From Ferrimonas lipolytica (lineage in GTDB: Bacteria > Pseudomonadota > Gammaproteobacteria > Enterobacterales > Shewanellaceae): 64,000 nucleotides of DNA. Both the position numbers and the translations under genes were made by a program. Location of the stretch: positions 2,046,001 through 2,110,000 of the forward strand of contig NZ_CP051180.1 of assembly GCF_012295575.1 (NCBI RefSeq). Reading direction: 5' to 3'. Numbering within the stretch: the first letter of the stretch is position 1; each line of letters begins with the position of its first letter. The notes under the pieces are model-generated. The model made no database searches, was not told where the DNA came from, and was given only the letters and a program-made list of their open reading frames with translations. Positions 1-64,000 of this stretch are shown piece by piece.

Positions 1-596
1 AGAAGCTGCAACCGGTTCTTGAAGAAGGTGGCATGGCACGCTCTGTTGAGCTTACTGCCGATGAGAAGAAGCTAATCCAATACATGGGTCTTCTTACTCT
101 GAAGCCAACCATGTACATCGCTAACGTTAATGACGACGGTTTCGAAAACAACCCGTTCCTAGACATCGTGCGCGACATTGCAGCCAAAGAGAACGCTGTT
201 GTTGTTCCAGTATGTGCTGAAATCGAATCTGAAATCGCAGAACTGGAAGACGACGAACGAGAAGAGTTCATGGCCGATCTTGGTATCGAAGAACCAGGCC
301 TAAACCGCGTTATTCGTTCTGGTTACGAGCTACTTAACCTGCAAACCTACTTTACCGCTGGTGTTAAAGAGGTTCGCGCTTGGACGGTTTCCGTTGGTGC
401 AACTGGTCCACAAGCCGCCGGTGTTATCCACACCGACTTCGAACGTGGTTACATCCGCGCCGAAGTAGTGGCGTACGACGACTTCATTCAATACAACGGT
501 GAAAACGGCGCGAAAGAAGCCGGTAAGAAGCGTTCTGAAGGTAAAGGTTACGTGGTTGCCGATGGCGACGTAATTCACTTCCTCTTCAACGTCTAA
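1..596 (+). CDS. ychF: Ribosome-binding ATPase YchF (OLA1 family), 3' part
   Basis: The gene enters from outside the window; the reading frame is already open at base 3 and runs to TAA at 594-596, so about half of the usual 363 residues are seen. The visible part covers the end of the helical region and the C-terminal TGS domain, with the family signatures [15 protein letters not shown] (here LLNLQTYF), [26 protein letters not shown] and the ending DVIHFLFNV. YchF is an Obg-related P-loop ATPase that binds 70S ribosomes and responds to oxidative stress; the G motifs lie upstream of the window. An internal ATG at 33 is not the start, because the coding frame and the homology continue upstream. 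A strong terminator follows 10 bp after the stop. Confidence 0.96.
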
Positions 597-606
597 TAGC
601 CACCAT

Positions 607-633
607 AAGCCCAGTCATCGACTGGGCTTTTTT
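607..633 (+). terminator. Intrinsic terminator of ychF
   Basis: A perfect 9-bp stem (AAGCCCAGT / ACTGGGCTT) with a 5-nt loop is followed by a run of T. It ends the ychF transcript and separates it from the next gene. Confidence 0.9.
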
Positions 634-687
634 GTATCTAAGCGTCATGACCCAGTGGATATCCATATAAACCAATAGGATTTAATA

Positions 688-1983
688 CTGAAAGGATTCA
701 CATTAGCTGCGATAAGCTCCGCTCTGGCTATGAGCACCACCCTCGCTGCCACTTGGTACATCGCAAGCCAATATGAGCAGTACCGCTTGAACGCATTAGA
801 ACGCTTCAATAACCAAACTGGCAGCACTCAATTGAGTCACACCATCAGCGATCGCAATCTATTTAATCATAACGAACACTATCGTATTAGCGCTTACGCC
901 GATGGCTCAAACAAACTAGTTGAGTTGCAATTTAACCAACAAGTAAAGTTCTACCCCGGCTTTGTTAAAGCAACCTACTCCATTGATACCAGCTCTCCCA
1001 GTTGGCAGGTTGTCGGTCAGCAACTAAAGCAGCCACTGTTAAACCATGGTAGCTGGTCAGCGTCGATATTTTCCCAACAGGGCAACTACCGTTACCAAGT
1101 CGATGGTTTTGAATCAAAGCCAACGAGCCTTGATGAATACATCAGCACTGGTGATATCGTTGTCGATGGTACCTTTGCATTGGATCTGAGTGAGTACAGC
1201 AGCCAACTAAGTATCGCTGCGGCGACCATTGGTTTTGCCCAACGGGTATTCGAACTTGAAGGGTTGTCAGCCAGTAGCACCATGACACTACTTGATGACA
1301 TCTATGACATCAACTTCAGCCACAGCTCTATTGATAGTTTAACCGCTTATCAATTAGGCAACACCACAACCGCCACCAAACCGCTCAGGTTCAAGCTTAA
1401 CGACTTAAAGTTAAGTAACGGTAATCTACACCGACAAGGCAACAGCAGTAGTTCGACTACTCTAACCATTGGCGCACTGGCACTAAGCGCTAACGATGAC
1501 ATCGACATAACCTTAACCGACGCCCGCCTTGCCACTAAAGTAAGTAACGTTGCCACCAGCGCCTACATCAACTTAGCTCGTTTTATACAGCAAGGCAGCC
1601 AACCAGATGCGCTAGCATCAGCACTAACGGACATCGACACAATATTAGCAAATAACTTGCAGCTAGATATCCAAGCGTTCGAAGGGGACATCACCCTTGC
1701 CTCGCGAGACGAGAAAATTGCAGGCCACTATGCCGCTATTGGGCAAATAGTCCTCCATCCCACCAACCTTGCTCAACTTCAAACCAGCCAACCGTTCGCA
1801 TTGATTGACGCCAAGCTGTCGCTCAACTTTAGCGACACTATGTTTAGCCAGCATCCACTAGCCACACAGCTCGATAATTTCGAACAACATGGTTTTTTAA
1901 ACCGCGCTGACGGCCAATTTACCACCTCCGTAATCTTTGAAAATGCACAACTAAGCCTTAATGACCAACCGTTGCAGTTATAA
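688..1983 (+). CDS. DUF945 (YdgA-like) family protein
   Basis: A roughly 430-residue envelope protein of the DUF945/YdgA type: one N-terminal hydrophobic anchor followed by a long periplasmic, beta-rich region without enzyme motifs. Its role is not established in the family. The first ATG in frame (730) falls in the middle of the hydrophobic segment and would leave no basic N-terminus. The frame is open back to 679, and CTG at 688 lies 7 nt after an AGGA (677-680); starting there gives MKGFTLAAISSALAM, a normal signal anchor like that of YdgA homologues. I therefore prefer 688, with 730 as the fall-back. Family assignment rests on length, architecture and weak motif resemblance, so it is moderately certain. 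Confidence 0.7.
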   Translation: MKGFTLAAISSALAMSTTLAATWYIASQYEQYRLNALERFNNQTGSTQLSHTISDRNLFNHNEHYRISAYADGSNKLVELQFNQQVKFYPGFVKATYSIDTSSPSWQVVGQQLKQPLLNHGSWSASIFSQQGNYRYQVDGFESKPTSLDEYISTGDIVVDGTFALDLSEYSSQLSIAAATIGFAQRVFELEGLSASSTMTLLDDIYDINFSHSSIDSLTAYQLGNTTTATKPLRFKLNDLKLSNGNLHRQGNSSSSTTLTIGALALSANDDIDITLTDARLATKVSNVATSAYINLARFIQQGSQPDALASALTDIDTILANNLQLDIQAFEGDITLASRDEKIAGHYAAIGQIVLHPTNLAQLQTSQPFALIDAKLSLNFSDTMFSQHPLATQLDNFEQHGFLNRADGQFTTSVIFENAQLSLNDQPLQL

Positions 1984-2123
1984 ATACAAGCTTGACTAAG
2001 CTCGGTGACAGTTTTTTGAGGTTAAATCTTCAACAGCCAATCTCAATCTCGTTCATTTTTTGCCAGACTTGTCTAAATTCCCAACGAACAACTCACAAGA
2101 CGGTTTTTTTACTGGGAAAGCAG

Positions 2124-2152
2124 TTGACGCTCTGGGGGCAACTCAGCATAAT
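2124..2152 (+). promoter_or_regulatory. Sigma-70 promoter of the tRNA operon
   Basis: TTGACG (2124-2129) and CATAAT (2147-2152) are separated by exactly 17 bp. They are followed by a G/C-rich discriminator (ACGCCGCG) before the first tRNA at 2180. This is the layout of stringently controlled stable-RNA promoters. Confidence 0.85.
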
Positions 2153-2179
2153 ACGCCGCGTTCCCAACGAGGAACGCAT

Positions 2180-2256
2180 GGCTATGTAGCTCAGCTGGTT
2201 AGAGCACGGCACTCATAATGCCGGGGTCGCAGGTTCAAGTCCCGCCATAGCCACCA
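2180..2256 (+). tRNA. tRNA-Met (CAT), copy 1
   Basis: 77 nt including encoded CCA; acceptor GGCTATG/CATAGCC, anticodon loop CTCATAA, T-loop TTCAAGT. It matches the elongator methionine tRNA layout (metT type), not the initiator, since the first base pair G-C is intact. First gene of the operon. Confidence 0.95.
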
Positions 2257-2267
2257 TCATCTCTTTT

Positions 2268-2343
2268 AGAGATGAAGCACCTAGACAGTGCAAGGCTCTC
2301 AGCTAACACAGTGAGGCACAGGTTTAGACTTGTGGTAGCCACA
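2268..2343 (+). pseudogene. Decayed tRNA-Met-like relic
   Basis: After the first tRNA-Met, a 76-bp stretch aligns end to end with the tRNA-Met-like repeat unit found at 2801-3061: it keeps GAAGCAC, GGCACAGGTTTA and a CCAC-type 3' end, but has lost acceptor pairing and the anticodon stem. It is probably the oldest member of the same relic series. The alignment is by eye. Confidence 0.5.
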
Positions 2344-2403
2344 ATGCTTCTTTTGAAGCATCATCTAACTTTGACTATCAACAAAGTTTGGATGTAAAAC
2401 TCA

Positions 2404-2488
2404 GCGGAAGTGGCGGAATTGGTAGACGCACCAGATTTAGGTTCTGGCGCCGCAAGGTGTGAGAGTTCAAGTCTCTCCTTCCGCACCA
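2404..2488 (+). tRNA. tRNA-Leu (TAG), copy 1
   Basis: 85 nt with encoded CCA, a long variable arm and anticodon stem-loop CCAGA-TTTAGGT-TCTGG. It resembles E. coli leuW closely. The same gene recurs at 3165 and 3631. Confidence 0.95.
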
Positions 2489-2528
2489 TTTTTAGATACT
2501 CTTGTTGCTAACAGGAATGTCGCTCAGT

Positions 2529-2603
2529 TGGACTATCGCCAAGCGGTAAGGCAGCGGGTTTTGATCCCGCCATTCCCAGGTTCGAATCCTGGTAGTCCAG
2601 CCA
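2529..2603 (+). tRNA. tRNA-Gln (TTG), copy 1
   Basis: 75 nt with CCA; begins with U as usual for tRNA-Gln, acceptor TGGACTA/TAGTCCA, anticodon loop TTTTGAT. All five copies in the operon look identical by eye. Confidence 0.95.
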
Positions 2604-2643
2604 TTTTTAAAGACACTCTGGTGAAAACCAGTATGTTGACTGT

Positions 2644-2718
2644 TGGACTATCGCCAAGCGGTAAGGCAGCGGGTTTTGATCCCGCCATTCCCAGGTTCGA
2701 ATCCTGGTAGTCCAGCCA
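2644..2718 (+). tRNA. tRNA-Gln (TTG), copy 2
   Basis: Same sequence as copy 1, 75 nt with encoded CCA, separated from it by 40 nt. Confidence 0.95.
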
Positions 2719-2725
2719 TTATTCA

Positions 2726-2802
2726 GGCTATGTAGCTCAGCTGGTTAGAGCACGGCACTCATAATGCCGGGGTCGCAGGTTCAAGTCCCGCCATAGCCAC
2801 CA
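2726..2802 (+). tRNA. tRNA-Met (CAT), copy 2
   Basis: Same 77-nt elongator tRNA-Met as copy 1. Its CCA end runs directly into the tandem array of tRNA-Met-like repeats. Confidence 0.95.
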
Positions 2803-3061
2803 TGATTTACCGGATATGGAGCATTAAGAAAGTGCTCGGCACTCAACTGATGTTGAGAGTCACAGGTTTAAGGCCCGTCATAACCACCATGATTTACCGG
2901 ATATGGAGCATTAAGAAAGTGCTCGGCACTCAACTGATGTTGAGAGTCACAGGTTTAAGGCCCGTCATAACCACCATGATTTACCGGATATGGAGCATTA
3001 AGAAAGTGCTCGGCACTCAACTAATATTGAGAGTCACAGGTTTAAGGCCCGTCATAGCCAC
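2801..3061 (+). repeat. Three tandem 87-bp tRNA-Met-like pseudo-tRNA units
   Basis: Units begin at 2801, 2888 and 2975, each exactly 87 bp. Every unit contains a 78-nt block resembling tRNA-Met: GGATATG at the 5' end, AGCA...TGCT in the D-arm place, ACAGG...CCCGT in the T-arm place, and a CATAACCACCA-type 3' end. The anticodon arm is replaced by a CTCAAC-TGAT-GTTGAG hairpin, and the T-loop reads TTTAAGG, so these are not ordinary tRNAs. Units 1 and 2 are identical; unit 3 differs at a few bases in the hairpin and the 3' acceptor strand. The reading frame through the array is a by-product of a period divisible by three. Confidence 0.85.
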
Positions 3062-3164
3062 CATGAATTATTGGTTATATCTATTATGACCATAATAAAA
3101 TCTGACTAATTGTTTAGTCAGCATCTTCACTCGACTATCAACGAGCTGTAGGATGTAAAACTCT

Positions 3165-3249
3165 GCGGAAGTGGCGGAATTGGTAGACGCACCAGATTTA
3201 GGTTCTGGCGCCGCAAGGTGTGAGAGTTCAAGTCTCTCCTTCCGCACCA
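3165..3249 (+). tRNA. tRNA-Leu (TAG), copy 2
   Basis: Same 85-nt sequence as copy 1. It opens the second Leu-Gln-Gln-Met block, which duplicates 2404-2802 together with its spacers. Confidence 0.95.
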
Positions 3250-3289
3250 TTTTTAGATGCTCTTGTTGTTAACAGGAATGTCGCTCAGT

Positions 3290-3364
3290 TGGACTATCGC
3301 CAAGCGGTAAGGCAGCGGGTTTTGATCCCGCCATTCCCAGGTTCGAATCCTGGTAGTCCAGCCA
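3290..3364 (+). tRNA. tRNA-Gln (TTG), copy 3
   Basis: 75 nt with CCA. The upstream spacer (TCTTGTTGTTAACAGGAATG) is nearly the same as the one before copy 1, showing a block duplication. Confidence 0.95.
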
Positions 3365-3403
3365 TTTTTAAAGACGCTTTGGTATTTTCCAAATGTCGAT
3401 TGT

Positions 3404-3478
3404 TGGACTATCGCCAAGCGGTAAGGCAGCGGGTTTTGATCCCGCCATTCCCAGGTTCGAATCCTGGTAGTCCAGCCA
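3404..3478 (+). tRNA. tRNA-Gln (TTG), copy 4
   Basis: 75 nt with CCA, same sequence as the other copies. Confidence 0.95.
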
Positions 3479-3485
3479 TTATTTA

Positions 3486-3562
3486 GGCTATGTAGCTCAG
3501 CTGGTTAGAGCACGGCACTCATAATGCCGGGGTCGCAGGTTCAAGTCCCGCCATAGCCACCA
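3486..3562 (+). tRNA. tRNA-Met (CAT), copy 3
   Basis: 77-nt elongator tRNA-Met, same sequence as copies 1 and 2; here no pseudo-tRNA unit follows. Confidence 0.95.
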
Positions 3563-3630
3563 TGAATTATTGAGTTTGACTCAATAACATCTTCACTCGA
3601 CTATCAACGAGCTGTAGGATGTAAAACTCT

Positions 3631-3715
3631 GCGGAAGTGGCGGAATTGGTAGACGCACCAGATTTAGGTTCTGGCGCCGCAAGGTGTGAGAGTTCAAGTC
3701 TCTCCTTCCGCACCA
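3631..3715 (+). tRNA. tRNA-Leu (TAG), copy 3
   Basis: 85 nt with CCA. It starts a third, shortened block (Leu-Gln) whose upstream spacer repeats the one before copy 2. Confidence 0.95.
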
Positions 3716-3743
3716 TTTTATGGTGCTCATAGAGTATCACTGT

Positions 3744-3818
3744 TGGACTATCGCCAAGCGGTAAGGCAGCGGGTTTTGATCCCGCCATTCCCAGGTTCGA
3801 ATCCTGGTAGTCCAGCCA
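3744..3818 (+). tRNA. tRNA-Gln (TTG), copy 5
   Basis: 75 nt with CCA; last tRNA of the operon, 82 nt before the terminator stem. Confidence 0.95.
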
Positions 3819-3900
3819 TTCTTATGATGCTTTGCTCAATCTGGGTATGGAATCAACCAACGTATTAAGCTTCGGTTTAACGTTGTTAGAATACGAAACA

Positions 3901-3923
3901 ACCGACCTCTGGTCGGTTTTTTT
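3901..3923 (+). terminator. Terminator of the tRNA operon
   Basis: ACCGACC-TCT-GGTCGGT stem followed by seven T. It closes the 11-tRNA transcript. Confidence 0.92.
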
Positions 3924-3975
3924 GTATCCGGAATTTATCACTCCCAACTCAAGGCTCCCTCTCATACGCTAGCTT

Positions 3976-4079
3976 AGCCGTATACCAACTAGATGTTGTT
4001 GTTCCAATACTGTTAAAGCACCGCAATCAATACAGCCGAAAACTTAAGATAAACTTCAACAGCTAACTACGACACAGCC
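3976..4079 (+). mobile_element. MITE, 104-bp deletion derivative
   Basis: The left end (AGCCGTATACCAACTAGATG) and right end (CAACAGCTAACTACGACACA followed by GCC) of the 290-bp family are joined through a deletion of the whole centre between the AAAGCACCG motif and the CCGAAAACTTAAGATAAAC stretch. No matching 8-bp flanks remain, so it is an old insertion. Right end is of the CAGCTAACTACG subtype. Confidence 0.8.
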
Positions 4080-4089
4080 TATTGTTTGC

Positions 4090-4947
4090 CTAGTCAGCAA
4101 AAGTAACCACCACTGCCGCTAACCATCGGCCATCAATCTCGGTGTCGATCTCTTCTGAGGCAGAGTGAACCGTCAAATCCCCCTCTAATCGATATCCTGC
4201 CACTAATGACAGTTCAATGCCGGAACGGTATTGATAACGGCCGCGGATAAATGCCAATGGCAGATCTTGTTCTATCTCTCCGCCCTCAAACGCAAACTGC
4301 TCAGAGCGAAAACCACCACCAATGCTAATGCTCATCTTAGGATCAAGTTGATATGAAAGCTCGAGGCCTGCACGCCCGTTAAAGCCCTTATCGAACGGGT
4401 TACTTAATCGCCACTGTTCATTGATTTGCCAATCAATGGTTGCCACTGGCACGGTTGATACATCAACAATGCCGTTGATGTAAGCCACACCAATACCAAT
4501 ATTTAGATCCTCGAAACCGCGATAATTTGCGATTGAGATAGCGCTATAGGAGAAACCATCACTGCTGCTGGCGCCATCAGCAGTGGCCCACTCCGCGCCC
4601 GTACTAACAAATAAACCCCAATTTTGGCTAAGTGGATGAATAGCAAACAACGACAACTCATAATCATCACGACCATCAATTCCACGCAGAACGCTAACTG
4701 CAGGTAAACCCGACAGGTCTATCGAGCGATGATCAGCAGCAAGGCTCACACCTGCTATCCGTCCCCTCCCCCAATTCATACTGTACGAACCACTTAACCC
4801 GTATTGATCGTCGTTATACTCGCCACCTTGTTCAACATCAGCGTCACCAGAGACAACCCCATATAGATCAAGCTCCCAACGGCCTTGTGCCTGCACCACA
4901 GTGGAAGCGCACAACAGGAGGGGAACCAACCATTTATTTAGACGCAT
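4090..4947 (-). CDS. Putative outer-membrane beta-barrel protein
   Basis: 285 residues with a clear signal peptide (basic RLNK, hydrophobic LVPLLLCAS, cut near VVQA-QG). The mature part is a series of alternating strands rich in Gly, Tyr, Trp and Ser, such as YGLSGSYSMNWGRGRI, AGLELSYQL and IELSLVAGYRL, as in small outer-membrane barrels. No enzyme motif is visible. It lies 22 bp downstream of the tetR-type gene on the same strand and could be co-transcribed with it. The specific family and substrate are unknown to me. Confidence 0.6.
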   Translation of the reverse strand: MRLNKWLVPLLLCASTVVQAQGRWELDLYGVVSGDADVEQGGEYNDDQYGLSGSYSMNWGRGRIAGVSLAADHRSIDLSGLPAVSVLRGIDGRDDYELSLFAIHPLSQNWGLFVSTGAEWATADGASSSDGFSYSAISIANYRGFEDLNIGIGVAYINGIVDVSTVPVATIDWQINEQWRLSNPFDKGFNGRAGLELSYQLDPKMSISIGGGFRSEQFAFEGGEIEQDLPLAFIRGRYQYRSGIELSLVAGYRLEGDLTVHSASEEIDTEIDGRWLAAVVVTFAD

Positions 4948-4969
4948 AACAACTCCATTTATGCTTAAT

Positions 4970-5584
4970 CTATTCAGTGCGGTAGTTGTTTACAAACATC
5001 TCTACTGCCCGTGTTACCCGTTCGATCCGTTTAGGATCACTCTCATTTCCACCAACCCCGAGCTCGCGCCGAATACCAACCATGCCTTTGGTTAGCACCA
5101 TCAGTTGCTCTGCTGCCATCTGTGGACAATCAATGTTCCATTGAGGCAACAACGCTAACTGCGACAAACCGTCGCACAGAATCTGTGCGAATCTGCCCGG
5201 GCCTGCCGTATAAAAGCTTTTTGACAACTGCGGGTGGGAATCTGCTTGGCTGATACACAACCGTAAAACGTACAATGCTTCAGCGGATTGCATCACTTCA
5301 CTAACTCTCAAGCAAAAGGTCAGCAGTTGTTGTGCTGCATCCTTAGCTGAAGTGAAATCAAAACGATCAATCTCTATTTCCGCGCATCTGTGCTCAACAC
5401 AATAGGTAAATAAATCATCTTTACTGCCAAAGTGGGCATAGACGGTTTGTTTCGATACATCAGCACGTTGAGCGATGTCGTCCATACTGGTTTCAAAGTA
5501 ACCATTGGAGATAAATAGATCCCCGGCGGCGTCGACTATTTGCTTGCGTTTTTGTTCACTACGAATATTCCGTTTCACTTCCAT
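4970..5584 (-). CDS. TetR/AcrR family transcriptional repressor
   Basis: 204 residues. Residues about 10-60 form the TetR helix-turn-helix domain: KQIVDAAGDLFISNGYFETSMDDIAQRADVSK then QTVYAHFGSKDDLF, with the conserved Y-x-H-F-x-S-K-x-x-L-F end. The C-terminal ligand domain is of the AefR-like type. The gene is divergent from an RND efflux operon, and a symmetric operator candidate sits between them (5649-5667). It most likely represses the pump and itself, and is released by an efflux substrate; ligand unknown. Confidence 0.9.
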   Translation of the reverse strand: MEVKRNIRSEQKRKQIVDAAGDLFISNGYFETSMDDIAQRADVSKQTVYAHFGSKDDLFTYCVEHRCAEIEIDRFDFTSAKDAAQQLLTFCLRVSEVMQSAEALYVLRLCISQADSHPQLSKSFYTAGPGRFAQILCDGLSQLALLPQWNIDCPQMAAEQLMVLTKGMVGIRRELGVGGNESDPKRIERVTRAVEMFVNNYRTE

Positions 5585-5648
5585 GAGCTTAACTTTAAAT
5601 TAACCACATAGTTACATTTAAGCTAGACAGGGCCCCATTTGTCAAACT

Positions 5649-5667
5649 AGACTGTCCAGTACAGTCT
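5649..5667. promoter_or_regulatory. Palindromic operator candidate for the TetR repressor
   Basis: AGACTGT-CCAGT-ACAGTCT: perfect 7-bp arms around a 5-bp spacer, midway in the 102-bp gap between the divergent tetR-type and efflux genes. Position and symmetry fit a TetR dimer site; binding is inferred. Confidence 0.65.
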
Positions 5668-5686
5668 GTTAGTTGATCTAGATCAC

Positions 5687-6772
5687 ATGAACAATTCGCC
5701 CAAATATCTCGTTTTAACGACTCTGCTACTCGCGTTAGGCGGCTGCCAACAGCAAAATACCGCCGTATCAGTAGCAGCGCCGAAACCAGTGCAGACTGCC
5801 CAATTGAGTTTTCAACCCAGTTATCGAATTCAGCACCGTTTAGTCGGTGAAGTACGTAACCAGCGCACCAGCTCGGTTGGTTTTGAACTTTCCGGGATGA
5901 TCAATCAAGTGCATGCTGAACTCGGTGATAAAGTCAGCTCAGGTCAGGTTTTAGCGCAACTGGATACCGATCTGCTCGACACCGAAGCACTGCAGCTTGA
6001 TGCCAAAATAAGCCAGCTTAAAGCACAAATCGATCTCAATAATTCGACTCTGAAGCGCCAACTGGCGTTGCAAGAAAAGGGTTACCAATCACAACAACAA
6101 TTGGACGAACTCAATAGCCAACAACAAAATTTGCTTGCCCAGCTTTCCCAAGCACAATCGGCACTTAGCGGCAATCAAATACGATTAAACAAAAGCCAAC
6201 TCAAGGCGCCATTTAACGGCACAGTTTCGCAACGACAACTAGCCCCTGGACAGGTTGTCAGTGCCGGCCAACCATTATTAACACTGGTACCAAGTAGCGG
6301 CGCCGAAGCACGGGTTGGGGTTCCGGTAATGCTATTGAATAAACTAGGTAATCACCTCGATTTCCATCTTCGCCACGGTCAACAGCAGCTTGAAGCACAA
6401 CTTTTGGGACAAAGTGCCAGTGTCGATCCGGTAACCCGTACTGTTGACCTGCGCTTTGCTCTGCCGACGGAACAATCGTGGTTCGACGGCGATCTTATCT
6501 ACCTTGATCTGGCTGAAACCGTCACCGCATCCAGCGCCGAAGTACCCATTTCAGCACTAATTAGTGGTATGCGTGGACGCTGGAATCTTATGGTAGCGAA
6601 ACAGCATGAAGGAAAATGGCAGCTTGAGCGACGTGATATAACGATTCTGCATGCCAACCACAGCAGCGCCGTCATTACCGGTGCCGTTGAAGCAGATGAG
6701 TATTACGTCACAGCTGGGTTACAAGCGCTCGTTCAAGGGCAACAGGTAACATTGGCTGAGACAGTACAATGA
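5687..6772 (+). CDS. RND efflux periplasmic adaptor (membrane fusion protein)
   Basis: 361 residues with a lipoprotein signal (LLLALGGC; Cys at about residue 20), so it is anchored to the inner membrane by lipid. The order is: barrel-sandwich start VGFELSGMINQVHAELGDKVSSGQVLAQLD, a coiled-coil hairpin of Gln/Leu-rich helices (about 100-165), lipoyl return LKAPFNGTVSQRQLAPGQVVSAGQPLLTLV, then beta-barrel and membrane-proximal domains. It links the RND pump to an outer-membrane channel. No TolC homologue is encoded next to it, so a remote one is presumably used. Stop overlaps the pump start by 4 bp (ATGA). Confidence 0.92.
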   Translation: MNNSPKYLVLTTLLLALGGCQQQNTAVSVAAPKPVQTAQLSFQPSYRIQHRLVGEVRNQRTSSVGFELSGMINQVHAELGDKVSSGQVLAQLDTDLLDTEALQLDAKISQLKAQIDLNNSTLKRQLALQEKGYQSQQQLDELNSQQQNLLAQLSQAQSALSGNQIRLNKSQLKAPFNGTVSQRQLAPGQVVSAGQPLLTLVPSSGAEARVGVPVMLLNKLGNHLDFHLRHGQQQLEAQLLGQSASVDPVTRTVDLRFALPTEQSWFDGDLIYLDLAETVTASSAEVPISALISGMRGRWNLMVAKQHEGKWQLERRDITILHANHSSAVITGAVEADEYYVTAGLQALVQGQQVTLAETVQ

Positions 6773-9700
6773 TTAATGCACTGGTGGTCAATCCCCGCTT
6801 GATGATTATGGCCATTGCCTTAATCATGGTTGCTGGCTTTAGTTCCTTCAATCAGCTCGCACAAACCGAAGACCCCGCTTTCAAAGAGCGTTTTGCCGCC
6901 GTCATTACCGCCTACCCAGGTGGAACCGCTGAAAGGGTTGAATCACTGATAACCGAACCGCTCGAGTCTACCCTGCGCCAACTCGATGAGATTAAGCGAC
7001 TGGAGTCCGCCTCGCGTCCGGGCTTTTCTCGCATCACCATCGAGCTTAACTCCGGTGTTATCGATACCGAAGCGGTATGGAGCAAGGTGCGCGCCTTGAG
7101 TGACGAGAAAGCCGCGACCTTTCCTCGTGGGACATCACAACCACGACTCGATACTCAAGTATCAGCTGCATTTACTCGCATTCTTGCCCTACGCTGGGTT
7201 GGCCCAGGTACCATTGATATCAGCGCATTAGGACGCTATGGCGAAACGTTAGCTAACCGCTTACGCCGAGTTATTGGCACCGATTACGTTAAAGTTCATG
7301 GACGCCAGCAAGAGCAGATTTTGGTTGAGATTGGTGATGCTCAAATGCAATCCCTTGGCTTGACCACTGATCACGTTGCCGCGATTATTGCCGCCTCTGA
7401 TAGCAAAGGCTCCAGCGGTCGCCTATCCAATGACAACGTTCGTGCGCAGGTGGAGCTGGCTGGTGAGCTCGACTCGTTAGAGCGTATCCGCCAAGTGCCA
7501 CTGCGGCTCGGTGATCAACAACAAGGTGTGCGTTTAGGTGACGTAGCCGACGTACGCCGAGCACTCTACACTCCGTCGGAAGACAGTACCTTCGTGAATG
7601 GTCAACCAGCGGTGTTAGTTGCCGCAAGAATGTTACCCCACGTCAGGGTTGATCGCTGGGACCCGAAGGTCGACGCCCAACTCGAACAGTTGCAAAAACA
7701 GCTACCGAGTAACGTGGTTATTGAAACTCTATTTAATCAGCGCCATTACACCGAGCTTCGACTGCAGGATTTGGCAATCAATCTGGCCCAAGGGTTTGCA
7801 CTGATTGTCATTGTCTTGCTTATCACTCTTGGGCTACGCTCCGCACTATTGGTGGCTACGGCCTTGCCGTTAACAGTGCTTATCACCCTCACCTGCATGC
7901 AGTTCTATGGGTTACCTATTCACCAAATGTCGGTCGTCGGCCTAGTGGTGGCGCTGGGAATCATGGTCGATAATGCCATTGTGATCGTCGACGCCATTGC
8001 CCAACGAAAACGACAGGGATTACCCCCAGTAGAAGCGGTTCGCCGTACCTTGCAACACTTCTGGTTGCCATTATTGGCATCAACATTGACCACCGTTCTG
8101 GCATTTGCACCAATATTTCTAATGCCGGGCCCCGCCGGTGAATTCGTTGGTGGTATCGCACTCGCCGTAAGCTTCGCTCTGCTGGCATCTTACGCCGTTT
8201 CCCACACCCTAATTGCCGGACTGTCCGGTCGTTTTGTCAGTGCCGAGGCCGGTGCTCATTGGTGGCAAAATGGTATTCAACTTCCCGGCCTAATTAACCG
8301 TGCCAAAGGCGGTTTACAGTTCGCATTAGCACGGCCCAAAACCACCATCGTGTTAGTTATGTGCCTGCCGCTATTTGGTTTTTGGAGTGCAACCCAACTG
8401 GACGAGCAGTTCTTCCCACCGTCAGATCGGGATATGTTTCAGATCCAATTATGGCTGCCACCATCAGCCAGTCATGTCGCTACCGAAAAGCTGATGCTGG
8501 AGATGGACGGCTGGATCCGCAGCCAAGAAGGGATAAAACAAACCAGCTGGGACGTTGGCCGTAATATGCCATCGTTCTACTACAACCTGCGCGCAGCTCA
8601 ACGTGGCGTCAGTAACTTTGCCCACGGCATGATCACCGCGGTTGATTACCAACGAGCGAATCAACTCATTCCGTTATTCCAAAACGAGTTAAGCGCCCGT
8701 TATCCGCAAGCACAAATTTTAGTAAGAAAGCTAGAACAGGGACCACCATTTAATGCTCCGGTAGAACTGCGTTTGATCGGTGACGATTTCACTGCACTTG
8801 ATCGTGCAGGTGAAGAACTAAGGTTAATGCTGCAACAACAACCACAGGTGACCCACACTCGGGTTTCTCTGCAAACCGGTTTACCACGAGTGAAGCTAAC
8901 ACTCGATGAACAAGCCGTCCGAGCGGCAGGGTTAAACCTTGCGGAAGTGACCGCCCAGTTAAGCGGTAACCTTGATGGCAGTATTGGCGGCACTGTGCTC
9001 GAGGGCCCTGAGAGTATCCCTGTAAGGGTACGTTTGAGTGCAGACGCTCGTGAGGCCAGCAGCGATCTCGCCAACCTACCGCTGTCAACGCCAAGTGGCA
9101 AGTGGTTGACCATATCAGCCCTTGGCAATACCTCAATCGAATCAAGCCGCAGTGAGATCCCTCGACGTAACGGCGAACGGATAAATACCGTTATGGCGTA
9201 TCTGCAATCAGGTGTATTGCCTTCCACCGTATTAAATCGGGTACAGCAACAAATGGCTGAGCAGAGCTATCAGTTACCAAGTGGAACACGGTTGGAGATC
9301 GGTGGTGAGAGCGCTGAACGTGACGATGCTGTTGGTCAACTGTTGTCGAGTGTCGCCTTCATCTTAGTGCTATTGGTTACCATCGTGGCACTATCGTTCA
9401 ACTCATTCCGGTTAACGGTAGTGATCCTCGCCAGTGCTTTTCAGTCAGTCGGTTTAGGGCTGTTTTCCATCTTCCTAGGCAGCTACCCATTTGGTTTTAA
9501 CACTATGATTGGTCTTATGGGGCTGATGGGGCTGGCGATTAACGCAGCAATAGTTATCTTGGCTGAACTGGAACAGAGTCCAGCAGCGCGCCAAGGTGAC
9601 GTCGACGCCACCATTACTGCCATTGCCCGCTGTGGTCGCCATATCAGTTCAACCACAATCACCACTATTGGCGGTTTTCTGCCATTAATTCTGGCCGGTG

Positions 9701-9852
9701 GCGGTTTTTGGCCACCATTTGCGATTGCCATCGCAGGTGGAACCCTGTTAACCACCCTACTGTCGTTTCTGTTTGTCCCAGCAGCGTACCGATTGAGTCG
9801 ACGTTGGGGCGCACCGCAAGACAAAGCACCTTCACTAGCAGCTGCAGCATAG
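6769..9852 (+). CDS. RND multidrug efflux permease (AcrB/HAE1-like)
   Basis: 1027 residues, the standard RND length, with two halves each giving six membrane spans and a large periplasmic loop. Signatures include the first TM, TAYPGGTAERVESLITEPLE, GLVVALGIMVDNAIVIVDAI in TM4 (the Asp-rich proton relay), TLTTVLAFAPIFLMPGPAGEFVGGIALAV, and in the second half GLMGLMGLAINAAIVILAELEQ with TTITTIGGFLPLILAGGGFWPPFAIAIAGG. It is a proton-driven drug or solute exporter that works as a trimer with the adaptor encoded upstream. Sequence resembles the smaller MdtB/VmeI-type HAE1 pumps rather than AcrB itself. Substrate unknown. Confidence 0.93.
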   Translation: MINALVVNPRLMIMAIALIMVAGFSSFNQLAQTEDPAFKERFAAVITAYPGGTAERVESLITEPLESTLRQLDEIKRLESASRPGFSRITIELNSGVIDTEAVWSKVRALSDEKAATFPRGTSQPRLDTQVSAAFTRILALRWVGPGTIDISALGRYGETLANRLRRVIGTDYVKVHGRQQEQILVEIGDAQMQSLGLTTDHVAAIIAASDSKGSSGRLSNDNVRAQVELAGELDSLERIRQVPLRLGDQQQGVRLGDVADVRRALYTPSEDSTFVNGQPAVLVAARMLPHVRVDRWDPKVDAQLEQLQKQLPSNVVIETLFNQRHYTELRLQDLAINLAQGFALIVIVLLITLGLRSALLVATALPLTVLITLTCMQFYGLPIHQMSVVGLVVALGIMVDNAIVIVDAIAQRKRQGLPPVEAVRRTLQHFWLPLLASTLTTVLAFAPIFLMPGPAGEFVGGIALAVSFALLASYAVSHTLIAGLSGRFVSAEAGAHWWQNGIQLPGLINRAKGGLQFALARPKTTIVLVMCLPLFGFWSATQLDEQFFPPSDRDMFQIQLWLPPSASHVATEKLMLEMDGWIRSQEGIKQTSWDVGRNMPSFYYNLRAAQRGVSNFAHGMITAVDYQRANQLIPLFQNELSARYPQAQILVRKLEQGPPFNAPVELRLIGDDFTALDRAGEELRLMLQQQPQVTHTRVSLQTGLPRVKLTLDEQAVRAAGLNLAEVTAQLSGNLDGSIGGTVLEGPESIPVRVRLSADAREASSDLANLPLSTPSGKWLTISALGNTSIESSRSEIPRRNGERINTVMAYLQSGVLPSTVLNRVQQQMAEQSYQLPSGTRLEIGGESAERDDAVGQLLSSVAFILVLLVTIVALSFNSFRLTVVILASAFQSVGLGLFSIFLGSYPFGFNTMIGLMGLMGLAINAAIVILAELEQSPAARQGDVDATITAIARCGRHISSTTITTIGGFLPLILAGGGFWPPFAIAIAGGTLLTTLLSFLFVPAAYRLSRRWGAPQDKAPSLAAAA

Positions 9853-9943
9853 CCATATATCAACAGGCAGGGACGGTAAAACTGTAATAGCTATTGCCCC
9901 TCTGCCATCCTCCTATCACGCCTCGATTCAACCGATAACGATA

Positions 9944-10237
9944 CGCTGTGTACCAATAAAGTGTTGTTCTTTACAATGCTGTTAAAGCACCGGCTAGGCG
10001 AGTATTGATACAAGGGGAAAGCACTACCGCCGGAAAGCTTCTGCCGCATTGGAGCAGTCCAGCGAAGCGTTTTGGACTGTGACCTAAGGCAAAGGGGGAT
10101 TCCAAAGGGGGCGGAGCTCCCCCACCTAATGCATACAAGAATGTGCCATCGCCACCGCGACATCCTCCCCTAAAAGCACCGAAATCGAAAGAGCCGAAGA
10201 CTTGATATAAACCTCAACACTTAACTGTGACACAGCC
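9944..10237 (+). mobile_element. MITE copy A (294 bp)
   Basis: Begins CGCTGTGTACCAATAAAGTG and ends with TTAACTGTGACACAGCC. It is flanked by the 8-bp direct repeat TAACGATA (9936-9943 and 10238-10245). No ORF with transposase features. The right end is of the ACTTAACTGTG subtype. Confidence 0.9.
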
Positions 10238-10334
10238 TAACGATACGCTAGCGGCGTCAAACTAACGCCTGAATCATTGCTGATAGCACAGCTGTGTTGA
10301 TTACAATTAACGTCTAATCTGGTGCTGCCAAGAC

Positions 10335-10363
10335 AAAAAAACGCACAACCAAAGTTGTGCGTT
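10335..10363 (-). terminator. Terminator of cydABX
   Basis: A 10-bp stem AACGCACAAC / GTTGTGCGTT with a CAAA loop; read on the minus strand it is followed by a U-tract (the A-run 10335-10341). It lies 26 bp after the cydX stop. Confidence 0.88.
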
Positions 10364-10388
10364 TTAGGATGTAATCAAACCCTAGGGT

Positions 10389-10496
10389 TTAATCAGATTC
10401 TTTGTCCAAGGTCTCTTGGGCTTCAAGCCATAGGGCATTGATAATGCCGAAGGCGCAAGCCAACAATACACCTAGGAACCAAACGAAATACCACAT
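10389..10496 (-). CDS. cydX: Cytochrome bd oxidase small subunit CydX
   Basis: 35 residues, MWYFVWFLGVLLACAFGIIN at the N-terminus followed by ALWLEAQ. This is the single-span CydX pattern, with the conserved MWYF-W-LG start and the INALWLE segment. CydX binds CydA and is needed to keep the haems and activity of cytochrome bd. It follows cydB by 21 bp and has a good AGGAG site 7 nt before ATG, so it is the third gene of the operon. It is too short for a default ORF scan. Confidence 0.95.
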   Translation of the reverse strand: MWYFVWFLGVLLACAFGIINALWLEAQETLDKESD

Positions 10497-10517
10497 GAGT
10501 TAATCTCCTACCTAGGC

Positions 10518-11657
10518 TTAGTACAGCGACGTTGAGTTCTTTTCGATGTGTTCTTCGCTAATGCGACCAAACATCTTGATGTAACACCAAACCGTGTACA
10601 ACAGAATCAACGGTACGAAGATAGCTGCAGCAACTACCATCACGTTCAGGGTCAACTCAGAGCTGGTTGCATCCCACATGGTTAGCGATTGGTTTGGGTT
10701 CTTAGACGACGGCATCACGAATGGGAACAGTGAAATTGCCGCAGTCAAAACCATACCCGCTAAGGCCAGTGAGGAGCATAAGAACGCAAAACCACAGCGA
10801 TTCAGCTTGGTTAATACAATAACCAACAACGGCATCGCTACCGCTAACAGCGGTGCCAAGTACAGCACAGGGTAAGCGGTAAAGTTATTCAACCACGCGC
10901 CAGCTTGCAGCTCTACAGTTTTGTTCAGTGGGTTTGAAGGTGCCATAGTATCGATGGTAGAGGTAATTACGTAACCATCAATAAAGTTCACCAGCCACAC
11001 ACCGCCGATAACAAACAGTGCCGACGCAACTGCAGCAAAGCCGACAGATACTATACGAGCACGCTCGCGCAGCTCACCTTCGGTCTTCATCTGAAGCCAT
11101 ACACCACCGTGCATCGTCAGCATAGCGAAACACATTACACCAGAGAGCAGCCCATAAGGGTTAAGCAAACCAAAGAAGCCGCCATCATAGTAGTTACGCA
11201 TCCACTCGTCGTAGTAAAACGGTACGCCTTGGAACAGGTTACCAAATGCCACACCGAAGATGATTGGCGGTACAAAGCCACCAATAAACAAGCCCCAGTC
11301 CCACGCATTACGCCAGCGAGGATCTTCGATTTTCGAGCGGTAATCGAAGCCGATAGGACGGAAGAACAACGCAAACAGGGTGATCACCATGGCAATGTAG
11401 AAGCCCGAGAAGGCCGCCCCAAAAACCATTGGCCATGCCGCAAACAGGGCACCACCAGCGGTGATTAACCACACTTGGTTACCATCCCAATGAGGTGCGA
11501 TCGAGTTAATCATCACTCGACGCTCATTATCAGTCTTACCTATGAACGGCAGCAATGCGCCTACGCCCATGTCAAAGCCATCAGTAACGGCAAAACCGAT
11601 CATCAGCACAACGATCAGCGCCCACCAAATAAGGCGCAGAGTTTCATAATCAAACAT
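10518..11657 (-). CDS. cydB: Cytochrome bd ubiquinol oxidase subunit II
   Basis: 379 residues, same as E. coli CydB. It starts [33 protein letters not shown] and contains [31 protein letters not shown], both diagnostic of CydB. About nine membrane spans. With CydA it forms the high-affinity quinol oxidase used at low oxygen; CydB gives the structural partner and oxygen route. Start overlaps the cydA stop by 8 bp. Confidence 0.98.
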
Positions 11658-13266
11658 GGTTTGGCGTCTCCTTGGCAGAGGAAGTCAATGCCGCATCAAA
11701 GCTGGCTTCCTTGGTTCCATTTTCAAAGTGGTAACGACCGGTCTTCAAGCTACTTGGCCCCAAACGGGCAAAGCGGAACATCAAGAACATCTCGATAACC
11801 AAGGCAACAGTGTAGAAACCACAGATAGCGATGATGGAGAAGATAAGATCAGCTTCACTTAGGCTAGAGGCCGACATGTAGGTTGGTAACACCTCAGCAA
11901 TGGTCCACGGTTGACGACCGTATTCCGCGACAAACCAACCGGAGATAATTGCGATCCACGGCGCAGGCAGAGTAAACAAAAGTGCTTTCAGCAACCACGG
12001 TTTCTCATCAACCTTCTGCTTACAGGACTGCCAGAACGCCAGACCAATCAGCAGAGCCATCAGCACCCCAAGACCAACCATCACACGGAAGCTCCAGAAC
12101 ATTGGACCTACTGCAGGTACAGAATCATCAACCGCTTTGGCGACCATACTGTTGTCCGCTTTAGATACGTCGTCGATGTAGCGCTTCAGCAGCATGCCGT
12201 AGCCTAAATCAACCTTAAGTTCTTCGTAGCGCGCCATCTCTTGGCTATTCAGCTGTTCATCTGACCGCAAGCGTTGCAGCAGTGCATAGCCTTCCATGCC
12301 GTTACGAATACGCTCCTCGTGCTCAACCTTGAGATCTTTGATGCCGGTTACCTGCTCGTCCAAAGAACGAGTCGCGATAATCCCCATTAGGTAAGGAATA
12401 CGTACCGCGTAATCAACGGTCATGTTTTCACTATCGGGAATACCAATCGCGGTAAATGGAGCCGGTGCAGGGTGAGTTTCAAACTCAGCTTCAATCGCAG
12501 CCAGTTTTACTTTTTGTACGTCACCAACTTCGTAGCCAGACTCATCACCGAGGATGATTACCGACACGATAGATGCCATACCAAAGGCTGCGGCAATAGA
12601 AAATGAACGACGAGCAAACGCCAGATCACGCCCTTTCAGAATGAAGTAAGAGCTGATGGCCAAGACAAACATCGCACCAGTAACGTAACCAGACGCGACA
12701 GTGTGCACAAATTTGACCTGAGCTACCGGGTTAAACAGCAGTTCACTAAAGGAGGTCATCTCCATACGCATGGTTTCGTAGTTAAACTTGCTGCCAACCG
12801 GGTTTTGCATCCAGCCGTTAGCAATCAGAATCCATAACGCCGATAAGTTAGAAGCAAGAGCGACCGACCAGGTTACCGCCAAGTGCTTCACTTTAGATAG
12901 GCGATCCCAACCAAAGAACATCAAACCAATCAGGGTTGATTCTAAGAAGAAGGCCATCAGTGCTTCAATCGCTAGCGGAGCACCAAAGATGTCACCAACG
13001 TAGTGTGAGTAGTAAGCCCAGTTGGTTCCAAACTGGAACTCCATGGTAATACCAGTAGTAACCCCCAAGGCGAAGTTGATAGCAAACAACTTACCCCAAT
13101 ATTTACACATATCTTTGTAAATCTGCTTACCAGTCATCACATACAGTGATTCCATAATGGCAAGCAGGAAAGTCATCCCCAAAGTTAGGGGGACAAATAT
13201 GAAGTGATACATCGCAGTCAGCGCGAACTGTAACCTCGATAGATCGACAACTTCATCGATAATCAT
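11650..13266 (-). CDS. cydA: Cytochrome bd ubiquinol oxidase subunit I
   Basis: 538 residues. The N-terminus ([22 protein letters not shown]) holds the haem-ligand His. Next come [26 protein letters not shown], the GDESGYE segment and the Q-loop with KYRxxL-like spacing (about 240-390). The C-terminal [12 protein letters not shown] precedes [16 protein letters not shown]. It carries haems b558, b595 and d, and oxidises ubiquinol. First gene of cydABX. Upstream DNA holds an ArcA-like GTTAA-TT-TTAAC repeat (13317-13328), in line with the usual oxygen control of cyd, though that is only inferred. Confidence 0.98.
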
Positions 13267-14005
13267 TGTGCGTTCTCCTCAACTCCATCCGACTTCAACT
13301 GTCAGACAAGCAACGCGTTAATTTTAACTAATCCGAAACGGGAACCATTTGATGCGAAAAACCAAGTGTGTGGTGAGTAAACCGGTGACATCCAATTCTT
13401 GGGGGGAAATACCAACAGAAAAAATCATGAAGGCGGATGAAGCCAAGTTTATTCATTTCACACTTTTACTAACAATTGCAGTACATATAAAAATGCAATT
13501 TGGTTATCGAAATTGCTCTGGCGATCGGCTAATCTCAAACCTGTTACAACGTTTTTATAACACTGCTAATATTCACACTCCAACCCTGCCAGCAAAGCAC
13601 AATCATTTCCGTGCGCAAGCTCACGAATAACACCAACCATCGCGAACAATAATGCCGTTACCGTCACAGTTATTTATCAATCAGGAATTAAGAGTTCGAT
13701 TTGGTTTGAGCAAGATCACATTCAAAAGTGACTTCAACTGAGCAATCCAGAGAGTTTCGCAGCGCCACACCAGTCATAACAATAGCTAAGTAAAATTAAC
13801 CAGCAACACTCCCTTAACAGCTAGCACAAGTAGTTTGTTAACATCGGCGGGCACAATTAGGCATTAGAAAAACTATCTTAAAAAAATCAATTTTTCTAGT
13901 TTGTTGGATTGGCGATCACCCCTTAACATGCACCGCATAGAAATCATCCATATCGCGCTTGATTGTTGTTCATTGAGCGAGACAATTAATATTCCGGAGC
14001 ACATT
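13267..14005. other. Intergenic region between cydA and the micro-ORF
   Basis: 739 bp without a convincing gene. It holds the cydA upstream region, including GTTAATTTTAAC at 13317-13328, and A/T-rich DNA. A weak inverted repeat AGAAAAA...TTTTTCT lies near 13866-13898. A 93-codon open frame at 13349 has no ribosome site and an atypical composition, so I do not call it. Confidence 0.5.
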
Positions 14006-14083
14006 ATGAAGCTATTAGTTAAAGAAATTTCCGCACTGTACCTGCGCAGTTTCAAAGACTTAGGTCAATCTCAGATCAAATAA
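14006..14083 (+). CDS. 25-residue putative micro-protein
   Basis: MKLLVKEISALYLRSFKDLG plus QSQIK, encoded with a GGAG site (13996-13999) 6 nt before ATG and followed 15 bp later by a strong terminator. The peptide is basic and amphipathic: Leu/Ile/Val/Phe on one face, Lys/Glu/Arg/Asp on the other. I do not recognise it. The tight RBS-ORF-terminator unit is what makes translation likely; the alternative is a short regulatory RNA whose 3' hairpin is that terminator. A longer in-frame start at 13901 lacks a ribosome site. Confidence 0.5.
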   Translation: MKLLVKEISALYLRSFKDLGQSQIK

Positions 14084-14098
14084 ATTGGTCAACAAAAA

Positions 14099-14125
14099 AC
14101 ACCGAGCAAATGCTCGGTGTTTTTG
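14099..14125 (+). terminator. Terminator after the 25-residue ORF
   Basis: Perfect 10-bp stem ACACCGAGCA / TGCTCGGTGT with an AA loop, then TTTTTG-like tract. Confidence 0.9.
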
Positions 14126-14247
14126 TATTAAGTCCCCATAACTGCCACAGAGATTAGCGCAACATTCGCTTCAGCTGTGCCCTACGCATTGCCTTTGCAA
14201 CCATCCCACATCACTATAGGTTTTCTATCTCTGCTGAGGACTAACCT

Positions 14248-15378
14248 GTGTTCATCTCAAACGCCATGGACAGCGGCAATATTGACGTCATTGCATGCGA
14301 CTCTGCCGACAACATTCGTCTCAATATTCGCAACGATCTCAACACCCAAAAACATCAATGGTTTCATTTTAGTTTGCACAATGCCGCCAACCAACAATGC
14401 CAACTATTGTTTGAAAACGCAGGCACAGCGGCATACCCCTCAGGCTGGCAAGATTATCGGGCAGTAGCCAGTTACGATCGCGAGACGTGGTTTCGGGTAG
14501 ACACCAGCTATCAAGACGGTCAGTTGGTGATCAATCACTTAGTGGAAGAAAATCTCATCTACTTTGCCTACTTCGCCCCATATTCGAGCGAACGCCATCG
14601 CGACCTCATTGCCGCATGTCAGGCTGACGATAAGGTTAACTACCTTGCCCTTGGGCAAACGATTGATGGTCAAAGCATGGATCTGCTGCAGATTGGTCAA
14701 GTAAGTGATGACAAGAAGATCTGCTGGCTAATTGCCCGCCAGCACCCCGGCGAAACGATGGCACAGTGGTGGATGGAGGGTGCCTTAGCAACGCTACTGG
14801 ATGACAGCAACGCTATTGGCCAAGCACTACTGCAGCAATGTGTGTTCTATATTGTGCCCAACATGAACCCCGATGGCAGCCGCCGCGGTCACCTTCGTCA
14901 CAATGCCACCGGCACCGACCTCAATCGTGCTTGGCGTAATACCAGCATAGATAACAGCCCAGAGGTCTATCTGGTTCGACAAAAAATGGAGCAGACCGGC
15001 GTCGATTTTTTCCTAGACGTTCATGGTGATGAAGGCTTGCCATATAACTTCATCGCTGGTGCTGAAGGAATCCCAAACTGGAGCAATACTCGCCAAGCTC
15101 AACTTGATGGCTACAAAGTGGCACTGGCTCAGGCTACCCCAGAGTTTCAAACCCAATTTGGCTATCCAATTGATGAGCCCGGCAAGGCCAATCTTGATGT
15201 TGGCAGCAACTTTATTGCCCAACACTTTGGTTGTTTATCAATGACTCTGGAGATGCCATTTAAGGACAACTCAGAGATGCCAAGCCCACTCTACGGTTGG
15301 AGCCCTGAGCGATCATCCGCATTGGCCCAGCCATGCCTGTTGGCATTATTGCGAACGTTAGAGCAGCAACTACTTTAA
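14248..15378 (+). CDS. M14-family cytosolic zinc carboxypeptidase
   Basis: 376 residues from a GTG start with GAGGA 8 nt upstream. An N-terminal beta-sandwich (about 1-125, WFHFSLHNAANQ...) precedes the M14 catalytic domain, as in bacterial relatives of eukaryotic cytosolic carboxypeptidases. Zinc ligands are seen in RQHPGETMAQWWMEG (His and Glu) and FFLDVHGDE (His). MNPDGSRRGHLRHNATGTDLNR supplies the substrate-arginine region, and MTLEMPFKDN the general-base Glu. No signal peptide, so cytoplasmic. The physiological substrate in bacteria is not known; tubulin-tail-type acidic peptides are the substrates of the eukaryotic relatives. Confidence 0.88.
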   Translation: MFISNAMDSGNIDVIACDSADNIRLNIRNDLNTQKHQWFHFSLHNAANQQCQLLFENAGTAAYPSGWQDYRAVASYDRETWFRVDTSYQDGQLVINHLVEENLIYFAYFAPYSSERHRDLIAACQADDKVNYLALGQTIDGQSMDLLQIGQVSDDKKICWLIARQHPGETMAQWWMEGALATLLDDSNAIGQALLQQCVFYIVPNMNPDGSRRGHLRHNATGTDLNRAWRNTSIDNSPEVYLVRQKMEQTGVDFFLDVHGDEGLPYNFIAGAEGIPNWSNTRQAQLDGYKVALAQATPEFQTQFGYPIDEPGKANLDVGSNFIAQHFGCLSMTLEMPFKDNSEMPSPLYGWSPERSSALAQPCLLALLRTLEQQLL

Positions 15379-15496
15379 TAATTTTCGACACCAGGGTGTC
15401 TTTCACCTTGGCGTCAAAAAATTGACAGACCCAACGCATTGCGTTAACTTTCTTGTAACATTTGCCAATATTGTTGGCATTGGCAAGGAGAGTTGA

Positions 15497-15913
15497 ATGT
15501 TATCTGTAATTATTATAATCGCTCTTGTTACATTGATTATCGCAGAGCTAGCGTTACGCCATGCTAGGTTGGCTCTTACTAGCAAGCCGCGGCCTCGATA
15601 CGTCACTAAAAAGTCTCAACGTGCCCAGCGGCTAAAACCTACTGCCAGCTCAGACAAGAATCCTTTATTCCGCTCACTGGTATCTCGGACAGAAAGCGAC
15701 AGCGTCTATTCGCCACGGCAACATCTCAAAACCGTTATCGAAGTCGATAAACAACGACGCTCTTTACAGATCTTAGGTTTTAAGCAAATGCCAACAAAAG
15801 TACAACTGAAACAACGAATGCGTTTGCTAGCGAAACGCTATCATCCCGACTTGGGCGGGGACATCCGCACTATGCAGCGCATTAATAAAGCTTACCAACT
15901 GTTAGTTAAGTGA
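15497..15913 (+). CDS. Membrane-anchored J-domain protein
   Basis: 138 residues. An N-terminal membrane span (LSVIIIIALVTLIIAELAL) is followed by a basic, Ser/Thr-rich linker and a C-terminal J-like domain (about 85-138): LGF...LKQRMRLLAKRYHPDLGGD..TMQRINKAYQLL, with the HPD tripeptide that stimulates the DnaK ATPase. It resembles small DnaJ-type co-chaperones tethered at the inner membrane. AAGGAG lies 7 nt before ATG. It stands alone; its client is unknown. Confidence 0.85.
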   Translation: MLSVIIIIALVTLIIAELALRHARLALTSKPRPRYVTKKSQRAQRLKPTASSDKNPLFRSLVSRTESDSVYSPRQHLKTVIEVDKQRRSLQILGFKQMPTKVQLKQRMRLLAKRYHPDLGGDIRTMQRINKAYQLLVK

Positions 15914-16064
15914 TACCACTTCAACGAATGATTGACCAATCTTACTGATTTAAACCAATATTAGGTATGCTTGCAGTTTTCCGTTTAAATTTCACACGAC
16001 AGCTGGACAAACATACAGTTATCAATGTATAAAACAAACACTGTACATTCATACATGGTTTTGT

Positions 16065-16772
16065 ATGTCCACTTTTCAACTTCGACAACAAGCGGCTTTG
16101 CCTTGGCTCCAAAATTTAGGGCAACAAACCGTTGCACTTGCCGCCTTTTGTCTTGCCGATAACCATCAACCACTGGCGTCCTACAGAAGCCATAACCCCG
16201 GTTCGAACCACAACGCGTGGCTAGAGCTGTGCCCAAGTAAACACATCAATAGCGTATTCACAGAGCTGTACCGAGTGATGCAGTGGGATAAAGAGTGCCT
16301 AATACTATGCAATGCGACCCAGTTGGGTATCATGCAGCTGTTCGGGCAAGCGGCTGGCTTCCGTCTTGGCCCGTTACGAGTAGCACAATTGCAAAACCGT
16401 CGTGGCAATCTCAGTCAATACTATCTACTGCATTTTCGCAAAGGCCGTCCGCCAGCAAGTTGGCGCCAACAACAGCAGCTATTTCAGCTGCCCTACCAAG
16501 CGGATGTCGCCATGCCTCAGCAGCTGTTTGAGTCGCTGCTAGAGCAATTTACCCAACCGAACGATCTGGTTATCGATCCCTTTATGCTCGATGGCAGCAT
16601 CGCCTCCTATACGTTACAACAGCAACGCCGCTTTGCTGGAGCGCAAGCCGACAGCGATAAATTTGATCTACTCAAACGGCAATTAAACGCCCTTCCCGAC
16701 GCCACCGAGCTGATGCGACAGAGCATTAGCGATAACAACGAAAATAGCACTGGTCAGATCCAACTACTGTAG
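16065..16772 (+). CDS. Degenerate N4/N6 DNA-methyltransferase-like protein
   Basis: 235 residues. The C-terminal part reads DLVIDPFMLDGSIASYTLQQ then QRRFAGAQADSDKFDLLKRQL, which follows the pattern of SAM-dependent beta-class DNA methylases (DPFxGSGT, RRFIGxDxxxxxxxxAxxRL). The middle part (ELYRVMQWDKECLILCNATQLG and AAGFRLGPLRVAQ) matches the strand/helix order after the catalytic loop. The expected catalytic DPPY/SPPY is absent where it should precede this (WLELCPSKHINS), and the glycine-rich motif I is altered. It may be an inactive DNA-binding derivative or a methylase with unusual motifs. Function not assigned. Confidence 0.5.
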   Translation: MSTFQLRQQAALPWLQNLGQQTVALAAFCLADNHQPLASYRSHNPGSNHNAWLELCPSKHINSVFTELYRVMQWDKECLILCNATQLGIMQLFGQAAGFRLGPLRVAQLQNRRGNLSQYYLLHFRKGRPPASWRQQQQLFQLPYQADVAMPQQLFESLLEQFTQPNDLVIDPFMLDGSIASYTLQQQRRFAGAQADSDKFDLLKRQLNALPDATELMRQSISDNNENSTGQIQLL

Positions 16773-16799
16773 CGGTTTAGCCAGAATTAGCTAGCGCTG

Positions 16800-18707
16800 C
16801 TATAACTCGCTAAGGAGCAGATTAGTGCGCGGTTGGCACTGACACAACAGTGTTTTACCTTGCTGTCGTTCATTAACCAACAACCCTGCACAATTTGGTG
16901 CCAATAGCACATCATCCCCCTGCTGCTTCTGCACCAAGCAGCTTCCACAGTGTCCATTACCACAGGCGCTTGGTAGGTCAATTCCTTGAGCCCGCGCCAC
17001 TCCAAGCACCGTTTGATTTTCTGCGACGGTTAATTGATGTCTGCAGCCATTACGTAGCGTCACCACCACCTGATGCCGCTCACCTTGAGGCGCGTCCATG
17101 GGTAGTTCAAAAGTTTCACAGTGCTGGCGCTCGGCGGCTAGCCCCATTGCCGTCCAGACATTGATACACAATTGTTGTAATGCCGCTGGCCCACACACAT
17201 AGGCATGACACTTATCTATCAACATCCCTTTCGCAGCAAACTCTATATCTGTACAACCAATGCGGTTTCGTTGCTCAGTCCAGACAGTGGTGATGTGCAG
17301 GCGTTGTGGATGGTGTTGAACAAGTCGATCCAGCTGCTTCATATAGAGGCCGTTAGCAGTAGCACGATGGCTAACCAACAAACTGATCTTGCCCCTATAG
17401 CACTCAAGCGCTGTTGTTATCAGTGTCAACATCGGCGTTATCCCGCTGCCCACTGCCACGAGTAGCAGATCGACAGACGTTGATGCCGATCCAGTTTCCA
17501 GCGCCGACGGCAATACAAAATCGCCATAGGGCCCCGCGATGGTAAAGCGCATTCCGATTCTAGCGTGGTCATGCAGATAGCAACTAAGCAGGCCGCCGTC
17601 CTTGCGTTTCACCGCTATGGCAAGTGAATGAGCACCGGGCGGCGACACTATTGAATAGCTTCGAGTCACCGTTGTATTGTCTATTTGGGTCGACAAGGTA
17701 ATGTACTGTCCCGCGGCAAAGTCGAAACCATCGACACCGCTCAAGTCAAAACTCAACTCGATTGCATCGACGCACACACGGTAACGTTTAACCAGCGGTA
17801 ACGTTATTACGACACCCGTTAACACGGCATTAGTGGATGGATGGCTGAGCGAGAATGGTTTACGCAAGCCACTGATCTGGTCAATGTTCGCCTGTTGCTG
17901 CTCAAGCTGCGGCCGGATCTGTTCAAACACCTGCCGATAGCGATACCACGGCAACTTAGGATAGAGATGATGGATTAGGTGGTAATTTTGCCCCAGCGTT
18001 AGCCAGCGCAAACCAAAGCCTAGATAGATACGAGTATTCTGATAGCGGCCTTGATGCAGGTTAGGCCGATGAGGAACCCAATCAAATAACAACGCCAACA
18101 ACACACTGGCGGCACACATCGGTAGCACCAATAACCACCACAGCTCAGCCCCATATCCTTGCGCCACCATAGCAACCATAACCGTTGCCATTGCCAACCA
18201 ATAAATCGTCGAACTTGGCCAACTGGCACGCATATTGTGATCGTGACGCAACCTCACTAATCCATGGTAAGCATAGTGTGGCAGCAGTGTTAGCGCTTGC
18301 GGCAGAGCCTGCCATAAATTGGCACCACTGACCCATTGGTCTGGGTCTTTATCGGGATGGTTGGTAAAGGCATGGTGATGGTCATGAATTCGAGTGAAGA
18401 ATGAAAATGGTACAATCAAAAACGGAATACTGGCAACCCAACCGATAGTGCGCTCTATCACTAGATAACGTTGCTCCCCTTGCGCCAGACTACCGTGGCC
18501 AGCATCGTGCATTACCGTAAATGACAGGTAAGCCAAAATGGTTGCTGGCACACTAGTCAACGGTAATGGCATCAGCTCCAAAGCGGCTGCAAGCCAAAGG
18601 GCGGCGTAACCGGTAACAACAACGGCAAACAACACCACAGTACCGCAAGCCAATCCCGCCGATGGTTGCTCATAAGGAATATCAATCGATTGAGGATCAA
18701 CGCTCAT
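16800..18707 (-). CDS. Fatty-acid desaturase/carotenoid hydroxylase-like domain fused to ferredoxin reductase and [2Fe-2S] ferredoxin
   Basis: 635 residues in three parts. Residues about 1-290 are a membrane di-iron desaturase/hydroxylase with the histidine boxes HDAGH, HDHHH (followed by AFTNHPDKDPDQW) and HLIHH, and four hydrophobic spans. About 300-530 are a ferredoxin-NADP-reductase module with RSYSIVSPP (FAD) and VAVGSGITPML plus VCGPAAL (NAD(P)H). About 545-635 are a plant-type ferredoxin with C-x4-C-x2-C (ACGNGHCGSC) and a distal Cys. The box-2 context resembles CrtR/CrtW-like enzymes as much as acyl desaturases. All electron-transfer parts are in one chain, so it may need only NAD(P)H and O2. 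AAAGGA precedes the ATG. Substrate unknown; no carotenoid genes are nearby. Confidence 0.85.
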   Translation of the reverse strand: MSVDPQSIDIPYEQPSAGLACGTVVLFAVVVTGYAALWLAAALELMPLPLTSVPATILAYLSFTVMHDAGHGSLAQGEQRYLVIERTIGWVASIPFLIVPFSFFTRIHDHHHAFTNHPDKDPDQWVSGANLWQALPQALTLLPHYAYHGLVRLRHDHNMRASWPSSTIYWLAMATVMVAMVAQGYGAELWWLLVLPMCAASVLLALLFDWVPHRPNLHQGRYQNTRIYLGFGLRWLTLGQNYHLIHHLYPKLPWYRYRQVFEQIRPQLEQQQANIDQISGLRKPFSLSHPSTNAVLTGVVITLPLVKRYRVCVDAIELSFDLSGVDGFDFAAGQYITLSTQIDNTTVTRSYSIVSPPGAHSLAIAVKRKDGGLLSCYLHDHARIGMRFTIAGPYGDFVLPSALETGSASTSVDLLLVAVGSGITPMLTLITTALECYRGKISLLVSHRATANGLYMKQLDRLVQHHPQRLHITTVWTEQRNRIGCTDIEFAAKGMLIDKCHAYVCGPAALQQLCINVWTAMGLAAERQHCETFELPMDAPQGERHQVVVTLRNGCRHQLTVAENQTVLGVARAQGIDLPSACGNGHCGSCLVQKQQGDDVLLAPNCAGLLVNERQQGKTLLCQCQPRTNLLLSEL

Positions 18708-19805
18708 TGGTCATTTCCTTTAGCTAGTGGTGAGCTAAAACATGACCATTGTTGTCTGCTGTGTCGAATTAATACACACTCATCATTACCATTTCACGCC
18801 ATTTTAGGTGTTGTCATTAGCAATCAGCATCTACCTGAATCGGTCTATTCGAGTTTTTTACAGCAGCTGCCACAATGCGCGGGTTGGTCAGTGGCTGAAT
18901 ATCAACAACAACTGGCTGAGCTACGTTTAGATAAGCAGATAGCCACAGGTAAGCAACAACTCATCCCCGTTCAAAGTCTGGTTTCGTTGCTAAGACGTGG
19001 GAGTGCTAGCCGCGCCGACATTGGCTTAGCGTTGGCCAAATCGCAAGATCTGTTAGCTCATGGACCTCTAACTTGTTCGCTGTTACCAGCGGCAACGTTG
19101 GCGACTAACCTACAACGCTACGTAACGCTTTTTCCTCAGTGCGTACAAGGGGTTGGCTTAACGATGCGAGACTATGGTCTGTATCTCGACATCAGCCTTG
19201 AGTTGCACTCACCTCTACTGGTTAACGAACCGCAGCTACACGATTATATTCTTGCCAGTATATTGCGGGTATTTGAGCAACTGCTGCAGCGACGCTATCC
19301 ATTTCGCGGCATCTATTATCCCCGTCGATGCCCCAGTTTTAGCAACAGCTCAACATACTTTCAGTGCCCTATTGCTGAAGGTAGCGGCAAATTAGGTCTG
19401 ACTTTGGATAAATTAGCCCTAACGGAAATCAGCGCCGATCTAAGCTCATTATTGGCACCACTGTGGCAATTCATCTGGCGTTGCCCAGCCCTGTTATCAC
19501 AACAACTGCTGCAAGAGCTGACCGTTGCGCTATCAACCCAACAACCACATACCATTACTTCGATTGCCCAACGCCGCGGACAAACAGTGCGTACATTGCA
19601 GCGGCAACTCCAACAACTCAATATCAGCTTTCGTCAGCTAACCAATCAAGCCAAAACTCAGCTAGCCATTCGGTTACTACGTGAAACCCAGCTCAGCCTC
19701 GATGCTATCGCTATGCAGTTAGGTTATCAGCACCAAAGTGCCTTAACCCGCTTGATGCAACAACAGTTACAAACAACACCGCTGCAGATCCGCCAACAAC
19801 GCTAG
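18666..19805 (+). CDS. AraC family transcriptional regulator (PF12625-type N-terminus)
   Basis: The C-terminal 90 residues form an AraC double helix-turn-helix: TITSIAQRRGQTVRTLQRQL then QQLNISFRQLTNQAKTQLAIRLLRETQLSLDAIAMQLGYQHQSALTRLMQQQ. Residues about 50-230 match the N-terminal domain of the OruR/ArgR-like AraC group (about 340 residues in total). The only ATG in frame, 18666, lies 42 bp inside the divergent desaturase gene; codons 1-40 do not look like the family, and no ATG, GTG or TTG follows until well into the domain. The true start is therefore uncertain. It probably controls the desaturase fusion, whose 5' end it faces. Confidence 0.8.
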   Translation: MLIRNINRLRINAHWSFPLASGELKHDHCCLLCRINTHSSLPFHAILGVVISNQHLPESVYSSFLQQLPQCAGWSVAEYQQQLAELRLDKQIATGKQQLIPVQSLVSLLRRGSASRADIGLALAKSQDLLAHGPLTCSLLPAATLATNLQRYVTLFPQCVQGVGLTMRDYGLYLDISLELHSPLLVNEPQLHDYILASILRVFEQLLQRRYPFRGIYYPRRCPSFSNSSTYFQCPIAEGSGKLGLTLDKLALTEISADLSSLLAPLWQFIWRCPALLSQQLLQELTVALSTQQPHTITSIAQRRGQTVRTLQRQLQQLNISFRQLTNQAKTQLAIRLLRETQLSLDAIAMQLGYQHQSALTRLMQQQLQTTPLQIRQQR

Positions 19806-19823
19806 CGAACTAACCCCAAAAAA

Positions 19824-20101
19824 GGCTGTGTACCAACTAAGTGTTGTTCTTCCAATACTGTTCAAGCACCGGCTAGGCGAACTCCGATATAGAGGTTAAG
19901 CACTGCCGTCGTTGATCTTCTGCCGCATTGGAGCTGTTCAGCGAAGCGTTTTGGACTGCGACCTAAGGCAAAGGGGGCGGAGCTCCCCCCTAATGCATAC
20001 AAAAATGTGCCGTCGCCACCGCGACATCGTCCCCTAAAAGCACCGAAATCGGTAGAGCCGAAGGCTTGATATAAACTTCAACAGCTAACTACGACACAGC
20101 C
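19824..20101 (+). mobile_element. MITE copy B (278 bp)
   Basis: Starts GGCTGTGTACCAACTAAGTG and ends CAGCTAACTACGACACAGCC. Flanks CCAAAAAA and CAAAAAAA are a near match for an 8-bp duplication. The right flank is the A-run that forms the U-tract of the purL terminator. Confidence 0.9.
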
Positions 20102-20102
20102 C

Positions 20103-20130
20103 AAAAAAAAACACCGCCGCAGCGGTGTTT
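20103..20130 (-). terminator. Terminator of purL
   Basis: 9-bp stem AAACACCGC / GCGGTGTTT with a CGCA loop; on the minus strand it is followed by a U-run (20103-20111). It ends 20 bp after the purL stop, directly against the MITE. Confidence 0.85.
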
Positions 20131-20150
20131 TTAGTAAAGCAGATTAGCCT

Positions 20151-23100
20151 TTAACCTAGCTCAACTCGAGCATTGCGGAACATCCGCATCCATGGGCTAT
20201 CTTCGCCCCATTCAGCCGGATGCCAAGAGTTAGTAACGGTACGGAATACTCGCTCTGGGTGCGGCATGGTAATAGTGGCACGACCATCACGGCTGGTTAA
20301 GCCAGTGATGCCCGCAGGCGAACCATTCGGGTTACTTGGATACGCTGTAGCAATCTGGCCTTGATTGTTCAAGTAACGCAGCGCCACAGTACCTGAGGTA
20401 TCGGTCGCTTGGAATGCATCTAAATTTGCGAACTCAGCACGACCTTCACCGTGAGAAACCGCAATCGGCATTACGCTACCGGCCATACCAGAGAAGAACT
20501 TCGATGGGCTATCTTGAACCTCAACCAGCGAGAAACGTGCTTCAAAACGCTCCGAGCGGTTGCGGACAAAGTGTGGCCACAAATCAGTACCCGGTATGAT
20601 CTCTTTCAGATTAGATAACATCTGACAACCATTACACACTCCCAGCGATAAGGTATCTGGACGTTCAAAGAAGCCTTGGAACTGGTCACGAGCACGGTCG
20701 TTAAACAGAATCGATTTAGCCCAACCTTCGCCAGCGCCCAGTACATCACCGTATGAGAAACCACCGCAGGCTACCAAAGCTTGAAACTGCTCCAAGGTTA
20801 AACGGCCTTCAAGGATGTCGCTCATGTGGACATCAATGGCATCAAAGCCAGCACGATCAAATGCGGCCGCCATCTCAACGTGAGAGTTAACCCCTTGTTC
20901 GCGCAGTACCGCAACCTTTGGCGCATTGCCCTTTAGGATGAACGGTGCGGCGATATCATCAGCAGGATTAAAGCTTAGCTTGGCACTCAAACCCGGATCG
21001 TTCGGGTTTTGCTTCGCTTCATGCTCCTCTTTGGCACAGGCAGGATTATCACGCATCGCCTGCATCTGGAATGTTGTTTCCCCCCAGATGGTACGCAGCT
21101 CAGAACGCGACTCACGCAGCAACTCGTTATCACCTTGGCGGATAACAATCTCGTTGCCGGTCGCCGGTGCACCAATGGCATGAATGCAGTGGTCTAGGCC
21201 GTGCACAATTGCGGCGGAAACCACAGCTTCAAAGTCCTCTTTACGGATCTGGATTACCGCGCCCAACTCCTCGTTAAACAGCAGCGATAATGGTTCATTA
21301 CCCAACCCCTCAAGATCGACATCGATACCGATATTGCCAGCAAAGGCCATCTCAGCCAGAGTAACCAGCAGGCCACCGTCGCCTTTGTCGTGATAGGCCA
21401 ATACCTGTTGAGTGGCAACCAACTGCTGCATCAACTGCCAAAAGCCTTTCAAAACTGAAGCGTCATCAACATCTGGTGCTTGATTGCCCAACTGGTTGTA
21501 TACCTGCGCCAACGCAGAACCACCTAAGCGCTGTTTTCCAGCGGCGGTATCTATGTACAACAGCATGGTATCACCAGCGTCGGTTCGCAGTTGCGGGGTA
21601 ACGTTGGTACGGACATCTTCAACTCGACCAAAGGCAGTGATAACCAGCGACAGTGGTGCGGTTACGCTCTTTTGCTCGCCATCATCCTGCCAAGCGGTTT
21701 TCATCGACATGGAGTCTTTGCCCACCGGGATAGTTAATCCCAGTGCTGGACAGAGTTCTTCACCAACAGCTTTAACCGCTTCATACAAGCCAGCGTCTTC
21801 ACCGGGGTGACCCGCAGCTGCCATCCAGTTGGCTGAGAGTTTCACATGCTCAAGTGACCCGATCTGCGCCCCAGCCATGTTGGTGAGGGACTCACCTACG
21901 GCCATACGCGCTGACGCACCGTAATTAATCAGTGCCAGCGGGGTGCGCTCCCCCATCGACATAGCTTCACCGTAGTAGCTATCCAGTGTTGCAGTAGTTA
22001 ATGCACAGTTGGCCACTGGAACCTGCCATGGACCAACCATTTGATCACGAGCAACCATACCGGTTACCGAACGGTCACCAATAGTGATGAGGAAGGTTTT
22101 CTCGGCCACCGCAGGCAGTCGCAATACACGACGAACTGCATCAGCAACACTAATTCCACTGAGATCTAATGCTGGGGCTGCCGTTACGGTTGATGCGACA
22201 TCGCGGTGCATCTTCGGAGCCTTACCTAATAACACGTCCATTGGCATATCGATTGGAGTGTTATCGAAGTGGCTGTCTTCCAGAGTCAAATGGCGCGCTT
22301 CAATCGCTTCGCCAATAACCGCAAACGGTGCCCGTTCGCGCTGACAAATCGCTGCAAACGTCGCTAGGTTTTCTGGCGCAACCGCCATCACATAACGTTC
22401 TTGCGATTCGTTACACCATAACTCCAACGGCGACATGCCTTTTTCGTCAGATAGCACATCACGCAATTGGAATTTACCACCTCGGCCACCATCATCCACC
22501 AACTCCGGCATAGCATTAGATAGGCCGCCAGCACCAACGTCGTGGATAAATGCGATTGGGTTGTCGTCACCCAACTGCCAGCAGCGATCAATCACTTCCT
22601 GACAACGGCGTTCAATCTCAGGGTTTTCTCGTTGTACCGAGGCAAAATCAAGATCTTCCGCTTGTTGACCGGAAGCGATCGACGAGGCAGCGCCACCTCC
22701 CAAGCCAATGTTCATCGCTGGCCCCCCCAAGACAATCAGCTTAGCACCAACTGGGATTTCGCCTTTTTGTACGTGATCTTCGCGGATGTTGCCAAAGCCA
22801 CCTGCCAGCATAATTGGTTTGTGGTAACCACGAACTTCGTTGCCGTTAAAGCTCTCGACTTGCTGTTCGTAGGTACGGAAGTAACCATTCAAGGCTGGGC
22901 GGCCAAATTCATTGTTAAAGGCGGCGCCACCGAGCGGACCTTCAACCATGATGTCCAACGCTGACACAATGCGATCTGGTTTGCCATACTCTTGCTCCCA
23001 TGGCTGCACAAAGCCTGGGATCTTCAGGTTAGACACGGTAAAGCCAGTTAAACCCGCTTTTGGCTTAGAGCCGCGACCGGTTGCCCCTTCGTCACGGATC

Positions 23101-24044
23101 TCACCACCGGAGCCCGTCGCCGCGCCAGGGTATGGCGAAATAGCGGTTGGGTGGTTGTGAGTTTCCACCTTCATCAAAATGTGCACCGGCTCTTGGTGGT
23201 AGCGGTAGCTGCCATCTGGATCGGCAAAGAAGCGACCTGCATTCGAACCAACCATAACCGCAGCGTTATCTTTATAAGCTGACAAGGTGTGTTCTGGGTT
23301 TAGTTCAAAGGTGTTCTTGATCATCTTAAACAGCGACTTTGGTTGCTGTTCGCCATCAATGGTCCAATCGGCGTTAAAGATCTTATGGCGGCAATGCTCT
23401 GAGTTCGCCTGAGCAAACATGTACAGTTCGATGTCGTTCGGGTTACGCCCAAGTTTTCGGAAGTTATCGACCAAGTATTCGATCTCATCCTCCGCCAGCG
23501 CCAAGCCTAACTTCACGTTAGCCTGCGCCAGTGCTTCGGTACCACCTGCCAGCACATCAACCGATGAGAACGGTTTAGGTTCGGTCTGCTCAAACAGTAC
23601 CGCTGCATCGTCAAAGCTTGGTAACACCGCTTCGACCATGCGGTCGTGGATCAAACCGAGTAATTGTTTTTGTTGTAGTTCACTCAGTTCATCGCTTAAA
23701 TTTACGTACCATGCAAGGCCACGTTCTAATCGCTGTACTGCTGTTAAGCCGCAGTTATTAGCGATATCTGTCGCTTTCGATGCCCACGGCGAAATCGTCC
23801 CAGGCCGAGGCACAACCAATAGCAGCTTGCCGCTTGGCTCGTGCTCTTCCAGTTTCGGACCGTAGGTAAGGATCTTAGCGAGTTGTTCAGATTGTCCATC
23901 GGACAGTGGCGCAGAGAGATGTGCGAAGTGGTAATGTTCGGCGTAAAGGTCGGTTACTGGCAGGTTTGCGTTTCGACAAGCGTCCATGAGCTTAGCAAGA
24001 CGAAACGCAGATAGGGCCGGCGCACCGCGTAGGATCTCAATCAC
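20151..24044 (-). CDS. purL: Phosphoribosylformylglycinamidine synthase (large, single-chain)
   Basis: 1297 residues, the length of the proteobacterial single-chain enzyme (E. coli 1295). It converts FGAR, ATP and glutamine to FGAM in step four of purine synthesis. The N-terminal PurS-like domain is followed by two AIRS-type ATP-binding halves ([63 protein letters not shown]). The C-terminal class-I glutaminase has [18 protein letters not shown], the nucleophile Cys in LGVCNGCQ and the His-Glu pair in MPHPERVFR. All key residues are present. Confidence 0.98.
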
Positions 24045-24184
24045 GTCAATTCACCTTTATATAGTTATGATGCAAGGTAGGGGTTGAGGTGGCGGTATTA
24101 TAGGGAAAACCCTTTGCCATAACACCCTTAGGCAAACTGATAATAAGATCACGAAAAAATTATTACTGTAAGGAAATCAGCACT

Positions 24185-25594
24185 ATTCTTTTTCGATTTG
24201 CGGCAATTTTGACCTCCTCATTGCTGGTGGCTTGCGTTGAAATCGCAGAGCCCATAACAGCAGAATCTCCACAAAAGCCTATTGTGGTGCGCTTTGGCAC
24301 CTTATCGTCGCCAGCAAGCTACCAACTACGTAATCAAAACCCGATTGGAATTGACTACGAATTGGCAAAAGAATTTGGCGAATACGTTGATGTTCCGATA
24401 AAAATCACTCCGTTCACCTCACTGGAAACACTGTTTGACGCCCTCCAAAATCATGAAATCGACATCATTGCGGCTGGTTTAACCCGTACCGCGCTGCGTG
24501 AGCAACAGTGGATATTCGGCCCACCGCTTTATGAAGTAACTCCTGTTGTGGTGCACAGGCAGAACCATCGGAGCCCGAAATCGCTGGCCGAGATCAGTGG
24601 CGACATCACCGTAGTAAAAGGCTCGAATCACGCTGAGCTGCTACACCAGTTCCAGCGGAGCAACCCTAATTTTCAGTGGCAACAATCTAAACAGCTAGAT
24701 ACCCAACAGTTGTTGCGCCAAGTCGCCAACCACGAACTCAAATATACCGTGACCGACTCAACCTCGCTGGCTCTGGCGCAGCGCTATTACCCGTCACTGA
24801 GACAAGGGCTGGAAATTGGCGATTCAGAGTCGGTTGCATGGGCTCTTGATAAAGAGCGTGATCCTTGGTTAATCAGCGCTATGCTGGAGTTTTGGAACAG
24901 CGAGTTACGTACCGGACGGTTACAGCGACTCGAAGACAAATACTTTGGCCATGTGCAACGCTTTGACTACGTCGATACCATGGCGTTTATTCGCGCGGTA
25001 GAAAGCCGCTTACCTAAATATAAGGCGATGTTCCAACGTTATGCTGGCGATATAGATTGGCGCCGGTTTGCCGCAATCTCCTACCAAGAGTCTCATTGGA
25101 ATCCGAAAGCTAAAAGTCCAACTGGGGTACGTGGCATGATGATGCTCACCCAACCAACTGCCCGACGGATGAACGTCACCAATCGACTCGATCCAGAGCA
25201 AAGCATTCGTGGCGGTAGCAACTATCTAAAACAATTAATTCGACGCCTACCTAAGAGTATCCCTGAAGATGAAAAAGGCTGGTTCGCCCTGGCCGCCTAC
25301 AACATAGGCTTAGGGCACTTAGAGGATGCGCGGGTAATCACCCAACGCGCAGGCAAAGATCCCAACAGCTGGCGCGATGTTAAGAAGCATTTACCGCTGC
25401 TGCGGCAGAAGGAATATTATCAAAAGACCCGCTACGGTTACGCCCGAGGCGATGAAGCGGTACATTACGTTGATAATATTCGCCGCTACTACGACACCTT
25501 AGTCTGGTTGGACTCCCAACAGGCCCCCCAAGGCGAGCCTGAGCGTCATCTTGATACGCCGGTGGTGCCCGCAACGGCAGTGGCACCTGAATAG
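24185..25594 (+). CDS. mltF: Membrane-bound lytic murein transglycosylase F
   Basis: About 469 residues in two domains: a periplasmic SBP_bac_3-like regulatory domain (IVVRFGTLSSPASYQL...GIDYELAKEFGEYVDVPIKI) and a C-terminal SLT catalytic domain, with the Glu in ISYQESHWNPKAKSPTGVRGMMMLTQPTA and AAYNIGLGHLEDAR. It cleaves peptidoglycan glycan strands to 1,6-anhydro ends. The only standard start, TTG at 24209, would leave just MTSSLLVAC before the lipobox Cys. ATT at 24185, 10 nt after AGGA, gives ILFRFAAILTSSLLVAC, a proper lipoprotein signal, so I place the start there. Such ATT starts are rare, so this is tentative. It is divergent from purL. Confidence 0.9.
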   Translation: MLFRFAAILTSSLLVACVEIAEPITAESPQKPIVVRFGTLSSPASYQLRNQNPIGIDYELAKEFGEYVDVPIKITPFTSLETLFDALQNHEIDIIAAGLTRTALREQQWIFGPPLYEVTPVVVHRQNHRSPKSLAEISGDITVVKGSNHAELLHQFQRSNPNFQWQQSKQLDTQQLLRQVANHELKYTVTDSTSLALAQRYYPSLRQGLEIGDSESVAWALDKERDPWLISAMLEFWNSELRTGRLQRLEDKYFGHVQRFDYVDTMAFIRAVESRLPKYKAMFQRYAGDIDWRRFAAISYQESHWNPKAKSPTGVRGMMMLTQPTARRMNVTNRLDPEQSIRGGSNYLKQLIRRLPKSIPEDEKGWFALAAYNIGLGHLEDARVITQRAGKDPNSWRDVKKHLPLLRQKEYYQKTRYGYARGDEAVHYVDNIRRYYDTLVWLDSQQAPQGEPERHLDTPVVPATAVAPE

Positions 25595-25624
25595 CTGCCC
25601 AAGCAAACTTGCCATACTTTAATG

Positions 25625-25657
25625 TTACATCAGTGCTTGATGGCGGCACTGGTGTAA
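25625..25657 (+). terminator. Probable terminator of mltF
   Basis: 12-bp stem TTACATCAGTGC / GCACTGGTGTAA with one G-U pair, followed by a short TATTT tract; 30 bp after the stop. Confidence 0.55.
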
Positions 25658-25986
25658 TATTTAACCATTGTGCTCGCGGTTAACTTCAGTCAGAGTAAAT
25701 CTGGCTAATCGCAACAAAATAGGTAAATAGTTACTTGGACCGGCATCACACCGCGAGCAAGTTATTGATGTAGGCTACAAATTGAACGCCCTAATCGATA
25801 ACTTCTGTCATGGCTCTATTGACCGCTATTCGAAATATGCAGACTATGGTACGCAGTTTTCATCAACTTACTTAGATTACTAAGTCGATGTTGTCATCAA
25901 CACGTCAACGATGAATAGCCTTACTGTCATATCGCGACAGCAATATCCCGTCTTGTGAAAGACTAACGAAGAAAGGAGGTTTGCCA
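25658..25986. other. Intergenic region upstream of the 51-residue ORF
   Basis: 329 bp with no gene I can support. It must contain the promoter for the micro-ORF; no clear -35/-10 pair stands out. Confidence 0.4.
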
Positions 25987-26142
25987 ATGTCACGTTCAAT
26001 CAGAAGAAAGCTGGCAAACAAAAGTTTAAGCGAACGACGTCGTCAGTGCCGCAAACGCACTCACATGCGTATCGTTCATCGTAGCAAGCAGTTTGCTACA
26101 CTCGGTCAAGTAGAACTAGAAGAGTCCGCTGCGGTTTTTTGA
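25987..26142 (+). CDS. 51-residue highly basic putative protein
   Basis: MSRSIRRKLANKSLSERRRQ begins the product, then CRKRTHMRIVHRSKQF, ending in an acidic-hydrophobic tail (VELEESAAVF). A near-perfect AAAGGAGG lies upstream at the right spacing, the strongest ribosome site in this part of the window. The first 38 residues carry about 15 Arg/Lys, suggesting RNA, DNA or ribosome binding; this is inference. The last 37 bp overlap the 3' end of tadA on the other strand, and the TGA is formed inside the tadA codons. I do not recognise the family. Confidence 0.65.
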   Translation: MSRSIRRKLANKSLSERRRQCRKRTHMRIVHRSKQFATLGQVELEESAAVF

Positions 26143-26630
26143 GCCAATTTAAGTGCCTTCTTTTCTGCCCGTCTGCGGCGAAAAAAGGCACTTAACTGTT
26201 CGCCACACTCCTGCTGCAATACCCCTCCAATAACCTTGGGCCAATGATTCAAACGTTGGTCATCAAGTAGATTCATTACCGTTCCCGCCGCTCCAGTCTT
26301 TAGATCAGGGGCACCATAAACCACGGTTCCAACCCGACTGTGAACGATAGCGCCAGCACACATTGGGCATGGCTCTAGGGTGATGTACAGTGTGGTATCA
26401 AGCAAACGGTAGTTGTCCAAGACTTGCCCAGCTAGGCGCAGAACCTGGATCTCAGCATGGGCGGTGGGATCGTTATCGGTAATGCAACGGTTATACCCCT
26501 CAGCAATGACCTGCTGGTTGTGCACCAATACGGCACCGCAAGGCACTTCTCCGAGCTGCTCGGCTTTTTCGGCCAAACTCATCGCGTATTTCATCCACCG
26601 TTGATGTTGCTGCACACTGATATCTCCCAC
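26106..26630 (-). CDS. tadA: tRNA-specific adenosine deaminase
   Basis: 174 residues. Deaminates A34 to inosine in tRNA-Arg(ACG). Zinc and catalytic motifs are present: DPTAHAEIQ (His, Glu) and EPCPMCAGAI (Cys, Cys). PCGAVLV and YGAPDLKTGAAGTVMNLL also match the family. GTG start at 26630; an alternative is the internal MKYAMSLAEKAEQLG. The C-terminal basic extension (FFRRRRAEKKALKLAQK) overlaps the convergent micro-ORF. Confidence 0.96.
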   Translation of the reverse strand: MGDISVQQHQRWMKYAMSLAEKAEQLGEVPCGAVLVHNQQVIAEGYNRCITDNDPTAHAEIQVLRLAGQVLDNYRLLDTTLYITLEPCPMCAGAIVHSRVGTVVYGAPDLKTGAAGTVMNLLDDQRLNHWPKVIGGVLQQECGEQLSAFFRRRRAEKKALKLAQKTAADSSSST

Positions 26631-26962
26631 TCAAAATCGGCGCAAGTGTACCTGATCATCGACGTCGCTTCAGCCCAATCTGAACCCTAACTATGCAAAC
26701 CACTCCAGTCAGCCTTCAATAGCACTTCTTATCCCCAACCAACGACCAATGGCAACCTTGGTTTAATCGACCAAATATTAACCGCTTGTCAGCATCACAT
26801 AGTAGCGCTGACCGCAGCAGTTCAACACCTATTCTTGCGGCACATTAGCTAACCACGGCAGCTACAAGGCTGTTGCGAATAGGCGCAGTCTGAGCCAACA
26901 ATGGAGCCACTGCTTGCTGCAAAGACAAGCAACGCAAACACGATGTATTTGGGCTAATAGAT
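26631..26962. other. Intergenic region between tadA and a MITE
   Basis: 332 bp without a supportable gene or hairpin. Confidence 0.4.
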
Positions 26963-27242
26963 AGCTGCGTGCCAACTAAGTGTTGTTCTTTCCAAGGCAG
27001 TCAAAGCACTGGCTAGGCGAGTCGCGATACAAAGGGTAAAGCACTATCGCTATTAATCTTCTGCTGCATTGGAGCAGTCCAGCAAAGGGGTTGGGACTGC
27101 ACCCTATGGCAAGGGGGATTCCAAACGGGGCGAAGATCTTCTTTGGGTGCCGTCGCCACCGCGACATCCTCCGCTCTCAAACAGCACAAACGGTAAAGCC
27201 GAAGGCTTGATATAAACCTCAACACTTAACTGTGACACCGCC
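26963..27242 (+). mobile_element. MITE copy C (280 bp)
   Basis: Ends AGCTGCGTGCCAACTAAGTG and ACTTAACTGTGACACCGCC. A perfect 8-bp duplication TAATAGAT flanks it (26955-26962 and 27243-27250). The terminal bases have begun to drift while the duplication is intact. Confidence 0.9.
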
Positions 27243-27355
27243 TAATAGATATAAGCAAGTGATTACAATTTTGACCGAAGTAGCAAGCGCAGCAAAGCTA
27301 ACAATAGTCATTAGATCACATTCCTAGGTAGCGATAACTATCGAGCGGTATAAAC

Positions 27356-28351
27356 GTGAACAAAATCGACGCAGTGACAGGTCAACCAATGTACCATTTC
27401 GAAAAAAATTCTGATTACAGCTCAACTGTTCAGCACATTCATCTAACTTTAGGCAGCCATTCAATGGAAGTTGCTTCTCACTTTCACCGAGTCATTCTTG
27501 ATTCAGTTCCTCATCATGTGGCGGTAATCAATTCCGAAGGCACCATCGTATTCGTCAACCAAGCTTGGATCGAATTCGCACAGCTGCACCAACAGAAACA
27601 TGAATGGGTTGGCTACAGCTATTGGGATGTGTGCAATCAAGATCAAACCGTAGTTAGCGCACTGACCAAAATGCTACAAAAGCAAGCCGACTCCTACGGC
27701 TATCAATACCACTACCATACCGGCCAGCAGCAACGCTGGTACCAAATGAGTGCCATTGCTATCGATTACCATGGGCAGAGATTTGCTGTCATAACCCATG
27801 TTGACATCACCGAGCAGAAAAATGCAGAAGAAGAGGTCCGCGAGCTAACATTACTCGATAGCCTAACCGCACTGCCTAACCGCCGCCATTTTACTCAATT
27901 TTTTGATCAAGAGTGGCGCCGCGGTATTCGACAACAGCAGCCGCTGTCGGTGCTGCTATTGGATGTGGATCTCTTTAAGCAATACAACGACACCTACGGC
28001 CACCAGATGGGCGACCAGTGTCTGCAACGTATTGCTGCGTTATTGGCTCAATTTGCTAAACGGCCTGGTGATTTGATGGCCCGTTATGGCGGTGAGGAGT
28101 TTGTTTTGGTGTTAGCCAATACCGACACCAGCGCGGCTGAGAAAATAGCCAACAAATTGGTTAACGCGGTGCTAGAGCTAAAGATCCCTCACATTGCCAT
28201 TGGGATTGAGTCGGTTGTAACCATCAGCATTGGCGTTGCAACGCTGGTACCATCACAACAATTGGCGGCAACCGAATTACTGCAACGAGCCGACAAGGCG
28301 TTATATCAAGTAAAAAAACATGGCCGCAACGGCTTTAAACTCGCGCAATAG
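27356..28351 (+). CDS. PAS-domain diguanylate cyclase
   Basis: 331 residues from a GTG start. A PAS domain (about 40-155: SVPHHVAVINSEGTIVFVNQAWIEFA ... HVDITEQKNAEEEV) leads by a short coil into a GGDEF domain (about 160-331): DSLTALPNRRHF, LLLDVDLFKQYNDTYGHQMGD, and active-site RYGGEEF. RPGD five residues before GGEEF is the inhibitory I-site. It makes cyclic-di-GMP in response to a PAS-sensed cue. No membrane span, so cytoplasmic. It stands alone between a MITE and the buf cluster. Confidence 0.93.
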   Translation: MNKIDAVTGQPMYHFEKNSDYSSTVQHIHLTLGSHSMEVASHFHRVILDSVPHHVAVINSEGTIVFVNQAWIEFAQLHQQKHEWVGYSYWDVCNQDQTVVSALTKMLQKQADSYGYQYHYHTGQQQRWYQMSAIAIDYHGQRFAVITHVDITEQKNAEEEVRELTLLDSLTALPNRRHFTQFFDQEWRRGIRQQQPLSVLLLDVDLFKQYNDTYGHQMGDQCLQRIAALLAQFAKRPGDLMARYGGEEFVLVLANTDTSAAEKIANKLVNAVLELKIPHIAIGIESVVTISIGVATLVPSQQLAATELLQRADKALYQVKKHGRNGFKLAQ

Positions 28352-28623
28352 TTATCTCGACATAGGGCTGCTGAGCAAGGCAGTCAACCTTCCCCACGTT
28401 TCCTGCTGATACGACCATGCCGTTCAAAATAAATCGCTAACAAATTCAGTTAACTGACTTGTTAATGCTTTTCGATGCTAATAATGGTTCTAATTGTTCT
28501 TAATTGAATAGAAAGCAGATCCTCACTGCCCCTTTCTCTTATAGCAACCTAAGTGAGTGCTTCAGAACCAATCACCTGCTTACTCTGGTTGATGTTAACC
28601 CAACCCAAGAGATGGAGAGCAAC

Positions 28624-28923
28624 ATGGATAAGCGCAAAACATTGAACACCACCGCCCTAGGCATCATGTCTGCTGGGCTACTATTGGCAGCAGGTGCTGC
28701 CCAAGCCGTTCCCGACCAGCCTAAGGCGTGGGAAAAGTGTGCTGGAGTAGCTCAAAAAGGGATGAATGACTGCGGCTCACTGGATGGAAGCCACGGCTGT
28801 GCCGCCCAAGCCAAAACCGACAACAGTGCCAATGAGTGGGTCTATGTACCCCAAGGCACCTGTAAAAAGTTAGGGGGCAAGGTCGCCAAAGTAAAACCAG
28901 CCAAAGGCATGGAAAAGTCTTAA
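28624..28923 (+). CDS. bufA: Bufferin-type RiPP precursor (DUF2282)
   Basis: 99 residues. The signal peptide (MDKRKTLNTTALGIMSAGLL then LAAGAAQA) targets the periplasm. The mature part holds four Cys in the DUF2282 pattern: WEKCAGVAQKGMNDC, GSHGCAAQAKTD, and EWVYVPQGTCKKLGG. In characterised bufferins these Cys are turned into thiooxazoles by the BufB/BufC enzyme and bind copper. The ATG at 28624 is chosen for its GGAG site and its signal peptide; the frame is open further upstream without a start of that quality. The stop overlaps bufB (TAATG). Confidence 0.9.
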   Translation: MDKRKTLNTTALGIMSAGLLLAAGAAQAVPDQPKAWEKCAGVAQKGMNDCGSLDGSHGCAAQAKTDNSANEWVYVPQGTCKKLGGKVAKVKPAKGMEKS

Positions 28924-29771
28924 TGGCAACCACGACCCTGCCAGGTATCGCGGCCACAGCAATTAGCATTAGTGTCCGCGAGCAACACCTACAGCAGCTA
29001 TTGCAGCGGCGTCCGCCGCTGCCCTTTATTGAGATACTGGCGGACAATTATCTCTCCCTCCGTGGCCCTCACTATCACGCGCTTTGTCAACTGGCGGAGC
29101 ATTACCCCATCGTTTTACACTGCGTTGGTCTTTCAATCGGCTCTGGCGGCGCTGCCGTAAGCTATTTGGCCAAGATCAAAACCATGGCCGATGAGATCGA
29201 TGCCATCGCCATCTCCGATCACCTCAGTGCCAGTGAACTGAACGGGGTAAACAGTCATGATCTGCTTCCTATCAGCTACCAACAGCAATTTGTTGAGCCG
29301 CTGTGCGCTAGCATTGGACGAGTTCAGGATTACTTTAAACGCCCGTTTATACTGGAAAATGTATCCCGTTACCTCAGTTACCCAGATGATCAACTCAATG
29401 AGGGTGTGCTACTGACACAACTGGTACAAAAAACTGGGATCGGCTTGCTATTCGATATTAACAATCTGTTTGTTACTGCCCACAACTTGAATCTCAATAG
29501 CGACCAAATGCTGGCAAATCTGCCGCTGTCTGCCGTAAGTTATTACCACCTTGGAGGGCACCAACAGCAAGGACAACTATTACTCGATAACCATGGCAGT
29601 AAAATCGCCGAGCCAGTGTGGCAACTGTATCAACAGGTTTTAACGTTGATTGGGCCAAAGCCCACAATTATCGAATGGGATAATAATATCCCTCCCCTCG
29701 AGGCTCTGTTTGATGAAGCAAACAAAGCACATCAGCTGATGTATACCGCTGCAACGAGAGCTGCATTATGA
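28923..29771 (+). CDS. bufB: DUF692 multinuclear iron oxygenase-like enzyme
   Basis: 282 residues, MbnB/BufB family with a TIM-barrel fold. Family segments, somewhat diverged: FIEILADNYL, IVLHCVGLSIGS, DAIAISDHLSAS, FILENVSRYLSYP, GLLFDINNLFVTAHNLN, YYHLGGH, LLLDNHGSKIAEPVWQLY and IIEWDNNIPPLEAL. His, Asp and Glu residues in these would hold the iron atoms. It is predicted to modify the Cys of the precursor encoded directly upstream, in complex with the next gene product. The sequence differs from typical members at the first motif (ADNY for AENY). Confidence 0.9.
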   Translation: MATTTLPGIAATAISISVREQHLQQLLQRRPPLPFIEILADNYLSLRGPHYHALCQLAEHYPIVLHCVGLSIGSGGAAVSYLAKIKTMADEIDAIAISDHLSASELNGVNSHDLLPISYQQQFVEPLCASIGRVQDYFKRPFILENVSRYLSYPDDQLNEGVLLTQLVQKTGIGLLFDINNLFVTAHNLNLNSDQMLANLPLSAVSYYHLGGHQQQGQLLLDNHGSKIAEPVWQLYQQVLTLIGPKPTIIEWDNNIPPLEALFDEANKAHQLMYTAATRAAL

Positions 29772-30541
29772 ATCAACAACCACCTCAACCTTTTCCCTTA
29801 CCTGCAAGGTTGGCTAGCCGAGACCCTCTGCAATACTTTAACCAACCAAGCGACTCTAACAACCAAGCGAGCTCTCTCGAACAAGCGCTAGCCATCTACC
29901 ATAACAACCGTAAAGGAGTGCAGATCCAGGCGCTGCTAAAAACCTTCCCTTGTGCGGTTTACTTACTGTCTGAATCGCTCTTTGCCACCATCGCAATGCA
30001 ATTTATCGAGCAACGACCAGTAGCGAAGTCGTTAGAACAAGTGGGCGTTGGATTTTGCCGCTGGCTAGCCCTGCAGCCTCAAGCTAAACCCATACTGCAG
30101 GACTACCCGTTTATCGTGGCACTGATTAATTGGGAGTGCGCCTGGCACCAAGCGTACTTTGCTCCAAGGTGGAATCCGGTTTGTCCTGAGCAGTGCCTAC
30201 AGCAGTTGTCCGACATATCGTCTGCCAAGCTGTCGCTGCCATGGCAATTGAATCAAGGCGTGTCAGTCGTCACCAGTTATTATGCTATTGACGAGATATG
30301 GAGCACCATTAGACGTCTGCTCAATGGCAAACAAACACAGTTAGATATAGCTAAGCAAGATAAACAATTGTGGTTAATTAGCCCGACCAAAGACTCAATT
30401 GCCGTTATCCCAATAGTTCACCAGCAATTATCGCAGTTGCAGTTATCACGAAAACCGTGGCTTTCGAGGTTACAGCCATTGTCAGCAGACTTTGTGGCGC
30501 AGGCGATAGCACAACAGTGGCTCGTTAACGATTATTCGTAA
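29768..30541 (+). CDS. bufC: DUF2063 RiPP-recognition partner
   Basis: 257 residues, overlapping bufB by 4 bp (ATGA). The N-terminal part (ASSLEQALAIYHNNRKGVQIQALLKTFPCAVYLL...) is the DUF2063 putative DNA-binding/partner domain, with IYxNNxxxxxxxAL. The C-terminal half follows a looser RRE-like pattern. DUF2063 proteins form the partner that presents the precursor to the DUF692 enzyme. Third gene of bufABC. Confidence 0.85.
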   Translation: MNQQPPQPFPLPARLASRDPLQYFNQPSDSNNQASSLEQALAIYHNNRKGVQIQALLKTFPCAVYLLSESLFATIAMQFIEQRPVAKSLEQVGVGFCRWLALQPQAKPILQDYPFIVALINWECAWHQAYFAPRWNPVCPEQCLQQLSDISSAKLSLPWQLNQGVSVVTSYYAIDEIWSTIRRLLNGKQTQLDIAKQDKQLWLISPTKDSIAVIPIVHQQLSQLQLSRKPWLSRLQPLSADFVAQAIAQQWLVNDYS

Positions 30542-30590
30542 GCGCAGAAAGTGTTACAGTAAAACAAACCCGCATGACCATTCCCGACCG

Positions 30591-30866
30591 ATGAACTCAG
30601 ATCCCGACAAAATGCTCAAGCAACACCAACAACTGATCCACAGCGAAAACCAAAAAGTCAGCTCGCATACGCAGCGTGAAAATGGGGACTGGTTCGTCAA
30701 TACATTGATGATTGAAGGCCACTCGGTGCCATTCAAATACAAGCGTAAAAAACAGTATCGCAGTCTGCAGGGCGCCCGCATCAACTTGACCTATTATGTC
30801 AGCACTGAAAACGTCGCTGGGTTTGAAATTGAAGTGATGAATGTAGTACGGATAAAACGCAGTTAA
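30591..30866 (+). CDS. 91-residue conserved-looking hypothetical protein
   Basis: A soluble protein with a polar N-terminal helix (residues 1-32) and a C-terminal beta-type region (WFVNTLMIEGHSVPFKYKRK...INLTYYVSTENVAGFEIEVMNVVRIKR), with no Cys or signal peptide. It starts 50 bp after bufC on the same strand; the ATG has no good ribosome site, but a six-codon ORF (30574) ends at it in an ATGA overlap, which may couple translation. I do not know its function; membership in the buf operon is only inferred from position. Confidence 0.65.
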   Translation: MNSDPDKMLKQHQQLIHSENQKVSSHTQRENGDWFVNTLMIEGHSVPFKYKRKKQYRSLQGARINLTYYVSTENVAGFEIEVMNVVRIKRS

Positions 30867-30975
30867 TTACAGTTACGGCGTTAATGCTCATTACTAAAAC
30901 CATCTGTGCTAATGCTCAACCAAGTTAACTGTACCCGCCTTTAGCGCTCGTGATATCGGGCAACCGCATTAATTT

Positions 30976-31226
30976 GGCTGTGTACCAATTAAGTGTTGTT
31001 CTTTTTAATACAGTTAAAGCATTGGCGAGTCGCGATACCAAGGGTAAAGCACTAGCGCTATTTATCTTCTGCCGCATTGAAGCAGTCCAGCCAAGGGTTT
31101 TGAATTGCGATCTAAGGCAAAGGATGATTTCCCCTTTGGGTGCCGTCGCCACCACGACATCATCCGCTACAAGCACCGCAATCGGTGAAGCCGAAGGCTT
31201 AAGATAAACTTCAACAGCTAACTACG
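30976..31226 (+). mobile_element. MITE copy D, right end truncated
   Basis: Begins GGCTGTGTACCAATTAAGTG; homology stops within the right inverted repeat after CAACAGCTAACTACG, so the final ACACAGCC is lost. Several internal deletions (251 bp in all). Confidence 0.85.
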
Positions 31227-31233
31227 CAGTTGT

Positions 31234-31293
31234 TGCTGCATCGCACTTGAGCTGCCCAGCACAGCGCTTTGGACTGAAAACGGGATTCCAAAG
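31234..31293 (+). mobile_element. MITE internal fragment
   Basis: About 60 bp (GCATCGCACTTGAGCTGCCC, GCGCTTTGGACTG, GGGATTCCAAAG) matches only the central part of the family, directly after the truncated copy. It is a remnant of an older element into or next to which copy D went. Confidence 0.55.
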
Positions 31294-31294
31294 C

Positions 31295-31321
31295 CAAAAA
31301 AAGGCGACCGATTGGCCGCCT
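31295..31321 (-). terminator. Terminator of yeiP
   Basis: 8-bp stem AGGCGACC / GGCCGCCT (one G-U), GATT loop, and a U-run on the minus strand from the A-run at 31295-31302. Confidence 0.8.
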
Positions 31322-31340
31322 AGGTCGATTCAAACAAGGC

Positions 31341-31916
31341 TTACTTTGAGTCAGCACGGCCTTGGAATTTTACTTCAGAGGTGCTGACTTTTACTTTCTC
31401 ACCAGAAGCGATGTATTCAGGCACCTGCACCGTCAAGCCGGTGGTCATAACGGCTGGCTTGGTACGGGCACTGGCAGAAGCACCTTTGATCGACGGGTCA
31501 GTCTCTTCAATCACCAGTTCCACCGTCGCTGGCAGTTCAATTGCTACCGGCGCATCATCAACGGTAACCACTTGCACCCCTTGAGTCTCTTCAGTAATGA
31601 ACTGCAACTCTTCGGCGATGGCTTCTTTGTTGAAGTTGTATGGGGTGTAATCTTCATTGTTCATAAAGACATACTCATCTCCATCAACGTAAGAGAACAT
31701 TACGTCATGACGACGTACGTCAGCTAGACTGATCATCTCGTCGGCTTTAAAGCTCTCATCCACTTTAAGGCCAGTTGCTACGTCATAACAACGCATGCGG
31801 TATAAGCTTGCACCAGCGCGGCCACTTGGGGTCAGCTTATTGATCTCTTTAACGAACAGAACCTTACCGTTGTGTTCAATGGCGGCATTTTTTTTGATTT
31901 CACTGGCCTTTGGCAT
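31341..31916 (-). CDS. yeiP: Elongation factor P-like protein YeiP (EfpL)
   Basis: 191 residues, same as E. coli YeiP (190). KOW-like N-domain with [19 protein letters not shown], the tip loop [14 protein letters not shown] in place of the modified Lys loop of EF-P, then two OB domains with [14 protein letters not shown] [22 protein letters not shown] and the C-terminal [13 protein letters not shown]. It helps ribosomes through stalling motifs. The start at 31916 is chosen from homology; a further 20 upstream codons lack it. Confidence 0.95.
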
Positions 31917-31963
31917 GGTGATATTTCCGATTGGGCAAAAGTAGAGAGAAAGTAGCATTTTCA

Positions 31964-31988
31964 CCGCTTTAGACAAGTGCTAAAGCGG
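31964..31988 (-). terminator. Hairpin at the end of the rbs operon
   Basis: Perfect 9-bp stem CCGCTTTAG / CTAAAGCGG around a 7-nt loop, 30 bp after the rbsR stop. No real U-run follows on either strand, so it is a weak or factor-dependent terminator or an RNA-stabilising stem. Confidence 0.45.
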
Positions 31989-32017
31989 CAAAATTGACAT
32001 AGAACTGCAGTTCTTAG

Positions 32018-33013
32018 TTAGTTTAATGGTGCTACCGAGTGCCGTTCTATCAGGGTTGGCGCTAGCATTGCGCACTCTCCCGCCCGCTTAGGATCGGCAA
32101 TACGTTTTAGCAGCAGCTCAATCGCCTGCTCTGCTAATTGTTGCACCGGTTGCTGGATGGTCGTTAACGGTGGATTAAAGTATTGTGCCCCAGGAATATC
32201 GTCGTAACCGACCAAAGACAGATCCTGCGGAATCCTTAAGCCCTGCTCTGAAGCAGCCCGAGCCGCGCCCATCGCCATAAGATCATTACCAGCAAACACT
32301 GCCGATACTCGGCCCCGTTGCTGCAGTAAGGCGGCCATGGCGTCGTAGCCGCCTTGATAGCTAAAATCACCACTTTGCACCCAAGTCGAAGCATACTCGA
32401 GATTGGTTTCAGCATAGGCGCGGCGGTAACCTTCCAAACGGTTTTGGCTGTTTTTTTTATTCAAGGGCCCCGCTAATATGCCGATGTGGGTGTGGCCCTG
32501 TTCCAGCAAGTACTTGGTTGCTAAATAGCCACCTCGTTCAGAATCATCAAGGATACGATCACAGCCCACCTCTGCTGGGCCGGAATCCATCAGCACTAAT
32601 GGCATCGCTCCAAACGCCGACATCGGCACCTGTCGTGCGTCAGCACTCATCACCAACATACCGTCAACACGCCGTTGATTAAGCATATCAATGTAATCCG
32701 ATGCCCGCTCAGCACAACCTTGAGTATTGCATAAGATCAGATTGTAACCATGACGATAAGCTACCTTGTCGACCCACTGGATCAGATCAGCGTAAAACGG
32801 ATTATTTGAATCGGTAACCAACATGCCCAGCACTCGGCTGCTGCCGCCTTTAAGGCTACGAGCAACCGCGTTTGGCACATAGTTGAGTTGTTTTACTGCC
32901 GCTTCCACTGCGGCTTTGGCTTGTTCAGAAACAAACCTAGTGTCATTCAGCACGTGAGATACAGTTGTGGTAGATACCCCAGCGAGCTTGGCTACATCAC
33001 GAATAGTCGCCAC
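32018..33013 (-). CDS. rbsR: LacI-family ribose operon repressor
   Basis: 331 residues. The N-terminal LacI helix-turn-helix (MATIRDVAKLAGVSTTTVSH then VLNDTRFVSEQAKAAV) and hinge (YVPNAVARSLKGGSS) are followed by a periplasmic-binding-protein-like sugar domain with DGMLVMSADARQ, GNDLMAMGA and VGYDDI. Last gene of rbsDACBKR, starting at the base after the rbsK stop. It is expected to bind the two palindromes upstream of rbsD and to leave when ribose is present. Confidence 0.95.
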   Translation of the reverse strand: MATIRDVAKLAGVSTTTVSHVLNDTRFVSEQAKAAVEAAVKQLNYVPNAVARSLKGGSSRVLGMLVTDSNNPFYADLIQWVDKVAYRHGYNLILCNTQGCAERASDYIDMLNQRRVDGMLVMSADARQVPMSAFGAMPLVLMDSGPAEVGCDRILDDSERGGYLATKYLLEQGHTHIGILAGPLNKKNSQNRLEGYRRAYAETNLEYASTWVQSGDFSYQGGYDAMAALLQQRGRVSAVFAGNDLMAMGAARAASEQGLRIPQDLSLVGYDDIPGAQYFNPPLTTIQQPVQQLAEQAIELLLKRIADPKRAGECAMLAPTLIERHSVAPLN

Positions 33014-33931
33014 TTATGATTCCATCATTACTAAGGTTTCAGCGCGAGTTGGGATTGAGCTTTGCGCGCCTAAGCGAGTTACCGACAGCGCCGCTGCCGC
33101 TTGGCCAAAACGAACGGCATCAGATAACGACTTGCCTTCCAGTAAAGCAGTGACGAAACCACCATTAAAGGTGTCTCCTGCTGCTGTAGTATCAACCGCA
33201 TTAACGCTAAATCCGCTGATCTGCTTGCCCTGTCCTTGGTTCGATAACCACACTCCTCGCTTACCAAGGGTAATCAATACTAATTCGATACCAAACTGGT
33301 CATGCAGCGCTTTGGCGGCACGGTCGGCATCGTCCATGTTATTGATGGTAACGCCAGTAAGTTGTTCCGCTTCGGTTTCATTGGGGGTAATGATGTCAAC
33401 ATTTTGCAGCAATGCCTTAGGCAATGCTTGCGCTGGTGCAGGGTTAAGTACCACCGTTGTTCCCGCTTGCTTGGCTAAAGCAGCCGCCGTAACCAGTGTC
33501 TCAATTGGGGTTTCTAACTGCATCAACAGCAGATCGGTAGCGGTTACTTGGTCACGATGATGTACTAGAACCTCTTCGGACAAGGCACCGTTGGCACCTG
33601 GCCATATGCCAATCCGGTTTTCACCGCTGTCTTCAACGTAGATCATCGCCAAGCCCGTGGCCTCACCGGCAACAGCAGTTATGCCACTGGTATCGATACC
33701 CACTTGCGTAAATTCAGCCTTCATCTGCGTACCGATAGCGTCACTACCGATGCAGCCAATCATAGCAACCTCTGCCCCCAACTTGGCGGCGGCTACCGCT
33801 TGGTTGGCGCCTTTGCCGCCAGCAACCACTTGATAGTTTTTGGCGGTTAGAGTTTGCCCAGCTTTAGGGGCAGCGGCAACCTGCATCAGGTGGTCTACGT
33901 TAATACTGCCTAGAACGGTTAACTTAGCCAT
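33014..33931 (-). CDS. rbsK: Ribokinase
   Basis: 305 residues, PfkB family. MAKLTVLGSINVDHLMQVAA holds the N-terminal signature with the Asp of the ribose site. GGKGANQAVAAAKLG, the ATP region and NAVDTTAAGDTFNGGFVTALLEG (catalytic Asp in the GDTF motif) follow. It phosphorylates ribose to ribose-5-phosphate. The start at 33931 follows homology (MAKLTVLG); a GTG 24 bp upstream only adds a non-homologous stretch. Confidence 0.96.
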   Translation of the reverse strand: MAKLTVLGSINVDHLMQVAAAPKAGQTLTAKNYQVVAGGKGANQAVAAAKLGAEVAMIGCIGSDAIGTQMKAEFTQVGIDTSGITAVAGEATGLAMIYVEDSGENRIGIWPGANGALSEEVLVHHRDQVTATDLLLMQLETPIETLVTAAALAKQAGTTVVLNPAPAQALPKALLQNVDIITPNETEAEQLTGVTINNMDDADRAAKALHDQFGIELVLITLGKRGVWLSNQGQGKQISGFSVNAVDTTAAGDTFNGGFVTALLEGKSLSDAVRFGQAAAALSVTRLGAQSSIPTRAETLVMMES

Positions 33932-33988
33932 GTTAGTTCGCCAATGGCGCCTCACAAATAGGGCCGCAACGCGGCCCTTAAAATGGAT

Positions 33989-34867
33989 TTACTTAGAGAT
34001 AATTTGCAATGGAACCGGTTGAACCGCATCAACCGCTTGGCCATTAATAACCTTAACTGCGGCATCAACCCCCATAGAGCCAATCAAGGCTGGTTGCTGA
34101 GCAACAGTAGCGGCCAACAGGCCACGGTTAACTGCGGCGATGCCCTCTTCGGTACCATCAAAGCCAACAATCAATACCTCTTTACCGGCACCACGGGCCG
34201 CGCGCAAGGCACCCAGAGCCATCTCATCGTTCTGCGCAAAGATAGCCTGCAACTTTGGGTTAGAGGCCAACATGTTCTCAGCAACGTTCAAGCCTTTGGT
34301 GCGGTCAAAATCTGCCGGTTGTGACGAGCGCAAATTAAAACCATTAGCACTCACTGCTTGTGTAAAACCTTCACCACGGTCACGAGCAGCAGAGGTACCA
34401 GCAACGCCTTCTAGCTGCCCAACTTGAGCGCCTTTACCCAGTTTTTGAGCGATGAAGTCACCTGCAAGTTTACCGCCAGCGACGTTGTCTGAAGCGATGT
34501 GGCTCGCCACCTTGCCGCGGGTAACACCTCGGTCCAAGGTTAACAGTGGAATACCAGCGCGGTTAACCATACGAGCAGCATTAGAAGCAGCGTCGGAGTC
34601 GGTTGGATTAAGCATAATAGCGCTTACCTGACGTACGGTTAAATCTTCGATGTTTGCCAGTTCACGGGCTGGATCGTTTTGCGAGTCGAGGACGATAAGG
34701 TCAACGTTAAGCTCCGCAGCCTTCTTCTCTGCCCCCTCTTTCATGGTGACAAAGAATGGGTTGTTTAAGGTAGAAACAACCAAAGCAACGGTATCTTTTG
34801 CCATTGCTGGTGTGGCCATAACAGCGGTAAGGGCAACGGCTGCAGCGGTACGGATCAGAGTTTTCAT
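33989..34867 (-). CDS. rbsB: Ribose ABC transporter substrate-binding protein
   Basis: 292 residues with a signal peptide ([20 protein letters not shown] cut after AMA). Mature start [30 protein letters not shown] is nearly that of E. coli Rbs[33 protein letters not shown] and the closing region match. Delivers ribose to RbsAC in the periplasm. Confidence 0.97.
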
Positions 34868-34889
34868 AATTGTGCTCTTTAACGTTGAG

Positions 34890-35864
34890 TTATTGATGTG
34901 ATTTACGATCAGCCAACACAGCCAGTAAAATCACAGCAGCTTTGGCAATCATTTGATAATAGGAGGACACGTCCAACAGATTGAGGGCGTTATTCAAGAA
35001 GCCAATAATCAAGGCGCCAACCAAGGTGCCCCAAATAAAGCCTCGGCCACCGGCTAAGCTGGCACCGCCAACCACAACCGCAGCGATCGCATCCAGTTCG
35101 TAAGAGGTACCCGCCGTTGGTTGCGCCGAAGATAAACGCGAGGTAACAATCAACCCAGCCAATGCCGAAGTAGCACCAGCGATGCCATATACCGCCATTT
35201 TCACTCGGTCGACGTTGATGCCGGACAGACGAGCGGCGGATTCGTTACCACCAATGGCATAGATGTATCGGCCTAGACGAGTATGAGTGAGTAACACCCA
35301 CGCCAACACAAAGGTAATCAGCATCAGCCACACCGGTACAGGCACGCCAGCAACCCAGCCAGTACCAATCTCAGCAAAACGATCAGCAGTATCGGTAAAG
35401 CCAGTAGAGATTGGCCGACCTTCGGTGTAAACCATGGTCAGGCCGCGAATTGCAGTCATGGTTACCAAGGTGGCAATAAATGCCTGCACCTTACCTTTCG
35501 ATATCAAGGCGCCGTTCATAGCACCAAAGGCCGCACCTATCATTACGGTTGCTGGAATGCTAACTATCAATGGTAGCTCTGCCGCCACCATCGTTGCTCC
35601 TAAGGCACCGGTTAGTGCCAAAACCGCACCAACAGAGAGATCGATACCTGCAGTAAGAATAACGAGGGTCATGCCTACCGCAATGATGGCATTAACCGAG
35701 GTCTGGCGAAGGATGTTCATCAGGTTGCCCTGAGTGAAAAACTGATCATTTAACAGTGATACCACTGCAATCAGTGCCAATAGGGCAATCAGTGCTTTTT
35801 GTTGCTTCAGCCACGCCACGGCTTTGCCGCCATTGCTTGATGCATTGGATACGGAGGTTGTCAT
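34890..35864 (-). CDS. rbsC: Ribose ABC transporter permease
   Basis: 324 residues with 8-10 hydrophobic spans, BPD_transp_2 family. [43 protein letters not shown], and [18 protein letters not shown] (contact with the ATPase) are the RbsC signatures, with [15 protein letters not shown] near the end. Forms the inner-membrane channel with RbsA. Confidence 0.97.
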
Positions 35865-35878
35865 GGTTACTACTCTAC

Positions 35879-37363
35879 TTAATGGTTGCCGATGGCCGCA
35901 GCAAGAAGCTGCTTTTGGGTTACGTCTCTGGCATCAAACTCACCGTTGATACGGCCATTGCTCATCACCAGAATGCGGTCACTCATACCCATTACTTCGG
36001 GCATATCAGAGGAGATCAAGATGATGCTCATCCCCTCTTGTTTAAATTGGTTTATCAGTTGGTAGATCTCTTTCTTAGCGCCAACATCGACACCGCGAGT
36101 CGGCTCATCGAGGATCAACACCTTCGGTTTGGCCATCAGCCCTTTGGCAATCGCCGCTTTTTGCTGGTTGCCGCCGGAAAGTTTGCCAATCGGTTGCTCT
36201 AAACTCGGGGTTTTTACGTTGAACGCGTCTTTGAAGTAGTTGGCTTGTGCCAACTCATCTTTGGCATCGATTATCCCGTTTTTACTAAGTGCCGCCAGCG
36301 AGCTGATACTCATGTTCTGTTTAACTGACATGCCCAGTACTAGCCCATCACCTTTGCGGTCTTCACTGATATAGGCTATTCCAGCGGCAATACCCTGGCT
36401 TGGGTGGCAGCAATCAATGCTTTGTCCATACAAGCTAACTTGACCAGATTGGCGCTTGGCATCACCAAACAGCACTCGCATCAACTCGGAGCGGCCTGCT
36501 CCCATTAGGCCGTTGAACCCCAAGATTTCGCCTTCGTGCAGATTAAAGCTGATGTCACTAACGCCATTGCCGCAAAGCTGATGAACCGCTAGCGATACCT
36601 GACCGTGCTGATGCTCGATGCGTGGGTACAGATCAGACAGCTTACGACCAACCATCTGTTCGATGAGTTTCGCTTCGTCTAGGTCTTCGATAGCGGATTC
36701 AGCAATAAATTTGCCATCGCGCATTACCGTAACGCGATCGCAGATCTCGAAAATTTCTTGCAAGCGGTGAGAGATATACACCACCCCAACGTTCTGTCTC
36801 CGCAACTCTCGAATAACCGCAAACAAACTATCAGTTTCACGATCGGTCAGGGCATCGGTTGGTTCATCCATAACGATGATATTGGAATCAAACGAAAGTG
36901 CCTTGGCGATCTCTACCATCTGTTGTTCGCCCAGCGGCAGCGATCCCATCTTTTCGCGGCTGTTTCGCTGCACATTAAGCCGCGCTAGCAATGCATCGGC
37001 GTCAGCGAACATCTGCTTCCAATCGATTAGGCCAGCAAATTTTCGTGGTTCACGACCGAGGAAGATATTTTCAGCAATCGACAGCTCATCAATCAGATTG
37101 AGTTCTTGGTGAATGATGCTGATCCCAGCTGCTTGAGATTGACGCGGGCCGGCGAAGCTGACTGGCTTACCATTAAGGGTTAACTGGCCCGCATCAGGTT
37201 GGTAGATGCCGGTCATGACCTTCATCATGGTCGATTTACCAGCACCATTTTCCCCCATCAGTGCCATCACTTGACCTGGATAGATATTGATTTGAGCAGC
37301 ATCGAGGGCTTTCACCCCGGGGAAGGATTTATCGATGCCAGCTAAGCTGAGTACTGGGATCAT
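35879..37363 (-). CDS. rbsA: Ribose ABC transporter ATPase (two-domain)
   Basis: 494 residues with two ABC domains. The first has Walker [13 protein letters not shown], signature [15 protein letters not shown] and Walker [12 protein letters not shown]. The second has the usual degenerate Walker A ([12 protein letters not shown]), signature [16 protein letters not shown] and [19 protein letters not shown]. Start set at 37363 ([16 protein letters not shown]), overlapping the rbsD stop by 4 bp; the frame extends further upstream inside rbsD without homology. Confidence 0.97.
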
Positions 37364-37782
37364 TTGAACGCAACTCCCGCTTGCAAAATGATATTGGCGT
37401 AAGGGGTACACTCACCGGTACGCACCACTGCTCGGCTGTTTTGACTCTGCAGCTTAAATTGCTCATGACTCACATAGCTAACGGCAATAGCTTGCCCCTG
37501 AGCATCACCGAGTGTAGCTAAGGTGTTTAGCAACAGTTGATGAAATTCGCCGCTATTGGTCTTAATCTCAGTGGCTAAAACTACCGCTTCAATTTGCAGC
37601 TCAGTGGCGACAATAGTTAGCGTATCGATAAAGCTTGGCACTCCGTGAGTTAATGCCAAGTCAATGCGTTCACAACGTGCAGCAATCGGTAAACCCGCAT
37701 CACCGATGGTGATCTCGTCAGTATGACCAGATAGTGCGATAACACGTGCTAAGTCACTATTGAGCAGAGCCGCTTTTCTCAT
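37360..37782 (-). CDS. rbsD: D-ribose pyranase
   Basis: 140 residues (E. coli 139). [20 protein letters not shown] then [14 protein letters not shown] carries the conserved His and Asp. [11 protein letters not shown] and [13 protein letters not shown] match the family end. It interconverts pyranose and furanose forms so that RbsK gets its substrate. First gene of the operon; start chosen from homology. Confidence 0.96.
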
Positions 37783-37816
37783 CAATACACCTAAACTACA
37801 AAAGGAGTTGAAGTCA

Positions 37817-37842
37817 CGCAAACCTTTGCGCAAACGTTTGCG
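37817..37842. promoter_or_regulatory. Two overlapping RbsR-type operators
   Basis: CGCAAACCTTTGCG (37817-37830) and CGCAAACGTTTGCG (37829-37842) are consecutive 14-bp palindromes sharing CG at 37829-37830. The second is perfect. The CGCAAA/TTTGCG half-sites are the LacI-family RbsR/PurR type. They lie 35 bp upstream of the rbsD start. Confidence 0.8.
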
Positions 37843-38170
37843 TGAAGTTTATGAGCAGCGGTGTGAATGGCCAAGCCTTCTGTCGCGATCAAGGTCACAA
37901 TTTTCACTCAGGTAGACAAAAAACGTACTGAAAATTCAGTTATTGACATAATTTATCGTTAAATGTTGTGAATCTAACAATTAGCGAAATTACCTATCGA
38001 GCTTGGCGTCAATCACCTATGTTTGATATTTGAGGAATATGTTGTGATCGAGCAGCGCATAACGGCAACTGCCCAGCTGAAATTTGTCAGTAGAGCAAGC
38101 AAGCAAGCTGAAACGGTACCCGTTATAATTGCGCGGTTTTTTATAAGAATTAAGATGGAGCTTGGCACCA
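37843..38170. other. Divergent region between rbsD and galU
   Basis: 328 bp. Beyond the rbs operators nothing is certain. A TTGACA at 37943-37948 is a possible -35 for galU but lacks a good -10 at 17 bp. Confidence 0.4.
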
Positions 38171-39061
38171 ATGAGCCTAACCAAAGTAGTGATCCCAGTA
38201 GCTGGTCTTGGCACCCGCATGTTACCTGCCACTAAGGCGATCCCTAAAGAGATGTTACCGGTAGTCGATAAGCCGCTAATCCAATACATCGTCGAAGAGT
38301 GTGCAGCTGCAGGTTTCACCGAGATTGTTTTGGTCACTCACTCATCCAAAAACGCCATCGAAAACCATTTCGACACTTCGTTTGAATTGGAAGCCACCCT
38401 CGAGAAACGTATTAAGCGCCAATTGCTTGAAGAGGTTCAAGCGATTACCCCTAAAGGCGTTACCGTTATGCACGTTCGTCAAGGCGTAGCAAAAGGGCTT
38501 GGCCATGCGGTGCTTTGTGCTAAGCCGATGATCGGAAATCAACCATTTGCGGTTGTACTGCCTGATGTACTTATCGATAACGCCGTCTGCGATCTAAGCC
38601 GCGACAACTTGGCAAAAATGCGTCAACGCTTCATCGAAACCCACACCTCACAGGTAATGGTTGAGCCAGTACCAATGGAGATCGTACATAAATATGGTGT
38701 GGCCGACTGTGATGGCGAAGTACTACAGGCCGGTGAATCGAAGCCGATGAGCCGAGTAGTTGAAAAGCCAGCTCGTAAGCAAGCTCCTTCCAACCTTGCT
38801 GTGGTCGGCCGCTACATCCTTTCCGACGAAATCTGGGCATTATTGGAACGAACCCCTGCTGGCGCTGGAGATGAGATCCAACTTACCGACGCCATTGCTA
38901 TGTTGATGGAGCAAGAGGTTGTTGAAGCCTTCCACCTGTCCGGTAAGTCTCACGATTGTGGCGATAAGCTTGGCTACATGAAAGCTAACCTAGAGTATGC
39001 TCTGCGCCACCCTGAGCTGGCCGAAGGTTTACAAGCTCACATAGCTGAACTTACTAAATAA
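38171..39061 (+). CDS. galU: UTP-glucose-1-phosphate uridylyltransferase
   Basis: 296 residues. Contains [85 protein letters not shown] and [14 protein letters not shown]. These form the GalU nucleotide-sugar pyrophosphorylase fold with its UTP and Glc-1-P sites. It makes UDP-glucose for envelope sugars. ATG at 38171 is preferred over the in-frame TTG at 38162; GGAG at 38157-38160 suits either. Confidence 0.97.
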
Positions 39062-39086
39062 CAGCGGCAACCAATGTTACTTTTCT

Positions 39087-39115
39087 AAGCCAGAGCAACC
39101 GCTCTGGCTTTTTTC
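39087..39115 (+). terminator. Terminator of galU
   Basis: 10-bp stem AAGCCAGAGC / GCTCTGGCTT with an AACC loop and a T-run. A degenerate MITE starts 3 bp after it. Confidence 0.92.
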
Positions 39116-39117
39116 TA

Positions 39118-39379
39118 GGCGCTGTACCAAGCAATGACCGTTTCCTGCGCATTAAGATGCCGACTAGGCGGGTTACAGAAAACAATAAAGCACTATTGGC
39201 TCTGAGCTTCAGCCGCATTAACGCTGTCCAGCGGAGCGTTTTAGACTGCAACCGGTGGCTGAGCGGGACGAAGCTTTCCCCTGACAACCGTCACAGCGGT
39301 GCCATAACTCAGCTGAAGTACGATAGTCGTTAGCGCCCTAGGCTTAAGACAAACTTAAACAGCCAACCCCAACACAGCA
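39118..39379 (+). mobile_element. MITE copy E, old and diverged (262 bp)
   Basis: Follows the family from GGCGCTGTACCAAGCAATGA to CCAACCCCAACACAGCA with many substitutions. GCATTAACGCTGTCCAGCGG and GAGCGTTTTAGACTGCAACC are still readable. No target duplication is left. A young copy follows after 8 bp. Confidence 0.75.
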
Positions 39380-39387
39380 TTTTTATA

Positions 39388-39676
39388 GGCTGTGTACCAA
39401 CTAAGTGTTGTTCTTTCCAAGGCGGTAAAAGCACCGGCTAGGCGAGTCGCGATACAAAGGGTAAGCACTACCGCTATTGATCTTCTGCCGCATTGGAGCA
39501 GTTCAGCGAAGCGTTTTGGACTGCGACCTAAGGCAAGGGGATTCCAAAGGGGGCGGATCTCCCCCTAATGCATATAAGAATGTGCCGTCGCCGCCGCGAC
39601 ATCCTCCCCTAAAAGCACCGCAATCGGTGAAGCCGAAGGCTTAAGATAAGCTTCAACAGCTAACTACGACACAGCC
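39388..39676 (+). mobile_element. MITE copy F (289 bp)
   Basis: Complete copy, GGCTGTGTACCAACTAAGTG to CAGCTAACTACGACACAGCC, with a perfect 8-bp duplication TTTTTATA (39380-39387 and 39677-39684). Confidence 0.95.
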
Positions 39677-39900
39677 TTTTTATATGCATTACTGCAACCA
39701 TCAACATCACCAACACATTATCCCGCGAACATCACTCATAGTTACCGCATCTGCCCCTGCAGTAGTTACATTTAACACTTAATCATTAACAACCTTACCT
39801 TCAATAAACCGAAAGTCTTTACACTATAAGGTCAACGACTTAGACTTAATTGGTTGGTATTCAGCCGCATATGACACTCAAAGTATAAAGGGATTTTATA

Positions 39901-40443
39901 ATGAGCAAGTCACCGAATGCCGGCTACCGTTCAATGGGCTTTACGCTGGTCGAGCTGATGATAACCATTGTGATAGCAATGATTATCCTCTCTATCACCG
40001 TTCCGTCGTTTAATCAGCTCATTGAAAGTAGTCGCGTAAAAACGACCCAAGATCTTCTAACCAGTGCCATTCAGCGCGCTCAACAAGAAGCGATTCGCAG
40101 TGGCCGCTCCGCCTATTTATGCCCTTCAGTTGATGGTACCGGCTGCAGCTCCGCCTGGGCGGCAGATCGTGGTTGGTTAATCTTTTTAGATCAAGATCGC
40201 GACGACAACTTCACTAGCAGCAATGATTCAATTATCTCTGTCCAAACCACTATTGATGCCGCCGAGATTGAAGGTTCTTCGGTAAAACTGCACTTTTTCC
40301 CCAGTGGCCATGTTGCCGATGTCAGTGGCGCTGCACCGAGCTTTAGCATATGCAGCGGCTCAGACAACGTCGATGACCGCCGCTTCAGCATCAATCGCGT
40401 TGGGAGGGTAGATTATGTCGCAGCAGCTAGCCATTGCAGCTAA
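39901..40443 (+). CDS. fimT: Type IV pilus minor pilin FimT/FimU (GspH-like)
   Basis: 180 residues. Class III leader cut at YRSMG-FTLVELMITIVIAMII, with Glu at mature position 5. GspH-type C-domain: QRAQQEAIRSGRSAYLCPS..., a typical FimT/FimU segment, and paired Cys. It is part of the minor-pilin priming complex at the pilus tip. First gene of fimT-pilV-pilW-pilX-pilE-pilY1; it overlaps pilV by 29 bp. Confidence 0.9.
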   Translation: MSKSPNAGYRSMGFTLVELMITIVIAMIILSITVPSFNQLIESSRVKTTQDLLTSAIQRAQQEAIRSGRSAYLCPSVDGTGCSSAWAADRGWLIFLDQDRDDNFTSSNDSIISVQTTIDAAEIEGSSVKLHFFPSGHVADVSGAAPSFSICSGSDNVDDRRFSINRVGRVDYVAAASHCS

Positions 40444-40933
40444 ACAACAAGGGTTTACTCTGATCGAATTGCTGATTGCCGTATTGGTGGTGTCTATCGC
40501 CCTGCTCGGATTTGCGCGCCTGCAGGTGTCATCGCTGCAAAATGCTCGGGAGGCGCGGTTTAGCCAAACGGCTTACAGCGCGATGCTCGACCTAAGTGAA
40601 CGGATCCGTTCTGAACCTCGAGCGGCTATCGATGGTGAATTCAACTTCACCAATCTAACCACTGGCACAGCTCCCGTTGCTGTCGATTGTTTATCGACCA
40701 CCGTCAGCTGTTCACGCGCGCAATTTGCACTGTACGAGTTGCAAGAGTGGTTTAACTACAACAGCACCTCAGTGCCACAGCTGCGCTTTGCGGTTACACA
40801 AACACCATTGCAACCAAACATTTTCGATATTTCGATAACTTGGGATGCGGCACTAACGGGAGTCGGGGTCGATACGTGCAACAGTGATGGCCAAAGTCAT
40901 CAATGCGTAGGGATGCAATTATGGATTCGATAA
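40415..40933 (+). CDS. pilV: Type IV pilus minor pilin PilV
   Basis: 172 residues. Prepilin leader AAKQQG-FTLIELLIAVLVVSIALLGFARLQ, then the PilV LQNAREARFSQTAYSAMLDLSERIR segment. Two or more Cys pairs in the globular part. GGGAGG lies before the ATG within fimT. Confidence 0.92.
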   Translation: MSQQLAIAAKQQGFTLIELLIAVLVVSIALLGFARLQVSSLQNAREARFSQTAYSAMLDLSERIRSEPRAAIDGEFNFTNLTTGTAPVAVDCLSTTVSCSRAQFALYELQEWFNYNSTSVPQLRFAVTQTPLQPNIFDISITWDAALTGVGVDTCNSDGQSHQCVGMQLWIR

Positions 40934-41703
40934 CAAAGCTGCGCCAGCAAGGGTTCTCATTAATCGAATTAATGCTCACTCTAGCCTTAACCCTTCTCAT
41001 TATCGGGGTGATTTTTACTGCAGTATTAGCTGATGGCGCCACCTACGAGGCCACACACGCCAGTAATCAACTAGTCAATAAAAGTAGGATGAACCTTTAT
41101 ACCCTGCGCTTTTATCTGCAGCAGGCGGGCATCCGAAACTTTGACCAAATCATGAGTAATGAGCAACCCGGCCCAGCAACGGAAACCATCGGCAGCGTGA
41201 ACTGGAGTTGGAACGAAGGCCAAATAATTAATGCCATGAATGACCAAACCACCTTTAGTGGGGCGCTCGCCGGCAGTGATGTTATCTCAATCCGCTACTA
41301 CGGCAGTGACGCCATCGATGGCGAAGTCTACCAATGTGACGGCAGCACCTTAGCTGCTGGAACCCTGAATACATTGACCTTCTATGTTTCCAACACCAAC
41401 GAGCTTACCTGTCTAGATGCATCTGGCACCGTCACCTTTGACGATGATTTTGATCAGCTGCAAGTCGACTTCGCCACCAACCTCGCTGGCGACTACGAGT
41501 ACGTTAACGCCAACGATGTTAACGACTGGGCCGATGTTGGCCACCTCCGCATCGCAGTATTGGTAGCGAACCAAATGGAGCGTGCTCAGAACGCGACAGC
41601 TCAAACCTATAACTTGCTTGGCACCAACTACACCATCTCTGGCGATAGCAAAGTACGGCAGGTAGTGCGAGACAACATCAATCTACCGAATAACAGGGGT
41701 TAG
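40921..41703 (+). CDS. pilW: Type IV pilus minor pilin PilW
   Basis: 260 residues. Leader RQQG-FSLIELMLTLALTLLIIGVIFTAV with SRMNLYTLRFYLQQAGIRNF, the PilW signature region, followed by a long beta-rich domain. Start at 40921 (MDSITKLRQQGF), overlapping the pilV 3' end by 13 bp. Confidence 0.9.
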   Translation: MDSITKLRQQGFSLIELMLTLALTLLIIGVIFTAVLADGATYEATHASNQLVNKSRMNLYTLRFYLQQAGIRNFDQIMSNEQPGPATETIGSVNWSWNEGQIINAMNDQTTFSGALAGSDVISIRYYGSDAIDGEVYQCDGSTLAAGTLNTLTFYVSNTNELTCLDASGTVTFDDDFDQLQVDFATNLAGDYEYVNANDVNDWADVGHLRIAVLVANQMERAQNATAQTYNLLGTNYTISGDSKVRQVVRDNINLPNNRG

Positions 41704-41704
41704 C

Positions 41705-42217
41705 ATGGACACTCACAATAGTTGTCGCCGTCAACATGGTGTCGCGCTAATAAGTGCCTTAGTAGTGGTTCTTATCGTCGCTATCCTTGGGGTGTCGATT
41801 GGCAAGCAGGTCATCGATTCTCGACGTAACAGCACCGTCTACTATGACCATTCCAACAGCTTTGTACGGGCGGAATCTGCGCTGTTTGAAGCCCGAGCGA
41901 TTATCAACGATAACCACCCATCGGTATCGAACAAGCTCAATCCCGATGACGCTAGTACCATTGTCGAAGCGGAGTTCATTAATGCTGATTGGTGGAAAAC
42001 CGACAGCAATTGGAACGCCGCCGTGGCTTTAGTCGATAACAGTGGTAACGCATTAGATGGTAATCCGGAATACCTCCTCGAAGATGCAGGCCTTGAACCA
42101 AGTTTAGACTTGGGACGCACATTACCCCGACGACGCTTTATTAAGGTGTCCACCCGCGCTAACGGTGATGGCACAGCAGAATCTGTCGTTCAAGCCTATG
42201 TGGCAGTAATGGAATAA
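41705..42217 (+). CDS. pilX: Type IV pilus minor pilin PilX
   Basis: 170 residues. Leader RRQHG-VALISALVVVLIVAILGVSIG lacks the Phe and has Ser where position-5 Glu is usual, as typical for PilX/GspK-like tip pilins. DSRRNSTVYYDHSNSFVRAESALFEAR matches PilX. It starts 2 bp after the pilW stop. Confidence 0.88.
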   Translation: MDTHNSCRRQHGVALISALVVVLIVAILGVSIGKQVIDSRRNSTVYYDHSNSFVRAESALFEARAIINDNHPSVSNKLNPDDASTIVEAEFINADWWKTDSNWNAAVALVDNSGNALDGNPEYLLEDAGLEPSLDLGRTLPRRRFIKVSTRANGDGTAESVVQAYVAVME

Positions 42218-42220
42218 CCT

Positions 42221-42613
42221 ATGAATAGATCCCGTGGTTTTACCCTAATTGAGATGATGATAGCTGTAACCATCCTCGGCATTTTGGCGTCTATAGCCTA
42301 CCCCAGCTACACCGACTACGTACAAAGCTCTCGCCGTGCGCTTGCCAAAACCACCTTGGTTGAGGCGAGCCAACGTCTAGAACGTTACTACGCCCAAAAC
42401 TTAACCTTCACTGGGGCGGTAAGCGGTTCAACCTTAACGATCTTTACCACTAGCGGTGACTTTGATGAATACTACTCCCTAACCGCCTCAGCCGCAGCAA
42501 ACAGTTATAGTTTGACCGCTGCACCGGCGGGATCGCAAAGCACCGATGAGTGCGGTTCACTTTCGCTGAACAGCAGCAATCAAACCTCTGCCAGCGCAAG
42601 CCACTGTTGGTAA
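42221..42613 (+). CDS. pilE: Type IV pilus minor pilin PilE
   Basis: 130 residues. RSRG-FTLIEMMIAVTILGILASIAYPSYTDYVQSSRRALAKTTLVEASQRLERYYAQNLTF is the PilE pattern (Pseudomonas type), followed by a short domain with C-terminal Cys pair. It lies before pilY1 here, whereas in Pseudomonas pilE follows pilY1/Y2. Confidence 0.92.
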   Translation: MNRSRGFTLIEMMIAVTILGILASIAYPSYTDYVQSSRRALAKTTLVEASQRLERYYAQNLTFTGAVSGSTLTIFTTSGDFDEYYSLTASAAANSYSLTAAPAGSQSTDECGSLSLNSSNQTSASASHCW

Positions 42614-42638
42614 CCCTTTGGGAATTGGTAAGGACACC

Positions 42639-45600
42639 ATGAAAAATTACATCTCAAATCGAATTTGTGCATTTTTTGCCGCTTCACTGCTGGCACCTTT
42701 TGCCTGTGCCGAGAACGTAAGTTTGGCCAATGGGCCACTGAGTGTTGGCACCGATGTACCACCAATGGTGATGCTGGTGTTGAGTCGTGACCACACCCTC
42801 TACTATGAAGCCTATAATGATGCCTCAGACCTCAATGATGACGGCCAGCTAGACGTTGGTTATAAACCAGCTACTATCGACTATGCCGGTTATTTTGACT
42901 CCTACAAATGTTACTCCTACTCGTCAGATCTATTTACCCCTGCAGCGACCACAACCAACAAAGCATGCAGCGACAGCAACCACTGGAGTGGTGACTTTCT
43001 TAACTACTTAACGATGGCACGTATCGACGTGTTACGACAGGTGCTATACGGTGGAATGCGCAAAGTAGATACCGGTAGCGATACAGTGCTTGAGCGCACC
43101 TTTATTCCACAAGACGCACACAGCTGGGGTAAGCAATATAGCTCCGTCGCCGTTGACGGTTACGACATTAGTCAATACACCCCATTTAGTTTGCCAGCCA
43201 GCGGTGGCAAGCACTTTTTTGGTACTGCGAGCTTTAGTGACGGTGGCAAACCTGAAATTCGAATTCGCCTGAATCAACAAGCGAAAAGTGGCAAAACCTG
43301 TGATATCTGGGATTGGGCCAGTACCGAAAGACCTGTTCTGGCAGACGACCCCAACAGCAACTACAACTGCACCCCAGAGGGCAGCAGTGATAGCCACTAC
43401 ACCGTTAGAGTTAAAGTCTGCGTCGCTGGGTTACTTGAACAAAACTGCCAAGAATACCCCGACGGCAATTATAAACCGACCGGGCTGCTGCACGAATTTG
43501 GCGAAAGCGATGGCATGGAGTTCGGCTTGCTTAGTGGCAGTTTCGCCAACAACCTGTCAGGTGGAGTATTAAGGCACGTTGTCGATAACTTCGCTAATGA
43601 AGTCGATAGCGATAGTGGCGTCTTCGATACCAGTGCCAATGGCATTGTTAAAACCATCGATGCTCTCCGTATCCAAGGGTTTAGCTACTCCAGTGACTCC
43701 TACGACAGCAATTGCGGTTGGAAAACCCAAGGGCCAATTAGCAATGGTGAATGTAACTCTTGGGGCAACCCTATCGGCGAAATGTTATATGAAAGTACTC
43801 GCTACTTTCATGATCAAGGCACTGCTAGTGCGAGCTTTAGCACCGGCACCGAATACGGATTACCAGTAGACAGCTGGGATAAACCCTTCGATGTTCGAGA
43901 GTATTGTGCTCGACCAAATAATCTGGTTATTGGCGATATTTATCCCTCGTATGATGCTGATCAGCTTCCCGGCCCCATTGCCAGCGGTAATACCTACAGC
44001 GGCAGCACCTTAACTGGATTTGACGCTAAAGCCCTTGTTGCTGATGTCTCCAGCCAAGAGGGTATATCAGGCAACTACTTTATCGGTTATTCAGAATCCG
44101 ACGCTGGCCTCGGTGTTGGCGCACCGACGGCCAAAATCGTTACAAACCTAAACAACATCTATGGTTTGGCGCCACAAGAACCAACCAAACTAGGTTCATA
44201 CAGCGCCGCCGGTGTCGCGTACTACGGCAGAAAGACTGACCTATTCCCCGCAAAAGATGGTCACCAAAGTATTTTGACCTCAGTGGTCGCAATCTCATCG
44301 CCATTGCCTGAGATTGATATCGCTATCGATGACCAAACTATCCGTTTGGTGCCGTACGCGAAATCAGTTAACGGCTTTAGCATTGAACCGGGGGTCGATA
44401 AATTCCAACCAACCAACACCATTGTCGACTACTACGTTGAAAACATTACCAATACCAGTGGTGTATTCCGCATCAACTTCGAAGATGTTGAACAAGGTGC
44501 AGATCACGACATGGATATGATCGTCACCTACAGCTATGAGGTGTTTGACGATCTTTGCCCAATTGCTGGGCAAAGCTGCCTAGACTCTGAAAAAGCCAAA
44601 GGCGTTAAGGTAACACTAAGCTCAGATTACGCTGCCGGTAGTATTGAGCAACATGCGGGCTATGTAATTTCCGGCACCAGCCAAGATGGCATCTACCTAG
44701 ACGTGCGAGATCAAGGTGACGCTAACGCAACAGATTATTATTTAGATACGGTTTCTTCTGCCGATCTCCCCTACCCCAACAACCTGCGTACGATTGGTAA
44801 CAGCACAGAGAGAGCCACCGACCTAATTATTGGAGTTCGTAGCAGGCACTTCTTCCCTCAAGCAAGTAGCCGAGCCGCTGAATTTTTGCCTTCGCCACTT
44901 TACTACGCCGCCAAATACGGTGGTTTTGTCGAAAGTGACGAGGTCGGTAATGACAACCTCAAGCCCGATCTCGTTGAAGAGTGGGATGACGATGGCGACG
45001 GCATCCCAGATAGTTACTTCCCGGTAACCAACGCCGGCGAGCTGGCTGATAACCTCCGCAAAGCATTTGAGAATATCGCCAACCAAGACAGCGCAGGAAC
45101 ATCGCAATTCAGCAACCGTTTCCTCACTGCTGGCTCGGTGCGCTATCAAAGCAGTTACTCCACTGACAAGTGGTCTGGCGATGTTAAAGCCTATGAAGTC
45201 GATGCTACAGGGGAGTTCTCCACCACCGAAAAATGGAGCGTTGCCAAAGAGCTTGATGAGCGCGATATCGTGGTTGATTCCGTGCGCAGGATTTTTACTC
45301 GAAATGATGAAAGTGGCACCGTTTTCCGCTTTAAGGTTCCAACACCAGACGGAGTAACCATTGCGGGGAAAAATAACAGATGGAGTCAAGCTCAAATCCT
45401 GCACCTGCTCGATGGCTTTAGCGGCACAGACGCTGAAAAAACAGCGTATGCAGAAGCGGTTATCAACTACATCGGCGGTGATCGAAGTCATGAATCACCG
45501 AGCAGTGCATATGACCTAAGAGTCCGGGAGTCACGCTTAGGTGATGTGATTAACTCTAGCCCCTATGTTGTTGACACCGTTAACGGCCACTCGGTCAACA

Positions 45601-47006
45601 AACCGGTTATTGTCTTTGGCGCCAACGATGGCATGGTTCATGTTGTACGAACCAGTAACGGCAAAGAGCTAGGCGCTTACATGCCAAGCCAAGTCTACCA
45701 ACACCTTGGGAGTTTCGTAAAAAACTCCTATGCGCATAATTTTACCGTTGATGGCGCTATCAGCGGTTTTACCGATACAACCGCCAATACCACAACTGTC
45801 GTTGGCACTCTAGGCCATGGGATTAAAGGGTTATACGCCCTTCAATTTGATAATAGCGACGTTAAAGTGAATAAAGATGCCATCAAGTGGGAAATAACCG
45901 CTACCGGTGACTTTGCCGATCTAGGCTACACCGGAGCTCAACCGACCATCGCCACCCTAGAAAATGGCCAAACTGGGGTTATATTCCCCAATGGCTTTAA
46001 TGCCGGTGGTGACGGTGCTATCTACATTGCCAATGTCACTGATGGCAGCTTAATCGCTAAATTGTCGGTAGGAGCGCAAACCGATCCAACGGGTAATTCT
46101 CGCCCTAATGCACTTGCGGAACCAGCAGTGCTGGATACCAACGGTGATGGCGTTGCCGATCGTATCTACGCTGGAGATCTGTACGGTAATATGTGGTCTT
46201 TCGATATTACCGATAGTGACCCTGGTAACTGGAAAGTCGCAACCAACGACCTCAAGCCTCTGTTTACCGCTACCAGTCCAAGTACGTCAGATGGCACCAA
46301 CGTGATCTCACAATCGATCACCTCACGACCATCCTTTGCAGTGCATCAGCACGGCTTAAGCGATGGCATTATGGTGTCGTTCGGAACCGGCCTCTATGTT
46401 GGCTATGGTGATGCGTCTGCCACCAATCAACCAACCCAAACCTTCTACTCAATCTGGGACAAGTTGGACGGTTCTCGTATCGATGATTCACGCAGCGGTA
46501 CTGACAAAACTTACAATAAGTTGATGCAGCAAAAGATCACCAAAGAGGTCGATGAGCAGCGCTCGCTAACGCAAAGTGTAATTGATTGGACTACCGATTT
46601 TGGTTTCTACATCGATTTAATCAATACTGAAAATAACAACACCAATAACCGCGGTGAACGCCAAGTCACAACCAGCTTGTCGCTCATCGATACCGTTAGC
46701 TTCACCACCTTGGCACCAAACGATGATCCTTGTAGTGGTGGCGGAGACGGTTGGTATATGGAGCTCAACCTACACAATGGTCTGCTCAAGAACAGCTATC
46801 AGTTCAAGTACATTCCGCCGGCACCAACGGTGATTATGGAACCGCCTTATGATGCTGGAAGCCCACCGGATAATGTCGATCCAGACGACCCAACGCCGGT
46901 CTGCCAAGTCGACTGTGAGGCGAAGAAACGTATTTATGTCGGAGACAAGTATTTCGAAGATACCACCCCACCGGTGGGCATGTTGAACTGGCGACGTATG
47001 TATTAA
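42639..47006 (+). CDS. pilY1: Type IV pilus tip adhesin/assembly protein PilY1
   Basis: About 1455 residues with a Sec signal (RICAFFAASLLAPFACA). The Cys-rich N-terminal region (about 30-750) starts with PPMVMLVLSRDHTLYYEAYNDASDLNDDGQLDVGY. The C-terminal beta-propeller (about 900-1350) includes VFGANDGMVHVV, GTLGHGIKGLYALQ, ERTF, and the Ca-binding loop DTNGDGVADRIYAGDLYGNMWSFD. It caps the pilus with the minor pilins and controls extension by calcium; it may bind surfaces. Start at 42639 with AAGGA 6 nt upstream. Ends just before a terminator and a MITE. Confidence 0.94.
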   Translation: MKNYISNRICAFFAASLLAPFACAENVSLANGPLSVGTDVPPMVMLVLSRDHTLYYEAYNDASDLNDDGQLDVGYKPATIDYAGYFDSYKCYSYSSDLFTPAATTTNKACSDSNHWSGDFLNYLTMARIDVLRQVLYGGMRKVDTGSDTVLERTFIPQDAHSWGKQYSSVAVDGYDISQYTPFSLPASGGKHFFGTASFSDGGKPEIRIRLNQQAKSGKTCDIWDWASTERPVLADDPNSNYNCTPEGSSDSHYTVRVKVCVAGLLEQNCQEYPDGNYKPTGLLHEFGESDGMEFGLLSGSFANNLSGGVLRHVVDNFANEVDSDSGVFDTSANGIVKTIDALRIQGFSYSSDSYDSNCGWKTQGPISNGECNSWGNPIGEMLYESTRYFHDQGTASASFSTGTEYGLPVDSWDKPFDVREYCARPNNLVIGDIYPSYDADQLPGPIASGNTYSGSTLTGFDAKALVADVSSQEGISGNYFIGYSESDAGLGVGAPTAKIVTNLNNIYGLAPQEPTKLGSYSAAGVAYYGRKTDLFPAKDGHQSILTSVVAISSPLPEIDIAIDDQTIRLVPYAKSVNGFSIEPGVDKFQPTNTIVDYYVENITNTSGVFRINFEDVEQGADHDMDMIVTYSYEVFDDLCPIAGQSCLDSEKAKGVKVTLSSDYAAGSIEQHAGYVISGTSQDGIYLDVRDQGDANATDYYLDTVSSADLPYPNNLRTIGNSTERATDLIIGVRSRHFFPQASSRAAEFLPSPLYYAAKYGGFVESDEVGNDNLKPDLVEEWDDDGDGIPDSYFPVTNAGELADNLRKAFENIANQDSAGTSQFSNRFLTAGSVRYQSSYSTDKWSGDVKAYEVDATGEFSTTEKWSVAKELDERDIVVDSVRRIFTRNDESGTVFRFKVPTPDGVTIAGKNNRWSQAQILHLLDGFSGTDAEKTAYAEAVINYIGGDRSHESPSSAYDLRVRESRLGDVINSSPYVVDTVNGHSVNKPVIVFGANDGMVHVVRTSNGKELGAYMPSQVYQHLGSFVKNSYAHNFTVDGAISGFTDTTANTTTVVGTLGHGIKGLYALQFDNSDVKVNKDAIKWEITATGDFADLGYTGAQPTIATLENGQTGVIFPNGFNAGGDGAIYIANVTDGSLIAKLSVGAQTDPTGNSRPNALAEPAVLDTNGDGVADRIYAGDLYGNMWSFDITDSDPGNWKVATNDLKPLFTATSPSTSDGTNVISQSITSRPSFAVHQHGLSDGIMVSFGTGLYVGYGDASATNQPTQTFYSIWDKLDGSRIDDSRSGTDKTYNKLMQQKITKEVDEQRSLTQSVIDWTTDFGFYIDLINTENNNTNNRGERQVTTSLSLIDTVSFTTLAPNDDPCSGGGDGWYMELNLHNGLLKNSYQFKYIPPAPTVIMEPPYDAGSPPDNVDPDDPTPVCQVDCEAKKRIYVGDKYFEDTTPPVGMLNWRRMY

Positions 47007-47019
47007 TTTTCGTGTTACA

Positions 47020-47057
47020 AAAAAGGCCAACGACATAATAATGTCGTTGGCCTTTTT
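47020..47057 (+). terminator. Terminator of the minor-pilin operon
   Basis: A 17-bp perfect stem (AAAAAGGCCAACGACAT / reverse complement) with an AATA loop. Its T-run forms the left target duplication of the adjoining MITE. Symmetric, so it may also stop transcripts from the right. Confidence 0.93.
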
Positions 47058-47060
47058 ATT

Positions 47061-47340
47061 GGCTGTGTACCAACTAAGTGTTGTCCTTTCCAATGCTGTT
47101 AAAGCACCGGTTAGGCGAGTGTTGATACAAGGGGAAAGCACTACCGCCGTTGACCTTCTGCCGCATTGGAGCAGTCCAGCGAAGCGTTTTGGACTGCGAC
47201 CTAATTCCAAAGGGGGGCGAAGCTCCCCCTAATGCATACAAGAATGTGCCGTCGCCACCGTGACATAACCCCTAAAGAGTACTGCAATCGGTAAAGCCGA
47301 AGGCTTGATATAAACCTCAACACTTAACTATGACACAACC
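47061..47340 (+). mobile_element. MITE copy G (280 bp)
   Basis: GGCTGTGTACCAACTAAGTG to ACTTAACTATGACACAACC. Perfect 8-bp duplication TTTTTATT at 47053-47060 and 47341-47348, the left one inside the pilY1 terminator tail. Confidence 0.95.
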
Positions 47341-47362
47341 TTTTTATTATCTGTCATCGCGA

Positions 47363-48349
47363 TTAATCGTCGACTTCCACTTCCATACTCGTTGTCGCTG
47401 TCGATGCACAAGCCAAAAAGTAACCTTGCTCAATCTCTTCCGGGGTTAGGCCCATGGTCGAGGTTGATTTAAATTTACCCTTTTCGCCCTTACATTTGCA
47501 GGTACCACAAACACCGGCACGACAAGCAGCCATCACTTGAATGCCGCCTTTTTCAAGGCTCTCCAATACCGTTTGATTTGGCAGAATTGGTAGCTCAATA
47601 CCATCAACCGATAGCGACATCTCGGCTGTCGCCATCTCACCCTCGTGAGAAGATAGTGAGGCATTCACCGCCATAAAGGCTTCAGAATGCACATTAGTAG
47701 CGCCCATCGTTTTTGCATTGGCAACGGCAGCATCCATATAGGCTTGCGGGCCACAGGTCATTACGGCCCGATCGGCAATATCAGGGGCAAGCTCGGCCAA
47801 ACGTTCCGCGGTTAAACGGCCGCTTTCACTTGAGATCAACCAATGCAGCTTTAAGTTGGGGTGCTTTAACGCCAGCTCAGCTAATGGTCCTGCGAACAGG
47901 CGTTCATTGTCATAACGAGCAGAGAACACCACTGTTATGTCAGCATTTGCCTGCTTGCTAAGGCGATCACGCAGCATCGAGTACAGGGGCGTAACGCCAC
48001 AACCTGCCCCCAGTAGCAACCACGGTTGACCACCAGCAGCATCACGATGGAATTCACCCGCTGGTGCAAGTGCTTCTAAGCTATCACCGGCTTTGAGGTT
48101 ATCAAGCAAGTGATTAGATACTCGCCCTCCGTCAACCCGCTTAATGGTGAGTTGCAACTCGTTATCCGTTGGAATCGAACTAAGGCTATACGCACGGGCC
48201 GACTTGCGGTCTTCAACCGGAACCACCAAAGTCAAAAATTGACCAGGGATAAAGTCGACGGTTTGATCCGCAGTAAAACGAAAGCTGGTAACGGTATCGG
48301 TTTCAACTTGAACCGCGGTGCAGGTGATTTGCATAGGAGGTACTCTCAC
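47363..48349 (-). CDS. hcr: NADH-dependent Hcp reductase
   Basis: About 323-328 residues. FAD-binding RAYSLSSIP, NAD-binding LLLGAGCGVTPLYSML and TCGPQAYMDA, and a C-terminal plant-type [2Fe-2S] domain with CRAGVCGTCKCK and a last Cys in FLACAST. It passes electrons from NADH to Hcp, as E. coli Hcr does. It follows hcp by 73 bp. Start is either GTG 48349 or ATG 48334 (MQITCTAVQ); neither has a clear ribosome site, and a GCAA-capped hairpin lies directly upstream. Confidence 0.92.
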   Translation of the reverse strand: MRVPPMQITCTAVQVETDTVTSFRFTADQTVDFIPGQFLTLVVPVEDRKSARAYSLSSIPTDNELQLTIKRVDGGRVSNHLLDNLKAGDSLEALAPAGEFHRDAAGGQPWLLLGAGCGVTPLYSMLRDRLSKQANADITVVFSARYDNERLFAGPLAELALKHPNLKLHWLISSESGRLTAERLAELAPDIADRAVMTCGPQAYMDAAVANAKTMGATNVHSEAFMAVNASLSSHEGEMATAEMSLSVDGIELPILPNQTVLESLEKGGIQVMAACRAGVCGTCKCKGEKGKFKSTSTMGLTPEEIEQGYFLACASTATTSMEVEVDD

Positions 48350-48355
48350 AAGTAA

Positions 48356-48373
48356 GGGGATCTTGCGATCCCC
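48356..48373 (-). promoter_or_regulatory. GNRA-capped hairpin between hcp and hcr
   Basis: On the transcript: GGGGATC-GCAA-GATCCCC, a 7-bp stem with a GNRA tetraloop, ending 6 nt before the hcr GTG. No U-run follows, so it is more likely an RNA processing or translation-control element than a terminator. Confidence 0.5.
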
Positions 48374-48422
48374 TATTTCAACAGACTAAAACGTTGTATC
48401 GCGCAACCAAGGCCGGCGAGGA

Positions 48423-50087
48423 TTAACCGTTTAAGATGTCGTTCAAATCTTGCTCTGGGGTGGTGATCAGCTTCAGGCCGGTCATCTCATTCAGTGCAGT
48501 CAACAGGTTATCGGTTAGGAATGCTGGAGCGGTAGGCCCAACACGGATGTCCTTGATGCCCAAGGACAACAACGTTAACAATACTGCAATCGCCTTCTGT
48601 TCAAACCAAGACAAGATAAGAGTCAATGGTAAGTCATTGACACCACACTCAAATGCATCAGCCAACGCCAATGCTAACTGGATAGCAGAGTAAGTATCGT
48701 TACACTGACCAACATCCAAGAAGCGTGGGATACCATTGATGTCGCCAAACTCCAAGTCGTTAAACTTAAACTTGCCACAAGCCAACGTCAGAATAACGGT
48801 ATCTTTAGGTGCTTGCTTAACGATGTCAGTGAAGTAAGAACGCTCAGCCTTATCACCGTCACAACCGCCCACTAGCAGGAAGTGGCTGATGTTGCCAGCT
48901 TTAACCTGTTCAATTACCGCTGGTGCTGCTTCCATCAAGGCGTTGCGAGCAAAACCAGTAGTGGTGTAGTGCGGGATCTCATCGTACTTGAAGCCTTCGC
49001 ACTCAAGTGCCTTGTCGATAACCACAGAGAAATCGTCGCCGATAACGTGAGTTACGCCAGGCCAGCCAACGATAGAACGGGTGTACATCCGCTCTGCGTA
49101 ACCCTGAACTTCAGGGTTGATCAGACAGTTAGAGGTCATCACGATAGCACCAGGGAAGTTAGCGAACTCCTTCTGCTGGTTCTGCCATGCGCTGCCATAG
49201 TTCCCAACTAAGTGTGGGTACTTGTGACCTAACTCAGGGTAAGCGTGTGCAGGTAACATCTCACCGTGAGTGTAAACGTTGATGCCCTTGTCTTTAGTTT
49301 GCTCAAGGATGTGGTGCAGATCGATAAGATCATGGCCAGAAACCAAGATACATTTGCCAGCAATTGGCTTCATGTTTACCTGTACTGGTTTCGGGTGCCC
49401 GTAAGCGTTGGTTTCACCTGCATCCAGAATTTCCATTACTTGGTAGTTCAGGGTACCGATGGCCATAGCTAGGCCTAGCAGCTCTTCCATCTCAGTTGGG
49501 TCTTCACCCAAGCGAGCCATAATGCGGTGGAATTCAGCGTAAACTTCGTCGCTGGTTTGGTCCAACACGCGAGCGTGCTCCATGTACGCAGCAACGCCTT
49601 TGAGGCCGTAAAGAGCCAGCAGGCGCAAACCAATAATGTCTTCACCAACCTGCTCAAAACCACGGTTCACAACCGCTTGAGGCGCTACCGACAACATTGC
49701 AGCTTTATCGATGCTCAGATCAAGTTGAGCTGCGCCTTCAGGCTGTTCTGGAGTAACGCCCTGCTCTGCACAGGCTGCTTCGTAAGCTGCTTTTAAGCGA
49801 TTACGCAACGCCATACAGTTTTTGGTGTATTCAACCAAGCGCTCTTCGTCGAAGTTAACGTTAGTCAAAGTAGAGAAGAACGCCTGCGGCAAGTACTCGT
49901 CTGCTTCAACATCTTTAATGCCCATGCTACGAGCGAGGTGAGCGTATGAAGATACGCCTTGAATAAGGTAAACCAGAACATCTTGCAGATCAGAAATCTC
50001 AGAAGTCTTGCCACACATACCAGCGGCATAAGAACAGCCTTTGGCTACAGGGGTGACGATGGTGTGCTCACATTGCATACAAAACAT
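48423..50087 (-). CDS. hcp: Hybrid cluster protein (hydroxylamine/NO reductase)
   Basis: 554 residues. N-terminal [20 protein letters not shown] then AAGMCGK: C-x2-C-x11-C-x6-C, the class II spacing of facultative anaerobes. Hybrid-cluster ligands occur in [25 protein letters not shown], and [15 protein letters not shown] with later Cys/Glu segments. It reduces NO (or hydroxylamine) under anaerobic nitrosative stress, with Hcr as reductase. Start at 50087 with GGAG 7 nt upstream. Confidence 0.97.
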
Positions 50088-50100
50088 GGGGTAACTCCGA

Positions 50101-50123
50101 ATGTTGCATTTCAAATACTTGTT
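50101..50123. promoter_or_regulatory. NsrR-like operator upstream of hcp
   Basis: The site is an 11-1-11 inverted repeat: ATGTTGCATTT, a central C, then AAATACTTGTT. By eye it matches the NsrR consensus (AAGATGCATTT in each half) at 9 of 11 and 8 of 11 positions. It lies 14 bp upstream of the hcp start, and hcp is a known NsrR target in enterobacteria. A weaker FNR-like TTGAT occurs at about 50191. Confidence 0.6.
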
Positions 50124-50617
50124 TATTGAGCTAACTCTATCTCTTATTTAAGTTGGATACATGTATTTCGTTTGTCTGTTTAGCTGTTATTTGATCAAGC
50201 TCATTATTTTTCATTTAATTGAAGATAATTGCGTGATGTAGATCGTTCTAGCTCACCGTTACGGCACAGCAATGAAACAGCTCAATAACATCAACTCGCT
50301 TGCGTATTGATTAGGCTATTTATGCCTTACACGAGAAATAACCAATTCACGTTGAAGCGATTTTGGCCTAGCTACGAGTGGCGATGAGAAGAAAGAGATA
50401 ACTATTGCAATAGCTATCCGTGGCGCTATTTGCTCGGTGCTAGCAGTGGAACTTAAGCCGCAATACTGACGAGGATACGCCGTCACTAGCTGAGGGCAAC
50501 GTGCTCGATAATGTAATTTGAGGAGACGCTAGCAACAGCGATGTTAGCCATCGATGCACCAGTTAGAGCCGATAGCAGTGGCTCTGGAGAATAGTGATAG
50601 CCACGCTGCTAAAAATG
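50124..50617. other. Intergenic region upstream of hcp
   Basis: 494 bp of A/T-rich DNA without a gene. It should hold the hcp promoter; TTGATCAAGCTCAT near 50191 is an imperfect FNR-type site. Nothing else is supported. Confidence 0.4.
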
Positions 50618-50933
50618 GGCTGTGTACCAACTAAGTGTTGTTCTTCCAATACTGTTAAAGCACCGGCTAGGCGAATGTTGATACAAGGGCAAAGCACTAC
50701 CGCCGGTGATCTTCTGCCGCATTGGAGCGGTCCAGCGAAGCGTTTTGGATTGCGACCTAAGACAAGGGGATTCCAAAGGGGGCGAAGCTCCACCCCTAAT
50801 GCACACAAGAATTGCATACAAGAATTGCATCCAAGAATGTGCCGTCGCCACCGCGACATTGTCCCCTAAAAGCACCGAAATCGGTGAAGCTGAAGGCTTA
50901 AGATAAACTTCAACAGCTAACTACGACACAGCC
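50618..50933 (+). mobile_element. MITE copy H (316 bp)
   Basis: GGCTGTGTACCAACTAAGTG to CAGCTAACTACGACACAGCC. Flanks TAAAAATG and TAAAATG match with one A lost. Longest copy because a CAAGAATTGCAT unit is repeated near 50808-50832. Confidence 0.92.
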
Positions 50934-51048
50934 TAAAATGTTACAGCGTGGATGATACACCTATCAAAATGCAAACTAATTAATGCTGTGTGCAGCCACA
51001 GCTATATTAGTCGCGATAGCTAGATACGAGCTGAAGCTGTGACTGCGG

Positions 51049-52284
51049 TTAACCGCGACGGCGATTACCACTGCGACCTCCACCGCTGCGCTTCTTCGCT
51101 CGGCGTTTTTGCGCACCACGACTGTTTTTACTATTATCAGCCACTTCTTTAGTAAAGTCTGGTTCAAAACCCGGATACCACTGTTGCGGTATACGCTCAT
51201 CTAAAACTGATTCTATCTCTTCCAGCAGATACTCTTCACCTGGTGCCATCAGCGATACCGCTGTTCCCTCCAATCCAGCACGGCCACAACGGCCAATACG
51301 GTGTACATAGTCCTCAGCAATATAGGGCAGATCGTAATTAATAACGTACTGCAATGCTTGTACATCGATGCCCCGGGCCGCTACATCGGTAGCAACTAAG
51401 GCACGGATCTCTTTGTTTTTAAACTGCTGTAACCCACGTTCCCGTGCCCCTTGAGATTTATCACCATGAATAGCCTCAGTTTTAAGGCCATCTTTATTCA
51501 TCTCACGAGCGAGCTCATCGGCACCTTGCTTGGTCTTGGTAAAGATCAGTACCTGCTGCCAATTCTTGGAACCGATAAGGTACGAGGTAAACTCACGTTT
51601 GCGATCGCTATCAACCACATAAAGCATCTGGCTGACCTTAGCCGCCGCGCTGTTGCGTTGGTCTACCTGAATAAGCTCTGGTTCAGTCAGCATACGTTGG
51701 CTGAAATTAAACATGCCATCGTCAAAGGTGGCGGAGAACAACAGGTTCTGACGCTGATTCGGCAAACGGCGACGGATCTGATTGATCTCCTCTTTAAAGC
51801 CCATGTCGAGCATGCGATCCGCTTCATCAAATACCAAGTGTTGTACCGCATCTAAGCTTAAGATCTGTCGCGACAATAGATCCAATAGTCGTCCCGGCGT
51901 AGCAACTAAGATATCGATGCCCTGCTTAATTGCGACGATTTGCGGGCCAATACTGGCTCCGCCATAAGCGATGGCCACCTTAATGTCAGTATGAGATGCG
52001 TAGATACGCACATTGGCTTCAACCTGTTGCGCCAACTCACGAGTTGGCACCAGAACTAAAGCCCGTAAGCGGCTGCGGTCGAATTGCTGAGCTAATAGTT
52101 GCTGCAGAATCGGTAAAGTAAACGCAGCGGTTTTGCCGGTACCGGTTTGAGCACCAGCCATCACATCTTTGCCGAGCAAAATAGCAGGAATGGCCTGCGC
52201 TTGAATTGGGGTCGGCTGTTGATAGCCCTGCTCTGCAATGGCTCGGAGAAGGCAGGAATCAAGATTGAGATCAGCAAAAGTCAT
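51049..52284 (-). CDS. rhlE: DEAD-box ATP-dependent RNA helicase RhlE
   Basis: 411 residues. Motifs: Q motif QQPTPIQAQAIP, I AQTGTGKT, Ia PTRELAQQ, DEAD as VFDEADRMLDMGF, SAT in LLFSATF, then ATDVAARGID and VHRIGRCGRAG. A short basic C-tail (KRRAKKRSGGGRSGNRRRG) binds RNA. It unwinds structured RNA and helps ribosome assembly. The open frame runs about 130 codons further upstream into the neighbouring MITE, but homology starts at MTFADLNLDSCLL (52284). Confidence 0.95.
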   Translation of the reverse strand: MTFADLNLDSCLLRAIAEQGYQQPTPIQAQAIPAILLGKDVMAGAQTGTGKTAAFTLPILQQLLAQQFDRSRLRALVLVPTRELAQQVEANVRIYASHTDIKVAIAYGGASIGPQIVAIKQGIDILVATPGRLLDLLSRQILSLDAVQHLVFDEADRMLDMGFKEEINQIRRRLPNQRQNLLFSATFDDGMFNFSQRMLTEPELIQVDQRNSAAAKVSQMLYVVDSDRKREFTSYLIGSKNWQQVLIFTKTKQGADELAREMNKDGLKTEAIHGDKSQGARERGLQQFKNKEIRALVATDVAARGIDVQALQYVINYDLPYIAEDYVHRIGRCGRAGLEGTAVSLMAPGEEYLLEEIESVLDERIPQQWYPGFEPDFTKEVADNSKNSRGAQKRRAKKRSGGGRSGNRRRG

Positions 52285-52368
52285 AACGTCAGCCAAAGAA
52301 GGAGAAAGGCGCGCAGTGTAGCAGAATCCAGTCATCCGAAAGAGGCAAAAGCAACTAACAAAAAATAA

Positions 52369-52672
52369 GGCTGTGTCACAGTTAAGTGTTGAGGTTGATA
52401 TCAAGCCTTCGGCTCTGCCGGTTGCAGTACTCTTAAGGGCTATGTCGCGCTGGCGACGGCACATTCTTGGATGCAATTCTTGTATGCAATAGGGGGGGAG
52501 CTTTGCCCCTTTGGAATATCCCTTTGCCTTAGGTCGCTGTCCAAAACGCTTCGCTGGACTGCTCCAATGCGGCAGAAGATCAACGACGGTAGTGCTTTTC
52601 CCTTGTATCGCGACTCGGCTAGTCGGTGCTTTAACAGCATTGGAAAGAACAACACTTAGTTGGTACACCGCC
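52369..52672 (-). mobile_element. MITE copy I (304 bp, reverse)
   Basis: Inverted copy: GGCTGTGTCACAGTTAAGTG at the left, TTAGTTGGTACACCGCC at the right. Flanks AAAAATAA and AAAAAGAA agree at 7 of 8. It lies 84 bp upstream of the rhlE start, between gene and any distal promoter. Confidence 0.92.
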
Positions 52673-53062
52673 AAAAAGAATGCCACTAGCGCATCCAATT
52701 GCCTCCTTCACTCACGAATAACAAAGTTATATTGCGCAATTAATAAGCCACATCCCCCCTTGAAACAGATTTAATTCAAACAAACAGCAAAAACAAAACA
52801 AAAGTCACCATTGCTGAAATTTTTAAGTAACCACTTTGGCCCCAGTCAACCTTGACAAGGTGCCTAATCGAAGCGAATAAACAGTTCAGCGACTCAGCTC
52901 ATGTTTTTACAATGAAACCGACCCGATATTTTGAATTTTTTGTTCTAGTTGGGCAAGGTTGCATCTTTCTTTTGACTGCTGGTCATTTTTGCGACGACAT
53001 CACAGATTTTCTGCTGATGTTTTTGCCGTGTCCGATCAGCCCAATGTAGTAGGATACTTACG
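52673..53062. other. Intergenic region upstream of the DcuC-like gene
   Basis: 390 bp, A/T-rich, no supportable gene; no regulator site recognised. Confidence 0.4.
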
Positions 53063-54490
53063 ATGCCTAAAGCGAATACGCTGCCGAGCGCCGCACAGAT
53101 GAGCGCACTAGAGCAGTCGGCAAAGGGAGTTAACCACCCTTTCCTCAGCTTGATTATCATGGTGATTGTGGCTGCCATTGCCACCTACATTATTCCCGCA
53201 GGTGAGTTTGAACGGGTCGCCTTCGAAGGTCGCACCATTGTTAACCCAGACAGCTTTACCCCGTTGGCGTCCAATCCAACCACTGTCGCCGGCTTCTTTG
53301 AAGCGTTCTTTGCCGGTTTTAAATCCGCCGCTGGCGTAATGGGTGTGGTGTTATTTGTCGGTGGTGCCTTTGGTGTTATGAAATACATGGGCGTGCTTGA
53401 TGCCGCCGTGTATGGGCTAACTGAAAAACTAAAAGAGCGTGGCCTGAAAGTAATTGCACCAATCGTAATGACCGCCATCGCCATTAACGTTACCTTTACC
53501 GGCATGCGTGAACTAGACGTGATCTTCATTACCTTGATGATTCCGATCTGTATCAAGCTTGGCTACGATGCCATTACGGCCCTCGGCATTGTGTTGTTGT
53601 CTAGCTGTGCCGGTTTTGCAGCGGCATTAGCCAACCCATTCTTTACTGGCATTGCCCACAATATTGCTGAACTACCTATCTACTCAGGCATGTGGTACCG
53701 CGCCATCTTTATGGTGTTCATGCTACTTACCGGCATGGCTTACGTGTTGCACTATGCGGCTAAGATAAAAGCGGATCCAACCAAGAGCCTGCTGCATGGC
53801 AGTAACTATCAGTACGATACCAACGTTGAGGTTAAATCCTTAAGCGGCCGTGAAAAAGCTGCAGGTGTCAGCTTCCTATTGATCTTCGGCTATATGATCT
53901 ACGGTACCTTGGCGATGTCATTTGGCTTCACCGAGATGGCTGGCTGCTTTATGGCTGCGGCGATGATCCCTGGCATCATTGGTGGTCTATCAGCAAACAA
54001 AATCTGTGATTACTGGACTCGGGGCGCCTCTGACGTATTAGTTGCAGCACTGATCATCTTCTTTGCGCGCTCTATTATGAGCATCATGGAAGACGCCAAG
54101 ATCATCGATAGCATCATCTTCTATCTGTCGCAGTTCTTAATTGGCGGCTCTGAGTTGGTCTCGGCAGCAGCGATTTACATAACCCAAGGGATCATCAATT
54201 TAATTATTCCTTCGGGCTCAGGCCAAGCAGTTATCACCATGCCTATCATCGTGCCATTGGCAGATATGGGTGGCGTAACCCGCCAGGTAGCCGCATTGGC
54301 TTCTCAGCTTGGTGACGGTATCTCCAACTACATCTATCCCACCAACGGTGGCTTGCTGGCAGTATTAGCATTGGCAAGAATTCCCTACGGTAAATGGGTT
54401 AAGTTCTTCCTGCCGCTGTTCCTGTTCTGGACTGGTGCAGCACTTATTGCGGTGATCATCGCTCAGATGATTGGTTTAGGTCCTTTTTAA
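53063..54490 (+). CDS. DcuC/YfcC family anaerobic C4-dicarboxylate or amino-acid carrier
   Basis: 475 residues, about 11-12 membrane spans. It matches the PF03606 carriers: HPFLSLIIMVIVAAIATYIIPAGEFER, LFVGGAFGVMKYMGVLDAAV, TFTGMRELDVIFITLMIPI, LANPFFTGIAHNIAELPIYSG, and the C-terminal NLIIPSGSGQAVITMPIIVPLAD. In YfcC-like members the substrate is unclear, so dicarboxylates, arginine or short fatty acids are all possible. It stands alone with its own terminator. Confidence 0.85.
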   Translation: MPKANTLPSAAQMSALEQSAKGVNHPFLSLIIMVIVAAIATYIIPAGEFERVAFEGRTIVNPDSFTPLASNPTTVAGFFEAFFAGFKSAAGVMGVVLFVGGAFGVMKYMGVLDAAVYGLTEKLKERGLKVIAPIVMTAIAINVTFTGMRELDVIFITLMIPICIKLGYDAITALGIVLLSSCAGFAAALANPFFTGIAHNIAELPIYSGMWYRAIFMVFMLLTGMAYVLHYAAKIKADPTKSLLHGSNYQYDTNVEVKSLSGREKAAGVSFLLIFGYMIYGTLAMSFGFTEMAGCFMAAAMIPGIIGGLSANKICDYWTRGASDVLVAALIIFFARSIMSIMEDAKIIDSIIFYLSQFLIGGSELVSAAAIYITQGIINLIIPSGSGQAVITMPIIVPLADMGGVTRQVAALASQLGDGISNYIYPTNGGLLAVLALARIPYGKWVKFFLPLFLFWTGAALIAVIIAQMIGLGPF

Positions 54491-54518
54491 AAAGATCTGC
54501 AGATAACATCTGTTAAAC

Positions 54519-54557
54519 CAAAGCCCCAACGTTCGGTCAACGCTGGGGCTTTGTTGT
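54519..54557 (+). terminator. Terminator of the DcuC-like gene
   Basis: 9-bp stem AAAGCCCCA / TGGGGCTTT with a 15-nt loop that can pair further, followed by TTGTTGTT. Confidence 0.8.
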
Positions 54558-54734
54558 TATCAGAGCCGAATAACATCCGGTAATTACCACACCTTAACGA
54601 TGCCAACTGAGGATACCCGATCGAGTTATCGTTAACGCTTGCAGATAAGGTAAATTACCTACTCAAACTGGGTCACACCACTATTTGCCATTACAATATT
54701 CAGCTACTGACTTACCTTTGAAATAGGATTATTC

Positions 54735-55454
54735 ATGACGTTTAACATCGCAGGCAAAGTGGCTTTGGTCACTGGCGCTAACCGCGGTATCGGTAAAGCC
54801 ATCGTTGAGTCGTTTCTAGCCCACGGTGCAGCTAAGGTGTATCTGGCAGTGCGCGATATCAGTTCAACAGCTGAGCTGGAAGCCAAGTATCAAGATAAGG
54901 TGCAACCTGTTGCACTCGACTTGAGCAGCCAACAAGCTGTATCTGCCATGGCAGAGCAAGCTGCCGATGTAGATGTGGTAGTAAATAATGCCGGCGTGGC
55001 AATACAAACGTCGCCACTAGCAGACAATATTGAACAGAGCTTACAGCTCCAAATGGACGTTAACGTCTACGGTTTGATTCGCATTGCGAAGGCATTTGCA
55101 CCACAACTGGAAGCACGTAACGGCGCCTTAGTGCAACTTAATTCTGTAGCTTCACTGCGCACCAATCCAGCATATGCCGCCTACTGCACCTCAAAAGCTG
55201 CTTCTTACGCCATCACCCAAGGGCTGCGCAAAGAGTGGCTTGATAAAGTTACCGTGGTCAGTGTTCACCCAGGCCCTATCGCGACCGATATGGCGGTTGA
55301 CCTTGGTCTGAAAAGCGACAACGGTCCAGAGTTAGTTGCCGAAGAGATTGTTACTGCAATGGCTGCTGGTCAATTTCACCTCTACCCAGATGACTTCGCG
55401 CGCAAACTGGGCAGCGCCTACCAAAGCTATGCAACCAGTGTGGTTGAGGCCTAA
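54735..55454 (+). CDS. Short-chain dehydrogenase/reductase
   Basis: 239 residues, classical SDR. TGANRGIGKA is the cofactor loop. NNAG (VVVNNAGVA), Ser in LNSVASL and Y-x-x-x-K in YCTSK form the catalytic set. HPGPIATDMA follows. R/N after TGA favours NADP. Monocistronic; substrate cannot be told from sequence. Confidence 0.9.
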   Translation: MTFNIAGKVALVTGANRGIGKAIVESFLAHGAAKVYLAVRDISSTAELEAKYQDKVQPVALDLSSQQAVSAMAEQAADVDVVVNNAGVAIQTSPLADNIEQSLQLQMDVNVYGLIRIAKAFAPQLEARNGALVQLNSVASLRTNPAYAAYCTSKAASYAITQGLRKEWLDKVTVVSVHPGPIATDMAVDLGLKSDNGPELVAEEIVTAMAAGQFHLYPDDFARKLGSAYQSYATSVVEA

Positions 55455-55475
55455 ACCACATGGTATCTATTTAAT

Positions 55476-55766
55476 GGCCGTGTCACAGTTAAGTGTTGAG
55501 GTTTATATCAAGCCTTCGGCTGTACCGATTGCGGTGCTTTAGGGGAGGATGTCGCGATGGTGACGGCACATTCTTATTTGCATTAGGGGGGAGCTTCGCC
55601 CCCTTTGGAATCCCCCCTTGCCTTAGGTCGCAGTCCAAAACGTTTCGCTGAACTGCTCCAATGCGGCAGAAGATCAACGGCGGTAGTGCTTTCCCCTTGT
55701 AGCAAAACTCGCCTAGCTTGTGCTTTAACAGCATTGGCAAGAACAACACTTAATTGGTTCACAGCG
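55476..55766 (-). mobile_element. MITE copy J (291 bp, reverse)
   Basis: GGCCGTGTCACAGTTAAGTG to TTAATTGGTTCACAGCG, flanked by the perfect 8-bp duplication TATTTAAT (55468-55475 and 55767-55774). It sits between the SDR gene and the lld terminator. Confidence 0.95.
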
Positions 55767-55780
55767 TATTTAATGCGACA

Positions 55781-55809
55781 AAAAAGCCCGAGGTGGCGGC
55801 CTCGGGCTT
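55781..55809 (-). terminator. Terminator of lldEFG
   Basis: 10-bp stem AAGCCCGAGG / CCTCGGGCTT with a TGGCGG loop and U-run on the minus strand. Confidence 0.92.
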
Positions 55810-55833
55810 GCTTCGCTTTAGATCAACTAGGGA

Positions 55834-56406
55834 TTAATCGATCAGAAAGATGGTCATAGAACACGCGCCGTGAGCACCGATAACCAAGGCCTGTTCAATA
55901 TCGGCAGTCTTTGACGGCCCCGCAATAAAGGAGCCTAATTCTCCGGAGTTAAGTTCTACCTGTTTTACCGCTTCATGCATGTTGGCAACCAAGTCGGAGC
56001 GTCGCAGCAATGCCGCCAGATTTTCAGCAATAAATGGCGTTACACGATGGCCTGTGTCTTGTGACGACACATACACCGCACCGTTTTCGGCCACGCCAAA
56101 CTTGGCCGGCACCAACGCCAAATCAACGTTATGCAGGTCGTGTTGTTGTGCATCCAATTGGCGATTACCGCTAACGCCATCAACCAAGCTTAATACTTGC
56201 TCATTAGCGCTAATCTTGTCATTTAAATAATCCTGTACCTGCACCAGCGAGGTTACTTCAATGGCAGTACCACCGACTTTGGCGATCATCTCAAGATACT
56301 GACCCGCCAAGTCTTGGTTATTCGGCTCTATGGTGATCTTAGGCATCGCCATATGCGGCACTTTTACCTTTTCCAGTGCAGCTAAGATTGCGTCACGACT
56401 AGACAT
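55834..56406 (-). CDS. lldG: L-lactate dehydrogenase complex protein LldG/LutC
   Basis: 190 residues, DUF162 (LUD) domain. VDGVSGNRQLDAQQHDLHNVDLALVPAKFGVAENGAVYV and the closing AFIAGPSKTADIEQALVIGAHGA match LutC/YkgG. Third subunit of the iron-sulfur L-lactate oxidase. Overlaps lldF by 1 bp. Confidence 0.93.
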   Translation of the reverse strand: MSSRDAILAALEKVKVPHMAMPKITIEPNNQDLAGQYLEMIAKVGGTAIEVTSLVQVQDYLNDKISANEQVLSLVDGVSGNRQLDAQQHDLHNVDLALVPAKFGVAENGAVYVSSQDTGHRVTPFIAENLAALLRRSDLVANMHEAVKQVELNSGELGSFIAGPSKTADIEQALVIGAHGACSMTIFLID

Positions 56407-57791
56407 TATTTGTTCTCCCGGTTGTGTTTAAACCAAGCTTCAAAAGATTGGGTGGTTTCGACTTCAGGCAACTCACGATGCTGGCCCCAAGCCCCAGAAA
56501 ATGGCTTCATCACCGAATCAGGAAGTACTTTTAGCGCAACTCGAGCAGCCTTGCCGCCGGTGTTCAACAGCCCTTCGCTGGCCATCAATTTACCAAGATA
56601 TGGCATGTAACTGCCTTTGCCGTAAGGCAGTGATTTGTTGTCCGCATGGATGCGGCGCCATTTAGCGATAATCGAGTCCAATGGCACCTTAGTCGGACAT
56701 ACTTTGGTACAGGAACCACACAGCGTACAAGCCCAGGCCAGCGAGTGAGTTTCATCATTCCCCGCAGAAACGGCGATGCCAATTGGGCCCGGAATCAGCG
56801 CGTTGTAGGCGTAACCAGATGAACGGCGATATACCGGACAAGTATTTAAACAACCGCCACAACGAATGCACTTATACGCTTCGCCAATTAGCTCGTCTTG
56901 GAATAGCTCGGTGCGACCGTTATCGACCAACACGATGTGCATCTCACCGCCCTCTTTCGGGCCTTTGTACATGGTGGTGTAGGTCGTACAGGGTTGACCG
57001 GTCGCGTTACGTGCCAGCATCCGAGTTAGTACGCCAACCGAGTCCATATTTGGCACCAACTTATCAATGCCCATGCAATGGATCTGAACCTTAGGTAGGT
57101 TCACGCCCATGTCGGCATTACCTTCGTTGGTACAGACAACTACCGCTCCTTCAGAGGCAACGCCCATGTTAACGCCGGTGAGCGCAGCATCTGCCTCGAG
57201 GAACTTTTGGCGAAGGTGCAAACGCGCTTGTTTAGTTAGATAAGTAGGACAAGATGCGCCTTTGTCTGAGCCAAGATGGTGATGAAACAACTCACCCACT
57301 TCCTCTTTCTTTAGGTGAATCGCCGGTACCACAATATGCGACGGCGGCTCCTTGCGTAGCTGAATGATCCGCTCGCCCAGATCGGTATCAACCACCTCAA
57401 TTCCCTTAGACTCAAGGTAAGGATTAAGGTGAGCCTCTTCAGTCAGCATCGACTTAGATTTTACCAGTCGCTTAACGTTGTGCTTAGCCAGAATACCGTG
57501 CACGATTTCATTGTGCTCTTGGCCATCTTTAGCCCAATGAACAACAATCCCATTAGCTTTACACTTCTGCTCGAACTCAACTAAGTAGGTGGCTAAGTTA
57601 GTTAAAGTATGTTGTTTGATTTCACTACCAAGCTGTTTGACCTGTTCCCATTCGGTTACCGAGCTTGCGGCGATGTCACGCTTATGTCGCAACGACCACA
57701 ATGCTTTGTCGTGCCAATCTACCCGCGCTTCATCTTTGAGAAAGTCATCAGCCGCTTCAGCGTGAGTTTGTAAACCGTTAATCAATGTCAT
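56406..57791 (-). CDS. lldF: L-lactate dehydrogenase iron-sulfur subunit LldF/LutB
   Basis: 461 residues. An N-terminal LUD domain (about 60-290) precedes two [4Fe-4S] sites: CIRCGGCLNTCPVYRR and CTLCGSCTKVCPTKVPL. Matches YkgF/LutB in length. With LldE and LldG it oxidises L-lactate to pyruvate and passes electrons to the respiratory chain. Confidence 0.96.
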   Translation of the reverse strand: MTLINGLQTHAEAADDFLKDEARVDWHDKALWSLRHKRDIAASSVTEWEQVKQLGSEIKQHTLTNLATYLVEFEQKCKANGIVVHWAKDGQEHNEIVHGILAKHNVKRLVKSKSMLTEEAHLNPYLESKGIEVVDTDLGERIIQLRKEPPSHIVVPAIHLKKEEVGELFHHHLGSDKGASCPTYLTKQARLHLRQKFLEADAALTGVNMGVASEGAVVVCTNEGNADMGVNLPKVQIHCMGIDKLVPNMDSVGVLTRMLARNATGQPCTTYTTMYKGPKEGGEMHIVLVDNGRTELFQDELIGEAYKCIRCGGCLNTCPVYRRSSGYAYNALIPGPIGIAVSAGNDETHSLAWACTLCGSCTKVCPTKVPLDSIIAKWRRIHADNKSLPYGKGSYMPYLGKLMASEGLLNTGGKAARVALKVLPDSVMKPFSGAWGQHRELPEVETTQSFEAWFKHNRENK

Positions 57792-57801
57792 GATCCTGTC
57801 C

Positions 57802-58545
57802 TTACAACGCGTTGTTGATGAGTTCGGCGATATGCAGGGTTTTAATAGGGAACCCTTGCTTACGAATTACGCCATCGAGATGCAGTAGGCAGGAGGGATC
57901 GAAGCCAACGACGTAATCGGCGCCGGTGTTGCTATGGGCACGCGCCTTGTCTTTGCCCATCTTGCCGGACACACCACCCTCATCGAGCGCGAAGGTACCA
58001 CCAAAGCCACAGCATTCATCGCGGCGCTCCGGGTAAACCAGCTCAATGCCGTTAATGTTGCTCAACAGCGACTCCATCTTGTTATAACCGCTCCCCATGG
58101 TTTCCGATGGGCTGGCTAAGTCCAACATGCGAATGCCGTGACAGGACATCTGCATGCTCACTCTATGTGGAAATGGCTTGTTGAATTGTTTCAACCCATC
58201 AATATCGAACAGGAACTCAGTCAACTCCTTCAGCTTACCGATAACCGCGGTCGCTTCAGGGCTACAATCAAATTCATGGAAGTTCTCTTTAGCGGCGATC
58301 ATACATGATGCAGCAGGACAAACGATGTAGTCGCACTCTACCCCTTTGAATGCATTTAACAGCTTCAGGGTGGTTTTTTTTGCATCATCAAAACAGCCAG
58401 AGTTGGTCATTGGCTGGCCACAACAAGTTTGGCCTAGTGGGTACACTACTTCATGGCCAAGCTTTTCCAACAGTTCCACTGTGGCAATGCCAACCTGTGG
58501 TGTCATCTGGTTGACCAGACAGGGGGTAAATAGAGCGATTTTCAT
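57802..58545 (-). CDS. lldE: L-lactate dehydrogenase subunit LldE/LutA
   Basis: 247 residues with two CCG domains: QTCCGQPMTNSGC and DECCGFGGTFALDEGGVS, as in the heterodisulfide-reductase-like LutA/YkgE. First gene of lldEFG. A CRP-like site lies 68 bp upstream of its start. Confidence 0.95.
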   Translation of the reverse strand: MKIALFTPCLVNQMTPQVGIATVELLEKLGHEVVYPLGQTCCGQPMTNSGCFDDAKKTTLKLLNAFKGVECDYIVCPAASCMIAAKENFHEFDCSPEATAVIGKLKELTEFLFDIDGLKQFNKPFPHRVSMQMSCHGIRMLDLASPSETMGSGYNKMESLLSNINGIELVYPERRDECCGFGGTFALDEGGVSGKMGKDKARAHSNTGADYVVGFDPSCLLHLDGVIRKQGFPIKTLHIAELINNAL

Positions 58546-58995
58546 CGAGCACTCCGCAGTTAGCGTTATTAACGTAAGTCAGAGGATGATCACGTTTTAG
58601 CCGCCTCTATTCTGTGACATCAAGCACAACGAATATCGCCTTTGCCCTTTGTGACTATAAGGTTATTTTACGTGTTGTTATTGCGAGGCATTGCTATTGG
58701 CAACACATTTACAACCATTGACATAACGGCAAATTAACAACGAAGGGGTTTGGTCAGACCAATCAGAACAGTTACGATCAAGACAACCACCAAGCAGTAA
58801 CTTTATCGCAACTTATGAGTGGAAACTTTTAACCAATAATGAGATGCAGATCACCTTAATGGGAATTCAATGATATTGGTTGTCGGTACAGTCACATGCG
58901 CCAGCATCTGTGCGACAAAATGACTAAAAGTGGACAAAAAGCGGCGCTAGCAAACCGAATATACGGGTCACCCTATACCGCTTTGCAATAAGATA
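58546..58995. other. Intergenic region upstream of lldE
   Basis: 450 bp without a gene apart from the CRP-like site at 58613. The remainder is A/T-rich with no clear structure. Confidence 0.4.
58613..58628. promoter_or_regulatory. CRP-like site upstream of lldEFG
   Basis: TGTGA-CATCAA-GCACA: 9 of 10 consensus positions of TGTGA-N6-TCACA. Position is upstream of the lactate operon start, in keeping with carbon-source control; binding is inferred. Confidence 0.5.
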
Positions 58996-59194
58996 GGCTG
59001 TGTACCAACTAAGTGTTGTTCCTTCCAATGCGGTTACAGCACCGGCTAGCCGAGTCCCGATACAAAGGGGACGAAGCTCCCCCTAATGCATACAAGAATG
59101 TGCCGTCGCCACCGCGACATAACCCCTTAAGAGCACTGCAATCGGTACAGCCGAAGGCTCGATATAAACCTCAACACCTGACTGTGACACAACC
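58996..59194 (+). mobile_element. MITE copy K (199 bp, internal deletion)
   Basis: Both ends are present (GGCTGTGTACCAACTAAGTG; CTGACTGTGACACAACC), but about 90 bp including the CAGTCCA...TGGACTG hairpin is missing. Flanks ATAAGATA and ACAAGATA agree at 7 of 8. Confidence 0.92.
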
Positions 59195-59213
59195 ACAAGA
59201 TAGCTGCAGACAC

Positions 59214-59237
59214 AAAAAAGCCGCCTAACGGCGGCTT
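59214..59237 (-). terminator. Terminator of gsk
   Basis: 8-bp stem AAGCCGCC / GGCGGCTT with a TAAC loop and a U-run on the minus strand. Confidence 0.9.
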
Positions 59238-59263
59238 CTGTAGAGAAGGCATGTATGAAGAAC

Positions 59264-60565
59264 TTAACGCTCCCAGTACGCCTCTTCCAAGCTATCTTCA
59301 CGATCTGGCAAGCCACGGGACAAACGCGGGCTATGTTGAGCCAACACTTCGTAACTGACACGGTTGGCATATTTACAGATCTGTGCAAACGACGAGTAAC
59401 ACAAGCCACTATAACGGTGCTTACTTGAGGCTGGCAGGTTGAGACGGTGATAATCATTAGCGGACATATCATGAAGTAGTGCCGCTAATGCACCATCGCC
59501 GGCTCCATTGGTGTTAGAGATCTTCTCTGGCCCCCCCATAAACGGAGCAATGTGAGAGTACACCTTAAAGGCATCTGAGCAGAAATCTCGGCGCATAGGA
59601 CGAGAGAATTCAAACTCGTTGAACTCACCAATAGCACCAGGTAGCAATGGGTGACTGGTCTCACGCTTAAACTCATCGTCGGTCCAACCAGCGGTGTATA
59701 AACCGGAGGCGCCAGCAGTACACAGGATCAGATCGCACAGATCCAACGCTGACTCACAGGCTAATAATGGATCCTTTTGGCCCGTCAGCGCTTCTGCTTC
59801 CTCTTCATTCATCGCCAGCACGGTTACGTGTTCAGCAATGAAGTCGCGCCAGAATTGTGGGTCTTGCTCAATCAAGAAGCGAGTACCTAGGGTCAGTACT
59901 ACTGGTACATTGGCTTCTTTTGCAAAGCCAATAGCCTTCATGGCAGCTTGGGTGATGGGATCACCGCCAGCACGCATAAGGTAAGCAGTAAGCACCAAGG
60001 CAGAACCACTTTTTACCAATTCTTCGTCGATGAACTCGGCACGCAGTTTGTCCATGCTGCCTTTAGAGATAGCAAAGGTACGTTCGCCACAATCACTTAT
60101 CAGCGTAAAACAGCGACCAATGGAACCATCGACCGGTTGCAAGTGGTTCAGATCCACCCGAGAAGAGGTATTACATAAGTAGCGGTAGGCGTAGCTGCCG
60201 ATCTGCAGATTACGGCTCATCACACCAAACATCACCGAACGGTCATCCGCCAGCGTTGAGTAGTTGTGAAGTGTGTTGCCAATAGTACCGCCGGCAAACT
60301 CAGCCGTAACCAAATCGTGCTGCTGCAGTTCGCTGTACAATGCATGTGCGGCGGCATCATCTATCAGCATCGAATTGCCTTTGATCAGGCTATGGCGCTG
60401 AATGAATGCCTCATCCACGTGCGCTTCAATATCAACCAAGGTTTGGTCGATACCGGTGACGTGGGTGTGCTTAGGGCGGATTACCGGATTAAGCTCATTG
60501 GTAAGCGGATCCCGAGATTCGACGGGAAAGTAATGCTTGGACTTACGTTGACCTGGGAATTTCAT
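59264..60565 (-). CDS. gsk: Inosine-guanosine kinase
   Basis: 433 residues (E. coli 434), PfkB family. MKFPGQRKSKHYFPVESRDP is the conserved N-terminus. AGGTIGNTLHNYSTLADD, DCGERTFAISKG and NTNGAGDGALAALLHDM (with the catalytic Asp) follow. It phosphorylates inosine and guanosine to IMP and GMP for purine salvage. Confidence 0.97.
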   Translation of the reverse strand: MKFPGQRKSKHYFPVESRDPLTNELNPVIRPKHTHVTGIDQTLVDIEAHVDEAFIQRHSLIKGNSMLIDDAAAHALYSELQQHDLVTAEFAGGTIGNTLHNYSTLADDRSVMFGVMSRNLQIGSYAYRYLCNTSSRVDLNHLQPVDGSIGRCFTLISDCGERTFAISKGSMDKLRAEFIDEELVKSGSALVLTAYLMRAGGDPITQAAMKAIGFAKEANVPVVLTLGTRFLIEQDPQFWRDFIAEHVTVLAMNEEEAEALTGQKDPLLACESALDLCDLILCTAGASGLYTAGWTDDEFKRETSHPLLPGAIGEFNEFEFSRPMRRDFCSDAFKVYSHIAPFMGGPEKISNTNGAGDGALAALLHDMSANDYHRLNLPASSKHRYSGLCYSSFAQICKYANRVSYEVLAQHSPRLSRGLPDREDSLEEAYWER

Positions 60566-60820
60566 GCTGGGATCACTTCAGCTCGTTATCGCATTCCATG
60601 CAAAGATAATGTAGTTGCCATCGCGAATCATTCAATCCGTTCCTGCGATGCACAAGACCTTAGATTAAGGCCCGAATTTGGCGCAGAATTCTATCACATT
60701 CACCTCTGAATAGAAGCAACCCTCGCCCTCGAAACAAAAATAGTAAATAAACCAGTTCAGTTGGTTAACTCTCTAACCACTGGTATGTTTAAAGATAAGC
60801 CAACCTGTTACGGATAACTT

Positions 60821-61498
60821 ATGGTGCGTCTTCCATTTATAGTAGAACCAATGGCTGAACAGGCACTTTTGTTGCGATGGCCAAACGCCGATGCGTTAAC
60901 TCAAGTACGCCAATTGCAATTGGCACTTAACCAGTGCGATTGGGTGATCGATGTGATTGCCGCCAGTACCACCCTAGCGATCATAGGAGAGCGTCACAAC
61001 GGCGAGTTATCGCAGCTATTACAGCAATGGATGGCGGTTAACCCTATCGAAAAATTAGCCATCTGCGCCACTCAACACCATGCGCTACCAGTCTGCTATC
61101 ACCCCTCACTGGGGCTAGACCTCGATAAGGTTGCCGCAGCAACCAAGTTATCGGTGGCACAGATAATCGAATATCACCATCAAACGCTATACACCGTCGA
61201 CAGTACCGCGTTTAGCCCAGGCTTTGCTTATCTGGCTGGGTTACACCCGTCATTGCAGCTCCCCCGCCGGGAAACTCCTAGGTTAGAAGTGGCTGCCGGC
61301 AGCGTCGCCATCGCCGCCAGTCATAGTGCTATCTATCCACAACGCAGTGCAGCCGGTTGGCACATTATCGGCTCTTGCCCTGAGCCATTACTGAACCTTA
61401 CTAGCATGCCACCGTGTCGATTTCAGTTAGGCGATACCGTCAGCTTCGAGCCCATCTCGCTGCAGCAATATCAGCAATGGAGTGACAGTCATGATTGA
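60821..61498 (+). CDS. pxpB: 5-oxoprolinase subunit PxpB
   Basis: 225 residues, KipI/DUF213 family. Contains VCYHPSLGLDLDKVAAATKLSVAQIIEYHHQTLYTV, FSPGFAYLAGLHPSLQLPRRETPRLEVAAGSVAIAASHSAIYP and GWHIIGSCPEPL. With PxpC and PxpA it hydrolyses 5-oxoproline to glutamate with ATP. Overlaps pxpC by 17 bp. Confidence 0.95.
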   Translation: MVRLPFIVEPMAEQALLLRWPNADALTQVRQLQLALNQCDWVIDVIAASTTLAIIGERHNGELSQLLQQWMAVNPIEKLAICATQHHALPVCYHPSLGLDLDKVAAATKLSVAQIIEYHHQTLYTVDSTAFSPGFAYLAGLHPSLQLPRRETPRLEVAAGSVAIAASHSAIYPQRSAAGWHIIGSCPEPLLNLTSMPPCRFQLGDTVSFEPISLQQYQQWSDSHD

Positions 61499-62420
61499 GG
61501 TTATCCAAGCGGGACTGTTTACCACCGTTCAAGATCTAGGCCGCTACGGTTGGCGCCAACTGGGTTTTGCCCGCAGCGGTGCCATGGACCCCCTCGCGGC
61601 AAGCGCCGCCAATTTGTTGTTAGACCAAGACGTCAATATGCCGTTATTGGAATGTACCCTATTAGGACCAACTCTTAAGTTTCATTGCGACAGCGCCATC
61701 GTATTAACCGGCGCAACCATGACTGTTAAGGTCGATGGCAACTTGCACCAGCCAGGACAAACCATTGCCATAAAAGCCGGACAAACTGTAGTAATTGGGC
61801 GAGCAGCCCACGGCTGTCGTAGTTACCTCGCAATAAAAGGCGGGATATCAACCCCGGACGTGCTTGGCAGCGTCAGCTACCAAAGCCATGTCGGATTAGG
61901 ACTGCAGCTGCAACGAGACAACCGTTTGTCGATCACGCCGTATACTGGCCCGGTGGCTGATTGCCATAGTTGGGTTGGTTTAACCTGGCCGCTAACACCT
62001 GTGTTAGCGGTGTTTGCCAGTGCTCACACCGATCAGCTGCAAGATGGCATAGAAGCATTAAGCACACAGCCATGGCAGTTGAGCCAGCATGCCAATCGCA
62101 TCGGTTTACGACTTTCCGGCCAACCACTCAACCATAGTCGGTTAAATGACATGCCCTCAGAGCCGGTATTGCCTGGCACGGTGCAGTTACCACCCAACGG
62201 ACTACCACTGATTCTAGGTGCCGATAGTCAATCAACCGGTGGCTACCCTAAAGTTGCTCAGGTATGTGAAAGCAGCTTAACCACCTTAGCGCAGTTACGC
62301 CCCAACCAAGAGTTATGGTTCGAGCCAATCAGTTTAGAAGAAGCAAAACTTAGGCAGAGACGCCAGCAACGTCATTTAAAAATACTGCGCCAAGCGGCTC
62401 ATGCTAAATGGCTACAATGA
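61482..62420 (+). CDS. pxpC: 5-oxoprolinase subunit PxpC
   Basis: 312 residues, KipA family. IEVIQAGLFTTVQDLGRYGWRQLGFARSGAMDPLA, SYLAIKGGISTPDVLGS, and PVLPGTVQLPPNGLPLILGADSQSTGGYPKVAQV are the family signatures. Forms the ATP-dependent half with PxpB. Overlaps pxpA by 13 bp. Confidence 0.95.
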   Translation: MTVMIEVIQAGLFTTVQDLGRYGWRQLGFARSGAMDPLAASAANLLLDQDVNMPLLECTLLGPTLKFHCDSAIVLTGATMTVKVDGNLHQPGQTIAIKAGQTVVIGRAAHGCRSYLAIKGGISTPDVLGSVSYQSHVGLGLQLQRDNRLSITPYTGPVADCHSWVGLTWPLTPVLAVFASAHTDQLQDGIEALSTQPWQLSQHANRIGLRLSGQPLNHSRLNDMPSEPVLPGTVQLPPNGLPLILGADSQSTGGYPKVAQVCESSLTTLAQLRPNQELWFEPISLEEAKLRQRRQQRHLKILRQAAHAKWLQ

Positions 62421-63157
62421 CCAAGCTGGATCTTAATGGTGACATTGGTGAGCAGGCTGGCGACGATGCCGCTTTGTTGCCGTTATTGAGTTCAGCCAAT
62501 ATATGCTGCGGTAGCCACGCGGGAAATACGGCACACACCTTAGCTACTATTACACTCGCGCAGCAACACCAGATCGCCATTGGTGCGCACCCAGGCTACG
62601 ACGACCGCGCTAATTTTGGCAGGCTTGAACTTAATCTCAGTAATAAACAGATCCTCGATTCATTGCAGCAACAGTTGGCACTATTCACCACATTAATCGA
62701 TTCAGTTGGCGCCACGATGCACCATATTAAGCTTCATGGCGCGCTCTACCATCGTGGTAATCATCAAGTCACTTTGGCAGAGCAGATCTGCGCTTGGTTA
62801 GTAACGACATACCCAAACTGCATGCTCTATTGCCAAGCCCAAAGCCCACTGGTAGCAATAGCCACCGCCCATGGCCTGTCGATAAAGCAAGAGGGCTTTG
62901 CTGACCGACGCTACCTCAATAGTGGCTTGCTAGCACCTCGAACCATGGCAGGCAGCTGCATCGCTGAGCCGCAGCAAGTATTGACACAGGTGCAACAGAT
63001 GGTGGAGCAGCGCAGCGTTACTACGATAAACGGCCAGCAACTGCCGTTAACCGTGGATACCCTCTGCCTCCACGGTGATAGCATCACAGCTTTAGAGTCT
63101 GCCCAGAACATTCACCGTTGGTGCGCTAACAACAACATTGTTATCGACGCTAATTGA
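62408..63157 (+). CDS. pxpA: 5-oxoprolinase subunit PxpA (LamB/YcsF family)
   Basis: 249 residues. LDLNGDIGEQAGDDAALLPLLSSANICCGSHAGN, GAHPGYDD, HIKLHGALYH, EGFADRRYL and LCLHGDS follow YbgL/PxpA. ATG at 62408 or 62417 (MTKLDLNG) are both possible; the second lies nearer the conserved start. Last gene of the pxp operon. Confidence 0.95.
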   Translation: MATMTKLDLNGDIGEQAGDDAALLPLLSSANICCGSHAGNTAHTLATITLAQQHQIAIGAHPGYDDRANFGRLELNLSNKQILDSLQQQLALFTTLIDSVGATMHHIKLHGALYHRGNHQVTLAEQICAWLVTTYPNCMLYCQAQSPLVAIATAHGLSIKQEGFADRRYLNSGLLAPRTMAGSCIAEPQQVLTQVQQMVEQRSVTTINGQQLPLTVDTLCLHGDSITALESAQNIHRWCANNNIVIDAN

Positions 63158-63173
63158 TCTTCATTAGCGCGAA

Positions 63174-63193
63174 CACTTAACAATTGTTAAGTG
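63174..63193. repeat. Perfect 20-bp palindrome after pxpA
   Basis: CACTTAACAATTGTTAAGTG is its own reverse complement, 16 bp after the pxpA stop. No U-run, and no loop, so a protein-binding site or a weak end-of-operon stem is more likely than an intrinsic terminator. Confidence 0.7.
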
Positions 63194-63273
63194 GCTAACA
63201 ACATACGGTAAATCGAATCAATATCAACATTAGACTTAACTAATTTAATGGCTATGTGGTAGCCTCAAAAAAA

Positions 63274-63566
63274 GGCTATGTCGTAGTTAGCTGTTGAAGC
63301 TTATCTTAGGCCTTTGGCTTCACCGATTTCGGTGCTTTTAGGGGACTATGTCGCGGTGGCGACGGTACATTCTTGTATGCATTAGCGGGGAGCTTCGCCC
63401 CCTTTGGAATCCCCCTTTGCCTTAGGTCGCAGTCCAAAACGCTTCGCTGAACTGCTCCAATGCGGCAGAAGATCAATAGCGTTAGTGCTTTACCCTTTGT
63501 ATCAAAACTTGCCTAGCCAGTGCTTTAACAGCCTTAGAAAGAACAACACTTAATTGGTACACAGCC
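63274..63566 (-). mobile_element. MITE copy L (293 bp, reverse)
   Basis: GGCTATGTCGTAGTTAGCTG to TTAATTGGTACACAGCC, flanked by the perfect 8-bp duplication CAAAAAAA (63266-63273 and 63567-63574). It ends 27 bp before the next start codon. Confidence 0.95.
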
Positions 63567-63593
63567 CAAAAAAAACACTCCAAGGAAAAGATT

Positions 63594-64000
63594 ATGACCA
63601 AAATTGTCATTGTGGGAGGCGTCGCTGGTGGGGCCTCCGCTGCAGCTCGTGCTCGCCGCCTATCGGAAAACGCTGAAATTATTATGTTTGAACGCGGCCC
63701 CTTCGTCTCATTTGCTAACTGTGGCTTGCCGTACCACATTGGTGGCGAAATCACCGACCGAAGTAAACTGCTATTACAAACACCAGCAAGCTTCCGAGCT
63801 CGTTTCAACGTAGACGTTAGAGTGATGAGCGAAGTAATTAGCATCGATCGCACCAATAAATCCGTCACCGTTACTAACCTCAAAGATGGTAGCGACTATA
63901 CCGAACACTACGATTACTTATTGCTTAGCCCCGGAGCCGCCCCGTTTGTGCCGTCTATCCCGGGCATCAATAATCCATTAACACACTCACTGCGTAACAT
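63594..64000 (+). CDS. CoA-disulfide reductase-like FAD/NAD(P)H oxidoreductase, 5' part
   Basis: The first 135 residues are in the window; the gene runs off the right edge. MTKIVIVGGVAGGASAAARA then RRLSENAEIIMFERG is the FAD Rossmann motif. FVSFANCGLPYHIGGEI carries the single redox Cys typical of CoA-disulfide and NAD(P)H-persulfide reductases. LLQTPASFRARFNVDVRVMSEV and YLLLSPGAAPFVPSIPGI follow the family. AAGGA precedes the ATG. Whether a C-terminal rhodanese domain is present, as in the Shewanella persulfide reductase, cannot be seen. A MITE lies directly upstream. Confidence 0.9.
   Translation, partial: MTKIVIVGGVAGGASAAARARRLSENAEIIMFERGPFVSFANCGLPYHIGGEITDRSKLLLQTPASFRARFNVDVRVMSEVISIDRTNKSVTVTNLKDGSDYTEHYDYLLLSPGAAPFVPSIPGINNPLTHSLRN

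Follow-up and report, generated by a model that had tools for sequence, protein, structure and literature searches.

Twelve copies of a MITE and a further short one, as listed by an earlier sequence-only reading, were found in the window analysed, a 64,000-nucleotide stretch from Ferrimonas lipolytica (contig NZ_CP051180.1), where two of the copies lie in the terminators of purL and of a pilY1-like gene (Table 1). The six perfect 8-bp direct repeats claimed by that reading were all verified, and 7/8 agreements were found at 19824 and 52369 and, by eye, at 39118 and 58996. No transposase match was obtained at any copy, in line with the claim that none is encoded; the two degraded transposase places of the genome both lie outside the window.

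Table 1. MITE copies and associated terminators in the window (window coordinates).
Feature	Position	Strand	Details
Short copy (~104 bp), internal deletion retaining only the two ends	3976..4079	+	profile hits 3977-4023, 4016-4079
Full-length copy	9944..10237	+	TSD TAACGATA 8/8
Full-length copy in purL terminator T-tract	19824..20101	+	TSD 7/8; site empty in relatives
purL terminator: right TSD and hairpin	20102..20130 (approximate)	-	stem AAACACCGC/GCGGTGTTT, score 23
Full-length copy	26963..27242	+	TSD TAATAGAT 8/8
Copy lacking its right end; continues into unrelated or rearranged sequence	30976..31226	+	
Diverged copy directly past terminator hairpin, in tandem with 39388 copy	39118..39379	+	TSD 7/8 by eye
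Full-length copy; TSD common to preceding 39118 copy	39388..39676	+	TSD TTTTTATA 8/8
Terminator hairpin 3' of pilY1-like gene	47023..47054 (derived)	+	AAGGCCAACGACAT-AATA-ATGTCGTTGGCCTT, score 35
Full-length copy in T-tract of pilY1-like gene's terminator	47061..47340	+	TSD TTTTTATT 8/8
Full-length copy	50618..50933	+	flanks 5/8, without indel
Full-length copy	52369..52672	-	TSD 7/8
Full-length copy	55476..55766	-	TSD TATTTAAT 8/8
Internally deleted copy, 199 bp	58996..59194	+	TSD 7/8 by eye
Full-length copy (L075)	63274..63566	-	TSD CAAAAAAA 8/8

The F. lipolytica genome (4.13 Mb) was found to hold approximately 300 copies, or approximately 320 by extrapolation from sampled stretches. A 21-base pattern of the left end, allowing at most three mismatches, occurred 161 + 122 times in the 4.13 Mb, while its reversed control occurred 0 times. 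A strand bias among the left-end matches listed was rejected, as known minus-strand copies were absent from the list. In a sample of 60 stretches of 20 kb, 93 merged loci covered 2.1% of the DNA, an average of approximately one locus per 13 kb, with the 12 merged loci of the window representing approximately 2.4 times the genome average. The one copy per 5 kb of the earlier reading thus proved to be a local value and not a typical one. The MITE consensus is 291 bp, with 94 copies spanning 247-316 bp. No ORF spanned any of the 93 copies measuring 150 bp or more.

Target site duplications (TSDs) were examined in 65 full-length copies, a set that contains the best BLAST hits and is not a random sample, with the flanks agreeing at 8/8 in 22 and at 7/8 in 20 (42/65 with at least 7/8). 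Flanks re-paired at random gave 8/8 in 0.5% and 7/8 in 2.3%, values so far below those observed that chance was ruled against as the origin of the repeats, and per-base agreement was found to peak at a length of 8. Among 29 further copies collected later, nine had 8/8 and nine had 7/8 (18/29 with at least 7/8). The TSDs were A+T-rich, with the second base outside being G+C in 77-80%. At one locus, the empty site sought was identified: the purL terminator occurs without the element in 10/10 same-genus genomes searched. A gene-order comparison between the pilY1-like region and F. senticii did not lead to an empty site. Because the purL terminator is present without the element in these relatives, terminators are regarded as part of the host site and not of the repeat. 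Short length, inverted ends, a fixed 8-bp TSD and the empty purL site support the original identification of the family as a MITE.

An IS1595-like parent had been guessed, a family for which 8-bp TSDs are described in a section of PMC8101967, and this was supported by intact IS1595-family elements with MITE-like ends and 8-bp TSDs in other Ferrimonas genomes. By eye, 24 of the first 26 nucleotides of the ends are identical, with the corresponding BLAST matches being short (87%). The MITE has its ends and 8-bp TSD in common with the Ferrimonas futtsuensis type of the family and its relatives ISCosp3 and ISAchd1 but, unlike these, has no transposase. The query transposase was 59% identical to ISCosp3 and 57% to ISAchd1 (IS names from source records). 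Scores of the parent-type transposase were 42.9 bits for PF12762 (DDE_Tnp_IS1595; cut-off 27), 185.4 bits for the IS1595 model NF033547 (cut-off 75) and, at the N-terminal zinc ribbon, 45.5 bits for NF050000 (cut-off 28), with only 21 for the Pfam zinc ribbon PF12760, below 25.4. Comparison with IS elements of the same genome, which had been proposed, revealed a degraded IS1595 relative with MITE-like ends but no intact parent: the transposase query led to two degraded places only, and a whole-genome PF12762 search to one degraded match. IS6 elements also generate 8-bp TSDs; the idea of an IS6 parent, drawn from this length, was set aside given the IS1595 elements with these ends in the genus.

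Targeting of terminators was absent from the sequence-only reading. Using a hairpin scan that lets weak T-tracts through, 34 of 75 copies (45%) were found where the stem of a hairpin terminator meets its T-tract, the set being the 94 full copies minus 19 with flanks below 6/8 (that is, TSDs of at least 6/8); the remaining 41 sites had no such terminator. A second sample showed terminators at 11/29 copies. Controls gave 0.8% for shuffled flanks, 6.7% for matched noncoding 8-mers, and 17% both for matched 8-mers up to 120 nt after a stop codon (255/1500) and for those in convergent gaps (260/1500), with gene 3' ends being the most demanding of these controls. Folding energies of -12 or lower were found at 31/75 copy sites versus 57/750 controls. 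The T-tract begins 0-6 nt into the TSD in the 34 cases, with 37 other hairpins scattered across approximately 200 bp, and in 17/20 testable cases the hairpin lay 3' of a gene on the same strand. Convergent gaps held 23/52 copies, compared to 114 of 685 gaps. As the duplicated 8 bp constitute the T-tract, the terminator is rebuilt on insertion.

Among intact IS1595 elements, 16/22 members of one supported transposase clade were located at terminators and 6/22 away from them, while 0/17 outside the clade had a terminator in register, although these clade counts are inflated by near-identical IS copies and the terminator label requires five changes on the transposase tree. The tree consists of 22 + 17 rows, with five of the 12 G036 copies entered. 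Outside it are elements for which no ends could be found or in which the flank on the hairpin side was cut (L134, L135, L139, L150, L200, L201, L204, L207, L238 and L241, among others), the relic L138 (ends found, without a terminator) and L165, which was off register with a score of 23. In L055 and L158 one side is cut, with the hairpin still visible; the ends of L179, L180 and L215 were found in one of two analyses, which the counts follow; and L233, off register and scoring 30.5 in one analysis and 7 in another, was counted as no. The G036 IS1595 copies, which fall outside the clade, have A+T-rich TSDs and a palindromic target, with none in register. In the F. lipolytica genome, the full-length IS1595 relic lies away from a terminator (score 0), and by eye no TSD match was seen at the second relic.

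It is likely that the family is a non-autonomous MITE spread by a now-dead IS1595-family transposase belonging to, or resembling, the clade that prefers terminator T-tracts. Counting against this reading are the 41 of 75 sites lacking such a terminator, the six clade members away from terminators, the inflated clade counts, the full-length relic off a terminator and the second relic with its unmatched flanks. Alternatively, an ordinary IS1595 MITE may have entered any A+T-rich octamer flanked by G+C, with selection leaving the copies at gene ends, where terminator T-tracts are the commonest such octamers. This explanation, which is considered unlikely, fits the lack of ORF-spanned copies, their frequency in convergent gaps and the composition of the TSDs and their flanks, and tolerance is also invoked for pneumococcal repeats at gene 3' ends in part of PMC3049150. 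The gene-3'-end control takes away some of the enrichment (17% versus 6.7%), and the odds on target choice are slightly lowered as a result. However, 45% of copies exceeds 17% even against gene-3'-end or convergent-gap controls, the T-tract peaks in register with the TSD, and the G036 copies combine A+T-rich TSDs with a different target. Site choice by the transposase, over survival of harmless insertions, is favoured but not proven.

That the repeat is retained because it serves the host, whether as terminator, attenuator or small RNA, is highly improbable. While the plus strand of one copy has a better fold than its shuffled versions (z -3.8) and copies are located at gene ends, the minus-strand z is only -1.5, the consensus fold of 94 copies is approximately -3 kcal/mol with ten pairs and frequent two-sided changes at one of them (23/92), and terminators belong to the host site. 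No Rfam family above its gathering score overlapped any copy, and with the folding results this led to rejection of a conserved RNA role. Continued mobility, powered by a plasmid-borne transposase or by one in other strains, is improbable, despite the intact relatives in the genus and the relatives of the parent-type transposase found on plasmids: the closest pair among the 94 copies is 96.4% identical, the genome has relics only, and full-length matches were found in 0/59 other genomes searched. A plasmid search with window DNA gave no match. The MITE family is probably old and dead.

ERIC and the IS-derived MITEAba12 resemble the Ferrimonas MITE in being short, non-coding and intergenic with TIRs. 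Up to 711 copies are given for ERIC in part of PMC10969869, and the sections of PMC6382973 on MITEAba12 describe 9-bp TSDs, the parent ISAba12 and no target-sequence trend; the Ferrimonas MITE differs from both in its 8-bp TSD with IS1595 ends. SPRITE repeats of pneumococcus are also concentrated at gene 3' ends (PMC3049150, in part), but SPRITE is itself terminator-like and without an established TSD, whereas for the Ferrimonas MITE the host terminator is the target. The Ferrimonas element is a DNA element of the DDE type. Group IIC introns, in contrast, are retroelements that use RNA pairing and are not known to form a TSD by staggered DDE cutting. No description of terminator targeting for the IS1595 family was found in the literature searched, and, by title and abstract start, the open-licence literature contained no DDE insertion sequence or MITE targeting terminators and no paper on Ferrimonas MITEs; novelty is provisional, the primary IS1595 review and ISfinder being outside the search.

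In the proposed mechanism, an IS1595-family transposase, now dead in this genome, would have multiplied the 291-bp MITE to approximately 300 copies, and the terminator-preferring clade may have been the one that moved it. Transposases of this clade would prefer the T-tract of intrinsic (hairpin) terminators, with staggered cutting producing an 8-bp duplication that at such sites is the T-tract. Recognition of hairpin and T-tract perhaps depends on RNA polymerase as it terminates or on local opening of the DNA; the transposase, the polymerase or the opened DNA may choose the site. A terminator rebuilt beside the element would leave the gene end its stop signal, presumably still functional, and many copies would thus be tolerable; those that landed at such stop signals probably do little harm. 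Tentatively, the IS1595 clade may have a dedicated structural target, the intrinsic terminator, whose T-tract is duplicated and which is regenerated, with the MITE as its amplified non-autonomous passenger. This would amount to a safe-harbour strategy on the part of a DDE element and to convergence with group IIC introns.

If true, terminator targeting would explain how approximately 300 copies can be borne by a compact bacterial genome when no examined copy lies within a gene, and would provide a DDE transposon whose safe-harbour target is defined by structure and occurs genome-wide. A testable question arises as to whether the transposase senses hairpin DNA, transcription termination or sequence alone, and contrasting clade members with other IS1595 elements, for example the G036 copies and their palindromic target, would offer natural pairs for mapping target choice.

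All of the MITE copies listed by the sequence-only reading were found to be present in the window. Across the whole genome, a single Ferrimonas contig of 4.13 Mb in which the window occupies bases 2046001-2110000, a 21-base pattern for the left end (up to 3 mismatches) gave 283 matches, against none for a reversed control. A search profile made from ten window copies identified 93 merged loci in 60 sampled 20-kb stretches, covering 2.1% of the sampled DNA, with 12 of the stretches having none. The proposed density of one copy per 5 kb therefore holds for the window (12 merged loci in 64 kb) but is not typical of the genome, the window being approximately 2.4 times denser. Copies spanning both ends (n = 94) measured 247-316 bp, with a consensus of 291 bp and two dominant types of right end (35/94 and 26/94). 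Median identity between copies was 85.5% (1000 sampled pairs) and the closest pair among the 94 shared 96.4%; the family is old, and nothing points to a burst in recent times. No full-length match was found among the 59 other genomes searched, partial matches being the MITE core in G010 and short pieces only in G005, G008 and G012.

The 8-bp flanks, held to be target site duplications (TSDs), proved not to be chance: 22 of 65 full copies agreed at 8/8 bases and 20 at 7/8, compared to 0.5% and 2.3% on random re-pairing, with 9 and 9, respectively, among 29 further copies. At purL, where a copy lies 49 nt from the end of the gene, the terminator was present and the element absent in all ten same-genus genomes searched (up to 130 nt after purL; nine scored by script, and L190 by eye, its hairpin lying outside the scanned range). 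The best-matching genome, G010, is identical to the window's genome in the bases of the stem. As read from these sequences, the repeat has evidently transposed. Head-to-tail clusters were also identified (see table); for L036 and the pair in the window, the duplicated 8 bp is common to adjacent copies, as though an existing TSD had become the next target.

Coordinates of features in the window, in other stretches fetched (L-numbers) and in the window's genome
Feature	Sequence	Position	Strand	Remark
MITE copy at purL	window	19824..20101	+	in T-tract of purL terminator
MITE cluster	window	39118-39676		head-to-tail
MITE cluster	L036	9391-10299		head-to-tail
MITE cluster	L033	9298-9661		head-to-tail
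MITE cluster	L042	15999-16548		head-to-tail
tRNA array	window	2180-3818		11 genes (Met-CAT, Leu-TAG, Gln-TTG), near-identical repeated blocks
87-nt tandem repeat	window	2772-3078		contains degenerate tRNA-like pieces
DEAD-box helicase ORF	window	51049-52698	-	open through MITE copy 52369-52672
Rfam V_AS7 (RF02819, 'Vibrio RNA AS7')	window	63616-63784	-	111 bits, cut-off 90
Degraded IS1595 transposase	window's genome	3637573-3638520		full-length, nine stops
Degraded IS1595 transposase	window's genome	3351122-3351479		internally deleted

The MITE-derived N-terminus of the helicase ORF is probably spurious, since the DEAD domain begins only at residue 163. The V_AS7 match, here in a Ferrimonas, adjoins the MITE copy at 63274, and a pilY1-like gene has its best outside match in F. 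senticii.

Intrinsic terminators were scored on the joined empty site (cut-off 18); this required a hairpin with 5 or more pairs in its stem and, after it, a T-rich tract that overlaps the TSD. Among copies with a TSD of at least 6/8, 34 of 75 sites reached the cut-off, compared to 0.8% with shuffled flanks and 6.7% of noncoding 8-mers matched for A+T and for G+C of two bases each side. Taken by themselves, the initial 65 copies included 28 such sites (4.4% at A+T-matched random sites); of the 29 fetched later, 11 scored at least 18 and 8 at least 20. Folding energy, a different measure, gave 31/75 against 57/750 controls. The T-tract starts 0-6 nt into the TSD in 34 cases, while 37 other hairpins are scattered from -40 to +95. 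For 20 terminators from stretches with called genes (simple ORF calls), 17 lie downstream of a same-strand gene, 14 of these at 43-80 nt. No ORF spanned any of the 93 profile hits that were 150 bp or longer. Only a minority of terminators is occupied, as approximately 378 strong terminator-like sites in the same sample remain free.

The suggestion of an IS1595-like mobiliser was supported, as intact elements with the same ends encode an IS1595-family transposase in two same-genus genomes, G008 with 4 copies and G011 with 5, of which two have a split frame. These two genomes match proteins assigned by name to Ferrimonas futtsuensis and Ferrimonas sp. YFM. The window's genome holds two IS1595 transposase places, both degraded; the full-length relic keeps the ends GGCTGTGT...ACACAGCC and a 7/8 TSD, and does not lie at a terminator. 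Insertion sequence copies lie in terminators in G011 (5/5), in G008 (2/4, the other two being cut off at contig ends), in G179 of another family (5/5 fetched copies), and singly in G286, G165, G024 and one Aeromonas salmonicida plasmid. On a maximum-likelihood transposase tree (39 rows, of which 31 are distinct), the 16 elements sited at terminators all fell within one group of 22 (support 99/97), 6 members of which are not at terminators, and none of 17 elements outside it had an in-register terminator. These counts are inflated by near-identical copies, and 5 changes are required to map the terminator label onto the tree. Outside this group, G036, from another family of the order, carries twelve near-identical IS1595 elements (L164-L175) at palindromic CTG(N)-N8-(N)CAG, with CAG after the TSD in 12/12 and CTG before it in 10/12 (by eye); their target is, from sequence, palindromic. 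Core-bearing elements in G010 differ in their ends: four (L058, L061, L064, L067) carry the core (approximately positions 65-257) without recognisable ends of MITE type, one of them between other inverted repeats, GTTTGATGTTG...CAACATCAAAC, while others have related ends, and 4/6 with a readable MITE-type end adjoin a terminator (two scored, two by eye).

Insertion into G+C-flanked A+T octamers only, combined with selection, could partly explain these sites. The second base outside the TSD is G+C in 77-80%, and 8-mers matched in the same way score as terminators in 17% of cases both within 120 nt after a stop codon (255/1500) and in convergent gaps (260/1500). The excess over these gene-end controls is smaller but remains (binomial ~1e-8), and for this reason selection is a partial explanation, with targeting more likely to account for the remainder. 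Candidate signals for such targeting would be opened DNA, a polymerase that has paused, or DNA in hairpin or cruciform shape.

Neither MITEs nor IS1595 nor high copy numbers are new in themselves; searches of an open-licence library, outside which most subscription journals and ISfinder lie, found no paper describing terminator insertion by a DDE insertion sequence or MITE. Group IIC introns are inserted beside terminator stem-loops (PMC7923331), a likeness in site to the MITE and the IS1595 clade. An 8-bp staggered cut within the T-tract would put the T-tract after the stem again, so that the terminator would be rebuilt beside the element; this follows from the sequence, as a predicted terminator.
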